From the NCBI RefSeq assembly GCF_000964005.1, contig NZ_JXYP01000036.1, positions 124,001 to 188,000 on the forward strand: a stretch of DNA of 64,000 nucleotides. Direction: 5' to 3'. The position numbers and the translations under genes were made by a program. Under the pieces are notes generated by a model. The model did no database searches. It saw only the letters and a program-made list of their open reading frames with translations, and had not been told where the DNA came from. Below are positions 1 through 64,000 of this stretch, piece after piece. Origin of the DNA: Williamsia herbipolensis (GTDB taxonomy: Bacteria; Actinomycetota; Actinomycetes; Mycobacteriales; Mycobacteriaceae). The stretch's first letter is position 1. Each line of letters starts with the position of its first letter.

Positions 1-1
1 C

Positions 2-712
2 ACGTCGTACCGGTACTACGACCTCGATCAACTGCGTCGGCTCAACCGGATCGTCGCGCTGAAGGACCTCGGGTTCACCCTCGAGGCCGTCGGACGCATC
101 GTCGACGACGAGCTGACCGGTGACGATCTGCGGACCCTGCTGCGTACGCGGCAGGCCGAGATCGCCGCCTCGATCGCGGCCGAGGAACACCGCCTGGCGC
201 GCGTGGCGGCGCGGATCCGCATCATCGAGAGCGAGAACGCAATGACCACCGCACACATCACCACCACCACCGTCACACCGGTCCGCCACGTGGGGCTGAC
301 CGCCGTCGCCGAGAGCGCGACGAGCGAGGCCGTCGGGCCGGTGATCCAGCCGATGTACCCGCAGATCATCGGGGCGTTGACCCAGGCCGGGGTGACGCCG
401 ACCGGTCCCAGCGTCGCCTACTACCGACCCGAGCCGACCGCCGGGGAGGAGGCGGTCCGGGTGCACGCCACGTTCCCCGTCGGCGACGCCGACATCGCCG
501 GCCTGGCGACCATCGACCTCCCCGGCGGCGAGTACGCGTCGATCATCCACACCGGCTCGATGGACACCGTCGACTCGGCCTACCAGCAGCTCAACCGCTG
601 GGTCACCGATCAGGGACTGCACCTCACCGGCGAGGGCCGCGAGATCTACCTCGAGATGTCCGACGACCCGGCCGACTGGGTGACCGAGGTGCAGGTCGCC
701 TTCACCCGCTGA
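2..712 (+). CDS. MerR-family regulator with GyrI-like effector domain (5' end outside window)
   Basis: The frame is open from base 2, so the start codon and the first part of the helix-turn-helix lie outside the window. What remains starts inside the MerR winged helix (SYRYYDLDQLRRL, then RIVALKDLGFTLEAVGRIV). A linker helix of about 35 residues follows, and then a C-terminal domain of about 155 residues of the GyrI/AraC-E effector-binding type (VRHVGL, GGEYASIIHTG, EIYLEM). Such proteins are ligand-responsive transcriptional regulators, as in BltR/BmrR, and often answer lipophilic cations. No target can be assigned because the upstream gene is not visible. It converges on the next gene with a 9-bp gap. 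Confidence 0.85.
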   Translation, partial: TSYRYYDLDQLRRLNRIVALKDLGFTLEAVGRIVDDELTGDDLRTLLRTRQAEIAASIAAEEHRLARVAARIRIIESENAMTTAHITTTTVTPVRHVGLTAVAESATSEAVGPVIQPMYPQIIGALTQAGVTPTGPSVAYYRPEPTAGEEAVRVHATFPVGDADIAGLATIDLPGGEYASIIHTGSMDTVDSAYQQLNRWVTDQGLHLTGEGREIYLEMSDDPADWVTEVQVAFTR

Positions 713-721
713 GGTCGGCGG

Positions 722-1627
722 TCACTTCTTCTTCGTGCCCGGGAGGACCCCGGCGTCGATGACCGCCTTCACGAACGGTCGCGTCGAGGCCATGAGGTCG
801 TCGAAGTCGTCGACGTCGGCCCACGCTGCGGCCGCGGAATCGTCGGTGATCTCCTCGATGTCGGCGTAGAGCGCGGCGCCGGCGTCGGTGAGGGTGTCGG
901 TGACCTTGCCGGCGTCGTCGGTCGAGCGCGACAACAGTCCGCGGTCCACGAGGCCGTCGGCGGCGGTGTCCCACTGCTCGTCGGACCAGCCGCGTGTCAG
1001 CTGCGACATCCGACGCCCGAGACCGCGTTTGCGGATCGCCGGGTCGGGGTGTCGGGCCTCGTGGAACACGACCGCCTCGAGCCGGTCGAGAGTCGCGCCC
1101 ACCAGTGCGGCGATGTGGCCGTCGCCGCGCCACTCACGCAGGATCGCGACGGCGTGCCACAGTGCGACGGCCGGGTCGTCGGGGCGAGATACGTGCGCCC
1201 ACGCCGAGGCCAACGTGCGACCGGCCATCGGTGCGCGGGCGGCGATCGCATAGAAGCGGTCGGCGAGTGCGGTCAGTGTCGCGGGGTCGGCGGCGTCGCC
1301 GTAGACGTGTGCGAGCGACTCGGCCAGCATCGCGTCGCGGCGTCGCGCCACGTGGTCGAGTCCGACGGCCTTCGCCGCCTCCCACCCGGGGTGCACGATG
1401 CCCTCGCTGAAGTTGTAGAACGCCGCCGAGACCACCGACGGCACGCACTCGCCGAGCGGCGCCCCGCGGGCACCGACGTAGAACGCGTAGGCGTCGAGTC
1501 CGGTGTCGGCCTGGGCGGCGCCGAGCCCCGGGTTGAAGTAGCACAGCACGTGCATCGGTTCGAGCGTCTCGTAGGCCGTGCGCGCACGTGCTCGCGCGGT
1601 CGCGTCGAATCGGTGCGCCATCTGCAA
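722..1627 (-). CDS. SCO6745/SalK-family protein with winged-helix-like C-terminal half
   Basis: A protein of about 300 residues with no signal peptide or membrane segment. Its sequence pattern (RTAYETLEPMHVLCYFNP near the start, then YVGARGAPLGECVP and the stretch GWSDEQWDTAADGLVDRGLL) matches the actinobacterial family known as SCO6745 or SalK. The second half resembles a MarR-like winged helix (GLVDRGLL, LTDAGAALYADIEE), but no biochemical role is settled for the family. Start uncertain by two codons: 1627 (MQMAHRF) or 1621 (MAHRF). It is divergent from the permease gene with an 85-bp gap, so a shared regulatory region is possible. The two genes may be unrelated. Confidence 0.7.
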   Translation of the reverse strand: MQMAHRFDATARARARTAYETLEPMHVLCYFNPGLGAAQADTGLDAYAFYVGARGAPLGECVPSVVSAAFYNFSEGIVHPGWEAAKAVGLDHVARRRDAMLAESLAHVYGDAADPATLTALADRFYAIAARAPMAGRTLASAWAHVSRPDDPAVALWHAVAILREWRGDGHIAALVGATLDRLEAVVFHEARHPDPAIRKRGLGRRMSQLTRGWSDEQWDTAADGLVDRGLLSRSTDDAGKVTDTLTDAGAALYADIEEITDDSAAAAWADVDDFDDLMASTRPFVKAVIDAGVLPGTKKK

Positions 1628-1712
1628 CTCCTCGTGCCAGCATGAGTGGGAACCACCTCACGGTAGCCACACCGCCTGCCGCGACGCGCTCGACCTCACA
1701 CGAAGGGCCTTT

Positions 1713-3101
1713 GTGACCACCACCCCCACACAGCCCGCCTCTCTCGGCGCGAACCTCAAGCCGCGTCACATCACGATGATCTCCATCGCGGGCGTGATCG
1801 GCGCAGGACTGTTCGTCGGGTCGGCGACGGCGATCAAGGAGGCCGGCCCCGCCGTTCTCATCTCCTACGGCCTCGCCGGCACGCTCGTGGTCCTGGTGAT
1901 GCGGATGCTGGGCGAGATGGCGACCGCCAACCCCGACACCGGCTCGTTCTCGGTGTATTCCCAACGTGCACTGGGTCGTTGGGCCGGCTTCTCGGTCGGA
2001 TGGCTCTACTGGTGGTTCTGGGTGCTGGTGATCCCGGTGGAGGCGACCGCCGCGGCCGACGTGCTCAGCCGACTGATCGGCAGCGAGCAGTGGGTGTGGG
2101 CGCTGGCCGTCACACTGCTGCTCACCGCGACGAACCTGGTCAGCGTGGGCAACTACGGCGAGTTCGAATTCTGGTTCGCGCTGATCAAAGTCGTTGCCAT
2201 CGTGGCGTTCATCGCGATCGGTCTCGTCGCGATCTTCGGCATCTTCCCCGGCTCCGACGTGAGCGGGGTGAGCAATTTGTGGCAGCCCGACGGGTTCTTC
2301 GCCAACGGCTACTCCGCGATCGTCGCCGCCATGCTGACGACGATGTTCTCGTTCATGGGCACCGAGATCGTGACCATCGCCGCCGCCGAGTCCCCCGATC
2401 CACAGAAGGGGATCAGTCGCGCGGTCAACTCGGTGATCTGGCGGATCTTCCTGTTCTACATCGGCTCGATCTTCGTGGTCGTCGCGCTGGTCCCCTACGA
2501 CCGCCTCGACGACGGCTCGTATCAGACGGTGTTGCAGGCCATCGGCATTCCCGGTTCGGCGCGCATCATGGACATCGTGGTGCTGACCGCCGTCGCGTCG
2601 TGCCTGAACTCGGCGCTCTACACCGCCTCGCGCATGCTGTTCTCGTTGGGCGAGCGCAACGAGGCGCCGTCGGTGGTCCGTCGCCTCACCCACAACGGTG
2701 TGCCGTGGGTGGCGGTGCTGGCGTCGATGGTGGTGGGTTTCCTCGCCGTCATCGGCAACTACGTGTTGCCCGACAAGATCTTCGGATATCTCCTCGCCAC
2801 CAGCGGCGCCGTGGCGCTGTTCGTCTACCTCGCCATCGCGGCCAGCCAGTTCGTGCTCGGACGACAGATGCGCGCCGCAGGCGAACAACCACCGGTACGG
2901 ATGTGGCTGTTCCCGTATCTGACCGTCGTGGCGATGGTCTTCATCGTGGCGGTGCTGGTGCTCATGGTCTTCGACGACAACCAGCGTGAGCCGATCTTCT
3001 TCTCGGTGATCTCGGCGGTCATCATCGTCGCGATCGGTGTGTGGCATCACCGCCGCTCCGACGCCCCGAAGGATCTCGTGTCGGGGTCGACCCGTGGCTG
3101 A
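1713..3101 (+). CDS. APC-superfamily amino acid permease (AAT/GabP type)
   Basis: A 462-residue integral membrane protein of about 12 segments. The conserved first-helix motif is present (HITMISIAGVIGAGLFVGS), as are the family features NPDTGSFSVYSQRALGRWAG and FMGTEIVTIAAAESPDPQKG. This fits a proton-coupled amino-acid or GABA importer of the inner membrane; the exact substrate cannot be read. I chose the GTG start at 1713 because it has a GAAGGG Shine-Dalgarno just upstream and gives a normal N-terminus. An open frame continues further upstream but has no family match. The stop overlaps the dihydroxyacetone kinase start by 8 bp, so the two are translationally coupled. It heads a run of four genes that overlap or abut. 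Confidence 0.9.
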   Translation: MTTTPTQPASLGANLKPRHITMISIAGVIGAGLFVGSATAIKEAGPAVLISYGLAGTLVVLVMRMLGEMATANPDTGSFSVYSQRALGRWAGFSVGWLYWWFWVLVIPVEATAAADVLSRLIGSEQWVWALAVTLLLTATNLVSVGNYGEFEFWFALIKVVAIVAFIAIGLVAIFGIFPGSDVSGVSNLWQPDGFFANGYSAIVAAMLTTMFSFMGTEIVTIAAAESPDPQKGISRAVNSVIWRIFLFYIGSIFVVVALVPYDRLDDGSYQTVLQAIGIPGSARIMDIVVLTAVASCLNSALYTASRMLFSLGERNEAPSVVRRLTHNGVPWVAVLASMVVGFLAVIGNYVLPDKIFGYLLATSGAVALFVYLAIAASQFVLGRQMRAAGEQPPVRMWLFPYLTVVAMVFIVAVLVLMVFDDNQREPIFFSVISAVIIVAIGVWHHRRSDAPKDLVSGSTRG

Positions 3102-4743
3102 CCCCGAGGCGCGGCCGGTACACCGCTACGTCAGCGGCGACCCCCGACGGTTCCTCACCGACGCCCTCGCCGGCTTCGTTGCCGCGCATGACCACATCGC
3201 ATGGGAATCCGACCCCGGCTTCCTGTACCGGACCGATCGCGAGGGCGGCGGGGTGGCGCTGGTGTCGGGCGGCGGATCGGGTCACGAGCCGATGCACTCG
3301 GGACTGATCGGCGCCGGCATGCTCGACGCCGCCTGCCCCGGGCTGGTGTTCACCTCCCCGAACGCACTGCAGGTCGCCGCGGCGACACGACATGTCGATC
3401 GTGGCGACGGTGTGCTGCACATCGTGAAGAACTACACCGGCGACGTCATGAACTTCCGTGTCGCCCGTCGTCTCGTCGGGGGTGACGTCGAGACCGATCA
3501 CGTCCTCATCGACGACGACGTCGCCACCGACTCCGACCACGACGGTCCCGGTCGTCGCGGTACCGGTGCCACCGTGATCGTCGAGAAGGTCTGTGGCGCA
3601 GCCGCTGCGCGCGGCGACAGTCTCTCCGCGGTCGCCGATCTGGGTCGCCGCGTCGCGGCCGGTGCCCGCAGTTTCTCGGTGGCGTTCGCGCCGTGCACCG
3701 TCCCGGGCGCCGACCGTACGAGTTTCGACCTCGCGCCCGACGAGATGGAGTACGGGGTCGGGATCCACGGCGAGAGCGGGGTCGACCGGATCCCGCAGCA
3801 GCCCGTCGACGAACTCGTCTCCGGCATGCTGGGGCGCATCCTCGACGCATTGGCACCCGACGACGGTGAGCCTCTGATCGTGTTCGTCAACGGGTTGGGG
3901 TCGACCCATCCACTCGAACTCGGCGTGGTGTTCGACCAGGTGGTACGACAGCTGACCGCGCGTGGTCTCGAGGTGCGGCGCAGCCTCGTCGCGACGCTGG
4001 TGACCGCGCTCGACATGGCCGGCTTCTCGCTCACCGTGGTGCGCTGCGACGACGAGATCGTCGAGCTGTTCGACGCCCCCACCGACGCCCCGGGATGGCC
4101 CGCGCGCACCGCCACGACGTCGGCGCAGCCGGTCGATGTGACGTTCGCCGAACCCGACGACGCCGCCGACGACGGACCCGAATGTGTGTGGCTCAGTGCG
4201 TTCGTCGAGCGTGTGCAGGGCTCGATCGACGAGCTCACCGACCTCGACCGACGCGCCGGTGACGGCGACTTCGGGGCGAACATGTCTGCGGCACTGGATC
4301 ATCTGCACCTGCCGTTGCGCGGGTCGGAGGCATCGGTCGCCCGGGCATTGAGCACTTCGTTCCTGGTGCGTTCCGGGGGCACCTCGGGAGCGCTGTTCGG
4401 TACCTTGTTCGCCGAACTGGCCACCGCCGCCGCCGCATCCGACGGTGCCGATGTCCTGGCGAACGGCGTGGCGAACGCCCTACGCGAGATCACCGACCTC
4501 GGTGGTGCACGCGTGGGCGACAACACCCTGGTCGACGCGCTGGCGCCGGCATCCGATGCCCTGGCCTCCGGGGCGTCGCTCGACGAGGTCGCCGCCGCGG
4601 CCGAGGCCGGTGCCGAGTCGACACGGGACCTGGTCGCGTCACGGGGACGCGCGAGCTACGTGGGCGACCGGGCGCGCGGCGTGGTCGATCCCGGTGCGCT
4701 CGTGATCGCCTGGTTGTTCCGCGCCGCCGCCGACCACCGGTGA
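3094..4743 (+). CDS. Fused dihydroxyacetone kinase (DhaK + DhaL domains)
   Basis: This 549-residue protein phosphorylates dihydroxyacetone or related short ketoses/aldoses with ATP. The DhaK half (about residues 1-320) carries GGGSGHEPMHSG and the MEYGVGIHGESG motif, whose histidine (near residue 225) forms the hemiaminal with substrate. The DhaL half (from about residue 370) carries DLDRRAGDGDFG, whose aspartates bind the Mg-ATP pair, and SGGTSGALFGTLF. The single-chain K-L layout is the ATP-dependent form, as opposed to the PTS-dependent three-protein form. The GTG start at 3094 overlaps the permease stop. The stop overlaps the next start as GTGA. A link between amino-acid import and this kinase is not obvious. 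Confidence 0.93.
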   Translation: MADPEARPVHRYVSGDPRRFLTDALAGFVAAHDHIAWESDPGFLYRTDREGGGVALVSGGGSGHEPMHSGLIGAGMLDAACPGLVFTSPNALQVAAATRHVDRGDGVLHIVKNYTGDVMNFRVARRLVGGDVETDHVLIDDDVATDSDHDGPGRRGTGATVIVEKVCGAAAARGDSLSAVADLGRRVAAGARSFSVAFAPCTVPGADRTSFDLAPDEMEYGVGIHGESGVDRIPQQPVDELVSGMLGRILDALAPDDGEPLIVFVNGLGSTHPLELGVVFDQVVRQLTARGLEVRRSLVATLVTALDMAGFSLTVVRCDDEIVELFDAPTDAPGWPARTATTSAQPVDVTFAEPDDAADDGPECVWLSAFVERVQGSIDELTDLDRRAGDGDFGANMSAALDHLHLPLRGSEASVARALSTSFLVRSGGTSGALFGTLFAELATAAAASDGADVLANGVANALREITDLGGARVGDNTLVDALAPASDALASGASLDEVAAAAEAGAESTRDLVASRGRASYVGDRARGVVDPGALVIAWLFRAAADHR

Positions 4744-5414
4744 GACCCCGACCACGGACCGGTGGCGACCCGGTCCGCGTCGCGGCGTGGCTGTGGCTGG
4801 TCGGCGGGGTGGTCTACGTGGTGTCCGAGGTGCTCGCGGTGGCCGCGTATCCCGGCTTCAGACTGGCGCGGGACTACATCAGCGCACTCGGCATCCCCGG
4901 CGACTCACCGCGGGCGACGACGATGAACGTCGGTGCGTTCATCGTGCACGGTGTCCTGTTCGCGGTGGCCGGTGTCGTCGCAGCCCGCGGTCTGAGCGGA
5001 ACGCGGCGCGCGCGTGTCGCTTTCGCGGGACTCGCGGTGACAAACGGTGTCGGCAACGTTCTCGTCGGCGTGTTCCACTCGGGGACGAGTCCCCTGCACG
5101 GAGTCGGCGCGTTCCTCGCGATCGTGGGCGGTAACGCGGCGATCATCGTCGCCGGTGGACTGTTACGGACCTGGGGTGCCCCCGCGGCCCACTGCGTGGC
5201 GAGCCGCGCGGCGGGTGTGATCGGTATCGGCTGCTTCGTCGCACTGCTCGCGGCGAGCGGGGCCGACACCGGGATCGAGGGCGCCATCGAACGCGGCAGC
5301 GTCTACACGATCATCGGATGGGACCTCGTGACCGGCGTGGTCCTGCTGGTCAGCGGGCGTCGAAGCCCATCACGCGTTTCGGCCGCCGCACGACGGGGCA
5401 CTATGGAGAGATGA
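4740..5414 (+). CDS. DUF998 integral membrane protein
   Basis: A 224-residue hydrophobic protein with about six predicted membrane segments. The first contains AWLWLVGGVVYVVSEVLAVAA and is followed by the family-typical loop YPGFRLARDYISALGIPG. This matches DUF998, a family of unknown function. It starts at GTG 4740 inside the stop of the kinase (GTGA) and ends four bases into the next gene (ATGA), so it is part of a coupled operon from 1713 to 6091. The C-terminal tail is short and basic. No functional residue can be pointed to. Confidence 0.8.
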   Translation: MRPRPRTGGDPVRVAAWLWLVGGVVYVVSEVLAVAAYPGFRLARDYISALGIPGDSPRATTMNVGAFIVHGVLFAVAGVVAARGLSGTRRARVAFAGLAVTNGVGNVLVGVFHSGTSPLHGVGAFLAIVGGNAAIIVAGGLLRTWGAPAAHCVASRAAGVIGIGCFVALLAASGADTGIEGAIERGSVYTIIGWDLVTGVVLLVSGRRSPSRVSAAARRGTMER

Positions 5415-6091
5415 CTGATATCTCGGGCAAGGTGTACGTCGTCGTCGGTGCCAGTGGAGCCCTCGGTTCGCGGATCGCGCGGTCGTTGGCCGAGCAGGGT
5501 GCGACGCTGACGATCAGCGGCCGGTCGACCGAGACGCTCGACGGGCTCGGCATCGACGGCGCCCACGTGGTGGCGGCCGATCTGCGCGAACCCGATGCCG
5601 CGCGCACCGTGATCGCCGAGGCGAAGGCGGAGCACGGCCGGATCGACGGCGTCGTGAACGCGGCGGGCGTGGCGGCCTTCGGTCCGGTGGCCGACATCGA
5701 CGACGACACCGTCGACGACCTCGTGCTCATCGACTTCCTCGGCCCCCTGCGCCTGCTGCGTGCCGCGCTCGGCGAGATCGAGGAGGGCGGTGTCATCGTC
5801 GGCATCAGCGCGGTCCTCGCCGAGCAGCCCGTCGCCGGGATGGCGACCTACTCGGCGGTCAAGGCGGCCGCCTCCACCCTCTATGTCGCGGCGGCGAAAG
5901 AGGCGCGGCGCAGCAAGATCCGCGTCGTCGACGTCCGGCCGCCACACACCGAGACCGGGCTCGTCGACCGCGCCATCGCGGGCGATCCGCCGAAGATGCC
6001 CGAGGGCTTGAGCCCCGACACCGTCGCCGACCGCGTGATCGCAGCGATCACCGGTGGCGAGCGCGAGGTCGCCAGCTCCGACTTCGGCTGA
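5411..6091 (+). CDS. Short-chain dehydrogenase/reductase (SDR)
   Basis: A 226-residue Rossmann-fold oxidoreductase. The cofactor loop VVGASGALGSRIA (GxxxGxG pattern), the NAAG motif (VVNAAGVAAFG) and the catalytic YSAVKAA (YxxxK) are all present, so it should be active. Substrate unknown. The loop is followed by an SGRST stretch that would suit NADP(H), an inference. ATG 5411 overlaps the stop of the DUF998 gene as ATGA and is the last gene of the overlapping run. It converges on the dipeptidase gene with only 3 bp between the stops. Confidence 0.87.
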   Translation: MTDISGKVYVVVGASGALGSRIARSLAEQGATLTISGRSTETLDGLGIDGAHVVAADLREPDAARTVIAEAKAEHGRIDGVVNAAGVAAFGPVADIDDDTVDDLVLIDFLGPLRLLRAALGEIEEGGVIVGISAVLAEQPVAGMATYSAVKAAASTLYVAAAKEARRSKIRVVDVRPPHTETGLVDRAIAGDPPKMPEGLSPDTVADRVIAAITGGEREVASSDFG

Positions 6092-6094
6092 CGG

Positions 6095-6895
6095 CTACCT
6101 CCGCAGCGACGACCGTGCGACGGGGAAATCGAAGTAGATGTTCGGGAACCGTTCGGGCTTGTAGGTGAAGTGCCACCACTCGTAGGGATACGGGGCGAAT
6201 CCCTGCTGCACCAACCCGTTGAGGAGCAGGACGCGGTTGCGCAGCTGTTGACCCTGGACGCGGGAGTCGAGCGGCCACGCGAGGGTGTTGAAGCAGTCGA
6301 AGCCGGTGCCCATGTCGATCGAGTTGTCTCCGAATCGTTTCGCCTGCGGCGCGGTGCAGTCGACGAGCCGTTGTCCGCGGACGTAGGGCGGGGTCGGACG
6401 GGCCGGCAGGCGGACGAGGGTGAGGTCCATGGTGCTGCCGCGACTGTGGCCGGACTGCTCGGCGATGTAGCCGTCGCGGAACAGGTTCGACTTGTCGACG
6501 CCGGTGTAGAACTCCGCCTTCATCCGTTGATCGTCGAGCCGCTTCGCCCACGCGACGAAGTCGTTCACCGCGCGCTGCGGGCGGTAGCAGTCGTAGACCT
6601 TCAGCGAGTAGCCCTGCAGGAGGAACTGCAGCTGCGCACGGTGCAGTCCCTCGGCCGCCTCGCGGGTGAGGATGCACATCGGCGCGCGGTAGCCGTCGAC
6701 CGGATCGCCGGTGAAGTTGTGCGGTGTGAAGTACCGGATCTCCTGCAGGATCGTCGGATCGACGTCGCTCAGGGCGACGAAGTCGCTCGGGGCCCGTGTG
6801 GTCGAGGGTGTCGCGGGTGCGGCCGACGCGGTCGGCACAGCCGGCGAGAGCGCGACGAGAACGGCGGCGCCGAGGCCGAGGAGTCTGGATCTCAT
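6095..6895 (-). CDS. Secreted D-alanyl-D-alanine dipeptidase (VanX/DdpX-like, peptidase M15)
   Basis: A 266-residue zinc peptidase that should cleave D-Ala-D-Ala or trim peptidoglycan peptides outside the membrane. A Sec signal peptide of about 26 residues (MRSRLLGLGAAVLVALSPAV, then ASA) is clear. The zinc motif SGHSRGSTMD gives ligands near H150 and D157. EWWHFTYKP supplies the catalytic Glu and third ligand His (near 239 and 242). The length is a little above cytoplasmic VanX because of the leader. There are no vanH/vanA genes nearby, so a role in cell-wall turnover, not glycopeptide resistance, is the likelier reading. A palindromic element lies just upstream. Confidence 0.9.
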   Translation of the reverse strand: MRSRLLGLGAAVLVALSPAVPTASAAPATPSTTRAPSDFVALSDVDPTILQEIRYFTPHNFTGDPVDGYRAPMCILTREAAEGLHRAQLQFLLQGYSLKVYDCYRPQRAVNDFVAWAKRLDDQRMKAEFYTGVDKSNLFRDGYIAEQSGHSRGSTMDLTLVRLPARPTPPYVRGQRLVDCTAPQAKRFGDNSIDMGTGFDCFNTLAWPLDSRVQGQQLRNRVLLLNGLVQQGFAPYPYEWWHFTYKPERFPNIYFDFPVARSSLRR

Positions 6896-6942
6896 ACCTC
6901 CGATTACCTCACGAACGAGGTGATGGGCGCCGACTTCGGCCG

Positions 6943-7005
6943 AAAACTGCCCCGAGACCGGTGCCCGAGGGGAATGGTCCCTCGGACCGTCGACCGGGGG
7001 CAGGT
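6943..7005. repeat. Palindromic intergenic element, copy A (imperfect)
   Basis: An imperfect inverted repeat of about 63 bp. The outer left arm AACTGCCCCGAG faces a degenerate right arm (GGGGGCAGGT), and inner arms CCGAGGG (6965) and CCCTCGG (6979) flank a 7-base centre. The same element in near-perfect form recurs at 10248-10314. It sits between the dipeptidase start and the 3' end of the broken SnoaL-like gene. Confidence 0.75.
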
Positions 7006-7006
7006 G

Positions 7007-7438
7007 TCAGTCGACAGCCGGCAGCACGTCGGTGATCGGGGTGTTCTGGCCGGCGGCGAGCCACCACATGCCGTCACGGCGGACGAGCACGTACATCGCC
7101 ATCTCCGAGAAGGCGCCGTTGATGGCACGCCTGCGGATCTGCGCGATCACGACGTCGTCGGTGGGTGCCGAGGCCTGCGCGAGTTCGAAGGCCGAGGCCG
7201 GAGACGCCGGCGTCCCGGTCAGCTGGGTGCGATGGATGGCGTTGAGGCTCGCGAAACCCTGCAGAACCCGGCCTTTCGGCGAGCCTCAGAGGACGTCGCC
7301 GGCGAACACACCGTCGTAGGTGTCGGCGTCCCCGGTGTCGTGACCGCGCTGGAGGTGGTCGATGAGGTCTTCGATCGCGTCGCGGTGTTCGCCACTGTCG
7401 AGCGTCGGGCGCAGGGTTCGGTTCTTGTCGATGTCCAT
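7007..7438 (-). pseudogene. SnoaL-like (SgcJ/EcaC-type) NTF2-fold gene broken by one in-frame TGA
   Basis: Reading from ATG 7438 gives 50 codons of sensible protein (RDAIEDLIDHLQRGHDTGDA, then TYDGVFAGDVL). An in-frame TGA follows at 7288-7286, then 92 further codons in the same frame (GSPKGRVLQGFASLNAIH, AMYVLVRRDGMWWLAAGQNT) to a stop at 7009-7007. This is the outline of a 143-residue NTF2-like protein of the SgcJ/EcaC group, where a Trp-Gly-Ser-Pro stretch normally stands at the break. A single transition (TGG to TGA) explains it. The family is functionally mixed. Either a recent loss or a sequencing error. Confidence 0.75.
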
Positions 7439-7554
7439 GGTCGAGACGGTAGGACCTCAACCGCGCTTCGGGTCAAGACTGCCGTCGACCGATGAGTTCC
7501 GGTAGCCCGGCGAGTCGATACATGGGTACCCGTTCCCCAGCGAAAGGCAGACCC

Positions 7555-7908
7555 ATGTCCATCGAGCATCTGCTCGCCGTGGTGCCCGTGGCCGACCTCG
7601 CGACCGCGAACAGCTGGTACGAGAAGCTCTTCGGCCGACGCGCCGACAACAACCCCATGCCGAGCCTGGTCGAGTGGCAGGTCGTCGACCACGCGTGGGT
7701 GCAGGTGTTCGTCGACGTTGACCGCGCCGGATCGGGCCTGCTCAACCTTGCGGTCGACGACATCAACACTCAGATCGCCGAACTCGCCGATCGAGGAATC
7801 GACGCCGGCGAGATCCAGACCGTGACGAAAGGCGTTCAGCTGTCGAACATCAAAGACCCGGACGGCAACGCGATCACCCTGATCGGCCGGTTTCGTGTGG
7901 CGTACTGA
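7555..7908 (+). CDS. VOC/glyoxalase-fold protein
   Basis: A 117-residue protein of the vicinal-oxygen-chelate superfamily (EHLLAVVPVADLATANSWYEKLFG at the start; SNIKDPDGNAITLIGRF at the end). Such small proteins are metal-dependent isomerases or dioxygenases, or binding proteins for drugs; nothing here fixes the choice. ATG 7555 has GAAAGG eight bases upstream. An upstream ATG at 7522 in the same frame lacks such a site. It converges on the TetR gene with a 3-bp gap. Confidence 0.82.
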   Translation: MSIEHLLAVVPVADLATANSWYEKLFGRRADNNPMPSLVEWQVVDHAWVQVFVDVDRAGSGLLNLAVDDINTQIAELADRGIDAGEIQTVTKGVQLSNIKDPDGNAITLIGRFRVAY

Positions 7909-7911
7909 GAC

Positions 7912-8568
7912 TCAGATGTCCTTGACCGCAACGCGGAACGCGTCGTAGGTCGACTGCAGCGCCTCGGCACGCGCGGCCTGGCTGCCCACCTGCGAACCCG
8001 CACCGCACAACTTGTCCATGGCCAGGTGCATCAGCGACAACCACACGGTCGCGATGACGCGGACCTGCATGTCGTCGGTGCTCGCGCCGGTGCGCTCGGC
8101 GATCTTCTCGCTCAGGCGGCGGAATTTGATCTCACCCATCTCGGCGCTGCGGCCACTCACCGACGGCGACGACTGCGCGATGCGGTTCATCACCTCGAAG
8201 CGGTTGAGGTCGAGGCTGGAGATGTCTGGACACCCACCGCACATCACCGACAGGTGCGCGTCGAGCAGGGCCTGGAATTCGTTGCCGGTGCGCGGCTGGG
8301 CGTCCATCGCGGCCGCGACCGCGGCGACCATGTCGTCGATGGGGGCGAGGATGACGTCCTCTTTGGTCGCGAAATAGCGGTTGAACGTGCGCGGTGAGAT
8401 GTCGGCGGCGTCGGCGATCTGCTCGACCGTGGTCGCGTCGAACCCCTGCGAATCGCACAGTTCCAGCGCGACATCGATCAACCGAGCCCGCGTCTGTACC
8501 TTCTTGCGCTCGCGCAGACCGGCTCTGGCCTGCGGATTCTCGGTATTCACCACTGTCACGAGCCCCAT
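7912..8568 (-). CDS. TetR-family repressor, probable regulator of the adjacent efflux pump
   Basis: A 218-residue regulator. The N-terminal helix-turn-helix is intact (RARLIDVALELCDSQGFDATTVEQIADAADISPRTFNRYFATKEDV), followed by an all-helical ligand domain containing a cysteine pair (VMCGGCPDISS). The start is taken as ATG 8568; an open frame continues to 8607, and a later GTG is possible. It is divergent from an MFS exporter, and the gap holds an inverted repeat of TGACAC half-sites suited to a TetR dimer. The usual arrangement would have it repress the pump, and perhaps itself, until a substrate binds; that is inference from context. Confidence 0.9.
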   Translation of the reverse strand: MGLVTVVNTENPQARAGLRERKKVQTRARLIDVALELCDSQGFDATTVEQIADAADISPRTFNRYFATKEDVILAPIDDMVAAVAAAMDAQPRTGNEFQALLDAHLSVMCGGCPDISSLDLNRFEVMNRIAQSSPSVSGRSAEMGEIKFRRLSEKIAERTGASTDDMQVRVIATVWLSLMHLAMDKLCGAGSQVGSQAARAEALQSTYDAFRVAVKDI

Positions 8569-8602
8569 CGTACCCGTCCGCTCGCGACAAACGCCGCAAA
8601 CC

Positions 8603-8661
8603 GTCAAATGTCACTTGCTGCCTTCTGACACTTGACGCCACGTGTCTGACACTGCCACTAT
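8603..8661. promoter_or_regulatory. TetR operator and MFS promoter
   Basis: Arms GTCAAATGTCA (8603) and TGACACTTGAC (8626) form an 11-bp inverted repeat with one mismatch and a 12-base spacer. A second small palindrome GTGTCTGACAC lies at 8642-8652. A promoter for the pump, TTGACG (8632) with CACTAT (8656), overlaps both, so a bound repressor would block it. The -10 box is weak. Confidence 0.6.
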
Positions 8662-8704
8662 TACCGAGCGCCGCCCGGCACACCCTCTCCAGATTCGAGG
8701 AATC

Positions 8705-10225
8705 GTGGCAATCACCAGTCGCCCAGAAGTCGACAACACAGAACTCGACCGCACCGACCTCGTCGACACGACGCAGGCCGGCACGTCGACCAGCAACCGC
8801 AAGTGGTGGGCTCTCGGCATCATCGCCCTGGCCCAGCTGATGGTCGTGCTCGACGCGACGATCATCACCATCGCCCTCCCCTTCGCGCAGACCGATCTCG
8901 AGATCTCCGACGCCAACCGCCAGTGGGCGCTGACCGCCTACACACTGCTGTTCGGCGGGCTGCTGCTGCTCGGTGGCCGGATGGCCGACTACCTCGGGCG
9001 TCGCAGGATGTTCCTGATCGGCCTCGTCGGCTTCGCGTTGTCCTCTGCCGCAGCAGGTCTCGCGTGGAACGGTGCCTCATTCTTCGCCGGCCGTGCCCTG
9101 CAGGGTGTCTTCGCCGCGATGCTCGCACCGGCCGCCCTGTCGCTGATCACCGTCACGTTCACCGAACAGAAGGAACGAGCACGGGCGCTGGCGGTGTACG
9201 CCGGGGTATCCGGTGGTGGTGCCGCGATCGGCCTCATCGCCGGCGGCGCGCTGACCGAATTCTTCTCGTGGCGTTGGACGTTGCTCGTCAACACCCCGAT
9301 CGCGCTGGTTGCCGCCATCGGCGGACTGATCCTCGTGATCAAGGACAAGCCCAGTGCTCGCACGGGTGGGTACGACCTGCCGGGCGCGATCACCGTCACC
9401 GCCGCACTGGTCAGCCTGGTCTACGGCTTCACCAAGGCCGCCGAATCCGGTTGGGGCGCAGCATCAACGGTGTCGCTGCTCGTCGCCGGTGTCGCGCTCC
9501 TCGCGGTGTTCATCGCCATCGAGACGCGGGTGTCGAACCCGCTGCTGCCGTTGCGTATCCCGGGTGAGATCAACCGCGGTGGCGCCTTCCTCATCTCGTT
9601 CATCGTGCCCATCCCCATGTTCGCGATGTTCCTGTTCCTGAGCTACTACTTCCAGAACACCCTCGGCGAGACCCCGTTGCGCACCGGCGTTCTCTTCCTG
9701 CCGTTCCCGATCTTCATCGTGATCGGCGCGGGCGTGGCGAGCTCACTCCTGCCGAGATTCGGTCCGCGTGCACTGCTGGTGGGTGGATCGGGCCTGGCCA
9801 CGGCGGGCCTGCTGTACCTGGCCCAGCTCGACACCGACTCGACGTGGCTCGTGAACGTGCTCCCCGCGATGATCCTCATCGCAGCGGGCATGGGCCTGGT
9901 GTTCGTCTCGATGCAGACCGTCGCACTGCACCGTGTCGACGCCGACGACTCCGGTGTGGCCAGCGCCCTGGTCAACACCACCCAGCAGATCGGTGGGTCG
10001 ATCGGGTTGGCGCTGCTCAGCACGATCGTCGCGCAGGTGTTCGCCGACCGCCCGAGCCTGAACACCCCGGACGGCCAGAAGGCGGCCAACATCTACAGCT
10101 ACGACGTCGCCTTCTACTCCGGCGCCGGCTTCATGGCCGCCGCGTTGGTGGCCGCGCTGGTGTTCATCCGGATGCGCAAGCAGGATCTCGCCGACGAGTC
10201 GCCGGATCCGTTGCTCGTCGGCTGA
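8705..10225 (+). CDS. MFS multidrug exporter, DHA2 family (14 membrane segments)
   Basis: A 506-residue proton-driven drug exporter of the EmrB/QacA type. The first membrane helix carries LAQLMVVLDATIITIALP, the mark of DHA2. Loop 2-3 has the MFS motif A (GGRMADYLGRRRMFL), and motif C-like glycines follow (GVSGGGAAIGLIAGGALTE). The start is placed at GTG 8705, downstream of the promoter found at 8632-8661; an earlier GTG at 8642 would lie inside that promoter. The ribosome site is poor, so the exact start is uncertain. It ends shortly before palindromic element B, which may act as its terminator. Confidence 0.9.
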   Translation: MAITSRPEVDNTELDRTDLVDTTQAGTSTSNRKWWALGIIALAQLMVVLDATIITIALPFAQTDLEISDANRQWALTAYTLLFGGLLLLGGRMADYLGRRRMFLIGLVGFALSSAAAGLAWNGASFFAGRALQGVFAAMLAPAALSLITVTFTEQKERARALAVYAGVSGGGAAIGLIAGGALTEFFSWRWTLLVNTPIALVAAIGGLILVIKDKPSARTGGYDLPGAITVTAALVSLVYGFTKAAESGWGAASTVSLLVAGVALLAVFIAIETRVSNPLLPLRIPGEINRGGAFLISFIVPIPMFAMFLFLSYYFQNTLGETPLRTGVLFLPFPIFIVIGAGVASSLLPRFGPRALLVGGSGLATAGLLYLAQLDTDSTWLVNVLPAMILIAAGMGLVFVSMQTVALHRVDADDSGVASALVNTTQQIGGSIGLALLSTIVAQVFADRPSLNTPDGQKAANIYSYDVAFYSGAGFMAAALVAALVFIRMRKQDLADESPDPLLVG

Positions 10226-10247
10226 CGTTCGGTCGCCTTCATTGCTG

Positions 10248-10314
10248 AGAACTGCCCCGAGAGCAGCGTCCGAGGGAACATTCCCCTCGAACGTCTGCCT
10301 CGGGGCAGTTTTCC
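10248..10314. repeat. Palindromic intergenic element, copy B (near-perfect), possible terminator
   Basis: The outer arms AACTGCCCCGAG (10250-10261) and CTCGGGGCAGTT (10299-10310) match perfectly. The inner part is also dyadic (CGTCCGAGGGAA against TTCCCCTCGAACG). The transcript would fold into a long hairpin, followed on the plus strand by TTTTCC. It lies between convergent genes, so a bidirectional terminator role is plausible. Copy A is at 6943-7005. Confidence 0.8.
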
Positions 10315-10323
10315 GCAGCTGGG

Positions 10324-11103
10324 CTATTCGACGTGCGGCTGACCGGTCGAGGCGCTGGTGCCGCCGTCGACGGTGAGCATGGTGCCGGTGATGTAGCGGG
10401 CGTCGTCGGAGGCCAGGAACAGCACCGCGGGCGCGACGTCGTCGGGCTCGCCGGGGCGACCCAGCGCGATGCGGTTCACGAACGGCGCCAACGCCTTCTC
10501 GTCGCGGCCCATGCCCTCGGTCATCTCGGTGAGGGTGAAAGCCGGACCGACCGCGTTGATCCGCACGCCGCGGCCGCCGTAGTCCAGGGCCAGGGATTCC
10601 ACGAACCCGTTGACCGCGTGTTTGGTCGCGTTGTAGGCCGCCTGACCCCAGTCGCCGGCGATCCCGGACACCGACGACACCGCCACGAGGTTGCCGCCGG
10701 TCTTGACCAATTCGGGGAGCGTTGCCTGCGCGACGTGCACGAAACCGTCGATGTTGACCCCGCGCATCAACGCCCAGCTGTCGTCGGACATCTCGGTGAC
10801 GTCGCCACCGCCGTCGTGGACGCCGGCGTTGCTCACCACGATGTCGATGCGGCCGAACCTGTCGAGGGTCGCCGCGACGAGCGCGTCGACGTCGGCCCGC
10901 TGCGCCATGTCGGCGGTGACGACGAGGGCGCGGTCATCGCCGGCGTCACCGACGGCCTCGTCGAGGGGTTCGCGTCGGCGGCCGGTGGCCACGACCTTCG
11001 CGCCGTTGGACAGGAACGCGCGAGCGATGGAGCGCCCGATACCGGTTCCGGCGCCGGTGACGACGACGACCTTGTCGGCGACTGCGTAGGTGTTGGTGGT
11101 CAT
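10324..11103 (-). CDS. Short-chain dehydrogenase/reductase, classical
   Basis: A 259-residue SDR with every hallmark: cofactor loop VTGAGTGIGRSIA, D in VVTADMAQ, VVSNAGVHDGGG, catalytic Ser in VSSVSG, YNATKHAV (YxxxK), and the C-terminal YITGTMLTVDGG. It should be an active NAD(P)-dependent oxidoreductase of a hydroxyl or keto substrate. ATG 11103 overlaps the stop of the upstream SDR gene (ATGA), so they form one operon controlled from the divergent gap to the HxlR gene. The basic stretch TGRRREP after the second strand favours NADP(H). Confidence 0.9.
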   Translation of the reverse strand: MTTNTYAVADKVVVVTGAGTGIGRSIARAFLSNGAKVVATGRRREPLDEAVGDAGDDRALVVTADMAQRADVDALVAATLDRFGRIDIVVSNAGVHDGGGDVTEMSDDSWALMRGVNIDGFVHVAQATLPELVKTGGNLVAVSSVSGIAGDWGQAAYNATKHAVNGFVESLALDYGGRGVRINAVGPAFTLTEMTEGMGRDEKALAPFVNRIALGRPGEPDDVAPAVLFLASDDARYITGTMLTVDGGTSASTGQPHVE

Positions 11104-11819
11104 GCGCTGCGTACGCCTCCCTCGACGTGGATGGTCTCGCCGCTGACGAATCCGGCGGTCAACAACCATGTTGCCGCATCGACGATGTCGGTCGTCGCGC
11201 CGACGCGGCCGGCGGGGATGCTGCCCGCGACGCCGTCGAAGAGTTCAGCGCGGTCGGAGTCGGGCATACCGTCCCATGTGCCGGAGTCGATGATGCCCGG
11301 CGAGACGGCGTTGACCCGGATGGGCGCCAGCTCCTTCGCCAGGTGGCTCGCGGCGAACGACACCGCGCCGTTGGTGATGCCCATGATCGCCTTGCCGGGC
11401 GACGGCTTCCACGCCGCGACCCCGCAGAACAGGACGATCGAGCCCGACGCGGCCATCGCCGGCGCGAAATGCTTGGCCAGCAACAGCGGACCGATCACCT
11501 TCGCCTCGAAGGCGGTGACCGTGCGGTCGTGGTCGAGGTCGGCGACGGCCACGTTGTGGTGCGCCGCGGCCAGCGACACGATGTGGTCGACCGCGCCGAG
11601 GTCGGCGGCCGCCGAGGCGATGGTCGCCTCGTCGGTGACGTCGATCGCGATGCCGCGGGCGTTGTCGAGGCCTGCCGCCGCCTTCGCCGCGGCGTCACCG
11701 TCTCGGGCACCGATGACCACGTGTGCCCCGAGTTCGGCTGCGCGCGTGGCGATCGCGAGTCCGAGATTCCTCGCTCCGCCGACCACCAGGATGGTCGCTC
11801 CGGTCAGATTGTCGCTCAT
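11100..11819 (-). CDS. Atypical SDR lacking the catalytic Ser-Tyr-Lys
   Basis: A 239-residue Rossmann protein whose cofactor end is preserved (VVGGARNLGLAIATRAAELG, then DVTDEATI) and whose tail is typical (PIRVNAVSPG, SGETIHVEGG). The active-site segment is not: where YxxxK is expected it reads IMGITNGAV, so Tyr is Met and Lys is Asn, and the serine strand reads VLFCGVAAW. It is probably not a classical dehydrogenase; it may bind nucleotide for another purpose or use a different chemistry. It is the first gene of a two-SDR operon and overlaps its partner by four bases. A partner role for the catalytic SDR downstream is possible. Confidence 0.8.
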   Translation of the reverse strand: MSDNLTGATILVVGGARNLGLAIATRAAELGAHVVIGARDGDAAAKAAAGLDNARGIAIDVTDEATIASAAADLGAVDHIVSLAAAHHNVAVADLDHDRTVTAFEAKVIGPLLLAKHFAPAMAASGSIVLFCGVAAWKPSPGKAIMGITNGAVSFAASHLAKELAPIRVNAVSPGIIDSGTWDGMPDSDRAELFDGVAGSIPAGRVGATTDIVDAATWLLTAGFVSGETIHVEGGVRSA

Positions 11820-11860
11820 GGGTGTCCCCTGTCGATGTCGTCGTAGACTTGCACCGGAGA

Positions 11861-11884
11861 CGGTATGGATTTGATACCGGTATC
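11861..11884. promoter_or_regulatory. Probable HxlR operator in the divergent gap
   Basis: The 12-bp perfect palindrome GATACCGGTATC (11873-11884) is preceded by CGGTAT (11861), which pairs with ATACCG (11874). GTAT/ATAC half-sites in a short divergent gap suit the winged-helix dimers of the HxlR family. It could control both the HxlR gene and the SDR operon. Confidence 0.55.
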
Positions 11885-11918
11885 TACAACGAAACCGACC
11901 CCCACCAGGAGGGACGCC

Positions 11919-12275
11919 ATGTCGAAGGCCTACACCGTGATGGCGCCGACCTGTCCGAGCCGCGTGGTGCTGCACCGCATCGGGGCGCGGTGGACGGTCT
12001 TCGTGGTCACCGCGCTGGCGCAGGGCCCTATGCGTTTCAGCGAGCTCAAGGCCCACATCCAGGGCATCACCCCAAAGGTCCTCACCGAGACCCTGCGGGC
12101 GCTGCACCACGACGGGCTCCTCGAGCGCACCGACTTCGGCGGTCAACCGCCGCACGTCGAGTACGCACTCACCGATCTGGGCCGGTCACTGCTCGAGCCG
12201 TTGGCCGCCGTCCGGGAGTGGGCAGAGACCCACGTCCCGGACGTGCAGGCGGCCAACGCCCGACACAGCAGCTAG
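11919..12275 (+). CDS. HxlR-family winged-helix regulator
   Basis: A 118-residue regulator with the family pattern: a single cysteine near the N-terminus (MAPTCPSRVVLHRIGARW), then FSELKAHIQGITPKVLTETLRALHHDGLLERT, and the wing VEYALTDLGRSLLEPL. In several HxlR proteins this cysteine senses electrophiles or oxidants (YodB, HypR), which would suit control of the neighbouring SDR genes; that link is inference. ATG 11919 follows the strong site AGGAGGG. It converges on clpB with a 12-bp gap. Confidence 0.9.
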   Translation: MSKAYTVMAPTCPSRVVLHRIGARWTVFVVTALAQGPMRFSELKAHIQGITPKVLTETLRALHHDGLLERTDFGGQPPHVEYALTDLGRSLLEPLAAVREWAETHVPDVQAANARHSS

Positions 12276-12287
12276 CCCAGGCTCGAG

Positions 12288-14852
12288 CTAACCCAAGATC
12301 AAACTCTCGCCGTCGGCGGAGACGTTCACCGGCACGACGTCGCCGTCGTGGATGTCCCCGGCCAGAAGTCCTCGGGCGAGCGAGTCGCCGATCGACTTCT
12401 GCACCAGCCGGCGCAGGGGCCGAGCACCGTAGAGCGGATCGAATCCTCGTGCGGCGAGCCACTTCTTGGCGTTGTCGGACACCTCGAGGTCGAGGCGTCG
12501 CTGCGCCAGCCTGGTCTTGAGCTGACCGATCTGGATGTCGACGATCGACGTCAGCTCGTCGGGATCGAGCCCGTCGAAGATCAGCACGTCGTCGAGCCGG
12601 TTGATGAACTCCGGTTTGAACGCCGAGCGCACCGCCGCCATCACCTGCTCCTCGCTGCCACCGGCACCGAGATTCGAGGTCAGGATCAGGATCGTGTTGC
12701 GGAAGTCCACCGTTCGCCCCTGGCCGTCGGTGAGGCGACCCTCGTCGAGCACCTGCAGCAGGATGTCGAACACGTCGGGGTGGGCCTTCTCGATCTCGTC
12801 GAACAGCACCACCGTGTAGGGACGGCGGCGCACCGCCTCGGTGAGCTGGCCACCCGACTCGTAGCCCACGTAGCCCGGAGGGGCACCGACGAGCCGTGCG
12901 ACGCTGTGCTTCTCACCGTACTCGCTCATGTCGATACGCACCATCGCGTGTTCGTCGTCGAACATGAACTCCGCCAACGCCTTCGCGAGCTCGGTCTTGC
13001 CGACGCCCGTAGGTCCGAGGAACATGAACGAACCCATCGGACGGTTCGGGTCGGCCACACCGGCGCGTGACCGCCGCACCGCGTCGGACACGGCCTCGAC
13101 GGCCTTGCGCTGACCGACGACGCGCGCACCGATCTCGTCCTCCATCCGCAGGAGCTTGGCGACCTCACCCTCGAGCATGCGGCCGGCGGGGATGCCGGTC
13201 CACGCCGAGACGACCTCGGCGACGTCGTCGGGGCCCACCTCCTCCTTGAGCATCACCGATTCGCCTACCGAGGCGCTCTTCTCGGCAGCGACCGCGAGTT
13301 CCTTCTCCAGTGCGGGGATCTGGCCGTAGCGCAGTTCGGCGGCACGGCCGAGATCACCGTCGCGTTCGGCGCGTTCGGACTCACCGCGCAGCGCCTCGAG
13401 CTTCTCCTTCAGATCACGGACACCGTCGATGGCCTGCTTCTCACCCTGCCACCGCGCCGAGAGTTCGTTGAGCTTCTCGCGCTGATCGGCCAGTTCGCGA
13501 CGCAGCTTCTCGAGGCGCTGCTTCGACGCGTCGTCGGTCTCGTTCGACAGTGCGACCTCCTCGACCTCGAGACGACGCACGATGCGTTCGACCTCGTCGA
13601 TCTCGACCGGACGCGAGTCGATCTCCATGCGCAGACGCGATGCGGCCTCGTCGACGAGGTCGATCGCCTTGTCGGGCAGGAACCGTGACGTGATGTAGCG
13701 GTCGCTGAGCGACGCCGCGGCCACCAGGGCCGAGTCGGTGATGCGGACACCGTGGTGCACCTCGTAGCGCTCCTTGAGCCCGCGCAGGATCCCGACGGCG
13801 TCCTCGACCGAGGGCTCACCGACGTAGACCTGCTGGAACCGGCGCTCGAGGGCGGCATCCTTCTCGATGTACCTGCGGTACTCCTCCAGCGTCGTCGCAC
13901 CGACCAGTCGCAGCTCACCGCGGGCGAGCATGGGCTTGATCATGTTGCCCGCGTCCATCGCCGAGTCGCCGGTCGCGCCGGCACCCACGATGGTGTGCAA
14001 CTCGTCGATGAAGGTGATGACCTGTCCGGCAGAGCCTTTGATCTCCTCCAGGACGGCCTTCAGTCGTTCCTCGAACTCGCCGCGGTACTTCGCGCCGGCG
14101 ACCATCGACGACATGTCGAGGCTGACGACGGTCTTGTCGCGGAGGCTCTCCGGCACGTCGCCGGCGATGATGCGCTGGGCGAGGCCCTCGACGATGGCGG
14201 TCTTGCCGACGCCGGGCTCGCCGATGAGCACCGGGTTGTTCTTGGTACGACGGCTGAGCACCTGCACCACGCGGCGGATCTCGGTGTCGCGGCCGATGAC
14301 CGGATCGAGCTTGCCCGCGCGGGCCTGCGCGGTGAGATCGGTGGAGTACTTCTCCAGCGCCTGGTAGGTCGACTCGGGGTCGGGTGAGGTGACGCGGGCA
14401 CTGCCGCGCACGGCGACGAACGCGTCACGCAGGGCCTGCGGGGTGGCGCCGACATCGGCGAGGAGCTTCGCGACGTCACCGTCGCCGGTCGCGAGACCGA
14501 CCACGAGATGCTCGGTCGAGACGTACTCGTCGCTCAGCTCACCGGCGAGCTGTTGCGCAGCGGTGATCGCCGCGATCGTCTCGCGGGTGAGTTGCGGCGC
14601 GGAGCTGCTGCCCGACGCCGTCGGCATCCGCGACACGAGGTTCGCGGCCTGGGCCTTCACCGACGCGGGATCCACACCGACCGCGCGCAGCAGCGGCGCG
14701 GCGATACCGTCGGGCTGGTCGAGGAGTTCGACCAGCACATGTGCCGGGCGGACGTCGGGGTTGCCGGCGGCGGTGGCCGCCTGCACCGCGGCCGACAGCG
14801 CGGCCTGGGTCTTCGTGGTGGGGTTGAACCCGCCGGAGTTGGGGTTGGTCAT
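12288..14852 (-). CDS. clpB: ATP-dependent disaggregase ClpB
   Basis: An 854-residue AAA+ chaperone that, with DnaK, pulls proteins out of aggregates. In order: N-domain ([24 protein letters not shown]), first ATPase (Walker A GEPGVGKT near residue 210, Walker [16 protein letters not shown]), the coiled-coil middle domain (about 405-525), and the second ATPase (Walker A GPTGVGKT near 610, [16 protein letters not shown]). Length and all motifs are normal, and there is no ClpP-binding IGF loop in view. A HspR box (HAIR) lies about 90 bp upstream, matching the one before dnaK, so both are probably under HspR. The ribosome site AAAGGTGAG precedes the ATG. Confidence 0.97.
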
Positions 14853-14892
14853 GGGCTCACCTTTCTTGAGTGAGGTACGTGCAAGTTCAGTG

Positions 14893-14923
14893 GTCTGTCG
14901 GGCTCTCGCAGCCCGTCACAGAC
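14893..14923 (-). promoter_or_regulatory. Hairpin in the clpB leader
   Basis: On the minus strand GTCTGT and ACAGAC enclose GGGCT and AGCCC around a five-base loop, giving a two-part stem about 45-70 bases before the clpB start. It could shape leader stability. I see no pairing with the ribosome site, so a thermosensor role is not supported. Confidence 0.4.
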
Positions 14924-14938
14924 CTCAACGCCTTCTCA

Positions 14939-14959
14939 CTTGAGTCTGTTCCGCTCAAG
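14939..14959. promoter_or_regulatory. HAIR element (HspR box) upstream of clpB
   Basis: The sequence CTTGAGT-N7-GCTCAAG matches the HspR-associated inverted repeat consensus CTTGAGT-N7-ACTCAAG except for one base. A further half-site CTTGAGT is at 14865, next to the ribosome site. HspR from 46969-47376 in this window is the expected ligand. Confidence 0.88.
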
Positions 14960-15027
14960 TATGCGGATCTGCACCCGTTCGCGCAACAACGGCCCGCCGC
15001 ACCTCGCTCAGCCCGCCGCGAATCGGC

Positions 15028-16180
15028 TCACTTCGATCCGCGTGCCCACGTCATGCCCCACCCGTAGGCCTCGTCGAGCTTGCGCTGGCCACCGTTGATG
15101 TAGCGGACCTCGCGGGTGATGCTCAATTCGCCGTCGCGGACCTCGAGCATCGCGATGGCGCAGGTCATGGCGGTGTTGTCGGCACTGTCGAGACGGACCT
15201 CCACCTCAGTGCCTCCCGGTGGGAACAGCGTCACCACGCCGTCGGCGGCCGACCAGTTCGGCGTGCCCTCGTAGATGAACGCGAAGACCAGGATCCGACG
15301 GAACTCGGCGAGGTGGGACAGGTCGATGAGGAGGTTCTCGCCGCCGGACACGGTGCCACTGCGGTCATCGCCGTCGAGCAGGATCCACGGCGATCCGTTC
15401 AGGCTGCCGAAGGAGTTGCCGAGCGCCTGCACGACGCTTCTGCTGCCGTCGGCGAGTTCGTAGAGGCAACCGAGATCGAGATCGACGCCGGTCTGTTTGC
15501 GGAACAGTCCGCCCTTCGCGGCGCCGCGACTCCAGTTCAGGTTGATGCGCATGGTGCCGCTCGGTTTGTCGCGCACCTTGGCCAGCGAGATGGTCGGTGC
15601 CGACTTCGTCAGCGTGATCTTGCCCAGGTTCACCGGCGGCGTCGCGGGAGGCGGGCTTGCGGGAGGCGGGGCCACCGGTGGCGCGGAGGCGGCGGGCGCG
15701 TCTGACGCTCACCCCGTGCTCGGTGACCAGGGCCGTGAAGCCGGCGTCCCAGCCGGCCGAGACATTGCGGACCTTCCACGCGTCGCCGCGGCGGTAGATC
15801 TCGGTGAGGACGGCCGCGCGTTCGGTGGTCAGGCCCTCGGCGGGCAGGTCGAGGGCTCCGATCGTGACCGACAGTCCGCGCACGTCGGCCAGCGTCCCGG
15901 GCGCCGAGTCGTCGAGAACCACGGCCAATCGCAGTGTGTGCACGTCGGTCGGCACAGCCGTGAGATCCACCTCGACGGCGTCGGTTCCCGCGAGTCGTAC
16001 TGCACCGCCCGGCGCCACCGGGTTGTTGAAGAACACGAAGTCGTCGTCGGAGCGGACCCGGCCGGCCTCGGTCACCTGGAACACCATGAGGTCGCACGTC
16101 CCCGCCGACGGTCCCGACACCGTCGCCGTGAACCGGCGTTCGTCGAGTGGGGCATTGGCACCGCGGCTCAGCGTCGTCAT
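15028..16180 (-). pseudogene. Two-domain TerD-family protein, frameshifted by one base in the linker
   Basis: From ATG 16180 the frame encodes a first TerD domain (LSRGANAPL, the calcium-site-like DDDFVFFNNP, VTEHGVSV). Just after this it runs out of frame. The second TerD domain (APPVNLGKITLTK-like start, LDLGCLYELADG, LLDGDDRSG, VFAFIYEG) lies in another frame ending at 15028. The frames join if one base is removed near 15703 (GTC-A-GAC read as GTC GAC), which restores the Pro/Ala linker usual in two-domain actinobacterial TerD proteins. These proteins belong to the tellurite/stress Ter group and bind Ca. The damage may be real, a slippage site, or an assembly error. Confidence 0.75.
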
Positions 16181-16377
16181 GCCACGACCGTAGCCGCATC
16201 GGTCAGTTGTCCGAGGCGGCAGACGGTTTCGTCGCCGATGGCGACCCGGAACCGGTTCCGGCCGAATCGGGCGTGGGTGCGCACGGGTCTGCGTCCGGTT
16301 CGTGCGTCACGGTAACGACTGGCGAGGTCGCAGCGACACTGGTGGTACAGCACCGTTCCGCACACCCCGGAGGCATC

Positions 16378-16971
16378 GTGAACATTCGCGCCATCGCACC
16401 CGTCGTCGTAGGCCTCGCGGTCGCCGCTCTCGCCGGATGCGGATCATCCGACGACAGTGCCGCCACCGCGACATCGGCGGTCACCGTGACCCGCACGGTC
16501 ACGCCGTCGGCCCCGTCCACCACCGTGCCGACGCCGGTGGTCACCGAGACGGTGACCAGCACCGGCGATGCACCCACCGACGACTCCGACGACAACGCGG
16601 CCCAGCCGGTGCGCTCGGCGCCGACGGCCACGAGTTCCTTCGTGGGTCACTACCAGGCACACGACGCAGACATGGACATCACGCGGGACGGGACCGGGTG
16701 GATGGACCTCGGCGATGGCGCGGCGAACTACGAACGCTGGCGGACGGCGTGGTCACCATCGGGATCCTCCATCACCGTCCGACTGGTCCGCCGCGACGAG
16801 CTACGAGGTGTCGGCATGAGCGGAACCGTGGGCCAGGGCACCACCTTCAGCGCGACGTTCACCTCCGGCTCCCAGGGGATCACCATCCTGCACATGACGA
16901 AGGGAGGCCAGAAGTACGTGGACTGGTGCGATGTCAATCGCTTCGGCGGCGCCTACGAGTGTGGAGCGTGA
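16378..16971 (+). CDS. Lipoprotein of unknown function
   Basis: A 197-residue protein with a lipoprotein signal (GLAVAALAGCGS; lipobox LAGC, cysteine near residue 20). A Thr/Pro/Ser/Asp-rich spacer of about 60 residues follows, then a small globular domain (FVGHYQAHDADMDITRDGTGWMDLG, VRLVRRDEL, TILHMTKGGQKYVDWCDVN) with two cysteines near the end that could form a disulfide. GTG 16378 follows the ribosome site GGAGG. The globular part looks like a compact beta sheet. It resembles uncharacterised mycobacterial-type lipoproteins, but I do not recognise the family. It converges on the MFS gene with a 17-bp gap. Confidence 0.8.
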   Translation: MNIRAIAPVVVGLAVAALAGCGSSDDSAATATSAVTVTRTVTPSAPSTTVPTPVVTETVTSTGDAPTDDSDDNAAQPVRSAPTATSSFVGHYQAHDADMDITRDGTGWMDLGDGAANYERWRTAWSPSGSSITVRLVRRDELRGVGMSGTVGQGTTFSATFTSGSQGITILHMTKGGQKYVDWCDVNRFGGAYECGA

Positions 16972-16988
16972 TCACGAGCCACCTCCCC

Positions 16989-18455
16989 TCAGGCCGCCAC
17001 CGACTCCGTGGTCTGTTCCGAGCGCGCGGTCACGGCATCGACCACGGCGATGAGCAACCCGACGCCGACGAGAGCGGCGGCCACCGACAGGCCGAGCTGG
17101 AAGGCCGGCGCGAAATCGCCGCGCGAGTCGGCGATCTGGGCGAAGAACACCGCTCCGACGAGAGCGATACCGGCGGCGGATCCGATGCGCTGACCGGTCT
17201 GCAACACGCCGCCGGCGATGCCCGCGCGCTTCACCGGCACGTCGTCGAGGGTGAGGGTGACGTTCGGCGAGATCACGAAACCCGAACCGACGCCCGCGAT
17301 CAGCAGCGGGACGGCCGCCGCCCACCCGACACCGGACCCGGGGACGATGACCGACGCGACGACCGCGCCGATCATCCCGACCAACACCATCGCCAGCCCG
17401 ACGGCGACGAGGCTGCGACCGAATCGACCGACGATCGATCCTCCGACGCGCGCCGACACCGCCGACCCGATGGCGAACGGCGTCACCGCGAGGCCGGCCT
17501 GCAGGGCCGAATAGCCCAGGCCCTGTTGCACATACAGCGTGTAGACGAAGAAGATCGTGGTGAACCCGGCGAAGTAGACGGTGCCGATGACGCAGCCGAG
17601 TGTGTAGGAGCGCATCGAGAACAGCGAGAGATCGACGAGCTGCTGGTGCCCGCGTGCACCCTGACGCCGCTCCCACAGCACGAACGCCGCCAACAGCAGT
17701 GCGGCCGGGATGAACAACAACCACTTGGCCGACCCCGGCCACTGCTGCTCCTGCACCAGCGGCAGCATCACCGCGAGCACACCGAGGCCGAGGAGCACGA
17801 CGCCGACCGGATCGAACGACGACGCGCGTAGTGGCTGCAATGTCCCTGCGTCACGCGAGGGCAACAGCTTGACCGCGGCGACGAGTGCGACAGCGCCGAT
17901 GGGCACGTTCACCATGAACACGTAGCGCCATCCGTGCTCGACACCACCGAGTTCGATGAGCACCCCGCCCAGCAGCGGACCGACGGCGGTCGAGATGCCG
18001 ATGGTCGCGGCGAACAGGCCGAAGGCCTTGGCGCGCTCGGCGCCGCGGAAGAGCTGCTGGATCAGACCCGACACCTGCGGGCTGAGGATGCCGCCGGCGA
18101 GGCCCTGCACGAGGCGGGCGATCACCAGGGTGAGCGGCCCGGTCGCCAACCCGCACGCCGCCGAGGCGACCACGAAAAGGATCAGTCCGACGATGAAGGT
18201 GGTCTTGCGGCCACGCGCGTCGCCGATGCGACCGGCCGGCACCAGGAACAGGCCGAACGCGAGCGCGTACCCCGACACCACCCACGACAGGTCGGCCGAG
18301 GACGCACCTATCCCCTTCTCGATCGACGGGAGCGCCACGTTGACGATCGACACGTCGAGCAGGGTCATGAAGCCGACCGCGAGGCAGACCGTCAGGGCGG
18401 TCCACCGACGCGGATCCGGTTCGTGGTCCTCGGCGGGTGCGGGTCGGGAGGTCAT
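16989..18455 (-). CDS. MFS exporter, DHA2 family
   Basis: A drug exporter of about 488 residues and 14 segments. The first helix has CLAVGFMTLLDVSIVNVALP, the DHA2 signature. Motif A reads AGRIGDARGRKTTF, and GATIGISTAVGPLLGGVL corresponds to motif C. It likely expels drugs or lipophilic metabolites by proton antiport. The start is uncertain: ATG 18455 or GTG 18470 in the same frame, neither with a convincing ribosome site. There is no adjacent regulator on the same operon; the DinB gene upstream is on the same strand, 66 bp away. Confidence 0.88.
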   Translation of the reverse strand: MTSRPAPAEDHEPDPRRWTALTVCLAVGFMTLLDVSIVNVALPSIEKGIGASSADLSWVVSGYALAFGLFLVPAGRIGDARGRKTTFIVGLILFVVASAACGLATGPLTLVIARLVQGLAGGILSPQVSGLIQQLFRGAERAKAFGLFAATIGISTAVGPLLGGVLIELGGVEHGWRYVFMVNVPIGAVALVAAVKLLPSRDAGTLQPLRASSFDPVGVVLLGLGVLAVMLPLVQEQQWPGSAKWLLFIPAALLLAAFVLWERRQGARGHQQLVDLSLFSMRSYTLGCVIGTVYFAGFTTIFFVYTLYVQQGLGYSALQAGLAVTPFAIGSAVSARVGGSIVGRFGRSLVAVGLAMVLVGMIGAVVASVIVPGSGVGWAAAVPLLIAGVGSGFVISPNVTLTLDDVPVKRAGIAGGVLQTGQRIGSAAGIALVGAVFFAQIADSRGDFAPAFQLGLSVAAALVGVGLLIAVVDAVTARSEQTTESVAA

Positions 18456-18521
18456 GGTGTCGTGCAACACCGATGTCCGTTCTGGTCTTCCCGACCACTA
18501 TTGCACGGCTCGAACGGCGGG

Positions 18522-19094
18522 TCACATGGTGGTGCGGCCGTCGATGCTCTCGCGGATGATCTCGGCGTGGCCGGTGTGCTGGGCGGTCTCCGACACCAGG
18601 TGGATCAGCACCCGGCGGATGCTCCACGACGCCCCCGGGGTGTTCCACGGCGCCTCGGGCAGCGGGGTCGACCGGGACAGATCGCCGGCCGAGGCGATGA
18701 CGTCCTCGGTGCGTGCCGCGACGGCGGCGTACTCCGACAGGACGGATTCGCGCGAGTCGCCGGGCAGCATCTGGAATTCATTCTGACGATCGATCGCCCA
18801 CTGCGGGTACGTGTGCGCCGTGCCCGAAATCAGGTCGTCCCAGGTCACGCCGTCGGGAAGCACGAGTTCCATGCCGGAGGTGCCCTCGACCACGAACCGC
18901 ATCCACGCGGCCTCGGTCGATGCGACGTGCTTGAGCAGCCCACCGAGGCACAGCGCGCTCGCGGTGGGGGCCAGGCCGAGTTGCTCGTCGCTGAGGCCCT
19001 CGACGGTCCCGATGAGGAAGGCCCGTGCCTGCGCCAGCTCGGCGAGCAGTTCGCCGCGCTCGTCGATGGTCGTGGCGGTGGTGTCGATGGTCAT
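18522..19094 (-). CDS. DinB/DUF664-family protein
   Basis: A 190-residue four-helix-bundle protein of the DinB/YfiT (DUF664) group. The family histidines are visible in GGLLKHVASTE and in SETAQHTGHAEIIRESIDG; they usually bind one metal ion. Some members are mycothiol- or bacillithiol-dependent transferases and others have no known reaction; mycothiol is expected in this organism group. I chose ATG 19094 because GGAG lies six bases upstream; ATG 19142 in the same frame has no such site. The last residues reach GRTTM at the stop. Confidence 0.85.
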   Translation of the reverse strand: MTIDTTATTIDERGELLAELAQARAFLIGTVEGLSDEQLGLAPTASALCLGGLLKHVASTEAAWMRFVVEGTSGMELVLPDGVTWDDLISGTAHTYPQWAIDRQNEFQMLPGDSRESVLSEYAAVAARTEDVIASAGDLSRSTPLPEAPWNTPGASWSIRRVLIHLVSETAQHTGHAEIIRESIDGRTTM

Positions 19095-19187
19095 GGCGGC
19101 TCCCTGCGTCTCGGTGATGATCATGGTCTCGGTGGTGGTCATGCACAGAGCTTCACAGCAATTGCGGACAGCCACGGTCCTCGACTT

Positions 19188-19637
19188 TCAGGGATGCCGA
19201 TCGGCTTTCACGGGTGCCAGACGGGTCAACATCGTGACCGCATCTCGGCTCCCGACGGGCGCGAAGAAGTCGTGATCGATCGCCTCGACCACGGCGACGG
19301 CCTCTCGTGCCAGTCGCTCGCCGGAGGCCGTGGGTCGCACCGATCGCGCCCGCGCGTCGATCGGGTCCGGTCGACGCTCGACGAGGCTCCGGGACTCGAG
19401 TGCGCGCAGCACCTGCGACGTCATCATCGCGTCGGTGCCGGCGTGATCGGCGATGCGACGCTGGGTGGGCGGCACCGGCTCGTTCTCGGCGAGCCACCAC
19501 GTACTCGCCAACAGCACGAACTGCACATGGGTGAGGCCGAGGGGTCGCAGCGCGGCGGTGATCGCGCGCTGCCAGGCGAGCGTGACCCGCCACAGCAGCA
19601 GTCCGGGACTCTCCGCGGGCGGGAGGCTCTTTTTCAC
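19188..19637 (-). CDS. MarR-family regulator
   Basis: A 149-residue winged-helix regulator (LLLWRVTLAWQRAITAALRPLGLTHVQFVLL, then IADHAGTDAMMTSQVLRALESRSLVERRPDPIDARARSV with the typical wing). Its GTG start overlaps the stop of the SRPBCC gene (GTGA), so the two are coupled. The operon promoter region carries a perfect 18-bp palindrome that fits a MarR dimer, suggesting autoregulation. An SRPBCC partner protein implies a hydrophobic ligand, which is inference. Confidence 0.9.
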   Translation of the reverse strand: MKKSLPPAESPGLLLWRVTLAWQRAITAALRPLGLTHVQFVLLASTWWLAENEPVPPTQRRIADHAGTDAMMTSQVLRALESRSLVERRPDPIDARARSVRPTASGERLAREAVAVVEAIDHDFFAPVGSRDAVTMLTRLAPVKADRHP

Positions 19638-20053
19638 CGGCCCTCGACGACACGTGCGAGTCCGTCGATCACGGCCCCGAAATCCGACGACACCCCGGCT
19701 CCGACAGCGGCACAGGTGTCGTCGTCGGCGCCGGTGACCTCACACCGGTAGGTGATCCGCGTCCGGTCGCCATCGGTCTCGGCGGTGTGTCGAACCCGGA
19801 CCGCGACACCGGCGTCGGGGATCTCGGTCAGGTCCTCGTACCCGCGACCGGGCTCGACCCAGGCGATCTCGAACGGCAGCGACGAGCCGTCGCCGAACAC
19901 CATCTCCGCCCGCGCCCCGGGCGCGAACGCGTCGGTCATCTCGATGCGCGCGACGTCGTCGTTCCACTCCGACCAGGTACCGACATCGGCCCACCGTGCG
20001 TACAGCGCATCCGGTGACGCCGTGCTCTCACCGGTGATCTCGACACTCCACAT
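19634..20053 (-). CDS. SRPBCC (START-like) ligand-binding protein
   Basis: A 139-residue helix-grip protein (MWSVEITGESTASPDALYARWADVGTWSEWNDDV, then FEIAWVEPGRGYEDLTEIP and a long C-terminal helix DFGAVIDGLARVVEG). Such proteins enclose a hydrophobic pocket, and some are polyketide cyclases. ATG 20053 has GAAGGAG eight bases upstream. It is the first gene of a two-gene operon with the MarR regulator, and the intergenic palindrome 24 bp upstream should control it. Its cavity may bind the inducer, an inference. Confidence 0.87.
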   Translation of the reverse strand: MWSVEITGESTASPDALYARWADVGTWSEWNDDVARIEMTDAFAPGARAEMVFGDGSSLPFEIAWVEPGRGYEDLTEIPDAGVAVRVRHTAETDGDRTRITYRCEVTGADDDTCAAVGAGVSSDFGAVIDGLARVVEGR

Positions 20054-20076
20054 GACCGCTCCTTCGTTCGGCAGTT

Positions 20077-20094
20077 TAGTATGCGCGCATACTA
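20077..20094. promoter_or_regulatory. 18-bp palindromic operator between divergent genes
   Basis: TAGTATGCGCGCATACTA is a perfect palindrome. On the minus strand TATAGT (20096-20091) is a likely -10 box of the SRPBCC-marR operon and overlaps the operator. On the plus strand TACTAT (20090-20095) could serve the divergent membrane-protein gene. The MarR protein of this operon is the natural candidate to bind. Confidence 0.65.
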
Positions 20095-20153
20095 TAACAG
20101 ACTTCGCCGACACCGCATTCCCGTCGCAGGCCTCAGGGCGCACAATCGCCGAC

Positions 20154-20867
20154 ATGACCGATCGCGACACCGGGGACCGTCACCTGAGCCGGCGCATAGA
20201 GGCCGAGGCACTGCCCGCCTGGCGTCGCATCACCGAGGGCGAGCCGCGGTGGGCGGCCGCGGTGGCCATCGTCGCCGTCATCGCCCTGCAACTCGCACTG
20301 CCGCAACGACTGAACCTGTCGTCGCGGTACCTGCTGCCGGGAATCGAGCTGGTGCTTCTGGCGATGCTGGTGATCGCGAACCCACTGCGGATCGACCGGG
20401 CGTCGCGGCCCCTGCGATCGGCGAGCCTCACACTGATCGCCGTCGCCAGCCTGGCCAACGCCTACGCAGCGGTGCGGCTGGTCACCGACATCATCTCCGG
20501 TGACCACAAGGTGTCGGCCGCGGCGCTGCTCGCCACCGGCGGCGCGGTGTATCTGACCAACATCATCATCTTCGGGCTCTGGTACTGGGATCTCGACCGC
20601 GGCGGTCCGGCCACCCGCGCCGCAGGCACCAGGCAGTACCCCGATTTCCTGTTCCCCCAGATGACGACACCCGACGTCTCCGACCCCGACTGGGAGCCCC
20701 GTTTCGCCGACTACCTCTATGTGTCGTTCACGAACGCGACCGCGTTCAGCCCCACCGACACGATGCCCCTCAGCCGCTGGGCGAAGCTGGCGATGATGAT
20801 CCAGTCGGTGATCGCGCTCGCCACCGTGGCGATGGTGCTCGCCCGCGCGATCAACATCCTGAACTGA
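20154..20867 (+). CDS. Integral membrane protein (DUF1345-like or related)
   Basis: A 237-residue protein with about five membrane segments and a conserved C-terminal loop-helix: PDWEPRFADYLYVSFTNATAFSPTDTMPLSRWAKLAMMIQS, then ALATVAMVLARAINIL. This last part recalls DUF1345-type proteins, where a similar ...SF-hairpin-TD... loop precedes the last helices; the N-terminal half does not clearly match. Conserved actinobacterial family, function unknown; a channel-like role has been guessed for relatives. ATG 20154 is chosen because the upstream frame runs antisense to the SRPBCC gene. It could share the palindromic operator. Confidence 0.75.
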   Translation: MTDRDTGDRHLSRRIEAEALPAWRRITEGEPRWAAAVAIVAVIALQLALPQRLNLSSRYLLPGIELVLLAMLVIANPLRIDRASRPLRSASLTLIAVASLANAYAAVRLVTDIISGDHKVSAAALLATGGAVYLTNIIIFGLWYWDLDRGGPATRAAGTRQYPDFLFPQMTTPDVSDPDWEPRFADYLYVSFTNATAFSPTDTMPLSRWAKLAMMIQSVIALATVAMVLARAINILN

Positions 20868-20941
20868 CCGGGCTCACCCGATCACATCAGCACCACGTCG
20901 CGGGCCACGTCGGCGACCTCGTCGGGATCGATCCCCAGAAC

Positions 20942-21583
20942 TCAGATCTCGATGACCGTGCCCGGTGTCGGCTGCTCCAGCGACACCTCGGTGAGACCGT
21001 CGGTGCCGAGGAAGTTGTCGGCCAGGCTCTTGCCGACGTCGGACAGCAGCATCTCGTGGATCGCGATGGACCGGCGCGGCGCCACTGCGCGGATGAAGTC
21101 GGCCGCTTCACCGATCTTCATCCATGGCCCGCTGATCGGGACCAACAGCACCTCGACGTCGGCCTCGGGGACCTCGTAGGAGTCGCCCGGATGGAAGATG
21201 CGCCCGCCGAAGAGATAGCCGACGTTGTCGATGACGGGGATGTCGGGGTGGATCACGGCATGGCGCTCGCCGTGCACGGTGACGTCGACGTCGCCGACGG
21301 AGAAGGAATCGCCCGCGGTGACCGTGGTGATGCGGTCGGCGTGGCCCTCGATCAGACCGGCGATCGACGGCGGACCGTAGAGCGGCAGGTCGGGTCGCGC
21401 GGTGAGGGCAGCGCCGATCTTCTCGACGTCGAGATGGTCGAAGTGCTCGTGGGTGATCAGCACGGCGTCGGCGGCGGCGAGCAGGTCGGCCGATTCCGAG
21501 CCGAACGCACCGGGGTCGACGAGGATCGTCGTCGATCCCGACTCGACGACCACACAGGCGTGGGTGTGCTTGGTCAGCTTCAT
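20942..21583 (-). CDS. Metallo-beta-lactamase-fold hydrolase (UlaG-like)
   Basis: A 213-residue hydrolase. The zinc site is intact: THEHFDHLD (HxHxDH), a later histidine in GERHAVIHPD, and HPGDSYEVP with its Asp. This points to a small soluble metal-dependent hydrolase like UlaG or RNase Z-type relatives, substrate unknown. The start ATG has GGAG upstream on the minus strand. After the TGA at 20944-20942 the same frame runs on for 19 more sensible codons (VLGIDPDEVADVARDVVLM) to another stop at 20884-20882. Confidence 0.9.
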   Translation of the reverse strand: MKLTKHTHACVVVESGSTTILVDPGAFGSESADLLAAADAVLITHEHFDHLDVEKIGAALTARPDLPLYGPPSIAGLIEGHADRITTVTAGDSFSVGDVDVTVHGERHAVIHPDIPVIDNVGYLFGGRIFHPGDSYEVPEADVEVLLVPISGPWMKIGEAADFIRAVAPRRSIAIHEMLLSDVGKSLADNFLGTDGLTEVSLEQPTPGTVIEI

Positions 21584-21749
21584 GGCGGGCTCCTGACTCG
21601 GGCAGCGGTTCTGAGATGGGGCTGATCACGAAACTACACACGGCTTCGACGGGTCACGGGTTTGTCGCATTCATCGATGCCGCCACACCGCTGGGCGATA
21701 CTGATGGCCGCCGTCGAGATCCGCCGGCGACGACAGATGTGGGGCACAC

Positions 21750-22166
21750 ATGAAGAAGCTGATCTTCGCCGCGATCGCCGCGAGCGCGCTGGTTCTGGCC
21801 GGATGTTCCGACTCCGACACCGGCAGTGCCGCCGACTCGGCGACGAGCGCCGCCAACAATGCCGCCGACGACATCGGCAGCGCCGCCTCGAAGGCCGCCG
21901 ACTCGGCAGGCAACGCCGCATCGAACACCCGTGACGCCGGATTCGTCGCCGCACTGGGCGTCGCGAACCTGAAGTTCGGCAGCGACGACGACATGGTCAG
22001 CGAGGCCAAGGACGTCTGCGAGGACCTCAAAGGCGGCAAGAGCGCCTCCGAGGCCGCCGACAGCGTGAAGGACAAGTACAACGACGACGCCGGCAAGGCG
22101 CTCAACTTCGTCCGCACCGCGGTGCCGCTCTACTGCGCCACCGAGACCGGCAAACTGATCGGCTGA
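21750..22166 (+). CDS. Small lipoprotein, DUF732 type
   Basis: A 138-residue protein with a clear lipoprotein signal (MKKLIFAAIAASALVLAGC), an Ala/Ser/Asp-rich spacer of about 45 residues, then the DUF732 domain (FVAALGVANLKFGSDDDMVSEAKDVCEDLKGG, ending AVPLYCATETGKLIG). Two cysteines in the domain are expected to pair. DUF732 proteins are secreted or lipid-anchored in mycobacteria and relatives; function unknown. It is an isolated gene between the metallo-hydrolase and the MerR regulator. Confidence 0.87.
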   Translation: MKKLIFAAIAASALVLAGCSDSDTGSAADSATSAANNAADDIGSAASKAADSAGNAASNTRDAGFVAALGVANLKFGSDDDMVSEAKDVCEDLKGGKSASEAADSVKDKYNDDAGKALNFVRTAVPLYCATETGKLIG

Positions 22167-22210
22167 TCGACCCCTCCCCATCGCCTCTGATCGTCGACGA
22201 GAATCGGCGC

Positions 22211-22241
22211 TTGACCCTCACGTTGCGTGCGGCTCTAGCGT
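22211..22241 (+). promoter_or_regulatory. MerR-type promoter with 19-bp spacer
   Basis: TTGACC (22211-22216) and TAGCGT (22236-22241) are 19 bp apart, too long for normal use. The spacer carries the dyad CCTCACG/CGTGCGG. This is the layout that MerR proteins untwist when induced. It lies before the gene that encodes such a protein, so autoactivation is likely. Confidence 0.75.
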
Positions 22242-22305
22242 CGGTCTCGTCGGCCGCACCCGGTGGCCGACTCAGGAGAAGGTGACGGGGGAGAAGGTGT
22301 TCGGA

Positions 22306-23055
22306 ATGGGTGAGTCCGAGAAGCTCTATCGCGTCGGACAACTCGCGGAGCTGACCGGTCTCACGGTGCGTACCCTGCACCACTACGACGAGATCGGGTT
22401 GTTGAGTCCGTCGCGGCGCAGCGGTGCGGGATATCGCCTCTACGGCGGCGAGGACGTCACGCGGCTCTACGAGATCCTGGCGCTGCGGCAGCTCGGATTG
22501 TCGTTGGACCAGATCAGTGACGCGATCCACGGTGAGACATCGCTCGAGGCGATGCTCGTCGCGCACGCCGATCACGTCGACGCCCAGCTCGCGGCGATGC
22601 AGAAGCTGCAGATCCACATGGCGACCGTCCTCGCGACGGTGCGTCGCTCGCACCGACCCACCGACACCGACCTCCTCGACCTCATCAGGAAGGTGATGAC
22701 AGTGGATGCACGAGTGGAGAACTACTTCGACGCCGATCAGCTCGCAGCGCTGGCGGTCCGTCGAGAAGAATTGGGCGAGGACCAGATCCGCGCGGTCGAG
22801 AACCGGTGGCCGTCGCTGATCGCGGAAGTCGATGCGGCGATCGCGGCCGGGACGGACCCGGCGTCCGACCAAGCCGGCGCGCTTGCGACCGAGTGGATGG
22901 GACTGCTGGAGCAGTTCCACGGCGGCGACCCCGGACTGCGGGACGGTATGTACCGCATGCAGGAGGAGAACACCGAGGAGATCCAGAGGAACTTCGGTGG
23001 CCCGACCCCGGAGCAGATCGATTTCATCCGTCGCGCCAACGATTCTCGTAGCTGA
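22306..23055 (+). CDS. MerR-family activator with TipAS-like drug-binding domain
   Basis: A protein of 249 residues. The MerR winged helix is complete (YRVGQLAELTGLTVRTLHHYDEIGLLSPSRRSGAGYRLYGGEDV) with a coiled linker. The C-terminal half, from about residue 135 (DARVENYFDADQLAALAVRREELGEDQI, then EWMGLLEQFHGGDPGLRDGMYRMQEEN), is the TipAS antibiotic-recognition fold, which binds thiopeptides covalently in the Streptomyces original. GTG 22282 is an alternative start with AGGAG closer upstream. The promoter ahead has the 19-bp spacer of MerR targets. Confidence 0.9.
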   Translation: MGESEKLYRVGQLAELTGLTVRTLHHYDEIGLLSPSRRSGAGYRLYGGEDVTRLYEILALRQLGLSLDQISDAIHGETSLEAMLVAHADHVDAQLAAMQKLQIHMATVLATVRRSHRPTDTDLLDLIRKVMTVDARVENYFDADQLAALAVRREELGEDQIRAVENRWPSLIAEVDAAIAAGTDPASDQAGALATEWMGLLEQFHGGDPGLRDGMYRMQEENTEEIQRNFGGPTPEQIDFIRRANDSRS

Positions 23056-23058
23056 CGG

Positions 23059-25284
23059 TCAGCCGCGGCCGGGTCGGTCTGTCGCGAGGAGGTCGTCGAG
23101 GGCGTCGGACGCCATGCCGAACCGCTTCAGGCGGTCCAACGGCATCGAGCCCATGATCGTCACGAGGTCGGTTCCCATGGCGGAACCACCCTCCGACGGA
23201 CCGGCGGGCAGCATCCCTGCGATGGCCTTCCCGATGACGGGGTCGGCCAGGGCCTCGGCGAGGGTGGACTGCCAGGTGATCGGGACCGCGTCGTCGTCGC
23301 CGACGATGTGCACGGTGTCGGTGACGCGAAGGTCGCGACTCGATGCACCCACGGCGACAACGTAGTCGCCGTCCTCGACGGTCCAGTCGTCGCGGCGCAC
23401 GTCCCAGTAGGCGAGGTCGGAGCGGTCGATCCGTATCGAGACGCGCTCGGAGACGCCGGGTTCGAGGAGAGACGTGGTCGCGAAGCCCTTCAGCTCCCGA
23501 GGTGGTCGGGTCACCCGCGAATCGGTTGTCGTGACGTAGACCTGCACCACCTCGCGTCCCGCCCGGTCACCGGTGTTGGTGACGGTGATCTCGACGTCGA
23601 CGCCGGTCTCGTCGGCGGTGACCGACAGGTCGGTGTGGTCGAAGTCGGTGTAGGACAACCCGTGTCCGAACGGGAAGGTGACGTCGGACCCGCGGGCGTC
23701 GTACCCGCGATAGCCGACGTGGATTCCCTCGCCGTACCGGACATGGGAGTTCTCGCCGGGGAAATCGAGGTATGACGGGCAGTCCTGGAGGCGGACCGGC
23801 ACCGTCTCGGTGAGGCGTCCGGACGGGTTGACGGCGCCGAACAGCACGTCGGCGATCGCGCCGCCACCGGCCTGGCCGAGCAGGGCGCCGTCGAGGATGG
23901 CCGGGACGACCTCGGCGATCGGCGCCAGGCGCAGCACGCCACCGTGGGCGAGCACCACGACGGTCCGCGGCTGCACCTGCATCACGGCAGACACGAGTTC
24001 CTGCTGATCGGAGGGGATCTCGATGTGTTCGCGGTCGAAGCCCTCCGACTCCTGGTCGTCACCCAGACCCAGGAACAGCACCGCCACCTCGGCATCGGCC
24101 GCGGCACGAACCGCCTCATCGCGCAGGGCCGTGGCGTCACCGGACCCGTCGGTGGTGAAGCCGTGCGCGAAGGCCACTGCGTCGGTTCCGGCCTGTGCGC
24201 GGATCTCGTCCACCGGGATGTCGACGCGGGTCGGGTTCACATGCGAGCTGCCGCCACCCTGGTAGCGGGGTGACTGCGCGAACGCGCCGAGGACGGCGAT
24301 CGAGGTGCCCGGAGTCAGTGGCAGCAGATCGGCGTCGTTCTTGAGCAGCACGACGCTGCGGGCGGCGGCCTCACGGGCGAGGCGATGATGGGCGTCGAGG
24401 TCGGCAGCGGCGGGGTTCTCCCGTCCGCGCTGGACTCGGTGCGCCAGTCCGGCCACAGCCGCAGCCGCACGGTCGACCGCGTCCTGGGTCAACTCGCCGG
24501 CGCGGACGGCGTCGACGACCTCGGAGTCCACCGCGGTACCCGCTCCCGGCATCTCCAGGTCGAGACCGGCACGGACCGCGGCGACACGATCGCGCACCGC
24601 ACCCCAGTCGCTGACCACCACGCCGTCGAAACCCCATGTCTCACGCAGGAGTTCGGTCAGGAGCCACCGGTTCTCGGCGGCGTGGACGCCGTTGATGCGG
24701 TTGTAGGAACACATGACCGTCCACGGGTGCGCGGTCCGGACGATGTGGGAGAACGCGCGGAGATAGACCTCGTGCATCGGGCGCGGGTCGATGTCGGAGC
24801 TCGAGCGCATCCGATCTGTCTCGGCGTTGTTCAGGGCGAAGTGCTTGAGCGACGTCCCGACCCCGACGCTCTGGACGCCCGTCACCCACGCGGCCCCGAG
24901 GACACCGGAGACCACGGGGTCCTCGGACAGGTACTCGAAGTTCCGACCGCAGCGCGGATCGCGCTTGATGTTGACCCCGGGCCCGAGCAGCACGTCGACG
25001 CGCAGCGCCCGCGCCTCACGGCCCAAGGCCTCCCCCACCCGGTGGACCAGGTCGGGATCCCAACTCTGGCCGAGGCCGACCGCCGGCGGGAAACACGTCG
25101 CGGGCTCACTGCCCGCGAGGCCGAGATGGTCGGTGGCGCCGGTCTGCCTCCGGACGCCGTGCGGTCCGTCGGTGAGGACCAGCGACGGCACCGCGCCGAT
25201 CGCCTTGGTCGTCCAGAAGTCGGCGCCGCTCCCGAGGGCGGCCCTGTCCTCGAGTGACAGCTCAGACAGTGCGGGTTCGGTCAT
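23059..25284 (-). CDS. Glycoside hydrolase family 3 (beta-glucosidase type)
   Basis: A 741-residue enzyme with no signal peptide, hence cytoplasmic. The TIM-barrel domain has KHFALNN near residue 147 and the nucleophile motif VVVSDWGAV (Asp near 226). The alpha/beta sandwich domain (SVVLLKNDADLLPL, GLGDDQESEGFDREHIEIP) and a C-terminal fibronectin-III-like domain (GREVVQVYVTTTDSRVTRPPRELKGF) follow. It should release glucose or xylose from beta-glycosides taken up by the cell. ATG 25284 has GGAGGTG upstream. The next gene on this strand, a flavin monooxygenase, starts the group with a 76-bp gap. Confidence 0.93.
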   Translation of the reverse strand: MTEPALSELSLEDRAALGSGADFWTTKAIGAVPSLVLTDGPHGVRRQTGATDHLGLAGSEPATCFPPAVGLGQSWDPDLVHRVGEALGREARALRVDVLLGPGVNIKRDPRCGRNFEYLSEDPVVSGVLGAAWVTGVQSVGVGTSLKHFALNNAETDRMRSSSDIDPRPMHEVYLRAFSHIVRTAHPWTVMCSYNRINGVHAAENRWLLTELLRETWGFDGVVVSDWGAVRDRVAAVRAGLDLEMPGAGTAVDSEVVDAVRAGELTQDAVDRAAAAVAGLAHRVQRGRENPAAADLDAHHRLAREAAARSVVLLKNDADLLPLTPGTSIAVLGAFAQSPRYQGGGSSHVNPTRVDIPVDEIRAQAGTDAVAFAHGFTTDGSGDATALRDEAVRAAADAEVAVLFLGLGDDQESEGFDREHIEIPSDQQELVSAVMQVQPRTVVVLAHGGVLRLAPIAEVVPAILDGALLGQAGGGAIADVLFGAVNPSGRLTETVPVRLQDCPSYLDFPGENSHVRYGEGIHVGYRGYDARGSDVTFPFGHGLSYTDFDHTDLSVTADETGVDVEITVTNTGDRAGREVVQVYVTTTDSRVTRPPRELKGFATTSLLEPGVSERVSIRIDRSDLAYWDVRRDDWTVEDGDYVVAVGASSRDLRVTDTVHIVGDDDAVPITWQSTLAEALADPVIGKAIAGMLPAGPSEGGSAMGTDLVTIMGSMPLDRLKRFGMASDALDDLLATDRPGRG

Positions 25285-25360
25285 CAGGGCACCTCCACCT
25301 GCAACCCTACGGACGGACCCGTGTCGGGACCTGGTGCGTGGGGTGGTGAACCCGGCGTCG

Positions 25361-26776
25361 TCAGACGCCCAGTCCCGAACGCACCGAGTCGTCGATGGTG
25401 GAGTTGACGCCGCCCACGCGGTAGGACGCGCCGCGGTGGCGATCGGGCAACCGGTCGCCCTCGCCGAACAATTTGTGCCGCAACGTTCCCGGGGTGTACT
25501 CGCGCTCGTACGCGCCGCGACGCTCGAGCGCCGGGATGACGTGGTCGACGACATCACGGAAGGTGCCCGGGGTGACGGCGTAGGCGAGATTGAAACCGTC
25601 GACATCGGTCTCGTCGACCCAGCTCTGCAGCTGGTCGGCAATGCTCTCACCCGACCCCACGAGCACAGGACCCATCCCACCGATGCCACCCCAGGCCGCG
25701 ATGTCACCGACGGTCCACTCCTTGCCGGTGTCGGAGGCCTGCTGGAACGATGCGACCGCGGACTGGATCGCGTTCGACTCGACGTTGCCGATCGGCTCGT
25801 CGAGGTCGTAGCTCGACAGGTCGATCCCCATCCATCCCGACATGAACACCAGCGACCCCTCGGCGCTGTTGTAGCTGCGGTACTCGGCGGCCTTGGCCTG
25901 GGCGGCCTCCTCGGTGGCGTCGGTGATGATGGTCAGCAGCGTGTAGATCCGTGCGTCGTAGGGCTTGCGACCGGCATCGACCAGCGCGGCCCGCACCCGG
26001 GAGACCGTCTCGCGCAGCAGTGGTTTGGTGGGAGCCGCGACGAAGATGGCCTCGGCGTTGCCCGCGGCGAAGGCGAGTCCCCGCGGTGAGGCGCCGGCCT
26101 GGTAGATCACCGGCGAGCCCTGCGGCGAGGGCTCGGAGACGTGGATTCCCGGCACCGAGAAGTGTTCTCCGCGATGGCCGATGTGGTGGACCTTCGCCGG
26201 ATCGGCGAACACCCCGGCCTCGCGGTCGCGACGCACGGCGTCGCGTTCCCACGAGCCCTCCCACAGCTTGTAGAGCACCTCGAGGTACTCGTCGGCGTGG
26301 TCGTAGCGGGCGTCGTGGGCGAGTTGGTCGGTCTCACCCATGTTGCGTGCGGCCGACGGCAGGTACCCCGTGACCACGTTCCAGCCGATCCGCCCCTTGG
26401 TCAGGTGGTCGAGTGTCGACATGCGGCGCGCGAACGGGACGGGATGCTCGAACCCGGTGCCGGTGGTGATGCCGAACCCGAGGTGTTCGGTCGCGTACGC
26501 CATCGCCGACACCAGGAGCAACGGGTCGTTGACCGGCGTCTGCGCGCCCTGGCGGATGGCGGCCTCGTCGGTGCCGGCGTAGACGTCGTAGGTGCCCAAC
26601 ACGTCGGCGATGAACAGCCCGTCGAATCCGCCGGTCTCGAGCAGCTCTGCCAGCTCCACCCAGTAGTCGAGGGTGTTGTAGTCCCAGGATCGGTCCTGCG
26701 GATGACGCCACAACCCCGGGGACTGATGGGCGACACAGTTCATGTCGAAGGCGTTGAAACGGATGGGACGCGACAC
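25361..26776 (-). CDS. Flavin-dependent monooxygenase, NtaA/SnaA/DszA (LLM) family
   Basis: A 471-residue bacterial-luciferase-like enzyme of the nitrilotriacetate/desulfurization branch (RFNAFDMNCVAHQSPGLWRHP near the start; GRIGWNVVTGYLPSAARNMG; SPQGSPVIYQAGASPRGLAFAAGNAEAIF). These use reduced FMN from a separate reductase to oxidise or cleave aminoacids, sulfones or sulfides. No reductase is adjacent. The GTG start at 26776 has GAGGAG six bases upstream, better than the upstream frame. It lies between a glycosidase and an amidohydrolase on the same strand, which suggests a shared catabolic role; substrate unknown. Confidence 0.9.
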   Translation of the reverse strand: MSRPIRFNAFDMNCVAHQSPGLWRHPQDRSWDYNTLDYWVELAELLETGGFDGLFIADVLGTYDVYAGTDEAAIRQGAQTPVNDPLLLVSAMAYATEHLGFGITTGTGFEHPVPFARRMSTLDHLTKGRIGWNVVTGYLPSAARNMGETDQLAHDARYDHADEYLEVLYKLWEGSWERDAVRRDREAGVFADPAKVHHIGHRGEHFSVPGIHVSEPSPQGSPVIYQAGASPRGLAFAAGNAEAIFVAAPTKPLLRETVSRVRAALVDAGRKPYDARIYTLLTIITDATEEAAQAKAAEYRSYNSAEGSLVFMSGWMGIDLSSYDLDEPIGNVESNAIQSAVASFQQASDTGKEWTVGDIAAWGGIGGMGPVLVGSGESIADQLQSWVDETDVDGFNLAYAVTPGTFRDVVDHVIPALERRGAYEREYTPGTLRHKLFGEGDRLPDRHRGASYRVGGVNSTIDDSVRSGLGV

Positions 26777-26845
26777 GGATGACTCCTCGATAGACAGACC
26801 TGGATCCATCGTGGAGGCAAGAGGAGGCCTACGCCACAGTTGCGC

Positions 26846-28057
26846 TCAGCGTGGGTCGGAGGACTGCTCGTCGAGGCGATATACCCGAACCGCGTTGTCG
26901 CGGAACACCTTGCGCAGCAGCTCCGGCCCACGCGGGGCCAGCACATCGAGGAGCGTACCGACGATGGTGGCGACGGTCGCATTCGGTTTGTCGATGGGGA
27001 AGTTCGATCCGAACATCAGTCGGTCGGGACCGAACAGATCGGTGGTGTGGGCGATGAGCGGCCCCATCATGTCGGTCAGCGTCGCCTGACTGCCGATGTT
27101 GCCCGACGACTGGTGGCCGTACCCGAGGAACGAGAAGGCGACCCCGGAGTGTTTCGCGACGACGTTGCGGCAGGCGGCGACCTCGGCCATCCCGTCGCGC
27201 CACCGGGCGAGGATGTCGGCGCGGGCGGCGGCGGTGTGACCGGTGCGGGCGCCCATCGGGCCGAACACGCCGACCGGGGTGGCGTAGTGGTCGAGGACGA
27301 TCGTCGCCTCCGGGTACTCGCGCGCCAGCACGGCGACGTCGTGCAGTTGATGCGAGTAGACCCATGCCTCGAAGGACAGACCGCGCTCGGCGACCCGCGC
27401 GAAGCCGTGCAGGAAATCGCGCGACGCCAGCAGGTGGGGGGTGTCGGTCCAGTCGCGGACCTTCGGGTCGGGGTGGTGCGACGCCATCGTGCGGATCCCG
27501 CGGAACGGCGCCCGCTGCGCCGAGCGTTCGTGCATCGAGAGCAGCGCCCCGAGGTGGGAGTCGCGGGGTTGTGCGTGACCGACGATGGCCGCGAGAGCCG
27601 GGGCGCCGGCGACGCCGAAGGGCAGCGCGTCGATCCAGCGGGTCTCCCCGGCGGGCGCCATCGGATCCGACCCCTGCCACGACGCCTCGATGTGGACCGC
27701 CGAGGAGATCGGTGCGCCGGCGGTGGCCTCGACGTCGGCGACGTCGCGCAGATAGTGCTCGGGGAGATACGGCCGCAGCAGGAAGCGCGGGGTGAGCGCC
27801 ATCTCGCGATCGGCCTGGTTCGCGAGACGGAAGAGTCGGTCGCCGACGGCGGGCGCGAAGCGGTAGACCCGCGCCACGCGGTTCGACTCCCGCGGGGTGG
27901 TGACCGGGTCCCACTGGTGCATGTGTGCGTCGACGATGCCCGACACCACACCGGCGAGTGCGCCGCGTCCCGAAGTCGCCGAACCGCTATCGTCCACCGA
28001 CGCAAAGGGTTCCGAGACGCCGGTCGCGTGCTCGGTGTCGTCGTCGGATGGCTCCAT
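26846..28057 (-). CDS. Amidohydrolase-2 family metal-dependent hydrolase
   Basis: A 403-residue TIM-barrel hydrolase. The metal motif DAHMHQWDP lies near residue 43, a histidine follows in the middle region (IVLDHYATPVGVFGP), and the late Asp-type motif sits in LMFGSNFPIDKPN. These are the marks of the amidohydrolase-2 group (lactonases, decarboxylases, LigI-like). The N-terminal 35 residues are variable, and a GTG just before GIVDAHMHQ is an alternative start. It is 69 bp upstream of the monooxygenase on the same strand, and they may act in one pathway, for example a lactone or ring-cleavage step. It is divergent from the flavohemoglobin. Confidence 0.88.
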   Translation of the reverse strand: MEPSDDDTEHATGVSEPFASVDDSGSATSGRGALAGVVSGIVDAHMHQWDPVTTPRESNRVARVYRFAPAVGDRLFRLANQADREMALTPRFLLRPYLPEHYLRDVADVEATAGAPISSAVHIEASWQGSDPMAPAGETRWIDALPFGVAGAPALAAIVGHAQPRDSHLGALLSMHERSAQRAPFRGIRTMASHHPDPKVRDWTDTPHLLASRDFLHGFARVAERGLSFEAWVYSHQLHDVAVLAREYPEATIVLDHYATPVGVFGPMGARTGHTAAARADILARWRDGMAEVAACRNVVAKHSGVAFSFLGYGHQSSGNIGSQATLTDMMGPLIAHTTDLFGPDRLMFGSNFPIDKPNATVATIVGTLLDVLAPRGPELLRKVFRDNAVRVYRLDEQSSDPR

Positions 28058-28144
28058 GATGTGACTGTACTAACGTGGTGACGGCCCACGCGCGGTGGGC
28101 GCGGCGAGATCTGCGGTGAGAGACGACGAAGGGCGAGTTCGGCG

Positions 28145-29314
28145 ATGGGTGGTCACACGCGCCGGGGACTGGCGCTGGTGCGTGAGCGGATCGAGGCCGA
28201 GCCCGACCGTTTCGTCGCCGACTTCTACACCCGCCTGTTCACCATCCGCCCGGCCCTGCGCGACCTCTTCGGAGCCACCATGGCCCACCAGCGCGCAGCC
28301 CTGTTCGGCGTGCTCGATCACGTGCTGGAGGTCTTCCCCGACACGGCCTCGCACGAGGATCTCGTCGCGCTCCTGGCACAGCTGGGTCGCGACCACCGCA
28401 AGTACGGGGTCGCGCCGGCCGACTACGACGTGTTCTGCAACGCCATGCTCGCCGAGATCTCGGCGACGATGGGCGACGAGTACGACCACGAACTCGCCAC
28501 CATCACCACGCAGGCCCTGATGCTCACCACCGGCGTGATGCGTGGGGCGGCGCAGACCGCGCCGGGCCCGGCGACCTGGACCGCGCGGGTGGTCGAGAAG
28601 TTCCGCATGTCGCGCGACCTCGCGGTGGTCCGACTCGTCGCCGACCATCCGCCACCGCACGTGGCCGGCCAATACCTCGAGGTGTCGATCCCGCAGTGGC
28701 CGCGGGTGTGGCGTCATCTGTCGCCGTCGGTGCCCCCGAACCCGCACGGCGAACTCGAGTTCCACGTGCGGGCGATCCCCGGTGGGACGGTCAGCTCGGC
28801 GATCGTGGGCGAGACCGCCGTGGGCGACGTGTGGCGGCTCGCCCAGAGCCACGGGACGCTGACGATCGACCCCACACGCGAGTCTGTCCTCGTGGCCGGC
28901 GGCACCGGCATCGCGCCGATCCGGGCGTTGCTGCTGCAGATGGCCCGGCGCGCCGACACCCGACCGACGCGCCTCTACTACGGCACGCGCTACCCCGGTG
29001 AGCTCTACGAGGCGCCGAACCTCGCCCGCCTGGCCGGCACCAACCCGTGGCTGTCGGTGACGGTGGTGTCGGAGGAGGACACCAACCCGTGGTGGCTGAC
29101 CCGCACCATCGACGCCGACGCGCTGCACATCCGCCATCGGATCGGCCGCCTCGACGACGTCGTCGGATCAGAGGTCGGGGCCGCGCTCGACGCGGGAGCC
29201 GCCCCCGACACCCAGGTGGTCATCGCCGGTTCGGCACCGATGATCGAGAACACCCGTCGCACCCTGATCATCGCCGGGGTACCCGGACGCATGATCGATC
29301 ACGACCCGGTCTGA
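28145..29314 (+). CDS. Flavohemoglobin, type II-like (globin + FAD + NAD domains)
   Basis: A 389-residue protein with an N-terminal globin (DFYTRLFTIRPALRDLFG; proximal His in LGRDHRKYGV) and then a ferredoxin-reductase module: FAD part VAGQYLEVSIPQW and NAD part VAGGTGIAPIRALLLQ. Canonical Hmp flavohemoglobins have RxYS for FAD binding; here the place reads RHLSPS, which resembles the second class known in mycobacteria (the M. tuberculosis Rv0385 type), reported to oxidise D-lactate. I therefore prefer that over NO dioxygenase, with moderate certainty. In M. tuberculosis the relative lies next to clpB; here clpB is 13 kb away. Confidence 0.85.
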   Translation: MGGHTRRGLALVRERIEAEPDRFVADFYTRLFTIRPALRDLFGATMAHQRAALFGVLDHVLEVFPDTASHEDLVALLAQLGRDHRKYGVAPADYDVFCNAMLAEISATMGDEYDHELATITTQALMLTTGVMRGAAQTAPGPATWTARVVEKFRMSRDLAVVRLVADHPPPHVAGQYLEVSIPQWPRVWRHLSPSVPPNPHGELEFHVRAIPGGTVSSAIVGETAVGDVWRLAQSHGTLTIDPTRESVLVAGGTGIAPIRALLLQMARRADTRPTRLYYGTRYPGELYEAPNLARLAGTNPWLSVTVVSEEDTNPWWLTRTIDADALHIRHRIGRLDDVVGSEVGAALDAGAAPDTQVVIAGSAPMIENTRRTLIIAGVPGRMIDHDPV

Positions 29315-29323
29315 GCTGGACCC

Positions 29324-30418
29324 CTACGGCGCGAGCGATTCGCCGACCGGCGGTTTGGGCGATGTGGTCGTCGTGGAGGTCGTCGTCGTGGTGGTGGTCG
29401 TGGTGCTGGGCGGGGTCGTGGTGCGGGTGATGGTCCGCGGGGGCTGGGTGACGGTGACCGTGTCGCGCGGGGGCGGTGCCTGCTCGGCGGTCTCGGGGAC
29501 CTGTTCGACGGGTGCCTCGGTGGTCGTCGTCGTGGTCGAGGGACGTCGCGAGGTGCTGCTCGGCGTCGACGACGTCGTCGTCGGCGCGCTGACCGTCTCG
29601 CTGACGACGGCCGGTGTGGGCGCGTCGTCGCCACCGGAGAGCAGCACGACGGCCACCACGATCGCGGCGAGGACCGCGGCGGCGGCCGCCGCGGCGCCGA
29701 GGATGAGCCATCGGTTGCGCGCACCGGCGCCCGTGCCGCGGTTCCGTCCGTGCAGGGCGGCGCCGTGGGCCGCCGAGAAGGTCGGCTCGTCGGCGATCTG
29801 GACGGGCAGCTGCGTCTCGTACTCCAGCGCCGGACCGACACCGGCGAGCGATGCCCCCGGACCCACCACGAGCACACCGCGCCGACCGGCGTCGGTGGTC
29901 GGCAGCAGATCGAACGCCGCGGCGACGGTGGCCGCGCCGGTCGGTTCGGTGACCGGTTCGCGCTCGCCACCGGCCGGCAGTTGCACGGCCCCGACCACGC
30001 TGGCCGATTCGGTGTCGACCGCCGCGATGGACAGTTCGTTGAAGGGGATCGCGTTCTCGGCGAGGTCGATGACGACGACCACGCCGCGCTGATCGGATTG
30101 CGCCGCAGCAACATTGGCGAAGGCGAACGGGGTGTCGGTGATGGTGGTGCGGGCGTACCAGTCCGGGGCGCCCGCGGTGCCGCCGGTGATGGTGTTGTGC
30201 AGTGCGACCTGCATGCTGCGAAGCGCGCACGCGACGGTGATCGACTCGACCTCGAAGGGTGCGGTCTCGACGAGCTGCGAGATCGCGTCGAACACCGACT
30301 CGGGTGAGTCGTCGGCGAGATCGACCACGTTGCGGGCCAGCACGTTGCCGGTGGAGACCTCCATGACCACCGAGGCGATCTGGAGATCGGTGACCGAGAC
30401 TCCCAACACCTGAGCCAT
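29324..30418 (-). CDS. Single-pass membrane protein with a degenerate Hsp70/actin-like body and Thr-rich tail
   Basis: A 364-residue protein. Residues 1-224 show the order of an Hsp70/actin-like (ASKHA) fold: strand pair VLGVSVTDLQIASVVME, then VVVVIDLAENAIPFNELSIAAV, then GVLVVGPGASLAGVGPALEYETQLPVQIADEPTFSAAHGAA, which parallels the adenosine motif. The catalytic acidic residues of true ATPases are missing. One membrane segment (236-261, WLILGAAAAAAAVLAAIVVAVVLL) is followed by about 100 residues rich in Thr and Pro, probably outside the membrane. It may be a DUF7159-type protein. The layout copies the two Hsp70-like proteins at 39454 and 41482, so a common function with iniBAC is likely. 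Confidence 0.75.
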   Translation of the reverse strand: MAQVLGVSVTDLQIASVVMEVSTGNVLARNVVDLADDSPESVFDAISQLVETAPFEVESITVACALRSMQVALHNTITGGTAGAPDWYARTTITDTPFAFANVAAAQSDQRGVVVVIDLAENAIPFNELSIAAVDTESASVVGAVQLPAGGEREPVTEPTGAATVAAAFDLLPTTDAGRRGVLVVGPGASLAGVGPALEYETQLPVQIADEPTFSAAHGAALHGRNRGTGAGARNRWLILGAAAAAAAVLAAIVVAVVLLSGGDDAPTPAVVSETVSAPTTTSSTPSSTSRRPSTTTTTTEAPVEQVPETAEQAPPPRDTVTVTQPPRTITRTTTPPSTTTTTTTTTSTTTTSPKPPVGESLAP

Positions 30419-30545
30419 GACCGGGGTACCTCGTTCTCATCGGTGATCTGCCGTCGGTCCTGCGCCGACGCCGCTGTCCTGGCCGACCCTATCGTGGTGC
30501 CGTGTCGCGACCGCGGCACATCTGTGACGTCGTTACGCTCGGGTG

Positions 30546-31190
30546 ATGTCCGACGTCCGCGATGAGTCCGACCACCCGGGGTCGCCCGACGACCGTCGGC
30601 CCGCGATCCGCCCGTCGACCGCAGCGGGATCCCGCGGTGACACGTCGCGTGGGGCCGAGGCGCCTCGTCCGCAGCGGCCGCAGGTCGCCGTCACACCGAT
30701 GCGCGCCCCCGTCGACGACCGCCGACCGCGCGTGATCGACCTCGGCATCGTGGTGTGGGTGTTCACGCTCGTGGCGCTGGCGGCCACGGCCGCGCTCGTC
30801 GCCCTCGACCAGGGCGCCGCACGGTCCGAGCTGCGCCGATCGCTGGCCTCGGACAACCCCACGACGGCGCCGCGCGACATCGCCAACACCGTCGACATCG
30901 CGATGGTCGCCGCCGGCGGTGTCTGCGTGATCGTGCTGCTGCTGGTGATCTACGGATCGATCCGTCTGCGGGAACGCGTGATCGGCGGTCGCGGCACGCT
31001 CACGACGATGGGAGTCATCACCGTCGTCGGGTCGATCGCGTTCTGGACCGTGCTGTCGCCCGCGCGCGACGTGCTGAACCCGGCGGTGACGTTCCTGCCC
31101 TTCGTGGTGGCCGTCCTCGCGGCGGTCGCGACCGGACTCATGTTCACCGGCGACGTCACCCGCTGGTTGAAGGCCGCGCCGACACGCTGA
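30546..31190 (+). CDS. Four-segment membrane protein of unknown function
   Basis: A 214-residue protein. A polar, disordered N-terminal stretch of about 60 residues (rich in Asp, Arg and Pro) is followed by four membrane segments (VIDLGIVVWVFTLVALAAT; VAAGGVCVIVLLLVIYGSI; TMGVITVVGSIAFWTVL; LPFVVAVLAAVATGLMF). No motif or family recognised. ATG 30546 is chosen; a GTG immediately upstream is possible. It is divergent from the Thr-rich-tail gene (127-bp gap) and converges on iniC with a 21-bp gap, so it sits inside the ini region without being in its operon. Confidence 0.75.
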   Translation: MSDVRDESDHPGSPDDRRPAIRPSTAAGSRGDTSRGAEAPRPQRPQVAVTPMRAPVDDRRPRVIDLGIVVWVFTLVALAATAALVALDQGAARSELRRSLASDNPTTAPRDIANTVDIAMVAAGGVCVIVLLLVIYGSIRLRERVIGGRGTLTTMGVITVVGSIAFWTVLSPARDVLNPAVTFLPFVVAVLAAVATGLMFTGDVTRWLKAAPTR

Positions 31191-31211
31191 GCGACCCTCG
31201 CGGTCGGGGTC

Positions 31212-32681
31212 TCAGCGCTCTGTCGTCAGGGCGGCGAGCACGCCTTCGGCGCTGCGTGCGGCGACCCCGCACGCCAACGCGGTGGGCCGGTCGAGCAGGG
31301 GATGCGTCGCCCGCGCCCGCCACATCCGGATCGCGTCGAGTGCCGCGGTGCGCACGGCCTCGGTGCCCGCGTCGGGATCGAGACCGAGCCGCACCATCGG
31401 ATCGATGCCGACACCGCCGACGACGCGGGTCAGCTCCTCGAGGTGGTGTTCCGGCAGGTGGATGGCCCCGGCGCGTACCCGCCCGAGCAGACGCAGCTCG
31501 GTGAAGCCGTGGACGTCGGCGAGCATCCGGTGGACGTCGGCGGCGATGGCCGCGGACCCGGGGGCGTCGCTCTCGTCGAGGATGCGTCCGAGGGTGACCA
31601 GCGCGGTGTGGCTCTTGAGCTGGTCGGTGCGCTGACCGAACTGCACGTCGATGACCGCGCGGAGTTCGTCGAGCCCGCTGCGCTCGACGAGCTCGGCGGC
31701 CAGCGTGGGGCTGTCGGGACTGCCCAGTCGGATCAGGGTGACCGCCATGCGGACCCCGAACACCCCGAACCGGTCGAGGAGTGCCGCGCGGGTCTCCGCG
31801 ACGACGGGCAGGTCGGTGGTCGGCGCGGAGAACCGGTCGGCCGACAGCATCGCCAGGGCGAGGTCGTCGGGTGCGACCGACGCGAGCGCGACCAGGGCGC
31901 GGTACTCGACCTCACGCAGGGTGCGGGCGCCGAGCGCCAGCAGTCCGGCGACCGGCACGACCGCCTGACACAGTCCGGTCCGTTCGAGTTCGGAGGCGAA
32001 GCGGGCCGCGACGTCGCGCGCCGACATCATCGCGTCCATGCGGCCCGCACCGATCTCGTCGGCCCGGGACACGACACCCACCACGCCCAGCGGACCCGAT
32101 TCGCGGCCGATGGCCTGCCCGATGCGTCCCAGCATCGCGGTGTCGGTGTGGGTGAGCGAACGCAACAGGTAGACGACGGCGTCGGCGCCCGACTCCCCGT
32201 TGTCCGGGGTGAGCATGTCGACGGTCTGCGCCGAGATCTTCCGCGAGAGCGACGCGGTGCCCGGCGTGTCGATGATGGTGGTCGACTGCAGGGTGCGGGC
32301 GGGCCACGCGACGTCGAGGCGGTCGACGCGGTCGGCGGTGAGCGACCCGAAATCGAAGGTGAGCCGACCGGCGGGTCGCAGGACCGGGATGTCGATCCGG
32401 TGGTCACCGTCGTAGGTCGCGGTGACCGTCGGTGTGGTGCCGCGGCGGTACCAGGTGACCACGCGGGTGCACTCGGTCGCGTCGGTCGGTGCGATGTCCT
32501 GCCCGACGAGCGCGTTGAGCAGCGTCGACTTGCCCGCCTTCAGCGAGCCGGCCAGCGCCAGACGCAGCGGTTCGTCGAGGCGGTCGGCGCACTCGGTGAG
32601 CCTGCGATCGGCCCACGGGTCGTCGTGGTGGGCGGCGCGTGCGGCCTCGATGAGCGCCCGCGTCCGGTCGAGGGTGCTCAC
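31212..32681 (-). CDS. iniC: IniC, dynamin-like GTPase
   Basis: A 489-residue soluble GTPase of the dynamin superfamily. P-loop LAGSLKAGKSTLLNAL (about 43-58), G3 TTIIDTPGTASLSRK (near 138), and a G4-like VSRADEIG are present. The rest is helical (YRALVALASVAPDDLALAML and so on) without an evident membrane segment. In mycobacteria iniC is the last gene of the isoniazid-inducible iniBAC operon and IniC pairs with IniA. The GTG start at 32681 overlaps the iniA stop as GTGA, so the two are made together. It is divergent in sequence from IniA except around the GTPase motifs. Confidence 0.88.
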   Translation of the reverse strand: MSTLDRTRALIEAARAAHHDDPWADRRLTECADRLDEPLRLALAGSLKAGKSTLLNALVGQDIAPTDATECTRVVTWYRRGTTPTVTATYDGDHRIDIPVLRPAGRLTFDFGSLTADRVDRLDVAWPARTLQSTTIIDTPGTASLSRKISAQTVDMLTPDNGESGADAVVYLLRSLTHTDTAMLGRIGQAIGRESGPLGVVGVVSRADEIGAGRMDAMMSARDVAARFASELERTGLCQAVVPVAGLLALGARTLREVEYRALVALASVAPDDLALAMLSADRFSAPTTDLPVVAETRAALLDRFGVFGVRMAVTLIRLGSPDSPTLAAELVERSGLDELRAVIDVQFGQRTDQLKSHTALVTLGRILDESDAPGSAAIAADVHRMLADVHGFTELRLLGRVRAGAIHLPEHHLEELTRVVGGVGIDPMVRLGLDPDAGTEAVRTAALDAIRMWRARATHPLLDRPTALACGVAARSAEGVLAALTTER

Positions 32682-34654
32682 TGCTTCCGGTGCCGCGCGA
32701 TCGATCGCGTCGGGGTGGGCTGGGGTTCGCCCTGGCCGGCCGGTGCACGCTGGTCGGCCGGCTCGGACCGCTCGGCCGCGATCGCACCGGGCGCGGGTTC
32801 GAGTTGGTTCGCGACGGTGCGCAGGGCACCGACGGCGTGCAGTTGCGCCTCGAGTTCGGCCATCCGCGTGGTGCGGTGCGCACTCTGCGCCGAGGCGGCC
32901 TCCTGCGCCGACCGCAGCGAATCGTTGACCGATCGCGCGGTCTGGTCGGCGACCGCGGTGAAGTGGTCGCGCAACGCGCGCTGGGTGTGGCGCAGTCGGT
33001 CGCGCGACTCCTTGCCGACCTGGAAGCTGACGTCGTCGGTGAACTTGCCGATGGCCTGGCGAGCCTTGGCCCGCCGCCCCTCGATGCGACCCTCCTTCTC
33101 GTCGCGATAGGCCTTGGTGCCCAGCAGGACTCCGGCTCCGACCGAGATGGGGTTGATGAGGGTGAGCCCGACGACGGTGGTCAGCAGACCGAACATGAGC
33201 ACGCCGCCGTACGACCCGCGCATGCCGATGAGCATCTTCTGACCGATGCCGATACGGCCCGACTCGAGGTCGGAGAGTTCGGTGACGGTGTCGAAGACGC
33301 CGTCGAGATCGGAGATGTCGAGATCGGGCAGCACCACCTCGCCGGCGGCCGCGAAATGGTCGGCGACACGCTGCGCGAGCCACACCGTGCGCTGTTGCGC
33401 CCACACGAAGTTGTCGCCGACCGCGAGCCCGATCTGGTCGGCGAGCCAGTCGCTCAGCTGCGGCCAGTCCTTGCCGGGATCGCCTTCCTCGACGGCCTTC
33501 TCGGCCTCACGGGTCACCGCGCGCAACCGGTCGCGCAGGTCGTGGTCGATGTCGGAGGCGAGGTCGCCGATGCCGTCGGCGAGGGTCTGCTGCCACAGCG
33601 CCGAGGTGGTCTGCATCTGCGCGGCCGCGGCCTGCGCACGCTGTAGTCCGGCGACCGCGGCGGCCGCGGTCTCGGGATCGCGCAACGCGGCGAGCTCGCT
33701 GCCCAGGGTCAACGCCAGGTGCTCGGACACCGACCGCAGATCCGACGCGACCGAGGCCCGGGTCATGGTGTCGGCGTGGGCGACGACCCGCTCGCGCAGG
33801 TACGCGTAGAGATCCGCGAAACCCGATTCGGCGTTGAGGGCGTCGTCGTTGCGGCGCAACGCATGTGAACGCAGCACCGACGAGATCGACAGCAGTGGCA
33901 CGTCGATGCCCTCGCGATCGAGGTGCGCACGGTCGGCGTCGACGACGGCTCGCCAGTGCGGGTAGAGGTCGGTCTTGCTGATCAGGCACGCCACCGTGGG
34001 GCACAGCGCGGTGACCTGCCGCAGGAAGGCGACCTCGGGTTCGGTGAACTCGGTGCCGGCGTCGGAGAGCACGAACACCGCGTCGGCGGTCGGGATGAGA
34101 CCGAGCGTGGAGGCGGCATGGGGGTTGCCGTGGCCGCCGACCCCGGGGGTGTCGACGAGGACGAGTCCGTCGGCGAGCAACGCGCTCGGCGCGGCGATCT
34201 CGAGGCGCAGGACGGTACGACCGCCGGCGAGCGGGCTGCGCGGTGTGATCGCGTGGATGTCGGCCAGCGGGACGGGCACGCGGATCGGTTCGTCGGTCCC
34301 GCTGTCGAGGACCAGCTGCGCCGAGGGTTGCGCCGCGTACGACACCAGCGTCGGCACCGCGGTCGTCTCGTCGTCGCCGACCGAGCAGACGTCGACCCCG
34401 AGCAGTGAGTTCACGAACTGGCTCTTGCCCTGTTTGAGCGGTCCGACGACGACGATCCGCAGACGCGGGTCGGTGACACGGGTGCGGGCGCCGGCGAGGC
34501 GGTCGGCGAGGTCGTGGCGGTCGACACCGATCGCGATCTGCGCCATCTGCCCGAGGAGGTCGCCCAGCTGCTGCCCGGTGGACCCCGACGAGTTCTGTGG
34601 GGTCGGATCCTGCTGGGGGGATGAACCGTCGGATCCGGTCGGGATGACGTGCAT
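32678..34654 (-). CDS. iniA: IniA, membrane-active dynamin-like GTPase
   Basis: A 658-residue bacterial dynamin-like protein. The disordered Ser/Gln/Pro-rich N-terminus is followed by the GTPase domain: P-loop VVGPLKQGKSQF (about 69-80), switch region with DDETTAVPTLV, G3 LVDTPGVGG (168), G4 LISKTD (226). The long helical stalk holds a hydrophobic hairpin near 475-515 (SYGGVLMFGLLTTVVGLTLI, then PISVGAGVLLG) that should insert into membrane, as known for IniA, which remodels membranes and helps tolerance to wall drugs. It is the middle gene of iniB-iniA-iniC. 208 bp separates it from iniB and contains a hairpin. Confidence 0.92.
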   Translation of the reverse strand: MHVIPTGSDGSSPQQDPTPQNSSGSTGQQLGDLLGQMAQIAIGVDRHDLADRLAGARTRVTDPRLRIVVVGPLKQGKSQFVNSLLGVDVCSVGDDETTAVPTLVSYAAQPSAQLVLDSGTDEPIRVPVPLADIHAITPRSPLAGGRTVLRLEIAAPSALLADGLVLVDTPGVGGHGNPHAASTLGLIPTADAVFVLSDAGTEFTEPEVAFLRQVTALCPTVACLISKTDLYPHWRAVVDADRAHLDREGIDVPLLSISSVLRSHALRRNDDALNAESGFADLYAYLRERVVAHADTMTRASVASDLRSVSEHLALTLGSELAALRDPETAAAAVAGLQRAQAAAAQMQTTSALWQQTLADGIGDLASDIDHDLRDRLRAVTREAEKAVEEGDPGKDWPQLSDWLADQIGLAVGDNFVWAQQRTVWLAQRVADHFAAAGEVVLPDLDISDLDGVFDTVTELSDLESGRIGIGQKMLIGMRGSYGGVLMFGLLTTVVGLTLINPISVGAGVLLGTKAYRDEKEGRIEGRRAKARQAIGKFTDDVSFQVGKESRDRLRHTQRALRDHFTAVADQTARSVNDSLRSAQEAASAQSAHRTTRMAELEAQLHAVGALRTVANQLEPAPGAIAAERSEPADQRAPAGQGEPQPTPTRSIARHRKQ

Positions 34655-34759
34655 GGGGAGTCGACGACCTCAAACTGTCGTGTCCACCGGCGGTGCCCGA
34701 CCGCCGCATGGCCTGTCTGATCTGGGTGTTCTGTGTGGTTACCGGGTCCGCGAACCGCA

Positions 34760-34789
34760 TCGGCCCCGCACGCAAGCGTACGGGGCCGA
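34760..34789 (-). terminator. Hairpin between iniB and iniA (attenuator-like)
   Basis: TCGGCCCCG and CGGGGCCGA pair perfectly, with inner ACGC/GCGT pairs around a two-base loop. There is no T run after it on the minus strand. It lies after the iniB stop and about 105 bp before iniA, so it may partly stop transcription or stabilise the 3' end of an iniB message. Confidence 0.55.
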
Positions 34790-34862
34790 CGCTGTCACAC
34801 GGTCGTGGGCGGCAGTTCGGGGCAACCGCCCACCGTCGGTGACGAGCTCGCGGTGGTCTCGG

Positions 34863-37800
34863 TCAGGGCAGCAGGCCGTGTCCGAGGTCCAGATGGTGGT
34901 TCTGTGTGGCGGTGGCGTCGGTGTGCGACGCGGTGTCGGCGGTGCCGCCCAGGCCGGTCGACAGGCCGTCGGTGAGGCCGCCGGTCAGACCCGAGTCGTG
35001 CAGGGCCGACCCGTGCGCGCTGCCATCGGCCGCGGTGGACGACGTGGTCGCCGCGCCGAAGGTGTGGTCGGCGTCGAGACCCGACCAACCCTGGTGCGCG
35101 GTGAGACCGCTCGTGGCGCCGCCCGTGAGGCCCGCCGCGCCGCCGCCGGCGAGGCCGGCCGTGGTGCCGGTGAGACCGTGCAGCGCGCCGTCGACACCAC
35201 CGGTGCCGGCGGCCGCGCCGAACGCGTCGCCGGTGAGCCCCGTGGTCCCCGCCGTCGAGCCCGCGGAGAGCGAGTGCACGGAGTCGAGCGCGCCCTGCAG
35301 GTTCGCGGTGGCGTCACCGCCGAGCGCGCTCTGGACGCCCGACCCGAGGCCCAGCCCGCCGGCGAGCGACGTGCCCGCCCCGGCGAGACCGTGCAGACCG
35401 GAGGTGGCCCCGGCGGCACCACCGGCGTCGAGCGCGGTGTTCGCCGCTCCGCCGATGGCGCCGTCGAGTCCTGCGGCCAGGTTCGGCGTGGGGTCCGATC
35501 CTCCGAGGCCGAGTCCGAGTCCGGTGGCGAGTGATCCGGCGAGGCCGGTGCCGAGCGACGCGGCGCCGGCGAGGCCGGCACCGGGGTCGGCGAGTCCGGC
35601 GACCTGGCCGCCGAGGTTGCCGCCGAGGTTGCCGCCGAGATCGCCACCCGCGGCGAGGGCCGTGGTGAACGCGGTGCCGAGGCCACCCGCGGCGTTCCCG
35701 TCCAGCGACAGGGCGCCGCCGAACGCCGAGCCGAGCACGCTGCCGGCGTCGAGTCCGCCACCGAGGCCGGCGAGGAGGTCGGTGCCCAGGCCGCCGGCGA
35801 GCGAGCCGCCGAGCGACCCCCCGAGAGATCCGTCGAACGCCGAACCGACGACGGCGCCGAGCGACGCCCCGAGGGCGGCAGCACCGCCGCCACCGAGTCC
35901 GAGGGCCGCACCGAGCGCGCCACCGAGGTCGGCGGTGCCGCCGAGCACACCGGCGAGATCGACGGAGCCACCGAGCGCGGTGGTGAACGCCGCACCGAGC
36001 TGCGACACGAGCGCCGGGTCGACACCGAGTCCGGCGGTGAGACCGCCGGCGAGCACCGAACCGACGTCGAGACCCAGCGACGGATCGATCGCACCCGCGG
36101 CCACGGCCGCGGTGACCGCGCCACCGAGGGCGGTGCCCAGTCCGGCGGCCGCGGATCCGCCGGCGCCGAGGGCGGTGGCGAGCGATCCGGACAGGTCGGC
36201 GGCGAGGCCGCCCGACACGAGTGCGGTGAGGTCGGTGGTCGCGAGGCCGCCGGCACCGAGCGCCGCGACGAGATCGGTCCCCAGGTCCGCGGCCGCGCCG
36301 AGGCCCAGGGCGCCGGTCGCGTCGAGTCCGACGGCGCCGCCGAGCACGGTCGACAGGGCGCTGCCGAGGTCGAGACCCCCGGCCAGGAGACCCGAGACCT
36401 GCGCGCCGAGCGCGCCGGAGAGCGCGGTGCCCAGGACGGCCCCGAACGATGCGCCGAGGTCGGCACCGAGGGCGCCACCGGCGCCGAGCGCGGTGCCGAG
36501 GATCGCCGACAGGTCGGTGGTGCCGGCGAGAACGCCGGCCAGGTCGACGCCGCCGCCGAGGACCGCGTCGAGCGCTCCTCCGAGCTGGCCGATCACGAGG
36601 CCGTCGACGCCGAGTGCGGCGCCGAGGCCTGCGGCGAGCGTCCCACCCACACCGAGTGCGAGCGAGGGGTCGACGGCCGCGAGACCGCCGAGGCCGGCCG
36701 CTGCGGTCAGCACCGATCCGAGTGATGCCCCCAGGCCTGCACCGAGCGTTCCGCCGGCCGACAGCGCGGCACCCAGGGCCCCGGAGAGCTGGGCGGCGAT
36801 GTCGCCACCGAGGACCGCCGCGAGGTCGGTCGACAGGACGCCGCCGGCGCCGAGGGCCGCGGCGAGAGCGCCGCCGAGATCGACACCTCCCCCGAGACCC
36901 AGTGCGCCACCGAGGACGGTCGACAGGGCGGCGTCGAGTCCGACACCACCGGCGAGAAGGCCGGAGAGCTGGGCGCCGAGGACGCCGGCGAGTCCGGTGC
37001 CGAGCACCGCACCGAGGGTCGCGCCGAGGTCGGCCGCTGCGGCGCCACCGAGACCGACGGCGCCGCCGAGCACCGCTGCGAGGTCGGTGGTTCCCGCGAG
37101 CACCGCGGCCACGTCGACGCCCGCGCCGAGCAGGGCGTCGAGGGCGCCGCCGAGCTGGCCGACGAGGAGTCCGTCGAGCCCCAGTGCCGCGCCGAGCTGG
37201 CCGGCGAGTGCGGCGCCGGCGGACAGTGCGACGCCGCCGTCGAGCAGACCGCCGACGGTGACGAGGCCACCCAGTGCGCCACCGAGCGCGGCGCCGAGAT
37301 CGGCGGCGACCGCACCACCGGCGCCGAGGGTGGCTCCGAGCGCACCCGAGAGCTGCGCCGCGAGACCGGTGTCGAGCAATGCCGCGAGGTCACCGGTGAG
37401 CAGACCGCCGGCGCCGAGGGCCGCGGCGAGCGAGCCACCGAGATCGAGGGCACCGGAGAGGTTCAGCGCCGAGGACAGATTGAGGGCCGACGACAGGTCG
37501 AGGGCACCGCCGAGGACGGTCGAGAGGGCCGCACCGAGACCGACACCGCCGGCGAGCAGGCCGGACAGCTGGGCGCCGAGGGCGCCGGAGAGTCCGGCCG
37601 CGCCACCGAGGGCTCCGCCGAGCACAGCGCCGAGCGCGAGACCGAGGTTCGCCGCGACCGCGCCACCGGCGTCGAGAACACCCGACAGGGCCGTCCCGAG
37701 CGCCACACCGAGGTTTCCGCCGCCGGCGAGGATCGCGGCGAGGTCGATGCCGTCGGCCGCGGCGAGCGCGGCGTCGAGGGATGCGGCCAGGGCGGCCGTT

Positions 37801-39209
37801 ATGCCACCACCGAGACCGAGTGCGCCGGTGAGCGAGGCGGCCAGGGCGCCGCCGGCTCCGAGGACGGTGCCGAGGTCGAGCAGTCCGGTCACGTCGGTGA
37901 CCGCTCCGAGCGCCGCGCCGAGCGCGAGACCGAGGTCGGCGCCGATCGCACCGCCGGCACCGAGGGCCGCGCCGAGCGCGCCCTGCAGCGAGGCCGTGAG
38001 CCCGCCGACGAGCCCGGCGACGACCGAGGCGTCGAGCAATCCCGTCAGAGCACCGCCGAGGCCTGCGGTGACGCCCAGGGCCGCTCCGAGAGCGCCGCCG
38101 AGCTGTGCCACGACACCGCCGAGCAGGTTCGCACCGAGGCCGAGTCCGCCACCGAGGACCGCGGCCAGGGAGCCCGCGACCCCGAGTCCTGCCGACAACG
38201 CACCGGCGAGATCGGCCGCGAGCGCGCCGCCGACGCCGACGGCACCGCCGAGCGCCGCACCGAGGGCTGCGCCGACGTTGGCGGCCAGCGATCCGCCGAC
38301 GGCCAGGGCGCCGCCGAGCGCGGCACCGACGGTCGCCGTGCCGCCGGCGACCACGACACCGGCCGCGCCGAGCGCCGCGTTGATCGTTCCGGCCAGCTGC
38401 ACACCGAGACCGGCAGCCAGGCCGAGTCCACCGGTGAAGACCCCGGCGATGGTGGCGCCGATGTTCAGGAGGCCGTTCGCGTCGAACACGGCGCCCAGAC
38501 CGCCACCGACGGCCAGGGCCGCGTCGACGAGGGCACCGAGTGCGACACCGAGTGCGGCCGCGATGTCGCCGCCGACGGTGAGTGCGCCGGCGAGAGCGGC
38601 GGCCAGCGCGGCCGACAGCTGCGTGCCGATGGCCAGGTCGCCCAGGGCCAGGCTGCCCAGCGAGAGGCTCCCGAGGCCCAGGTCGATGAGGTTGTTCGCC
38701 GAGATGAGGTTGCTCAGGTCGATGCCGCCGAGCGCGATCCCGCCGAGATCGATGCTGCCCAGTGCGAGCGACCCGAAGTCGATGCCGCCCAGGTTCAGTC
38801 CGCCCAGACCGCCGAAGTCGATGCTGCCGAAGTTGATGCCGCCGAGGTTGACCCCACCGAGGTTGACCCCACCGAGGTTGACATTGCCCAGTCCGACGGC
38901 GACCCCACCGAGGCCACCGAGGGCTGCCCCGCCCAGACCGCCGACGCCGATCCCACCGAGACCGCCGCCCAGACCACCGAGCCCGCCCGCGGCGGGGGTT
39001 CCCGCACCGACGATGGACGCCAGTCGCGATCCGCCCGGGAACAGACCCGACTCGGCGACCGCCGGCGCCGCGGCGACGATGTCGGCGGGGCAGAGATCGC
39101 CCAGGCCGGCGGTGTCGAGGGCACACTGCGGGTCACTGAGGTATGCCGCGGCGGCCTTGTCGTCGCGCAGCAGGTTCAGGATGAAGTCGAGAACGGCGTT
39201 GGTGGGCAT
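34863..39209 (-). CDS. iniB: Giant IniB, Ala/Gly-rich repeat protein
   Basis: A 1448-residue protein, about three times the M. tuberculosis IniB. Residues 1-60 form the IniB N-terminal domain (AVLDFILNLLRDDKAAAAYL, then AGLGDLCPADIVAAAPAVA), similar to the mycobacterial LIDYILSLFR domain. Residues 109-168 are pentapeptide-like. Most of the rest is Ala/Gly/Leu-rich and built on long modules of roughly 190-200 residues (LAGTTDL, then LGA[QL]SGLLAGG, then ALSTVLGG). The final 60 residues turn to Thr/His/Ser. No signal peptide is seen. A wall-associated structural role is presumed for IniB but unproven. The gene heads the leftward iniBAC operon, divergent from the Hsp70-like pair. Confidence 0.88.
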   Translation of the reverse strand: MPTNAVLDFILNLLRDDKAAAAYLSDPQCALDTAGLGDLCPADIVAAAPAVAESGLFPGGSRLASIVGAGTPAAGGLGGLGGGLGGIGVGGLGGAALGGLGGVAVGLGNVNLGGVNLGGVNLGGINFGSIDFGGLGGLNLGGIDFGSLALGSIDLGGIALGGIDLSNLISANNLIDLGLGSLSLGSLALGDLAIGTQLSAALAAALAGALTVGGDIAAALGVALGALVDAALAVGGGLGAVFDANGLLNIGATIAGVFTGGLGLAAGLGVQLAGTINAALGAAGVVVAGGTATVGAALGGALAVGGSLAANVGAALGAALGGAVGVGGALAADLAGALSAGLGVAGSLAAVLGGGLGLGANLLGGVVAQLGGALGAALGVTAGLGGALTGLLDASVVAGLVGGLTASLQGALGAALGAGGAIGADLGLALGAALGAVTDVTGLLDLGTVLGAGGALAASLTGALGLGGGITAALAASLDAALAAADGIDLAAILAGGGNLGVALGTALSGVLDAGGAVAANLGLALGAVLGGALGGAAGLSGALGAQLSGLLAGGVGLGAALSTVLGGALDLSSALNLSSALNLSGALDLGGSLAAALGAGGLLTGDLAALLDTGLAAQLSGALGATLGAGGAVAADLGAALGGALGGLVTVGGLLDGGVALSAGAALAGQLGAALGLDGLLVGQLGGALDALLGAGVDVAAVLAGTTDLAAVLGGAVGLGGAAAADLGATLGAVLGTGLAGVLGAQLSGLLAGGVGLDAALSTVLGGALGLGGGVDLGGALAAALGAGGVLSTDLAAVLGGDIAAQLSGALGAALSAGGTLGAGLGASLGSVLTAAAGLGGLAAVDPSLALGVGGTLAAGLGAALGVDGLVIGQLGGALDAVLGGGVDLAGVLAGTTDLSAILGTALGAGGALGADLGASFGAVLGTALSGALGAQVSGLLAGGLDLGSALSTVLGGAVGLDATGALGLGAAADLGTDLVAALGAGGLATTDLTALVSGGLAADLSGSLATALGAGGSAAAGLGTALGGAVTAAVAAGAIDPSLGLDVGSVLAGGLTAGLGVDPALVSQLGAAFTTALGGSVDLAGVLGGTADLGGALGAALGLGGGGAAALGASLGAVVGSAFDGSLGGSLGGSLAGGLGTDLLAGLGGGLDAGSVLGSAFGGALSLDGNAAGGLGTAFTTALAAGGDLGGNLGGNLGGQVAGLADPGAGLAGAASLGTGLAGSLATGLGLGLGGSDPTPNLAAGLDGAIGGAANTALDAGGAAGATSGLHGLAGAGTSLAGGLGLGSGVQSALGGDATANLQGALDSVHSLSAGSTAGTTGLTGDAFGAAAGTGGVDGALHGLTGTTAGLAGGGAAGLTGGATSGLTAHQGWSGLDADHTFGAATTSSTAADGSAHGSALHDSGLTGGLTDGLSTGLGGTADTASHTDATATQNHHLDLGHGLLP
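35926..37560 (-). repeat. Long-period repeats inside iniB (about 570-600 bp)
   Basis: The segment coding AGTTDL/GGTADL recurs near 37081, 36511 and 35926 (spacings 570 and 585 bp). The segment coding ALSTVLGG recurs near 37511, 36911 and 36341 (600 and 570 bp). The spacings are multiples of three and give modules of 190-200 residues, each made of shorter 10-20-residue Ala/Gly/Leu stretches. Confidence 0.75.
38705..38885 (-). repeat. Pentapeptide-like repeat segment of iniB
   Basis: Residues about 109-168 read in fives: NLGGV, NLGGV, NLGGI, NFGSI, DFGGL, then NLGGI, DFGSL, ALGSI, DLGGI, ALGGI, DLSNL. This is the (A/N/D)-(L/F)-x-x-(hydrophobic) rule of pentapeptide-repeat beta-helices. At DNA level a 15-bp unit is repeated three times in tandem near 38849-38885. 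Confidence 0.75.
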
Positions 39210-39301
39210 CGGGGCTCCTGGATCACTCGAGGTGGCGCGGTCGGCGCAACCTGACTGCTGACCACGCTAGGGGCGAGGGCACCCGGGCCCAACGGGGTGA
39301 A

Positions 39302-39428
39302 GCCCCCTGTCTCGTCGGGGGCATTAGGGGATCCCCCCGCGACCATCTCGAGGGGCCCGTCATGGGGTAACGCGGTGGGCCCCGATGGCGACAAGCGGGA
39401 GAAGAACCGGTGGGGTCACGACCCCACC
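39302..39428. promoter_or_regulatory. Divergent iniB / Hsp70-like control region with nested inverted repeats
   Basis: The 244-bp gap holds four dyads: GCCCCC/GGGGGC (39302-39322), GGGGATCCCC (39327-39336), GGGGCCC with GGGCCCC 18 bases later (39352-39383), and GGTGGGGTC-AC-GACCCCACC (39409-39428). The last one ends 25 bp before the Hsp70-like start. They are candidates for binding by the LuxR-type regulator or for RNA structure. I could not place clear -35/-10 boxes. Confidence 0.5.
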
Positions 39429-39453
39429 CCAGCGACGAACGGGAGTCGACCTC

Positions 39454-41292
39454 ATGGCCGGAGGCCACCACAATTCCACTGCCGGAGGCCACCACACGCC
39501 CGCTGCGGCAGCAGACACCCGCCGACCGTCGGGCCTGGGCATGAAGATCGGCGCCTCCATGTCGGTGGCTGTCTCGTCCACACCGTCGGGCACCTACGAC
39601 GCGCTCGTGCGGCCCACCGCACTGGAGGTGGCGCCCGGTCGCGAACCGGTGCTGGCATCGGCACGGCAGGACGCCGGCGCCGAGGGCTCGGCGCGACTGT
39701 CCGGCTTCACCGAGCGCGTGGGCGACCCGGTGGAACTCGTCGCCGACGACGGCCGACGCTTCAGCGGCGAGGACCTCTACGCGACGGCGCTGGCGTGCCT
39801 GGCCGCGGAGTCCCGCTCGGACGCCACCAGTGTCGTCGTGACCTGCCCGAACGGATGGCAGCCCTACACCGTCGACATGGTGCGCGCCGCAGCCGACGCC
39901 CACGGCCTCTCCGACGTCACCTTCGTGCCCGAGGCCATCGCGAGCGTCACGGCGGCGCAGGCCACCGGCCGTGAGCTGCCGTCCGACGTCGTTGTCGTGT
40001 TCGACCTCGGCGGGTCGGCACTCGACATCACCGTCGTCCGCACCGGCGACGAGTCGCAGATCCTGGGCCGACCGACACGGTCGGAGGAGATCAGCGGCGA
40101 CTCGTTCGACCAGCTGCTGCTGGCCCACGTGCTGCAGTCGGTCGACGCGGCCGACTCGATCGATCCGTTCGAACCCGCGACGGTCGAGGCGCTGACCGCA
40201 CTGCGCCGGCGCTGCACGATCGCGAAGGAGACGTTGTCGGTCGACACCGACACCACCCTCACCGTCGACCTGCCCGGGCTGCACACCGAGACCCGACTGG
40301 TGCGCTCGGAGATCGAGTCGCTGCTGCACGACCAGATGTTCGCAGCGGTGTCGTTGCTGCGTGACGCGGTCACCGCCTCGGGCCACAGCCTGCGCGACGT
40401 CGGCGCCCTGCTGCTCACCGGCGGCGGCGCGGCGATGCCGCTGGTGACCGAGATGCTCTCCGGTGTCCTGCGGATCCCGGTGGTCGTCGATGCCGACCCC
40501 GCCACCACCTCGGCGTTCGGTGCCGCCATCCTGGCCGCCGAGATCGACGCCGCACCCGGGGCCCTCGACGCCATGCCCGCCAACGCCGCCGCGGCCGCAG
40601 CCGAGGTCGCAGGCGCCACGTCGAACGCCTCCGCCTCCGCCTCCGCCGAGACGGTCGTCTCCCGCACGGTCTCCCCCGCCCCGCGGACGCCGGTCGCCGC
40701 GACGTCGACATCGGGTCGTACCCGTCGGCTCGCGATCATCGGTGGGGTCGCGGTGGCGATCGCGCTCATCACCGCGGGCGGGTTGTCGGTCGGTACCGCG
40801 CTGAGTTCGTCGGAGAGCCCGGCCGCGACAACCGCGACCTCGGCCGCGACACCCGCGGCGTCGTCGCCGGCGGCTCCCTCGGCGGCTGCGCGATCCGGTG
40901 CGCCCGCCTCCGCGGCCCGGACGTCCGCCGCGAACGACGCCAGGTCGAGCGGCTCCTCGGACCGGACCTCGGGCGGCTCCACCTCCGGTGGCACCGGTTC
41001 GGGTTCCACGGGCTCCGGCTCGGGCGGGACGCAGTCCGGCGGCGCCTCGAACGGCGGTTCCACGTCCGGCGGGACCTCGAACGGATCGGGCGGGGGCACG
41101 AGCGGCGGTTCTACCGGGGGCGGCGCGACGAGCGGCGGATCGACCGGTGGATCGGGCTCGACGGGTGGCGGTTCTGGGTCGGGCGACACCGGTTCGGGTG
41201 GCGACACCGTGCCCGAGCAGACCTTCAACCCCATCCCCACCGTTCCCGCACTGCCGACGGTGCCCGGCCTCGGCGGCCTGTTCGGCCGCTGA
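39454..41292 (+). CDS. Membrane-anchored Hsp70-like protein 1, Gly/Ser-rich outer tail
   Basis: A 612-residue protein. A His-rich start (AGGHH twice) precedes an Hsp70/actin-like domain (about 29-365): phosphate-1-like strand GMKIGASMSVAVSS, connect motif VPEAIASVTAA, phosphate-2 VVVFDLGGSALDITVV, adenosine-type motif GALLLTGGGAAMPLVTEML. The first catalytic Asp of Hsp70 is Lys here and the DLGGGT threonine is Ala, so ATP hydrolysis may be impaired. There is no peptide-binding domain. A membrane segment at about 426-446 leads to a Gly/Ser/Thr-rich tail ending in PTVPGLGGLFGR. GGGAG lies before ATG 39454. It is divergent from iniB and followed by a paralogue. Confidence 0.85.
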   Translation: MAGGHHNSTAGGHHTPAAAADTRRPSGLGMKIGASMSVAVSSTPSGTYDALVRPTALEVAPGREPVLASARQDAGAEGSARLSGFTERVGDPVELVADDGRRFSGEDLYATALACLAAESRSDATSVVVTCPNGWQPYTVDMVRAAADAHGLSDVTFVPEAIASVTAAQATGRELPSDVVVVFDLGGSALDITVVRTGDESQILGRPTRSEEISGDSFDQLLLAHVLQSVDAADSIDPFEPATVEALTALRRRCTIAKETLSVDTDTTLTVDLPGLHTETRLVRSEIESLLHDQMFAAVSLLRDAVTASGHSLRDVGALLLTGGGAAMPLVTEMLSGVLRIPVVVDADPATTSAFGAAILAAEIDAAPGALDAMPANAAAAAAEVAGATSNASASASAETVVSRTVSPAPRTPVAATSTSGRTRRLAIIGGVAVAIALITAGGLSVGTALSSSESPAATTATSAATPAASSPAAPSAAARSGAPASAARTSAANDARSSGSSDRTSGGSTSGGTGSGSTGSGSGGTQSGGASNGGSTSGGTSNGSGGGTSGGSTGGGATSGGSTGGSGSTGGGSGSGDTGSGGDTVPEQTFNPIPTVPALPTVPGLGGLFGR

Positions 41293-41481
41293 GCGGCCCA
41301 CAGCGCCAGGGCCTGCGATGACCGTGGATCGAGACCACAGCCACCGCGGCGAACTCGCCGCAATCGGTGGCGAGCGGTAACGGAAGGGTGTTCGATGGCG
41401 ATGAGGAAGTTGACCGTGGAGTCACGACCGGCCGGGGGGTCGTCGTCGATACGTGCTCCCCAATCGGACGGAGCGACCCCC

Positions 41482-43056
41482 ATGGCTGCTGGACTCGGTG
41501 TGAAGATCGGTGCGACGACCTCGGTCGCGGTGTCGGCGACACCGACGGGTTCCTACGACGCCCTGGTGCGACCGACACCTGCGGACGCGGCCTACGCGAC
41601 CGCGATCGCCGATCTGGCCGACGAGTCGGGCTCCACCTCGAACGACGTCGTCGTCGCCGGACCCAACGACTGGCAGCAGTCGGAGAACGACGAACTGCGT
41701 GACGCCGTCACAGGGCACGGTCTCTCCGACGTCCGCGTCGTCCCCGAGGCCCTGGCCAGCCTCGCCGCCGCCACCGCCGCGGGCGGCGAACTCGATCACG
41801 TCTCCGACGGTTCTCTGGTCGTCGTCTACGACCTCGGTGCCTCCGCGCTCGACATCGCCGTCGTCGAGACGGGCGAGAACCCCCAGATCGTCGGTACGCC
41901 CGTGCGATCGCACGAGATCAGCGGCGACGCGATCGATCAGCTCGTCGTCGACCACGTGCTCGCGGCATCCGGCGCGAACGCAGTCGACCCGTCGGATCCC
42001 ACGGCCGCCGCCGCGATGGCCGGACTCCGCGCCGACGCCACTGCGGCGAAGGAAGCGCTGTCGACGGAGACCGACGCAACCATCGCCGTCGACCTGCCCG
42101 GCGCCGACTCGCAGGTGACCCTGAGCCGCTCCGAGCTCGAATCGCTCGTGCAGAACCAGATGTTCGCGTCGATGACGATGCTGCGCGAGGCGGTCACCGC
42201 GTCCGGACACCGCCTCCGAGACGTGGGGGCGTTGCTCCTCACGGGAGGCGGGGCCGCGATTCCCGTCGTCGCCGAGATGCTCTCGGGCGTTCTCCGCGTG
42301 CCGGTGGTCGTCGATTCCGACCCCGCCACCACCGCCGCCTACGGCGCGGCGATCCTCGCGTCGGGGTCGGGGGCCGCCGCGGTGCCCGCCACGGCGGCCG
42401 CTGCCGCCGGCGGCGCCGCGATGGCGAGCCGTATCCACACCGTGGCCGCGGCGACACCGGCTCCCAGCGCCGTCGACGAGATCGAGAACTCCGGCCGTCG
42501 GAAGCGGTTGGCGCTCATCGGTGCGTTCGTCACCGTCGCCCTGCTCTCCGCGGGTGGACTCGCGGTCGCCGCCTCGTTGAATTCGGGGTCCGATCCGTCC
42601 GATGCCGCCGTCGCCACCGCGATCAACCCGCTGGCCGATGCCAGCTCGTCGACCTCGGCCGCCGCGACCGCCGGTGTGCCCACCATCGTCGAATCGCGGA
42701 TCACCACCACGCCGTCGGCCGGCCGGACCGATGGAGGCGCGCAGGCTCAAGCCCAAGCCCAGGCCCAGGCACAGGCACAGGCACAAGCCCAGGCGCAGGC
42801 TCGGGCTCAGGCGCAAGCCCAGGCGCAGGCTCAGGCGCGTGGCGGCAATCCCGCATCGGCCAACACCAACGCGGCTCCAGACAATTCCGGGTCGCAGGCA
42901 GGCGCTCCGACCGCGGGCGCAACATCTTCAGCTGCTCCCGCACCATTCGTCCCACCGGTCGTTCAGCCCGCGGTCATACCCCCTGGCAACGGCCCTCCGC
43001 TGACAGACCTCATACCGAAGCTGCCTAGCCTGCCCGGGATCCCCGGTCTGCCCTGA
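41482..43056 (+). CDS. Membrane-anchored Hsp70-like protein 2, Ala-Gln repeat outer tail
   Basis: A 524-residue paralogue of the preceding protein, closely similar through the ATPase-like domain (GVKIGATTSVAVSA, VVVYDLGASALDIAVV, GALLLTGGGAAIPVVAEML) but about 65 residues shorter near the N-terminus. Again the first catalytic Asp is Lys. A single membrane segment (about 341-366, KRLALIGAFVTVALLSAGGL) is followed by an outer tail with 17 Ala-Gln/Arg dipeptides (420-453) and a Pro-rich end (IPKLPSLPGIPGLP). ATG 41482 has GGAG nine bases upstream. It is 189 bp after protein 1 and 13 bp before the LuxR gene, so the three are probably one transcript. Confidence 0.85.
   Translation: MAAGLGVKIGATTSVAVSATPTGSYDALVRPTPADAAYATAIADLADESGSTSNDVVVAGPNDWQQSENDELRDAVTGHGLSDVRVVPEALASLAAATAAGGELDHVSDGSLVVVYDLGASALDIAVVETGENPQIVGTPVRSHEISGDAIDQLVVDHVLAASGANAVDPSDPTAAAAMAGLRADATAAKEALSTETDATIAVDLPGADSQVTLSRSELESLVQNQMFASMTMLREAVTASGHRLRDVGALLLTGGGAAIPVVAEMLSGVLRVPVVVDSDPATTAAYGAAILASGSGAAAVPATAAAAAGGAAMASRIHTVAAATPAPSAVDEIENSGRRKRLALIGAFVTVALLSAGGLAVAASLNSGSDPSDAAVATAINPLADASSSTSAAATAGVPTIVESRITTTPSAGRTDGGAQAQAQAQAQAQAQAQAQAQARAQAQAQAQAQARGGNPASANTNAAPDNSGSQAGAPTAGATSSAAPAPFVPPVVQPAVIPPGNGPPLTDLIPKLPSLPGIPGLP
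42739..42840 (+). repeat. Ala-Gln dipeptide tract in the coding sequence
   Basis: Seventeen consecutive Ala-X codon pairs, fifteen Ala-Gln and two Ala-Arg, occupy 102 bp. Codons vary (gcg/gct/gcc/gca, cag/caa), so selection on the protein rather than pure slippage is suggested. The tract lies in the predicted outer tail. Confidence 0.9.
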
Positions 43057-43069
43057 CCCATTCTCGTCG

Positions 43070-45595
43070 ATGACCGATCACGCCGTGGGCGGCGTCGCCC
43101 TCGCGGGAATGCCCGATGCGCATACCCTGCTGGCGGCACTCGCCGCCGACGAGCGTCGCGGGCACGTCGGCATCAGCGCGACAGCCGGGGGCGGGAAGAC
43201 TCTTCTGCTGTCGTCGATCGCCGACTGTCACCGCAGCGCCGGCACGGTGGTGATCACCTCCGTGCCCGCGGCCCCGGACGCCGGGACCGCACTGGTGATC
43301 GATGACGCCCACGATCTCGACGACACGACGCTCGCGCGACTGGCCTCGATCGCCGCGACCGGTGAGGTCGCCGTCGCCGTCGGGGCCGAGCCCCGCGATC
43401 ATCGACCACTCCTGCGAGATGTGTTCGCCGCGATCGGTTCTCACGGTCGTGTCGTCACCCTGCCCCCCGTCACCGCGACCGGGGTCGTCGAACGATCCGG
43501 ACGCCGACTGTCACCTGCGGTGGCCACGGCGATCGCGCGGATGAGCGGCGGGAACCGTGCCGCGATCGACGCCGCGATCTCCGCGGTGACCACACAGGAC
43601 GATGTCGACTCCGGGGCCCGATCGACGATCGGTGTCGCAGCCGAGGCCATCTCGGCGTATCACCATCGCGCACTGCGTCGCCTCGACCGCGCCACACTGC
43701 GCGTGCTGATCATCGCCGCCGCCGGTTCCACTCTCGACCCCGACGCCGTCGCCCAGACCTGCGACCTCGACATCGCGGCCGCGACGTCGGCCATCGACGC
43801 TGCTCGGGGATCGGGCTTCCTCGGCGACTCCGACACGTTTCTCGCCGATGCCGATCCCGCGCTCACCGCCGTGGTCGGCGCGCACCAGATCGCGACCACC
43901 CGCACCGCCCTGGTAGGGGTGCAACTGGCGCACAACGCACTTCCCCTCGAGCGGGCACTGTCGGCGGCGGGCGACGGGATGGTCGACCCCGCACTGGCCG
44001 AGACCCTCATCGACCATGCCCGGGCCGCCCGCGGGCACCGGGCGGTCACGATCTGGTCGGCGGCACGCGCGGCCGGCGCCGACCGGTCGGTCTGCGATCG
44101 GCCGCTGGCCGCCGCGGCACTGGCGGCCGATGACCTCGACACGGCCGACCGCATCGCCGACGAAGCGCTCGGCTCCGAGGACCGGGCCGCGGTCGCGACC
44201 GGCGTCCGCATCGCGGCCTCGGTCGCCGCCCGTCGCGGAACCTACTCTCGCGCTGCGCAACTCTTCCGCTGGTTGGGGTCCGACAGGGCCGGGACCGACG
44301 CCGCCGCCGGGGTCGTCGCCGTCATCGCCGCGGGTGACCGGACGTCGGCCGAGGAGTTCCTCGCCGTCGCCGAACACGCGCCGCCCACGACCGACAACAC
44401 CGCCGCCGCGCAACTCGCCGCCGGCCTCCTGGCGTCGGTCACGGCTACACCCGCGACCGCGGTCGGCGCGGTGTTGCGCTCGGTGTCGGCCGCCACCGAC
44501 CACCACCGCATCGAACCCGAGTCCGCCGCCGTGGTCGCCATCCTGTTGATGCTGCACACCGGGGACCTCGCCGGCGCGGCATCGGTGCTCGCCCGGCGCA
44601 GTACTCCGGCGGACGGTTCCGGCGACGCCCGCACAGACGCCCGACTGCTCCTCCTCGACGCGTGGACCGCCATGACCGCAGGCGATCTCACCCGCGCGGC
44701 CGCGCTGGCGTCGTCGGTGACGGTGGGGTGCCACCGCGAACGCCTCCTGATGCACGCTCTGCGTGCCGGTATCGCCCGCCGCCACGGCGATTCGGGGGCA
44801 CTGGCCGGCGCGTGGCGTGACGCGCAGCCGGCAGTGGCAGAGGCCGAGGCCGACCTGTTCGCGCTCCTGCCACTGGGCGAGCTGCGGTTGGCCGCCGTGC
44901 GTTGCGGCGCCGCCGACCGCATCGCGCACCTCGCCGCCGAGGTCGACCGACTGCTCGCCGCGCTCGGCGATCCACCGGTCTGGGCCGCGGCGTGGCACTG
45001 GTACGGCGTCCAGGCGGCGATCCTCGCCGGGACCCCGGATGCGTTGGTGCCGCACGCCAGGGCACTCGGTACGGCCGCCGATGCGCACCCCTACGCCGCG
45101 GTTCTGGCGCGGGCGGGGCGGGTGTGGCTGCGCGTGCTGCAGGGTGACGATGCCGATCCCCCGTTGTCGGTCGACGAGATCGACCTCGCCGCACACGATC
45201 TGCACCGCATCGGCCACGGTTTCGACGGCGCCCGACTCGCCGCGGAGGGGGCACTGCGTGTGGACGACACCCGCTCGGCCACCTCCCTGCTACAGACGGC
45301 GCGCACCATCGGCGGAGCACCGTCAGCCGGTGCGTCGCCCGGTCCCGAGGCCCCCGCGGTCCCGGCACCCGGCGCGACCGGTGTCGCCACCCTCTCCGAA
45401 CGCGAGGCCGAGATCGCGGAGAAGCTCGTGCTGGGCCTCACGTATCGCGAGATCGGGGCCGCGCTGTTCATCTCGGCGAAGACCGTCGAGCACCACGTCG
45501 CACGCATCCGACGTCGGCTCGGGTCGACCTCGCGTTCGGAGCTGCTGTCGACACTGCGCGCAGCCGGCTACGGTGCCGCCGCATCGCAACCCTGA
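43070..45595 (+). CDS. iniR: Large LuxR-family ATPase regulator, IniR-like
   Basis: An 841-residue LAL-type regulator. N-terminal ATPase: Walker A SATAGGGKTLLL (about 36-47), Walker B TALVIDDAHDL (about 73-83). A long all-helical TPR-like middle follows, then a C-terminal LuxR helix-turn-helix (TLSEREAEIAEKLVLGLTYREIGAALFISAKTVEHHVARIRRRLG). In M. tuberculosis a protein of this kind and size, Rv0339c (IniR), sits beside iniBAC and controls it; position and size agree here, so the symbol is by synteny and architecture. It begins 13 bp after the second Hsp70-like gene, which suggests co-transcription, a link not present in the mycobacterial arrangement as I know it. Confidence 0.83.
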   Translation: MTDHAVGGVALAGMPDAHTLLAALAADERRGHVGISATAGGGKTLLLSSIADCHRSAGTVVITSVPAAPDAGTALVIDDAHDLDDTTLARLASIAATGEVAVAVGAEPRDHRPLLRDVFAAIGSHGRVVTLPPVTATGVVERSGRRLSPAVATAIARMSGGNRAAIDAAISAVTTQDDVDSGARSTIGVAAEAISAYHHRALRRLDRATLRVLIIAAAGSTLDPDAVAQTCDLDIAAATSAIDAARGSGFLGDSDTFLADADPALTAVVGAHQIATTRTALVGVQLAHNALPLERALSAAGDGMVDPALAETLIDHARAARGHRAVTIWSAARAAGADRSVCDRPLAAAALAADDLDTADRIADEALGSEDRAAVATGVRIAASVAARRGTYSRAAQLFRWLGSDRAGTDAAAGVVAVIAAGDRTSAEEFLAVAEHAPPTTDNTAAAQLAAGLLASVTATPATAVGAVLRSVSAATDHHRIEPESAAVVAILLMLHTGDLAGAASVLARRSTPADGSGDARTDARLLLLDAWTAMTAGDLTRAAALASSVTVGCHRERLLMHALRAGIARRHGDSGALAGAWRDAQPAVAEAEADLFALLPLGELRLAAVRCGAADRIAHLAAEVDRLLAALGDPPVWAAAWHWYGVQAAILAGTPDALVPHARALGTAADAHPYAAVLARAGRVWLRVLQGDDADPPLSVDEIDLAAHDLHRIGHGFDGARLAAEGALRVDDTRSATSLLQTARTIGGAPSAGASPGPEAPAVPAPGATGVATLSEREAEIAEKLVLGLTYREIGAALFISAKTVEHHVARIRRRLGSTSRSELLSTLRAAGYGAAASQP

Positions 45596-45627
45596 AACGT
45601 CGACCCATCGAACGACGGCTCCGCGCG

Positions 45628-46056
45628 CTACTCGACGCCGTGTGATGCCGGTCGCCACGAACCCGACACCCGCGGGGTGCAGACAGGGTCCTGCGCGAAG
45701 CGCGAGCATGCGTCACATTCGCTGACCAGGTCGTGTCTGCACCCGATCACATGGGTGAGAAACTGTTCGGCGCGGAGCAGGCGTTGCCGCTGCTCCCGGA
45801 GGTGTTCGAGCTGCCGGGTCAACACCTCGGCTCGTCCCGCAGACCCACGATGGAGCACCTGCCGGATCTGCGGGAGGCTCATACCGATGCGCTGACATGC
45901 GCGCACCACTTCCACGCGTCGGACGTGCTCGTCGGTGTAGAGGCGGTGGCCCGACGCGGATCTGTCGGCGACCACCACCCCCTCCGCATCCCAATGCCTC
46001 AGGACGTGCTCGGCGACTCCGACCTGCTCGGCGACCTCTCCGATCCTCACCCTCAC
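45628..46056 (-). CDS. MerR-family regulator with cysteine-containing C-terminus
   Basis: A 142-residue protein. The winged helix is complete (VRIGEVAEQVGVAEHVLRHWDAEGVVVADRSASGHRLYTDEHVRRV), followed by a coiled dimer helix (LTRQLEHLREQRQRLLRAEQF). The tail has four cysteines (IGCRHDLVSECDACSRFAQDPVCTP) that could hold a metal or a redox switch. It starts at GTG 46056 and faces an alpha/beta hydrolase across a MerR-type promoter, so it should regulate that gene. It converges on the LuxR gene with a 32-bp gap. Metal or redox sensing is inference from the cysteine cluster. Confidence 0.87.
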   Translation of the reverse strand: MRVRIGEVAEQVGVAEHVLRHWDAEGVVVADRSASGHRLYTDEHVRRVEVVRACQRIGMSLPQIRQVLHRGSAGRAEVLTRQLEHLREQRQRLLRAEQFLTHVIGCRHDLVSECDACSRFAQDPVCTPRVSGSWRPASHGVE

Positions 46057-46067
46057 AGTTTTGCAGC

Positions 46068-46098
46068 TTGACCTCAGGTCGACCTGAACTCCTAGCGT
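46068..46098 (+). promoter_or_regulatory. MerR-type promoter of the alpha/beta hydrolase
   Basis: TTGACC (46068) and TAGCGT (46093) are separated by 19 bp, and the spacer holds the perfect 14-bp palindrome TCAGGTCGACCTGA (46074-46087). The hydrolase ATG begins at 46107, eight bases past the -10 box, so its transcript is probably leaderless. Confidence 0.8.
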
Positions 46099-46106
46099 CC
46101 CCGACC

Positions 46107-46961
46107 ATGACCACGCCGATTCCGCCGCTGCCCGACCCTGTCCACGTCACCATCGACGGGACGTCCATCGCCACCTACGTGCTCGAGAACCGTGGACGCG
46201 CACCCGTCGGGGACGTCGTCTTCTGTCACGGCACGCCGTGGTCCGCACAGGTCTGGGCCGAGGTCGGCCGGGCGGTGAGCCATCATCGACGAGTGTTCCT
46301 GTGGGACATGCCCGGGTACGGCCACTCGGCCGGCGACGACGATGTCCGGATCGATCTGCCGGCGCAGATGTCCCGCTTCGCGACCCTGCTCACGACGTGG
46401 GGACTCGTCCGCCCACATGTCGTTGCCCACGACATCGGCGGTGCGGTCGCCCTTGGTGCGCACCTGCTCCACAGGGCCGAGTACGCCGGCCTGTTCCTCT
46501 GGGACGTGGTGACGCTGCACCCCTGGGGCTCAGCATTTTTCGCACTCGTACGCGCACACGGCGATGTGTTCGACCAGCTACCTGCAGCACTGCACCTGGC
46601 GGTGGTGGGCGCCTACATCGCGGGCGCCGCACACGGCCATCTGTCGGACGAGTGGCGCAGCGTGCTGACACGCAGCTGGTCGGGACGGTCGGGACAGCGA
46701 CGCTTCTACCGCCAGATCGCGTCGCTGCATCCGGAGGACACACGACCCGTCGCCGAACGGCTCCACACCGTCCGGTGTGCCACCGCAGTCGGGTGGGGCG
46801 CTGACGATCCGTGGATCCCCGTGGAGCAGGCACATCGCCTGAGCGAACTCCTGCCGGGGAGGGGATCACCGGTCATCCTCGACGCCACCGGACATCTCAC
46901 TCCCGTCGAGTCACCCGCGCACGTCACATCCGCGATCGACGAGTGGCTCGACGCCACCTGA
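46107..46961 (+). CDS. Alpha/beta hydrolase with Asp nucleophile
   Basis: A 284-residue alpha/beta hydrolase. Oxyanion region FCHGTPWSAQVW; nucleophile elbow VVAHDIGGAVALG with Asp near 109, as in haloalkane dehalogenases and epoxide hydrolases and unlike Ser esterases; an acid in GWGADDPWIP; catalytic His in DATGHLTPVES. A halide-binding Trp next to the nucleophile is not obvious, so the reaction stays open. It is probably leaderless, under a MerR-type promoter with the neighbouring MerR gene. It converges on hspR with a 7-bp gap. Confidence 0.88.
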   Translation: MTTPIPPLPDPVHVTIDGTSIATYVLENRGRAPVGDVVFCHGTPWSAQVWAEVGRAVSHHRRVFLWDMPGYGHSAGDDDVRIDLPAQMSRFATLLTTWGLVRPHVVAHDIGGAVALGAHLLHRAEYAGLFLWDVVTLHPWGSAFFALVRAHGDVFDQLPAALHLAVVGAYIAGAAHGHLSDEWRSVLTRSWSGRSGQRRFYRQIASLHPEDTRPVAERLHTVRCATAVGWGADDPWIPVEQAHRLSELLPGRGSPVILDATGHLTPVESPAHVTSAIDEWLDAT

Positions 46962-46968
46962 GCCAGGG

Positions 46969-47376
46969 TCAGCGAGTGCGTTTGCCGCGGGGTTGCCAGA
47001 CCACGAGGGCGCTGGTGCGCGGTACGGGGACGAGTTCGCCGCCGTGCCCGCGATGACGCAGATCGTTGCGGGCCGAGGCGAGTTCGGCCTCGAGTTCGCG
47101 GACGCGCTGGGCCAGCGCGTCGACATGGTTGGTGAGATCGATGATGCGTTTGATGCCCTCGAGATTCACGCCCTCGTCCTGCGAGAGGCGCTGCACCTCG
47201 CGCAGCAGCTCGACGTCACGCGCCGAGTAGCGCCGGCCGCCGCCGGCCGCGCGCTGCGGACGCACGAGGCCGAGGCGATCGTAGGTGCGCAGGGTCTGGG
47301 CGTGCATGCCCGCGAGCTCGGCGGCGACGGAGATCATGAAGACCTCGTCGTCGCCTCCGGCGGCCGATCGGCTCAT
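46969..47376 (-). CDS. hspR: HspR, heat-shock repressor (MerR superfamily)
   Basis: A 135-residue repressor: N-terminal MerR-type winged helix (VFMISVAAELAGMHAQTLRTYDRLGLVRPQRAAGGGRRYSARDVELL), HspR-specific stretch (VQRLSQDEGVNLEGIKRIIDLTNHVDALAQRV) and a basic end. HspR represses its own operon and clpB through HAIR boxes and needs DnaK as a co-repressor; boxes are seen at 51334 and 14939. The ATG at 47376 overlaps the dnaJ stop (TGATG); a GTG at 47379 is possible. It is the last gene of dnaK-grpE-dnaJ-hspR. Confidence 0.95.
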   Translation of the reverse strand: MSRSAAGGDDEVFMISVAAELAGMHAQTLRTYDRLGLVRPQRAAGGGRRYSARDVELLREVQRLSQDEGVNLEGIKRIIDLTNHVDALAQRVRELEAELASARNDLRHRGHGGELVPVPRTSALVVWQPRGKRTR

Positions 47377-48572
47377 CACTGATCACCCCATCCGTCCCTC
47401 GGCCGAAAACCACTGGCGCGCTCGGCATCGGCGTACTCGCGGAGCTTCTCGACGGCGGCGTCGTCGAGCTTCTTCGGCACCGCGACCTTCACCGTCACCA
47501 ACAGGTCACCGGCACCGCCGGCCCGTTTGCTGACTCCTCGACCGCGTACCCGCAGCGTCCGGCCGTCGGAGGTGTTCGGCGGGATCTTCACCCCGACCGT
47601 GCCCTCCAACGTCGGCACCGACACCGTCGCGCCGAGCACCAGTTCGCCGAAGCTGACCGGTAGTTCGACCTTCAGGTCGTTGCCGACGCGCGTGAACACC
47701 GCGGGGCTCACCGTGACGGTCACGTAGAGGTCGCCCGACGGCGCGCCACGCAGACCGGCCTCACCCTGCCCGGCGAGACGGATCCGTTGCCCGTCCTCGA
47801 CGCCGACCGGGATGCGGACGTTGATGGTGCGCGTCCGCACGGTGACGCCGTTGCCCGAGCAGTCCGAGCACGGCTCGTCGATGCGCGAGCCCGTCCCCTG
47901 GCAGTCGGTGCAGGGCTCACTGAACCCGAACGCACCCTGGTTGCGGCTCACGACGCCGGCACCGTTACAGGTCGAGCAGACCCTCGGGCTGGTGCCGGGT
48001 TTGGCGCCACTGCCGTGACATGTCGTGCACGGCGACGGCGACGTCAGTGACAACGACACCGTCGTGCCGAGCGCGGCGTCGCGGAACGACAACGTCGTCT
48101 GCGTCTCGAGGTCGTTGCCCCGGCGCGGTCGTGTCGCGGTCCGGGGTGCCCGGTTGAACAGGCCGCCGAACAGGTCACCGAACGCGCCGTCGCCGCCCGC
48201 GGTCGTGCCGGCGTTGCCGAACAGGTCACCGACGTCGAATCCGCCACCGGCACCGGGTGTCGCCCGACCACCACCGCCGGTGAAGCCGCCGCCGAAGCCG
48301 CCGCCCGCACCGTTGCCGCGGAATCGTCCGCCGGCGAAGGCGCTGCGCGTCTCGTCGTACTCCTTGCGTTTCGCGGGATCGGACAGCACGCTGTGCGCCT
48401 CCGACACGCGCTTGAATCGCTCCTCCGCCGCGGCATCGCCGGGGTTGGCGTCGGGGTGCAACTCCCGGGCCAGCTTGCGATACGCCTTCTTGATGGCGTC
48501 GGCCGAGGCGTCCGAAGCGACGCCCAGATCCTTGTAGAAGTCGTGCTCTAACCATTCCCTCTGTGGAGCCAT
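47376..48572 (-). CDS. dnaJ: DnaJ co-chaperone (type I)
   Basis: A 398-residue Hsp40. J-domain at the start with HPD ([14 protein letters not shown]), a Gly-rich linker ([13 protein letters not shown]), and four zinc motifs ([32 protein letters not shown]), two per zinc ion. Two beta-sandwich substrate domains follow. It stimulates DnaK ATPase and hands over unfolded chains. It is the operon-type DnaJ; a second copy elsewhere is usual in these bacteria. There is a 150-bp gap to grpE with a strong hairpin. The stop overlaps the hspR start. Confidence 0.96.
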
Positions 48573-48661
48573 AGGGCGTCACCTCCTCTTTCGTGAGAAT
48601 CGTCGCCCCTGCGGGCGGAAAAGTTCTGTGTTTGTCGACATGGTGTCGCACCACCGACGCC

Positions 48662-48705
48662 CGCACCGCCGCGACGGACCCCGGAGGGGCGGTCGCGGCG
48701 GTGCG
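48662..48705 (-). terminator. Strong hairpin between grpE and dnaJ
   Basis: Arms CGCACCGCCGCGAC (48662-48675) and GTCGCGGCGGTGCG (48692-48705) pair over 14 bp without mismatch; the loop contains a nested CCCC/GGGG. It lies 18 bp after the grpE stop. No T tract follows, so it may be a partial terminator or a processing/stability signal setting dnaK-grpE above dnaJ-hspR. Confidence 0.65.
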
Positions 48706-48722
48706 AGGTGGGTGTCACTTGC

Positions 48723-49337
48723 TCAGGCGTCGGCCGGGGTGCCGTCGGTCACGGTGACCATCGCGGTCCGCAGCAGGCGATCGCCGAGGCGATATCCCTG
48801 TCGGTAGACCGCCCCGATCACCGGGCTCGCGCCGTCGCCGTCGTGCTGCACGGCCTCGTGCAGAGCCGGGTCGAACGCGTCACCCTCTGCACCGAAGGCA
48901 CTGAGCCCCTGCGCCGTCAGCGTGTCGACGATCTTGTCGGCGACACCGCGCAGCGGTCCGCTCTCGAGATCGCCGTGCGCACGCGCACGGTCGAGGTCGT
49001 CGAGCGTGGGCAGCAACGCGTTGATCAACGTCGCCTTGCCCTGCTCGACCGCACCCTGGCGTTCCCGCTCGGCGCGGCGCCGGTAGTTGGCGTACTCGGC
49101 CTGCAGTCGCTGCAGGTCGGCCAACAACTCCGCCTCCTTGGCCGACGGTGACACAGAATTCGGCTCCGCCGAGGCCTCCTCGGGCGTCAGCTCGGCGCCG
49201 TCGGCTGCACCGGCCTCGGCGGGATCGGCGTTCGCCGCCGCCTCGGCCGCTGCGGACACGTCCTCCGGGTTCACCTCCCCGAGGTCGACCGGATCGCCCG
49301 GCTCCTCCTGCGGTGTACCCGGCTGATCAGCCGTCAC
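48723..49337 (-). CDS. grpE: GrpE nucleotide-exchange factor
   Basis: A 204-residue protein. An acidic, Ala/Glu-rich N-terminal half ([20 protein letters not shown]) precedes the long dimer helix ([28 protein letters not shown]) and the C-terminal beta domain ([15 protein letters not shown], then [22 protein letters not shown]). It releases ADP from DnaK. Its ATG overlaps the dnaK stop by four bases. The acidic head is longer than in E. coli and usual for actinobacteria. Confidence 0.95.
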
Positions 49338-51187
49338 TTGTTCTCACCGTCGGTGTCGGCGGGCTCGTCCACGACCTCGGCGTCGACGACGTCGTCGGCA
49401 CCGGCCGATGCACCCGGAGCGCCCTCGGCGCCGCCCTCGGCCGCGGCGTTGGCGTAGATCGCCTGTCCCAGAGCCTGCGACTCGGTGGACAGGGTCTCGA
49501 CCGCGGTCTTGATCGCGGCGAGATCGGTGCCCTTGAGCGCCTCGTTGGCGCCGGCGATCGCGGCTTCGACCTTCTCCTTGGCGTCGGCGGGAACCTTGTC
49601 CTCGTTCTCCTTCAAGAACTTCTCGGTCTGGTTCACCAACGACTCCGCCTGGTTGCGGGTCTCGGCCTCTTCCTTGCGCTTACGGTCCTCGTCGGCGTGC
49701 GCCTCGGCGTCCTTGATCATCCGGTCGATCTCGTCCTTGCTCAGGCCCGAGCCGTCCTGGATCCGGATGGTGTTCTCCTTGCCGGTGCCCTTGTCCTTCG
49801 CGGTGACGTGCACGATGCCGTTGGCGTCGATGTCGAAGGTCACCTCGATCTGCGGGACACCCTGCGGCGCAGGCGCGATGCCGGCCAGCTCGAACGAGCC
49901 GAGCAGCTTGTTGTGCGACGCGATCTCGCGTTCACCCTGGTACACCTGGATCTGCACCGACGGCTGGCTGTCCTCGGCCGTGGTGTAGGTCTCCGACCGC
50001 TTGGTCGGGATGGTGGTGTTGCGCTCGATCAGCTTGTGCATGACGCCACCCTTGGTCTCGATACCGAGGCTCAGGGGTGTGACGTCGAGCAGCAGAACGT
50101 CTTTCACCTCACCGCGCAGCACACCGGCCTGCAGTGCGGCACCCACGGCGACGACCTCGTCGGGGTTGACGCCCTTGTTGGGCTCCTGTCCACCGGTGAG
50201 CTCCTTGACCAGCTCGCTGACCGCGGGCATACGGGTGGAACCACCGACGAGCACGACGTGGTCGATGTCGCCGACCGAGACGCCGGCGTCCTTGATCACG
50301 GCCTGGAACGGCGCACGGGTGCGCTCGAGCAGGTCCGAGGTGATCTTCTGGAACTCGCTGCGGCTCAACTGCTCGTCGAGGAACAGCGGGTTCTTGTCGG
50401 AGTCGACGGTGATGTAGGGCAGGTTGATCGAGGTGCTCTGACCGGACGACAGTTCGATCTTCGCCTTCTCGGCCGCCTCACGCAGACGCTGCAACGCCAT
50501 CTTGTCCTTGGTCAGGTCGATGCCGTTCTGCGCCTTGAACTTGTCGACGAGCCAGTCGACGATGCGCTGGTCCCAGTCGTCGCCGCCGAGGTTGTTGTCA
50601 CCGGAGGTCGCCCGGACCTCGACGACACCGTCACCGATCTCGAGCAGGGACACGTCGAACGTGCCGCCGCCGAGGTCGAAGACGAGGATGGTCTGCTCGG
50701 ACTGGCCCTTGTCCAGGCCGTACGCGAGTGCGGCCGCGGTGGGCTCGTTGACGATGCGCAGGACGTTGAGGCCGGCGATCTGGCCGGCTTCCTTGGTCGC
50801 CTGACGCTGCGAGTCGTTGAAGTACGCGGGGACGGTGATGACCGCCTCGGTCACCTCGTCTCCGAGGTAGCTCTCCGCGTCGCGCTTGAGCTTCATCAGC
50901 GTGCGGGCGCTGATCTCCTGCGGGGTGTAGTCCTTGTCGTCGATCTTCTGCGACCAGTCGCCCTCGCCCATGTGGCGCTTGACCGAGCGGATGGTGCGGT
51001 CGACGTTGGTGACGGCCTGGTTCTTCGCGGGCTGACCCACGAGGACCTCGCCGTTGCGCGCGAAAGCCACCACCGACGGTGTGGTCCGCGAACCCTCGGC
51101 GTTGGCGATGACGGTGGGTTCTCCACCTTCGAGAACCGACACCACCGAGTTGGTGGTGCCGAGATCGATACCGACAGCACGTGCCAT
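49334..51187 (-). CDS. dnaK: DnaK chaperone (Hsp70)
   Basis: A 617-residue canonical Hsp70, starting [21 protein letters not shown], with [31 protein letters not shown], and [18 protein letters not shown], then the substrate domain and helical lid. All catalytic residues are intact (Asp of GIDLGTT, Thr of DLGGGT), in contrast to the two Hsp70-like proteins at 39454 and 41482. It is the first gene of the operon. The leader is long (about 110 bases from the -10 box). The ATG at 51187 is supported by the conserved start. Confidence 0.98.
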
Positions 51188-51293
51188 GTTTGTTGCCTCC
51201 TTGACGATGCCGCGCGGGGCGCGGCGTTGCTTTCTCCGTTTGCCGAAACCGGGATGAGCGTGCACCCGGATGTCCGTGAACCTCAGCGCGGAT

Positions 51294-51354
51294 GACTCAA
51301 CTACTACCCGTCGTCGAACAGGTCGTCAACTCACTTGAGTCGATCTCACTCAGG
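51294..51354 (-). promoter_or_regulatory. dnaK promoter with HAIR element
   Basis: A HAIR box CTTGAGT-N7-ACTCAGG (51334-51354) differs from consensus in one base. On the minus strand TTGACG (51329-51324) and TAGTAG (51306-51301), 17 bp apart, make a good promoter just downstream of it. A further HAIR-like half-site (GACTCAA, 51294-51300) falls at the start point, so HspR could clamp the promoter from both sides. Confidence 0.83.
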
Positions 51355-51430
51355 TTTCGAGGTGTCCAACGGCGTGGACCCGAGATCTGTTCCCGACAGC
51401 CGCGCCGTCCCGCCGGTATCGTCGGCGCCG

Positions 51431-52438
51431 ATGATCGGTCCCCGTCTCCGCAGCCGCCGGCCGACAGTCGACCCGCGGGGCTTCGTCGCACTGTGCGGCG
51501 TGATCGCCCTGGTGGCCGCGATCGCGGTCGTGGTCGCCCTGCCCGTGACCAGCCAGGACGGCCGACATCGGCAGATGAGCCCGGCGTCGGCGGAGGCGTC
51601 GCGGACCGCAGCGGCACCGGCCCTGGCCGCGATGAACGCGGTCACGGTGCGCCGATACGTCTACCTCGACACCACCGCCGGCGATCCCGGTCAGGACTAC
51701 GGCGACCTGTTCCTGCCGCCCGGATCGCACGCCCGGGGATCGCTCCCGTTGGTGGTCCTGGTGCACGGCGGTGGATGGAACTCGCGGTACGGCGCGGGGA
51801 CGTTCGTACCGTTCGCGCGCACCCTTGCCGCGCGTGGGCTCGCCGTCTACAACCTCGAGTACCGCAGGCTGGGATCCGGGGGCGGATGGCCGACGACGTT
51901 CACCGACGTCGCCGCCGGTGTCGACTTCGTGCCCACCCTCCTCGCCGACAACCCCGCCATCGCCACGGCCGACAGCACCCTCGTCGGACACTCCGCCGGA
52001 GCCCAGCTCGCGGTGTGGGCGGGCACCCGGCGACCGAGCACGACGCAACCCCCACCCGTCCGCGCGATCTGGCGCCCGACCCGCATCATCTCCCTGGCCG
52101 GGCCCCTGAACATGCGAGCTGCCGCCGATACCGGCGACCGACGCGTGATCCGCGCGCTCGGGGGCACGCCGACGCAGGTACCCGACCGCTACCGGGCCGT
52201 CGACCCCATCGAGAACCTCGACCCGAGCGCGTCGATCACGGTCGTGCACGGCACCGCCGACACCGTCGTGCGTCCCAGCCAGTCGACGACATACGTGGAG
52301 GCACTCACCCGCGCCGGCGGACGTCCGCGGTTGGTGCTGCTGCCGAAACAGACCCATTCCGCGCTGGTCACCTCGACCTGGTCGGCGTTCCCCCGTGTCG
52401 TCGACCTCATCGTCTCGGCCGCCCGCGCCGTGCCCTGA
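51431..52438 (+). CDS. Membrane-anchored esterase/lipase (alpha/beta hydrolase, HGGG type)
   Basis: A 335-residue protein. An N-terminal membrane anchor or uncleaved signal (FVALCGVIALVAAIAVVVALP) leads to an outer catalytic domain: oxyanion motif VLVHGGGWNSRYG, nucleophile GHSAGAQLAVW, acid HGTADTVV and His in PKQTHSAL. This is the hormone-sensitive-lipase/carboxylesterase group, acting outside the membrane on short esters or wall glycolipids. ATG 51431 is the first good start; the region upstream holds the dnaK control elements. The TGA stop lies inside a 25-bp tandem repeat. Confidence 0.87.
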   Translation: MIGPRLRSRRPTVDPRGFVALCGVIALVAAIAVVVALPVTSQDGRHRQMSPASAEASRTAAAPALAAMNAVTVRRYVYLDTTAGDPGQDYGDLFLPPGSHARGSLPLVVLVHGGGWNSRYGAGTFVPFARTLAARGLAVYNLEYRRLGSGGGWPTTFTDVAAGVDFVPTLLADNPAIATADSTLVGHSAGAQLAVWAGTRRPSTTQPPPVRAIWRPTRIISLAGPLNMRAAADTGDRRVIRALGGTPTQVPDRYRAVDPIENLDPSASITVVHGTADTVVRPSQSTTYVEALTRAGGRPRLVLLPKQTHSALVTSTWSAFPRVVDLIVSAARAVP

Positions 52439-52500
52439 GCGAAGCGATCGTGCACTGCCCTGAGCGAAGCGATCTAGCACTGCGCTGAGCGAAGCGAACG
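52433..52500. repeat. Three 25-bp tandem repeats across a stop codon
   Basis: The core TGAGCGAAGCGA occurs at 52436, 52461 and 52486, exactly 25 bp apart, with flanks CACTGCCC and ATC also partly repeated. The first TGA is the esterase stop codon. The following gap to the acyltransferase (52501-52672) shows no other feature apart from an unassigned upstream region. Confidence 0.9.
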
Positions 52501-52672
52501 GGCACCGTTCTGACAGCCCGTTCACAGGTCCGCCCGCCATCCTGGAGACCATGACATCAGCCGACGACACCGCCGACCGGATGCGCTCGTGGCCCAGATC
52601 ACGATTCTGGGTCTGTTCCGATGCCACTGGTAGCGTCGCGGCGATGCTCTCCCCCGCCTCGCGAGCAGATCG

Positions 52673-53932
52673 ATGACGTCGACGCTCGCCGACGCCGCGC
52701 ACCGACAGGCGACCGCACCGGTCGCCGAGTCGGCGCCGCGCACCCGTCGGGGGCATCTCCACCAGCTCGACTTCCTGCGCGGGAGCACGTTCCTGCTGGT
52801 CATCTTCTGCCACGTGTTGACGAACACGAACGCGTCGGACACCTCGTTCGCGACCAACGCGCTCGGTATGTGGGGGCACTTCACCCGCAACGCCTTCTTC
52901 TTCCTGACCGGGTTCGTGCTCATGTTCGGCAACTACGACAAGGCCGATTTCGCGTCGCTCCGGTTCTGGCGCCGCCGCCTGAAGCTCGTCGCGATCCCCT
53001 ACCTCATCTGGTCGGTCGTCTACTGGGCGTTCTCCGTCGTCGCGGCGAGCGGTTGGTCGCAGCTGCCGTTCTCCCTCGACTCGCTCCTGAGCGGTCTGGC
53101 GTGGGGCACCGCGGGCTTCCACCTCTACTTCCTGTTCGTGATCATGCAGTTCTACGTCCTGTTCCCGGTGATCCTGTGGATCGTCCGGGCCACGAGGGGA
53201 CACCACCTCGCACTGCTGGTCGTGAGCGGCGCGGTCCAGCTCGCGATCCTGTGGTCGCTCAACCACCTCAGCGCGCCGGAGGGCAGCTGGCTCTACGTCA
53301 ACTGGTGGCACGCGTACTCCACCTTCATCCCGTACCAGTTCTTCGTGTTCCTGGGCGGGGTCGCGGCGGTGCACCGCGACCGCGTCGACGCGTGGGTCCG
53401 CGCCCACGGATGGTGGATCGTCGTCGGTCTCGTCGCGAGCGCCGTCTTCGCCTACGTCACCTACACCCAGCGCGTCGACAGCGGGCAGACCCCCGTCGAC
53501 GCGGGCTTCGCACTCAACCCGACGCTGCAGCCGTTCATCTTCTTCGCCATCACTGCGCTCTACAGCGTCGCCGTGCGGTGGTCGGACCGCCGTGACCGCA
53601 CGCCGCGGTTCAATCGCGTCGTCGCCTACGCCTCCAACCGGTCGTTCGCGATCTTCCTCGCCCACGTCCTGGTGCTGCAGCTGCTGATCCTGCCGCGCAT
53701 CGACGTCACCTCGAAGGGCTGGTTCGAGCAACATCTGGGCGTGCCGTGGGCCACGATCGTGGTCTATGTGCTGACCGTCGCGATCACGCTCGTGGTCGCC
53801 GAGGTGCTGCGTCGCGCACCGTTCGCGCTGTATCTGACGGGCCGCCCGAGAATTCCGTTTCGCCGTGATCGCGCATCGGCGGCGTCGGAGCGGAAGGGTA
53901 CCGAGCGAGCGCTCGAACCTACTCGCGGGTAA
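52673..53932 (+). CDS. Acyltransferase-3 family membrane protein
   Basis: A 419-residue protein with about ten membrane segments. The family motif is visible at the start: HQLDFLRGSTFLLVIFCHVLTN, with the catalytic-type histidine in the first helix, and RNAFFFLTGFVLMFG and RRLKLVAIPYLIWSVVYW follow. Such proteins acylate (often acetylate) exported sugars, glycolipids or peptidoglycan at the membrane. No SGNH domain is fused. The ATG at 52673 has a weak ribosome site. It stands alone between the repeats and the iron-sulfur reductase, with a basic C-terminus. Confidence 0.88.
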   Translation: MTSTLADAAHRQATAPVAESAPRTRRGHLHQLDFLRGSTFLLVIFCHVLTNTNASDTSFATNALGMWGHFTRNAFFFLTGFVLMFGNYDKADFASLRFWRRRLKLVAIPYLIWSVVYWAFSVVAASGWSQLPFSLDSLLSGLAWGTAGFHLYFLFVIMQFYVLFPVILWIVRATRGHHLALLVVSGAVQLAILWSLNHLSAPEGSWLYVNWWHAYSTFIPYQFFVFLGGVAAVHRDRVDAWVRAHGWWIVVGLVASAVFAYVTYTQRVDSGQTPVDAGFALNPTLQPFIFFAITALYSVAVRWSDRRDRTPRFNRVVAYASNRSFAIFLAHVLVLQLLILPRIDVTSKGWFEQHLGVPWATIVVYVLTVAITLVVAEVLRRAPFALYLTGRPRIPFRRDRASAASERKGTERALEPTRG

Positions 53933-54058
53933 CCAACATCACCCCAGGTGAGAACTTAGGTGAACCTTCGCTGCGCGCACCGGCCACCAGGCCTTAACGT
54001 TTAGGCAAGGACACCTGGGCATCGGCCGCGATCGCCCTGGAGAGAAAGGCCCCTCGCC

Positions 54059-57000
54059 TTGAGCGCCACGACGATCACGATCGGCTCCATCGCCGCACTC
54101 ATCAGCCTCGGCTGCTGGGCACTGTTCTTCTCGGGTGTGTGGAAGATGATCCGCACCATCGCCCAGGGACAACGCGACCTCACCCGGCTGACGCCGGTCA
54201 TCCCCCGCTTCAAGCAGATGATGATCGAGTTCGTCGCCCACACGCGGATGGTCAAGTTCCGCACCGTCGGCTGGGCCCACTGGCTGGTCATGATGGGCTT
54301 CGTCGTCGGCTCGCTGCTGTGGTTCGAGGCCTACGGCCAGACGTTCGACCCCGAGTTCCACTGGCCGCTGTTCGGCGACACCTTCGTGTGGCACCTGCTC
54401 GACGAGCTGCTGGGCATCGGCACCGTCGTCGGCATCGTCACCCTGATGATCATCCGCCAGCTCAACCACCCGCGGGTGCCCGAGCGGCTGTCGCGCTTCG
54501 GTGGGTCGAACTTCCGCGCGGCGTACTTCGTCGAGGCCGTGGTGCTGCTCGAGGGCCTCGGCATGATCTTCGTCAAGGCCGGCAAGATCGCGACCTTCGG
54601 CGAGGCCCACGTCGGCTCGGACTTCTTCACGATGCAGGTCGCGAAGATCCTCCCGGAGAGCCCGCTGCTGGTGTCGATCTTCGCCGCCATCAAGCTGCTG
54701 TCGGGCATGGTGTGGCTGGCCGTGGTCGGTCGTCGCATCACCTGGGGCGTCGCATGGCACCGCTTCTCGGCGTTCTTCAACATCTACTTCAAGCGTGAGG
54801 ACGACGGCGGCGTCGCACTCGGTGCGGCCAAGCCGATGATGTCCCGCGGCGAGCTCCTCGTGATGGAGGAGGCCGACCCCGACGTCGACGCCTTCGGCGC
54901 GGGCAAGATCGAGGACTTCACCTGGAAGGGCTGGCTCGACTTCACCACGTGTACCGAATGCGGTCGCTGCCAGAGCCAGTGCCCGGCGTGGAACACCGGG
55001 AAGCCGTTGTCGCCCAAGCTGTTGATCACCTCGCTGCGTGACCACGGCTACGCCAAGGCGCCCTACCTGCTGGCCGGTGGACGCACCGATTCCGCCGGCG
55101 ACGAGGTCGGTCTCGTCGACGCCGACGGCAACGTCGACCAGGCCCGACTCGACAAGATCCCGGCCGCCGCGCGCGCCGAGGCCGCACGTCCCCTCGTCGG
55201 ACCCAGTGAGGGCGAGGGCGCCGGCGGCGTCATCGACACCGACACCCTGTGGAGCTGCACCAACTGCGGCGCCTGCGTGGAGCAGTGCCCCGTCGACATC
55301 GAGCACGTCGACCACATCATCGACATGCGCCGCTACCAGGTGCTCATCGAGTCCGACTTCCCGTCCGAGCTCGCCGGTCTGTTCAAGAACCTCGAGAACA
55401 AGGGCAACCCCTGGGGCCAGAACTCCAAGGACCGCACCAACTGGATCGACGAGATCGACATCGACATCCCCGTCTACGGCAAGGACGTCGACACCTTCGA
55501 GGGCTTCGAGTACCTCTTCTGGGTCGGCTGTGCCGGCGCCTACGAGGACCGCGCCAAGAAGACGACCAAGGCCGTCGCCGAGTTGCTCGACATCGCCGCG
55601 GTCAACTTCCTCGTGCTCGGCGAGGGCGAGACCTGCACCGGCGACTCGGCGCGACGCTCGGGCAACGAGTTCCTGTTCCAGATGCTGGCCCAGCAGAACA
55701 TCGGCACCCTCGACGAACTGTTCGCCACCGCGCCGGCCCAGCCGAAGAAGATCGTCGTCACCTGTGCGCACTGCTTCAACGCGCTGGGCAACGAGTACCC
55801 GCAGGTGACCGGTGAGGACGGCCAGCCGGGGAAGTTCGAGGTCGTCCACCACACGCAGCTGCTCAACCGCCTCGTGCGCGACAAGCGACTGATCCCCGTG
55901 GCCCCGGTGGCCGAGGACGTCACCTACCACGACCCCTGCTTCCTCGGCCGCCACAACAAGGTCTACGAGGAGCCGCGCGAGCTGATGGCGGCGTCGGGCT
56001 CGGCGCTGCGTGAGATGCCGCGCCACGGCGAACGTTCCATGTGCTGCGGCGCCGGTGGCGCCCGCATGTGGATGGAGGAGTCGATCGGCAAGCGCATCAA
56101 CCTCGACCGGGTCGACGAGGCCCTCGAGACCCTCGACGGGTCGGGCGAGAAGAACCAGAAGATCGCGACCGGCTGCCCCTTCTGCAAGGTGATGCTCAGC
56201 GACGGCACCACCGCCAAGACCAGCGGCACCGACCTGGAGAACAAGGTCGAGGTCGTCGATGTGGCGCAGCTCCTGCTGGAGTCGGTCACCCGCGGCGCCG
56301 CCGAGATCAAGCGCGGCGGACGCTTCCTCGGTCCGGCCCCGAGCGGAGCGGGCGTCAACGGCACGGTCGGCACCGCGACGCTCGACAAGACCGACGCCAA
56401 GGCGGAGGCGGTGACCGAGCAGACCACCGCGGCCGAACCCGCCGACGCCGCCGCGCAGGCGACCGGCACCGCCGTGAAGGAGAAGCCGAAGGTCGGACTC
56501 GGCATGGGCGGCGGCATGAAGCGTCCCGGCCAGGCCGCCAAGGCCGATGCACCCGCCAAGGACACCTCGGCGGAGTCGAAGGCCGCGCCCACCGAGGCGG
56601 CCTCGACCGCGGCCGCACCGGAACCGAAGGCCAAGGGCTTCGGCATGGCCGGCGGCATGAAGCGACCGGGTCAGGCCGCCAAGGCCGCACCGGCTGCCGA
56701 GTCGAAGGCGCCCACGCAGGCATCCGAGGAGAAGACCGAGAGCTCCGCCGACGCCTCGGCGTCCACCCCGGAGAAGACGGAGTCGGTGGCCGCACCGGAG
56801 CCCAAGGCCAAGGGCTTCGGCATGGCCGGCGGGATCAAGCGACCGGGTCAGGCCGCCAAGGCCGCACCGGCCGCGAAGGCCGAGTCGACCGCCACCGAGC
56901 CGCAGGCCGAGCCCGCCGAGGCGGAGCCCGCGAAGGCCGAGCCCGCACCGAGCGAGTCCGCGTCGGCCGAATCCGCTGCTCCCGCACCGGAGCCGAAGGC

Positions 57001-57340
57001 CAAGGGCTTCGGGATGGGCGCGGCGAAGCGTCCGGGCCAGGCGGCGAAGACGTCGGCACCCGCGGCGCCGAAGGCAGAGGCCACCCCGTCCGAACCCGAG
57101 AAGGCTGAACCCGAGAAGACCGAGCCCGCGAAGGCCGAGTCGAACGGTGCCGCAGAGCCGAACGGCAGTGCCGAGTCGAACGGTTCCGCAGAGTCGAACG
57201 GCAGTGCGGACTCGAACGGCAGTGCGGACTCGAACGGGAACGGCAGCACCTCCGGTGATGCGAAGGTGATCACCGAGACCGGCGCGTCGAAGGCAGCCGG
57301 CTTCGGGATCGCGGCGGGGAAGAAGCGCCCCGGCGCCTGA
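54059..57340 (+). CDS. Membrane iron-sulfur reductase (HdrD/GlpC-like) with repeated C-terminal motif
   Basis: A 1093-residue protein. Five N-terminal membrane segments (to about residue 230) resemble a NarI/HdrE-type quinone or haem module. Two 4Fe-4S motifs follow, CTECGRCQSQCP (near 298) and CTNCGACVEQCP (near 400), and then two CCG domains (CAHCFNALGNEYP; CCGAGGARMW near 661). This is the heterodisulfide-reductase-like type of M. tuberculosis Rv0338c. From about residue 765 it continues with an Ala/Pro/Glu/Lys-rich tail containing five copies of a G[FL]GM..G-KRPGQAAK motif, and an SNGSA run. Start is TTG 54059, moderate certainty. It should carry electrons at the membrane; the partner is unknown. 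Confidence 0.88.
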   Translation: MSATTITIGSIAALISLGCWALFFSGVWKMIRTIAQGQRDLTRLTPVIPRFKQMMIEFVAHTRMVKFRTVGWAHWLVMMGFVVGSLLWFEAYGQTFDPEFHWPLFGDTFVWHLLDELLGIGTVVGIVTLMIIRQLNHPRVPERLSRFGGSNFRAAYFVEAVVLLEGLGMIFVKAGKIATFGEAHVGSDFFTMQVAKILPESPLLVSIFAAIKLLSGMVWLAVVGRRITWGVAWHRFSAFFNIYFKREDDGGVALGAAKPMMSRGELLVMEEADPDVDAFGAGKIEDFTWKGWLDFTTCTECGRCQSQCPAWNTGKPLSPKLLITSLRDHGYAKAPYLLAGGRTDSAGDEVGLVDADGNVDQARLDKIPAAARAEAARPLVGPSEGEGAGGVIDTDTLWSCTNCGACVEQCPVDIEHVDHIIDMRRYQVLIESDFPSELAGLFKNLENKGNPWGQNSKDRTNWIDEIDIDIPVYGKDVDTFEGFEYLFWVGCAGAYEDRAKKTTKAVAELLDIAAVNFLVLGEGETCTGDSARRSGNEFLFQMLAQQNIGTLDELFATAPAQPKKIVVTCAHCFNALGNEYPQVTGEDGQPGKFEVVHHTQLLNRLVRDKRLIPVAPVAEDVTYHDPCFLGRHNKVYEEPRELMAASGSALREMPRHGERSMCCGAGGARMWMEESIGKRINLDRVDEALETLDGSGEKNQKIATGCPFCKVMLSDGTTAKTSGTDLENKVEVVDVAQLLLESVTRGAAEIKRGGRFLGPAPSGAGVNGTVGTATLDKTDAKAEAVTEQTTAAEPADAAAQATGTAVKEKPKVGLGMGGGMKRPGQAAKADAPAKDTSAESKAAPTEAASTAAAPEPKAKGFGMAGGMKRPGQAAKAAPAAESKAPTQASEEKTESSADASASTPEKTESVAAPEPKAKGFGMAGGIKRPGQAAKAAPAAKAESTATEPQAEPAEAEPAKAEPAPSESASAESAAPAPEPKAKGFGMGAAKRPGQAAKTSAPAAPKAEATPSEPEKAEPEKTEPAKAESNGAAEPNGSAESNGSAESNGSADSNGSADSNGNGSTSGDAKVITETGASKAAGFGIAAGKKRPGA

Positions 57341-57807
57341 GAACCGTGGACGACCGTGTCGCCGCAGCCACCGTGTTGTGAGTTACACCAAAAGGTGACG
57401 CCAGGCAGTGGTCCACCGCATAGCGACCGAGACCGGCCGGTGCACACGCTCGTGTGCGCCGGCCGGTCTCGTCCTCGGTGGGGCGGCGACGCGCGTCGAC
57501 GGTGACCGCGATCACGCGACCCGGCCGGACAGCGAGCGTATGTCGTTGCGGCACAACGGCTCCCGAACTCGGCGCGTGGTCACCGCTCTGTTGTCACCGA
57601 CGCGGGCGGATGTCGTCACACGTGACGCGAACTCGATGCCGACCGCCCGCGACCACCCGGCTCGGTCGAGCGTGGCCGTCACCACATTGCGTCGATCTGC
57701 ACGTTTTCGGCGGTCCGCACCCCGACAGGCCTGGCTATCATTTCGCGGTACGTTCGATCGACAGCGGGTGTCGCTGTCGTCATCGCGATCGACGAGAGGG
57801 GCACCGC
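57341..57807. other. 467-bp intergenic region with a terminator and leader of the EAL gene
   Basis: Apart from the hairpin at 57428-57471 I see no gene: the open frames here are compositional. AAAGG before TGACGCC near 57394 and GAGAGGGG before GTG 57808 are the only ribosome-like sites, the second belonging to the EAL gene. No tRNA or known RNA was recognised. Confidence 0.5.
57428..57471 (+). terminator. Terminator-type hairpin after the iron-sulfur reductase
   Basis: A 21-bp stem with one mismatch (CGAGACCGGCCGG, then GCACACG, against its complement) and a two-base loop follows the reductase stop by about 88 bp. There is no T tract, as is common in actinobacterial terminators. Confidence 0.8.
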
Positions 57808-59139
57808 GTGTCAGCGCAGCACGGCGTGCCCGGTTCTTCCGAGTCGGTCCCGACCCCCGTCGATCCCGGCGCGCACACCGATCTACAGCGGTCGGCCGTC
57901 TCGATCCCCGATGAACACCTCGCCGTGGTGGCGATCCGCATGGAGGCCGCCGACCGCATCGCCGCAGCGTTCGGTCCCGGTGCCGGATCGGCGGTGCGTG
58001 GGGCCACGATGACCGCTCTCGCCGAACTCGTCGGCGACCGCGGCGCGGTGCTGCGGGCGACCCCCGATCACGTCGCGATCCTCGTCGACTCCTCCGCTGC
58101 CGACCTCGATGACCTGGTGAAAGCCCTGAGCCGGCGACTGGCCACCACCATCGACGTCGACGACGTCTCCTACTTCGTGCAGACCCACATCGGGGTGGCG
58201 CTCCCCGGCGACGTCCCGCTCGATCACCCCGCATCGCCTCCGGCCGGCGTCGAGGCGACCGGTTCCCGCCGGGCCGACGACCTCATGCAGGCCGCCATCG
58301 CGGCGGTGCACTCGGCGTTCACCCGCGGAGCCCATCTGGCGTATGCCTCCGAGGTGTCGATCGCGGGCCTGCAGCGCGAGGTCGAGCTGGCCGCCGAACT
58401 GGCGACGGCGGTCGGCGAGGCGTTCACGCTGCATTATCAGCCGATCGTGATCGTCGACGGCCTCGAGGTCGTCGGCTACGAGTCTCTGTTGCGCTGGACG
58501 GTCGACAACCGCGTCCGCCTGCCGGACACGTTCCTCGATGCCGCCGAGGAGACGTCGCTCATCGTGCCGATCGGGCGGTGGGGGGTCGCCGAGGCCATCC
58601 GACAGCTCGCGCAATGGCAGACCGAGAGCGGCAATCCCGGGCTGTTCATGTCGGTGAACTTCTCCTCACAGCAGCTCTTCGACCGCGATCTCGCGGCCCA
58701 CATCTCCGCCACCCTGGCCCAACACTCCGTCGCCGGCGAGACCCTGTGGATCGAGGTCACCGAGCGCGACATGATCACCACCGACTCCCCCGCGTCGGCC
58801 ACCATCCACGAGCTCGCGGCACTCGGATGTGTGATCTGCGTCGACGATCTCGGGACGGGGTACGCCGCGTTGCGCTACATGGTCGACCACCCGATCAGCG
58901 TCGCGAAGATCGACCGGTCGTTGGTCGCCGACATGGGCGACGACCCGACCAAACGGAGCATCGTCGAGACGGTGTGCCGCCTGTCCGACGAGCTCGGCAT
59001 CGTCAGTGTGGCCGAGGGCGTCGAGGACCGCGCCCAGGTGGCGTTGCTGCGGGAGGTCGGGTTCACCCACGCGCAGGGATACCTCTTCGGCCGTCCGCAG
59101 CCCGCCCCGTCGATCACCCCGCCCGTCGCACGCGTCTGA
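57808..59139 (+). CDS. EAL-domain cyclic-di-GMP phosphodiesterase with degenerate GGDEF-like half
   Basis: A 443-residue cytoplasmic protein. The first part (about 40-170) resembles a degraded GGDEF domain (VVAIRMEAADRIAAAFGPGAG, AILVDSSAADLDDLVKAL) without a GG[DE]EF motif. The EAL domain (about 190-440) keeps the catalytic residues: GYESLLRW (ExL), SVNFSSQQL, WIEVTERD, CVDDLGTGYAALRY, AKIDRSLV, AEGVED. It should break down cyclic di-GMP. GTG 57808 has GAGAGGGG seven bases upstream. It stands alone next to the aminotransferase. A tandem duplication covers its stop. Confidence 0.88.
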   Translation: MSAQHGVPGSSESVPTPVDPGAHTDLQRSAVSIPDEHLAVVAIRMEAADRIAAAFGPGAGSAVRGATMTALAELVGDRGAVLRATPDHVAILVDSSAADLDDLVKALSRRLATTIDVDDVSYFVQTHIGVALPGDVPLDHPASPPAGVEATGSRRADDLMQAAIAAVHSAFTRGAHLAYASEVSIAGLQREVELAAELATAVGEAFTLHYQPIVIVDGLEVVGYESLLRWTVDNRVRLPDTFLDAAEETSLIVPIGRWGVAEAIRQLAQWQTESGNPGLFMSVNFSSQQLFDRDLAAHISATLAQHSVAGETLWIEVTERDMITTDSPASATIHELAALGCVICVDDLGTGYAALRYMVDHPISVAKIDRSLVADMGDDPTKRSIVETVCRLSDELGIVSVAEGVEDRAQVALLREVGFTHAQGYLFGRPQPAPSITPPVARV

Positions 59140-59165
59140 CCGACCGCCGCACGCGTCTGACCGAC
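59127..59165. repeat. Short tandem duplication at the EAL gene stop
   Basis: CGCACGCGTCTGACCGAC occurs at 59127-59144 and 59148-59165 (period 21 bp). The first TGA is the stop codon of the EAL gene. Confidence 0.85.
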
Positions 59166-59218
59166 GAGGTCGACGCCCGTGGCGTTTATCGCGTTGCGCG
59201 GGGTGCGATCATGGACCG

Positions 59219-60472
59219 GTGAGCAGACCGCGCGTACCCCACGTCACCACCACCCTCAAACCGCTCGAGCAGTCCGCGAAACTCCGCGACGTCTGCTACG
59301 AGATCCGTGGACCGGTACACGCGCACGCAGCACGCCTCGAGGCCGAGGGACACCGCATCCTCAAGCTGAACATCGGCAACCCGGCCCTGTTCGGGTTCGC
59401 CGCACCCGACGTGATCATGCGCGACATGATCCACGCGATGCCGTACTCGCAGGGCTACTCGGAATCGGCCGGCGTCCTCTCGGCCCGCCGCGCCGTGGTG
59501 ACGCGCTACGAGACGATCCCCGACTTCCCGTACTTCGACGTCGACGACGTCTACCTCGGCAACGGCGTCTCCGAGCTCATCACGATGACCATGCAGGCCC
59601 TGCTCGACGACGGTGACGAGGTCCTCATCCCGGCGCCGGACTACCCGCTGTGGACGGCCATGACCGCGCTCGGCGGCGGGAAGCCCGTGCACTACCTGTG
59701 CGACGAGGCCAACGAGTGGAACCCCGACATCGCCGACATCGAGGCGAAGATCACCCCCCGCACGAAGGCCCTGGTCGTCATCAACCCGAACAACCCGACC
59801 GGCGCGGTCTACTCACGTGAGATCCTCACGCAGCTGGTCGATCTCGCGCGCCGGCATTCGCTGCTGCTGCTCGCCGACGAGATCTACGACAAGATCCTCT
59901 ACGACGACGCCGAGCACATCAACATCGCGTCACTCGCCCCGGACCTGCTGTGCCTCACGTTCAACGGACTGTCGAAGGCGTACCGGGTGTGCGGATACCG
60001 CGCCGGATGGGTCGCGATCACCGGACCCAAGGACCACGCGAAGGGGTTCATCGAAGGGCTCTCACTGCTCGCGTCGACCCGCCTCTGCTCGAATGTGCCC
60101 GCGCAGCACGCCATCCAGGTCGCCCTCGGCGGGTATCAGAGCATCGACGATCTCGTGAAACCCGGCGGCCGCCTGCTCGAACAGCGGAACGTGACGTGGC
60201 AGAAGCTCAACGAGATCCCCGGGGTGTCGTGCGTGAAGCCGATGGGTGCGCTCTACGCGTTCCCGAAGATCGACCGCGAGTACTACGACATCCACGATGA
60301 CGAACTCTTGGTGCAGGATCTGTTGTTACGCGAGAAGATCCTGGTCGTGCAGGGCACCGGGTTCAACTGGCCGACACCGGATCATCTGCGGATCGTGACG
60401 CTGCCGTGGTCGCGTGATCTCGTCGACGCCGTCGAACGACTGGGCAACTTTCTCGCCGGCTACCGGCAGTAG
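59219..60472 (+). CDS. Class I aminotransferase (AlaA/AspC type)
   Basis: A 417-residue pyridoxal-phosphate enzyme: KLNIGNPALFGF, GNGVSELITMTMQALLDDGDEVLIPAPDYPLW, VVINPNNPTGAVYSREIL, the DEIYDKILYDD segment, and FNGLSKAYRVCGYRAGW with the PLP lysine near 253. It fits the alanine aminotransferase AlaA or M. tuberculosis AspC (Rv0337c), converting pyruvate or oxaloacetate with glutamate. The GTG start at 59219 gives a normal N-terminus. It converges on the cupin gene, with which it overlaps tail to tail. It is about 80 bp downstream of the EAL gene. Confidence 0.92.
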   Translation: MSRPRVPHVTTTLKPLEQSAKLRDVCYEIRGPVHAHAARLEAEGHRILKLNIGNPALFGFAAPDVIMRDMIHAMPYSQGYSESAGVLSARRAVVTRYETIPDFPYFDVDDVYLGNGVSELITMTMQALLDDGDEVLIPAPDYPLWTAMTALGGGKPVHYLCDEANEWNPDIADIEAKITPRTKALVVINPNNPTGAVYSREILTQLVDLARRHSLLLLADEIYDKILYDDAEHINIASLAPDLLCLTFNGLSKAYRVCGYRAGWVAITGPKDHAKGFIEGLSLLASTRLCSNVPAQHAIQVALGGYQSIDDLVKPGGRLLEQRNVTWQKLNEIPGVSCVKPMGALYAFPKIDREYYDIHDDELLVQDLLLREKILVVQGTGFNWPTPDHLRIVTLPWSRDLVDAVERLGNFLAGYRQ

Positions 60473-60919
60473 GGTGGGCGGCGATCCCGGGTCCCGGCGC
60501 GTCAGTCGCCCGTGGACACGCATCGCGAGACGGATGGGCGCCGGGATGTGTTGCCGCAGAACGGCGTGTTTGCGCACGTAGACCGGTATCTCCCACAGCG
60601 CCCAGGTGCCGGCGGCGAACACCGCGGAATCGCCGGGGTGCAGCACACGTGATGGGCAACCGTGGGCCGAGACGCGTACCGCGCCGTCGATGATGTGCAC
60701 GGTCTCGTCCGCGGGGAAGTACCAGTCGAAGACACGCGCCGTGCAGTCCCACACCCAGGTCGTGGTGCTGCCGTCGCGGCTCGAATCGCACCGCGCCTCG
60801 CGCGCGACGGGTGAACCCGAACGGATCCACGCCGGGTTGACCGGGGAGACGACCATGTCGACGTCATCGGGCGTGTAGGCCCTGATCGGCGGTACGGCGG
60901 TCGGGTGACGGCGGGGCAT
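60326..60919 (-). CDS. Cupin-fold protein (EutQ/DUF861-like)
   Basis: A 197-residue protein. The cupin core is plain (TTTWVWDCTARVFDWYFPADETVHIIDGAVRVSAHG, then VLHPGDSAVFAAGTWALWEIP), as in DUF861/EutQ proteins of unknown reaction. The last 50 residues lie antisense to the end of the aminotransferase gene and look unlike a fold, so the original stop may have been lost. The start is ATG 60919. The overlap of 147 bp on opposite strands is unusual. The true end of the functional protein is probably near 60480. Confidence 0.72.
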   Translation of the reverse strand: MPRRHPTAVPPIRAYTPDDVDMVVSPVNPAWIRSGSPVAREARCDSSRDGSTTTWVWDCTARVFDWYFPADETVHIIDGAVRVSAHGCPSRVLHPGDSAVFAAGTWALWEIPVYVRKHAVLRQHIPAPIRLAMRVHGRLTRRDPGSPPTLLPVAGEKVAQSFDGVDEITRPRQRHDPQMIRCRPVEPGALHDQDLLA

Positions 60920-61166
60920 CGCGGCTCTCTCGGTGTCGATGACAGGAGGGTACGCCACGGTATCGGATAAATCGGACGTCGGAAACTCTTGTGGTGTGTT
61001 CGTACGCCCGAGGCGAGTCATGCAGTTCACTCCACACTGGACATTCTCACTAGTGAATCTGTGACAAGATGTAACCGGCAACGCGGTTCGTGTGGGGACA
61101 CGTGCGTTCCAGGGGGAAGGTGATCCGCGTCGTCGGGTCACGCAGTTCCATGTTTTGGGGGAGTTC

Positions 61167-62558
61167 ATGAGCGTCAGGAATTTTCGCGGCGTGGCCGAGG
61201 TCGCTTCGCCGCCGCGACGTGTCCGTCGCGTGGCCTTCGGGCGGCAGCGCATCGACGCCGTCCTCGTCGTGCTCGAACTGGTCATCGTGACGATCCTGCT
61301 CGCCGCCGCCACGGAGCAGCGCTGGCCCGCGCCCGAGGCGGCGGTCTTCGTCGCCCTTCTCGGCACCGGAGGGCTCTACCGCTCGCGCCTGAACGCCTCT
61401 GCGCTGGAGGTACTTCCGCGTCTGGCCGGATTCTGCGTGCTCGCCACACTCGCCGTCGTCGTCGTGTTCGATCCGACGACACCGATCCTGCGGGCGGGTG
61501 TCGAGGCCCTCGGTGTGGCATCGGTGCTGTTCGTCGTGCGGGTCCTCTACTACGCGGTCGTGCGAGCGCGCCGCCGCAGCAGGCCCGCCATGCGTTCGCG
61601 CACCGCGATCGTCGGTGGCGGCATGGTCGCCTCGAAGATCCTGCAGAACCTCGAGCAGCACCCGGAGTTCGGGCTCGAACCGATCATCGTGGTCGATTCC
61701 GACCCGCTCCCCGAGATTGTCGAATGGGGCACACCGGTCACCGACGGCGTCGAGAACCTGCGTGAGATCGTGATGCGTCACAACGTCGAGACGGTGATCG
61801 TCGCGTTCAGCCGCACCACCGACCAGAACTACGTCTCGCCGCTTCGCCAATGCGACGACCTCGACTGCGAGATCTTCATCGTCCCGCGCCTGTTCGAGTT
61901 CGTGCACCTCACCAACGACATGGACCGCGTGCACACCATCCCGCTCGTCCACGTCCGCCGCAGCGCCCAGCGCGCATGGTGTTGGCACGCCAAACGTCTC
62001 GTCGATCTCGTCGTCTCGTCGCTGGCGCTCCTGCTGGTGTCCCCGGTCCTGCTCGTGTGCGCCCTGGCCATCGCGGTCACCGACCGGAGCGGACCGATCA
62101 TCTTCAAGCAGCAACGCACCGGGCGCAACGGAACCCTGTTCCACCTGTACAAGTTCCGGTCGATGCGCCCGGTGTCCGCGGCGACCTCCGACATCGACTG
62201 GAGTCCCGACCGATCCCTGCGGCTCACCGCCATCGGTCGGTTCCTGCGCAAGACCTCGATCGACGAACTGCCGCAGCTGTGGAACGTGGTGCGCGGCGAC
62301 ATGTCGCTGGTCGGTCCGCGTCCCGAACGGCCGCATTTCGTCGAGCAGTTCGAGAGCACGGTGCCGTCCTACCAGCACCGTCACCGCGTGAACGTCGGTC
62401 TCACCGGCTGGGCCGCGATCAACGGGCTGCGTGGCGACACGAGCATCGACGACCGTGCGATCTACGACAACTTCTACATCGAGAACTGGAGCATCTGGCT
62501 CGACGCCAAGATCATCCTGCTGACCTTCAAGGCGATGCTGCGCGGCACCGGCTCCTGA
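61167..62558 (+). CDS. Polyprenyl-phosphate sugar-1-phosphate transferase (exopolysaccharide type)
   Basis: A 463-residue protein. Four N-terminal membrane segments (to about 130), a Rossmann-like CoA-binding-type domain (RTAIVGGGMVASKILQNLEQHPEFG), a fifth segment (KRLVDLVVSSLALLLVSPVLLVCALA), and a C-terminal bacterial sugar transferase domain: FKQQRTGRNGTLFHLYKFRSM, KTSIDELPQLWNVVRGDMSLVGPRPE. It transfers a sugar phosphate to the lipid carrier, the first step of a surface polysaccharide. ATG 61167 follows GGGGGAG. The 247-bp gap upstream has a TCACTAGTGA palindrome at 61047 but no clear promoter. Confidence 0.92.
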   Translation: MSVRNFRGVAEVASPPRRVRRVAFGRQRIDAVLVVLELVIVTILLAAATEQRWPAPEAAVFVALLGTGGLYRSRLNASALEVLPRLAGFCVLATLAVVVVFDPTTPILRAGVEALGVASVLFVVRVLYYAVVRARRRSRPAMRSRTAIVGGGMVASKILQNLEQHPEFGLEPIIVVDSDPLPEIVEWGTPVTDGVENLREIVMRHNVETVIVAFSRTTDQNYVSPLRQCDDLDCEIFIVPRLFEFVHLTNDMDRVHTIPLVHVRRSAQRAWCWHAKRLVDLVVSSLALLLVSPVLLVCALAIAVTDRSGPIIFKQQRTGRNGTLFHLYKFRSMRPVSAATSDIDWSPDRSLRLTAIGRFLRKTSIDELPQLWNVVRGDMSLVGPRPERPHFVEQFESTVPSYQHRHRVNVGLTGWAAINGLRGDTSIDDRAIYDNFYIENWSIWLDAKIILLTFKAMLRGTGS

Positions 62559-62585
62559 GCCACCGCCGGTGAATGCGTGCCCGGG

Positions 62586-62951
62586 TCAGTCGATCTCGGC
62601 CAGCACGACCGCCATCGCGTGACAGTCGGTGTGCGACAGGGTCACGACGATCTCGCCCCACCTCTGCGACCGTGCGCGACGCGCCATCGCACCGTGGAGC
62701 CGTAGCGTCGGTGCGACACCGGCGCCGACGACCTCGATCTCGGTGGGGACCGTCGCCTCGTCGGTGACGGCGAGCGCCTTGATCACCGCCTCCTTCGCCG
62801 CGAACCGCGCTGCGAGTCGCGCGGTGTCACCGCGTGCCGCGGCGAGCTCACCCGCGGTGAACACCCGCGCCAGGAAGCGCTCACCGAACGCCTCCACCGA
62901 TTCGGCGATGTCGGACAGCGCCACCAGGTCGCATCCGAGTGCGTGACTCAC
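62586..62951 (-). CDS. acpS: Holo-[acyl-carrier-protein] synthase
   Basis: A 121-residue phosphopantetheinyl transferase. The magnesium motif GCDLVALSDIAESV is at the start (Asp 8), RFAAKEAVIKAL holds the second acidic site, and VTLSHTDCHAMAVV is the end motif. It loads 4'-phosphopantetheine from CoA onto acyl carrier proteins and, in this group, also the type I fatty acid synthase. Its GTG start overlaps the stop of the glycosyltransferase upstream as GTGA. Confidence 0.95.
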   Translation of the reverse strand: MSHALGCDLVALSDIAESVEAFGERFLARVFTAGELAAARGDTARLAARFAAKEAVIKALAVTDEATVPTEIEVVGAGVAPTLRLHGAMARRARSQRWGEIVVTLSHTDCHAMAVVLAEID

Positions 62952-64000
62952 CGTGCCACCGCATCGACCAGGTCCCGCATGGAGCGTCGGAAGGTGCTGC
63001 GCGAGAACGTGTCCGCGTGCCGTGCGATACCGGCACGATCGAGGGCTCCGTCGTCGAACGACGTCATCGCCTCCGCGAGCCGGGCGACGACCTCGTCATC
63101 CGGGCCGCCCGGCACCAGGACGCCCGAGACGCCCGGCACCACCGTGTCGAGCGCGCCTCCTTCGGCGACCGCGATCACCGGGGTGCCGCTCGCCATGGCC
63201 TCCACCGGGACGATCCCGAAGTCCTCCACACCGGGCATCACGAGGGCGCGTGCGGTCTGCTGCAGTCGGGTCATCTCCGCGTCGTCGACGCGGCCGAGGA
63301 ACGTGGTCCCCGGTCCGGCGAGGCTCTCGCACAACCCCTGCCACCGACCCGACCCGGCGACGACGAGTCGCACACCGGCGAGCCGGGCGGCCCGCACGGC
63401 GAGATCGGGTCGCTTGTAGGGCACGAGGCGTCCGGCGAGCAGGAAGAAGTCCTCCCGCGTCGCGTCGGGGTCGACGGTGAAGCGTTCGGTGTCGACGGGC
63501 GGGTGGATCACCACCGCCTCGCGGCCCCACCACCGTTCGATGCGGTCGGCGACCTCGGCGCTGTTGGCGACCACCGCCGTGAGCCCAGGTGCCGCACCGG
63601 ATTCGGCGCGTCGCGCCACCGCCGCGAGTGCGGCCAGCGCGGCCCGTCCGGCCGGGCCCGAGGCCTCACCGGCACGCATCTCGCGGTCCCAGGCCCACCG
63701 GGCCGGGGAGTGGACGTAGGCGACGGTCGGGATGTCGCCGGCGGCGTGCGCGGCCGACACCGCGAAGGCGTGATGGCTGATGACGACGGCATCGACGTCG
63801 GCGAAGGAGCTGCGGCGCAGTGCGGTCGGGACGAGGGGCAACAGCGGTGCGTAGGTGCGTCGACCGATCATCCGGTGTGCCGCGTCGAGCCGGGACACGT
63901 CGACGCGTCCCCGCAGGACGTCGACGACGGCGTCGGGATCCGCGATCGGCACCCGCAGGTGCGCGTCGGGCCACTCGACGGCGAGTTGTTCGACGACGTG
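62948..64000 (-). CDS. GT4-family glycosyltransferase (N-terminus outside window)
   Basis: The frame is open to the right edge, so the start lies outside; about 350 residues are seen. The GT-B fold is clear: donor-side VAYVHSPARWAWDRE, linker NSAEVADRIERWW, then LAGRLVPYKRPDLAVRAARL and the EX7E motif EDFGIVPVEAMASGTPVIAVAEGG. Such enzymes add mannose or glucose to lipids or polysaccharides (PimB/MgtA-type in this order). It is coupled to acpS by a four-base overlap. A position next to the sugar-lipid transferase suggests surface glycan assembly, an inference. Confidence 0.9.
   Translation of the reverse strand, partial: HVVEQLAVEWPDAHLRVPIADPDAVVDVLRGRVDVSRLDAAHRMIGRRTYAPLLPLVPTALRRSSFADVDAVVISHHAFAVSAAHAAGDIPTVAYVHSPARWAWDREMRAGEASGPAGRAALAALAAVARRAESGAAPGLTAVVANSAEVADRIERWWGREAVVIHPPVDTERFTVDPDATREDFFLLAGRLVPYKRPDLAVRAARLAGVRLVVAGSGRWQGLCESLAGPGTTFLGRVDDAEMTRLQQTARALVMPGVEDFGIVPVEAMASGTPVIAVAEGGALDTVVPGVSGVLVPGGPDDEVVARLAEAMTSFDDGALDRAGIARHADTFSRSTFRRSMRDLVDAVAR

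What the first reader, a model, noticed from the sequence alone, without database searches (positions are those of the whole stretch)
29324..45595. Envelope-stress module: iniBAC joined to membrane-anchored degenerate Hsp70-like proteins and a LuxR ATPase
Leftward: giant IniB, dynamin-like IniA and IniC. Rightward: two tandem Hsp70-like single-pass membrane proteins and an IniR-like regulator, only 189 and 13 bp apart. A third single-pass protein with an Hsp70-like N-terminal half lies beyond iniC. iniBAC and IniR are known from mycobacteria, but a pair of membrane-fixed Hsp70-like sensors at the same control region is not part of the system I know. Proposed logic: outer tails sense or bind the wall, the Hsp70-like bodies signal to the LuxR ATPase and IniA/IniC act on the membrane.
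Basis: partly seen in the sequence, partly recalled or inferred. Interest (0 to 1): 0.85.

Follow-up and report, generated by a model that had tools for sequence, protein, structure and literature searches.

The report
Membrane pseudo-Hsp70 partner of IniR
A cell-wall stress switch known from tuberculosis research is, in many relatives of that germ, encoded together with a membrane-anchored protein shaped like the chaperone Hsp70 but missing its catalytic residues, a partner that can be tested for how wall damage reaches the switch.

The parts
34863..39209 (-). iniB, 1448 aa Gly/Ala-rich protein with IniB N-terminal domain
   Evidence: NF038175 63 bits, cut-off 40
32678..34654 (-). iniA, dynamin-like GTPase
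   Evidence: Dynamin_N 57.6 bits, cut-off 27
31212..32681 (-). iniC, dynamin-like; GTG start overlaps the iniA stop
   Evidence: translation; counterparts beside iniA across loci; not itself scanned against Pfam
39385..41292 (+). hspA: Hsp70-like nucleotide-binding fold, one membrane segment, Gly/Ser-rich tail; start may be 39454
41395..43056 (+). hspB: duplicate of hspA lacking the GFxxRVGDPV block; start may be 41482
   Evidence: PF00012 84.9 bits; gap in alignment A1; sits with hspA in the Williamsia clade
43070..45595 (+). iniR-type regulator: N-terminal ATPase with a Walker A-like GGGKT, C-terminal LuxR HTH
   Evidence: NF038181 502.6 bits; GerE 50 bits; Walker A read by eye from the translation
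39324..39332 (+). predicted IniR box TTAGGGGAT
   Evidence: motif found de novo in 56 dereplicated regions; only WTAGGGGAW in the window; WTAGGGGATNNNCC occurs once in the 4.74 Mb genome
39264..39269 (-). candidate -10 element of iniB (TAGCGT on the - strand)
   Evidence: A[CT]GCTA in 38 of 69 regions, shuffled mean 2.8, maximum 8; coordinates
39290..39297 (+). CAACGGGG element near the presumed -35 of iniB
   Evidence: AACGGG in 58 of 69 regions, CAACGGGG in 26 (no shuffled control); coordinates
29324..30418 (-). hspC: small single-pass protein beyond iniC whose N-terminal half resembles a reduced actin/Hsp70 fold
   Evidence: MreB_Mbl below cut-off; hhalign 93.8 over 65 residues only; relatives beyond iniC in 11 of the 79 fetched regions, some of which end before that place

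Best explanation
The common layout of the iniBAC envelope-stress system is divergent: iniB-iniA-iniC one way, and a two-gene operon 'pseudo-Hsp70, then iniR' the other way, with predicted IniR boxes (WTAGGGGAW, often direct repeats) between them. The pseudo-Hsp70 sits in the inner membrane with its Hsp70-like domain in the cytoplasm and a ~176-residue low-complexity tail in the wall. It probably does not hydrolyse ATP efficiently. Shown by computation: gene order, topology by hydropathy and charge, fold, loss of catalytic residues, conserved boxes. Inferred: the Hsp70-like domain binds IniR (a MalT-like STAND ATPase) and keeps it at the membrane in its resting state; damage sensed through the tail, or a nucleotide change in the domain, frees IniR, which binds the boxes and switches on iniBAC and its own operon.
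For: Adjacency: 72 of 75 testable loci, 58 of 58 named iniR loci (that set was found with the Hsp70-like protein as query), including Amycolatopsis suaedae (L219). Coupling: the first possible iniR start lies -8 to +31 nt from the Hsp70-like stop in 52 of 72 loci, 16 of them a 4-nt overlap; in the other 20 the iniR frame runs open further upstream and cannot be judged; none exceeds 40 nt. Topology: 71 of 71 relatives have a hydrophobic segment after the fold and more Arg/Lys before than after it. Catalytic loss: phosphate-1 Asp 1 of 73, Lys 0 of 73, while phosphate-2 Asp is kept in 72 of 73. Boxes: 63 of 69 regions, 139 forward TAGGGG against a mean of 7.8 in mononucleotide shuffles, 56 of 58 named. 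Of 44 Hsp70-type genes read in the second set of regions only one, the ini copy of G029, has a box within 400 bp upstream (one of the 44 is a dnaK and two start at a contig edge). MalT precedent: direct-repeat GGGGA boxes and sequestration at the membrane by MalK (recalled, no call).
Against: No physical contact was tested. Mirror-tree partial correlation Hsp70-like/IniR given IniA and IniC is -0.04 (362 of 500 permutations reach it; 62 loci). IniR works in M. marinum and M. tuberculosis, for which the text of Boot 2017 (figure not seen) names only iniB* between iniR and iniBAC, and 20 of 61 iniR loci of the genus taken as Mycobacterium lack a listed upstream copy, so it is not universally needed. 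Three named loci (L213, L215, L221) have iniA and iniC near an Hsp70-like gene but no iniR found; in L213 the next gene is an ATP-grasp protein. The tail's Gly-Val end is in 42 of 71 and is not seen in the g29 members, so no one ligand is evident. Amycolatopsis lacks mycolic acids (recalled), which speaks against a mycomembrane-specific signal.
Confidence: 0.42

Rival explanations
1. The pseudo-Hsp70 is an effector, not a regulator: IniR switches it on with iniBAC, and it helps reseal or brace membrane and wall together with the dynamin-like IniA and IniC.
For: The boxes lie in the shared region, so both directions may be IniR targets. In L036 and L037 (genus g29) reverse-strand TAGGGG pairs sit between iniR and the downstream Hsp70-like gene. 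Hsp70-like distances track IniC given IniR and IniA (partial 0.56). Three named loci keep iniA, iniC and an Hsp70-like gene without a found iniR.
Against: In most loci the gene is coupled to iniR rather than to iniBAC. Non-ini relatives lie beside other envelope genes.
Confidence: 0.27
2. The pseudo-Hsp70 is a positive sensor: wall damage acts on its tail, and its nucleotide-binding domain then activates IniR.
For: Same gene order and topology evidence. Nucleotide-pocket glycines are kept. IniR is reported to respond to ATP and trehalose (statement in a passage of PMC13413693).
Against: Overexpressed IniR of M. marinum or M. tuberculosis induced the iniBAC reporter in M. smegmatis without antibiotic (passages of PMC5760070), and IniR works in species described without an upstream copy.
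Confidence: 0.18
3. It is a membrane-tethered chaperone that folds or delivers IniB or IniR.
For: Hsp70 fold; dnaK and dnaJ lie nearby in the window.
Against: No substrate-binding domain: the Pfam match ends at profile position 373 of 599 and a linker of median 47 residues then runs into the membrane segment; both catalytic residues gone.
Confidence: 0.08
4. Neutral hitchhiking: an old neighbour kept by operon structure without functional link.
For: No excess co-evolution; not at its usual site in part of genus g29.
Against: Order kept across 18 genera of the family and in one Amycolatopsis, with short or overlapping gene junctions where these can be judged.
Confidence: 0.05

Closest known systems
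iniBAC with IniR (Rv0339c, MMAR_0612) in mycobacteria
   Same: IniB N-terminal domain, two dynamin-like GTPases, STAND/LuxR regulator, divergent arrangement
   Different: Here and in most relatives read a membrane pseudo-Hsp70 gene sits between iniB and iniR; iniB is 1448 aa; IniR falls below the NCBI equivalog cut-off. Boot 2017 notes a dnaK-like gene next to iniR in M. smegmatis in one sentence
Hsp70/DnaK nucleotide-binding domain
   Different: Phosphate-1 Asp and catalytic Lys lost, no substrate domain, membrane segment and wall tail added
MalT with MalK (E. coli maltose regulon; recalled)
   Same: IniR shares ATPase plus LuxR layout (Boot 2017 section 10 names MalT domain III); GGGGA-type direct-repeat boxes; proposed membrane sequestration
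   Different: Partner is a pseudo-Hsp70, not an ABC ATPase; contact untested
Other membrane Hsp70-like genes of the same family of bacteria
   Same: Hsp70-like domain; those printed have a hydrophobic stretch and a Pro/Thr-rich tail
   Different: Most form other clades, several lie beside polysaccharide genes, and none of those read away from an ini locus has the box

Membership tests
Hsp70 chaperones | Hsp70 nucleotide-binding fold | tested here: met
Hsp70 chaperones | catalytic phosphate-1 Asp and Lys70 (E. coli numbering, recalled) | tested here: not met
   window hspA aligns K and T there; 1 of 73 and 0 of 73 keep them
Hsp70 chaperones | substrate-binding domain | tested here: not met
   Pfam match stops at 373 of 599; linker, membrane segment and low-complexity tail follow
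iniBAC/IniR system | IniB N-terminal domain over cut-off | tested here: met
   63 bits, cut-off 40
iniBAC/IniR system | two dynamin-like GTPase genes after iniB | tested here: met
   Dynamin_N for IniA; IniC by counterparts across loci
iniBAC/IniR system | IniR over the NCBI equivalog cut-off | tested here: not met
   502.6 of 750 bits; only 6 of 151 family genomes pass, all of genus handle g29
iniBAC/IniR system | induction by wall inhibitors, IniR-dependent | not testable with these tools
   needs expression data
MalT-like STAND regulators | ATPase plus C-terminal LuxR HTH | tested here: met
   GerE 50 bits; GGGKT by eye in the translation
MalT-like STAND regulators | binding to directly repeated boxes | tested here: inconclusive
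   boxes conserved, spacing 18 in 31 and 9 in 13 pairs; the window's own two TAGGGG are 57 bp apart; binding untested

The most novel reading that the evidence does not exclude
A catalytically silenced Hsp70 domain has been turned into a transmembrane gate for a STAND transcription factor: a wall-spanning tether whose cytoplasmic pseudo-Hsp70 holds IniR until the envelope is damaged. It would be a new kind of envelope-stress signalling beside two-component systems, anti-sigma factors and Ser/Thr kinases, and it would have gone unseen because the species in which IniR was studied, M. tuberculosis and M. marinum, are described without the upstream gene.
Probability: 0.3. Interest if true: 0.86.

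Novelty: new variant of a known kind. Interest (0 to 1): 0.66.

Why it matters
How wall damage reaches the iniBAC promoter, the classic reporter for isoniazid and ethambutol, is not settled. The comparison gives two concrete handles: a conserved operon partner of IniR and a short predicted operator whose strict form occurs once in this genome. Both can be tested in harmless strains, and the boxes would help define the regulon, including second iniB-like genes.

Tried and rejected
Mirror-tree test for specific Hsp70-like/IniR co-evolution: negative. Idea that the other Hsp70-like genes also pair with an IniR-like regulator: in 40 regions (L115-L154) the only IniR hits were in L146 and L147, which cover the ini loci of G085 and G029. 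By sequence clusters, with one member of each scanned, YibE/F genes lie near the Hsp70-like gene in 14, aminotransferases in 12, UDP-glucose dehydrogenases in 8, Wzz-type and sugar transferase genes in 4 each of the 40 regions. Idea that the tandem pair is general: rejected, own genome only among the regions read. Idea of a mycomembrane-only signal: weakened by Amycolatopsis. Idea that the tail is a piece of IniB: seen by eye only, not tested. Literature: the listings of searches showed, by title and start of abstract, no paper on the Hsp70-like partner or on an IniR box; only two of the listed papers were opened (PMC5760070: section 10 and passages; PMC13413693: passages), and subscription papers are not covered. 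In PMC5760070 'binding site', 'consensus' and 'direct repeat' occur 0 times and 'motif' once, in a reference title. The genome-wide box scans speak through location, not rarity: for the 18-bp composite 70 hits in 151 genomes, 38 of them at an ini locus (my count), while the pattern read backwards is more common than the pattern; for the 8-9 bp composite 19 of 23 hits lie beside an iniB-type gene, and again the backward control is more common. GC3 gene calling was rough.
Full report
What is there. The window (G000:C47:124001-188000) carries iniB, iniA and iniC on the minus strand and, facing them, two Hsp70-like membrane proteins and an IniR-type regulator on the plus strand. dnaJ (47376-48572) and dnaK (about 49334-51265) lie to the right.

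Conservation. In 151 genomes of the same GTDB family, 78 have an IniR match of at least 150 bits (counted). I fetched 79 regions around ini genes; with the window that makes 80. 72 of them have an Hsp70-like gene directly upstream of iniR on the same strand, from 18 genus handles. Of the other eight, L109, L110 and L113 have iniR at a contig end, L111 and L112 hold no iniR, and the real exceptions are L039 (G085) and L107/L114 (both G031). That is 72 of 75 testable loci. The iniR genes of G048 and G098 lie within 1.1 kb of contig starts and were not fetched. In 69 of the 72 the matched iniB start domain lies on the other side of a gap of 200-422 bp between matched domains; the three others are L068, L076 and L078.

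The set of named contigs was found by searching with the Hsp70-like protein (110 relatives, best 80 kept, 79 loci). 58 of 79 hold iniR of at least 150 bits; in 58 of 58 the Hsp70-like gene is upstream and iniB diverges. The other 21 are two contig ends (L196, L200), 14 Nocardia, four Pseudonocardiales and one Mycobacterium MAG. Three of these (L213, L215, L221) have iniA and iniC but no iniR was found; L215 ends soon after the gene. Amycolatopsis suaedae (L219) has the whole cluster.

Genus g29, taken to be Mycobacterium: 61 of 88 genomes have IniR at E 1e-60 or better; 41 of 61 have a listed Hsp70-like gene within 1.5 kb upstream. Of the 20 others, nine have one 7.0-10.2 kb away (in L039 it lies just beyond iniC; not checked in the rest), five have iniR broken or starting at a contig end (G157, G175, G178, G187, G188; the other piece of G188 does have one next to it), and six show none in the capped list. 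So the upstream copy was lost or moved in part of that genus.

Operon. The first possible iniR start lies between -8 and +31 nt of the Hsp70-like stop in 52 of 72 loci, 16 of them with a 4-nt overlap; in the other 20 the iniR frame is open further upstream and cannot be judged; none is above 40 nt.

The pair. hspA and hspB fall together with six other Williamsia sequences in one clade (support 0.984, 144 sequences, FastTree). Those relatives have a single copy each. hspB lacks about 60 residues including the RVGDPV block that is nearly invariant elsewhere. A further, mostly shorter Hsp70-like gene follows iniR within 3 kb in 18 of 80 loci and within 2 kb in 36 of 58 named ones (with a more sensitive profile). 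13 of the 18 form their own clade (0.976). That fits the one sentence in Boot et al. [quoted passage not shown] smegmatis.

A predicted operator. An unsupervised motif search in 56 dereplicated iniB/hsp regions gave TTAGGGGATnnnCCC. WTAGGGGAW occurs in 63 of 69 regions (61 in the direction of iniR), against 104 in all on both strands of 1.46 Mb of the fetched loci, those regions included. TAGGGG occurs 139 times forward and 23 times reverse; mononucleotide shuffles give 7.8 forward (maximum 15). 58 of 69 regions have two or more forward copies, most often 18 bp (31 pairs) or 9 bp (13 pairs) apart. The 69 regions are related, so these are not independent counts. The named set, which shares genomes with the first, gives 56 of 58. 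In the window genome WTAGGGGATNNNCC occurs once, at 39324. The window itself is an outlier in spacing: its two TAGGGG are 57 bp apart, one overlapping the candidate -10. In the g29 regions L036-L041 TAGGGG pairs sit before iniB and again before iniB*/hsp/iniR; L039, without the upstream Hsp70-like gene, keeps both sets. Two g29 genomes have a box pair beside a second iniB-like gene elsewhere (G029 near 1107677, G112 near 476395). Of 44 Hsp70-type genes in the second set of regions (one a dnaK, two at a contig edge), the only one with a box in 400 bp upstream is the ini copy of G029.

How it may work. Shown: order, coupling, topology prediction, fold, catalytic loss, boxes. Inferred: contact with IniR, sequestration or gating, sensing by the tail, and that IniR is what binds the boxes. 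I favour a MalK-to-MalT-like holding role because a silenced ATPase fold at the membrane, encoded with a STAND activator, fits a partner that holds rather than a folding machine, and because overproduced IniR induces the iniBAC reporter without antibiotic (Boot 2017 passages). Against it: no co-evolution signal, loci with iniA, iniC and the gene but no iniR found, and the absence of the upstream copy in part of g29.

The third protein. hspC lies beyond iniC in this genus, in four g11 genomes and in one g17 genome among the regions read. Only its last 65 residues align with the Hsp70-like family (prob 93.8), and MreB_Mbl stays under the cut-off. 'Hsp70-like' is possible, not shown.

Verdict. 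A real, widespread and, as far as my searches show, almost unstudied component of a known system; a new variant of a known kind, with a testable operator. Not a new kind of system unless the gating step is demonstrated.

Noticed in passing
L116, L117, L118, L128, L129, L135, L140, L141: Paralogous membrane Hsp70-like genes lie beside UDP-glucose dehydrogenase, Wzz-type, sugar transferase or YibE/F genes (by sequence clusters, one member of each scanned), hinting at a link with polysaccharide synthesis.
   Followed up: partly
G029:C1 near 1107677; G112:C23 near 476395: A second iniB-like gene away from the ini locus carries a TAGGGG box pair in front.
   Followed up: partly
window 39264-39297: Conserved ACGCTA-type element (candidate -10 of iniB on the other strand; A[CT]GCTA in 38 of 69 regions) and AACGGG element (58 of 69).
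   Followed up: partly
L165: A contig filed as Kitasatospora arboriphila NRRL B-24581 carries a Williamsia muralis-like ini locus; the record looks misassigned or contaminated.
   Followed up: no
G000:C49 177043-177834 (L115): Own genome has a 1152-residue protein with an Hsp70 domain past its middle, in a separate clade.
   Followed up: no
L071 (G143): A second, shorter IniR-like gene follows iniR and is itself followed by an Hsp70-like gene.
   Followed up: no
G024, G050, G067 (genus g24; regions L068, L078, L076): The open frame with a weak IniB start domain in these genomes is about 3,700-5,100 codons long.
   Followed up: no
L213, L215, L221: iniA and iniC with an Hsp70-like gene but no iniR found.
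   Followed up: partly
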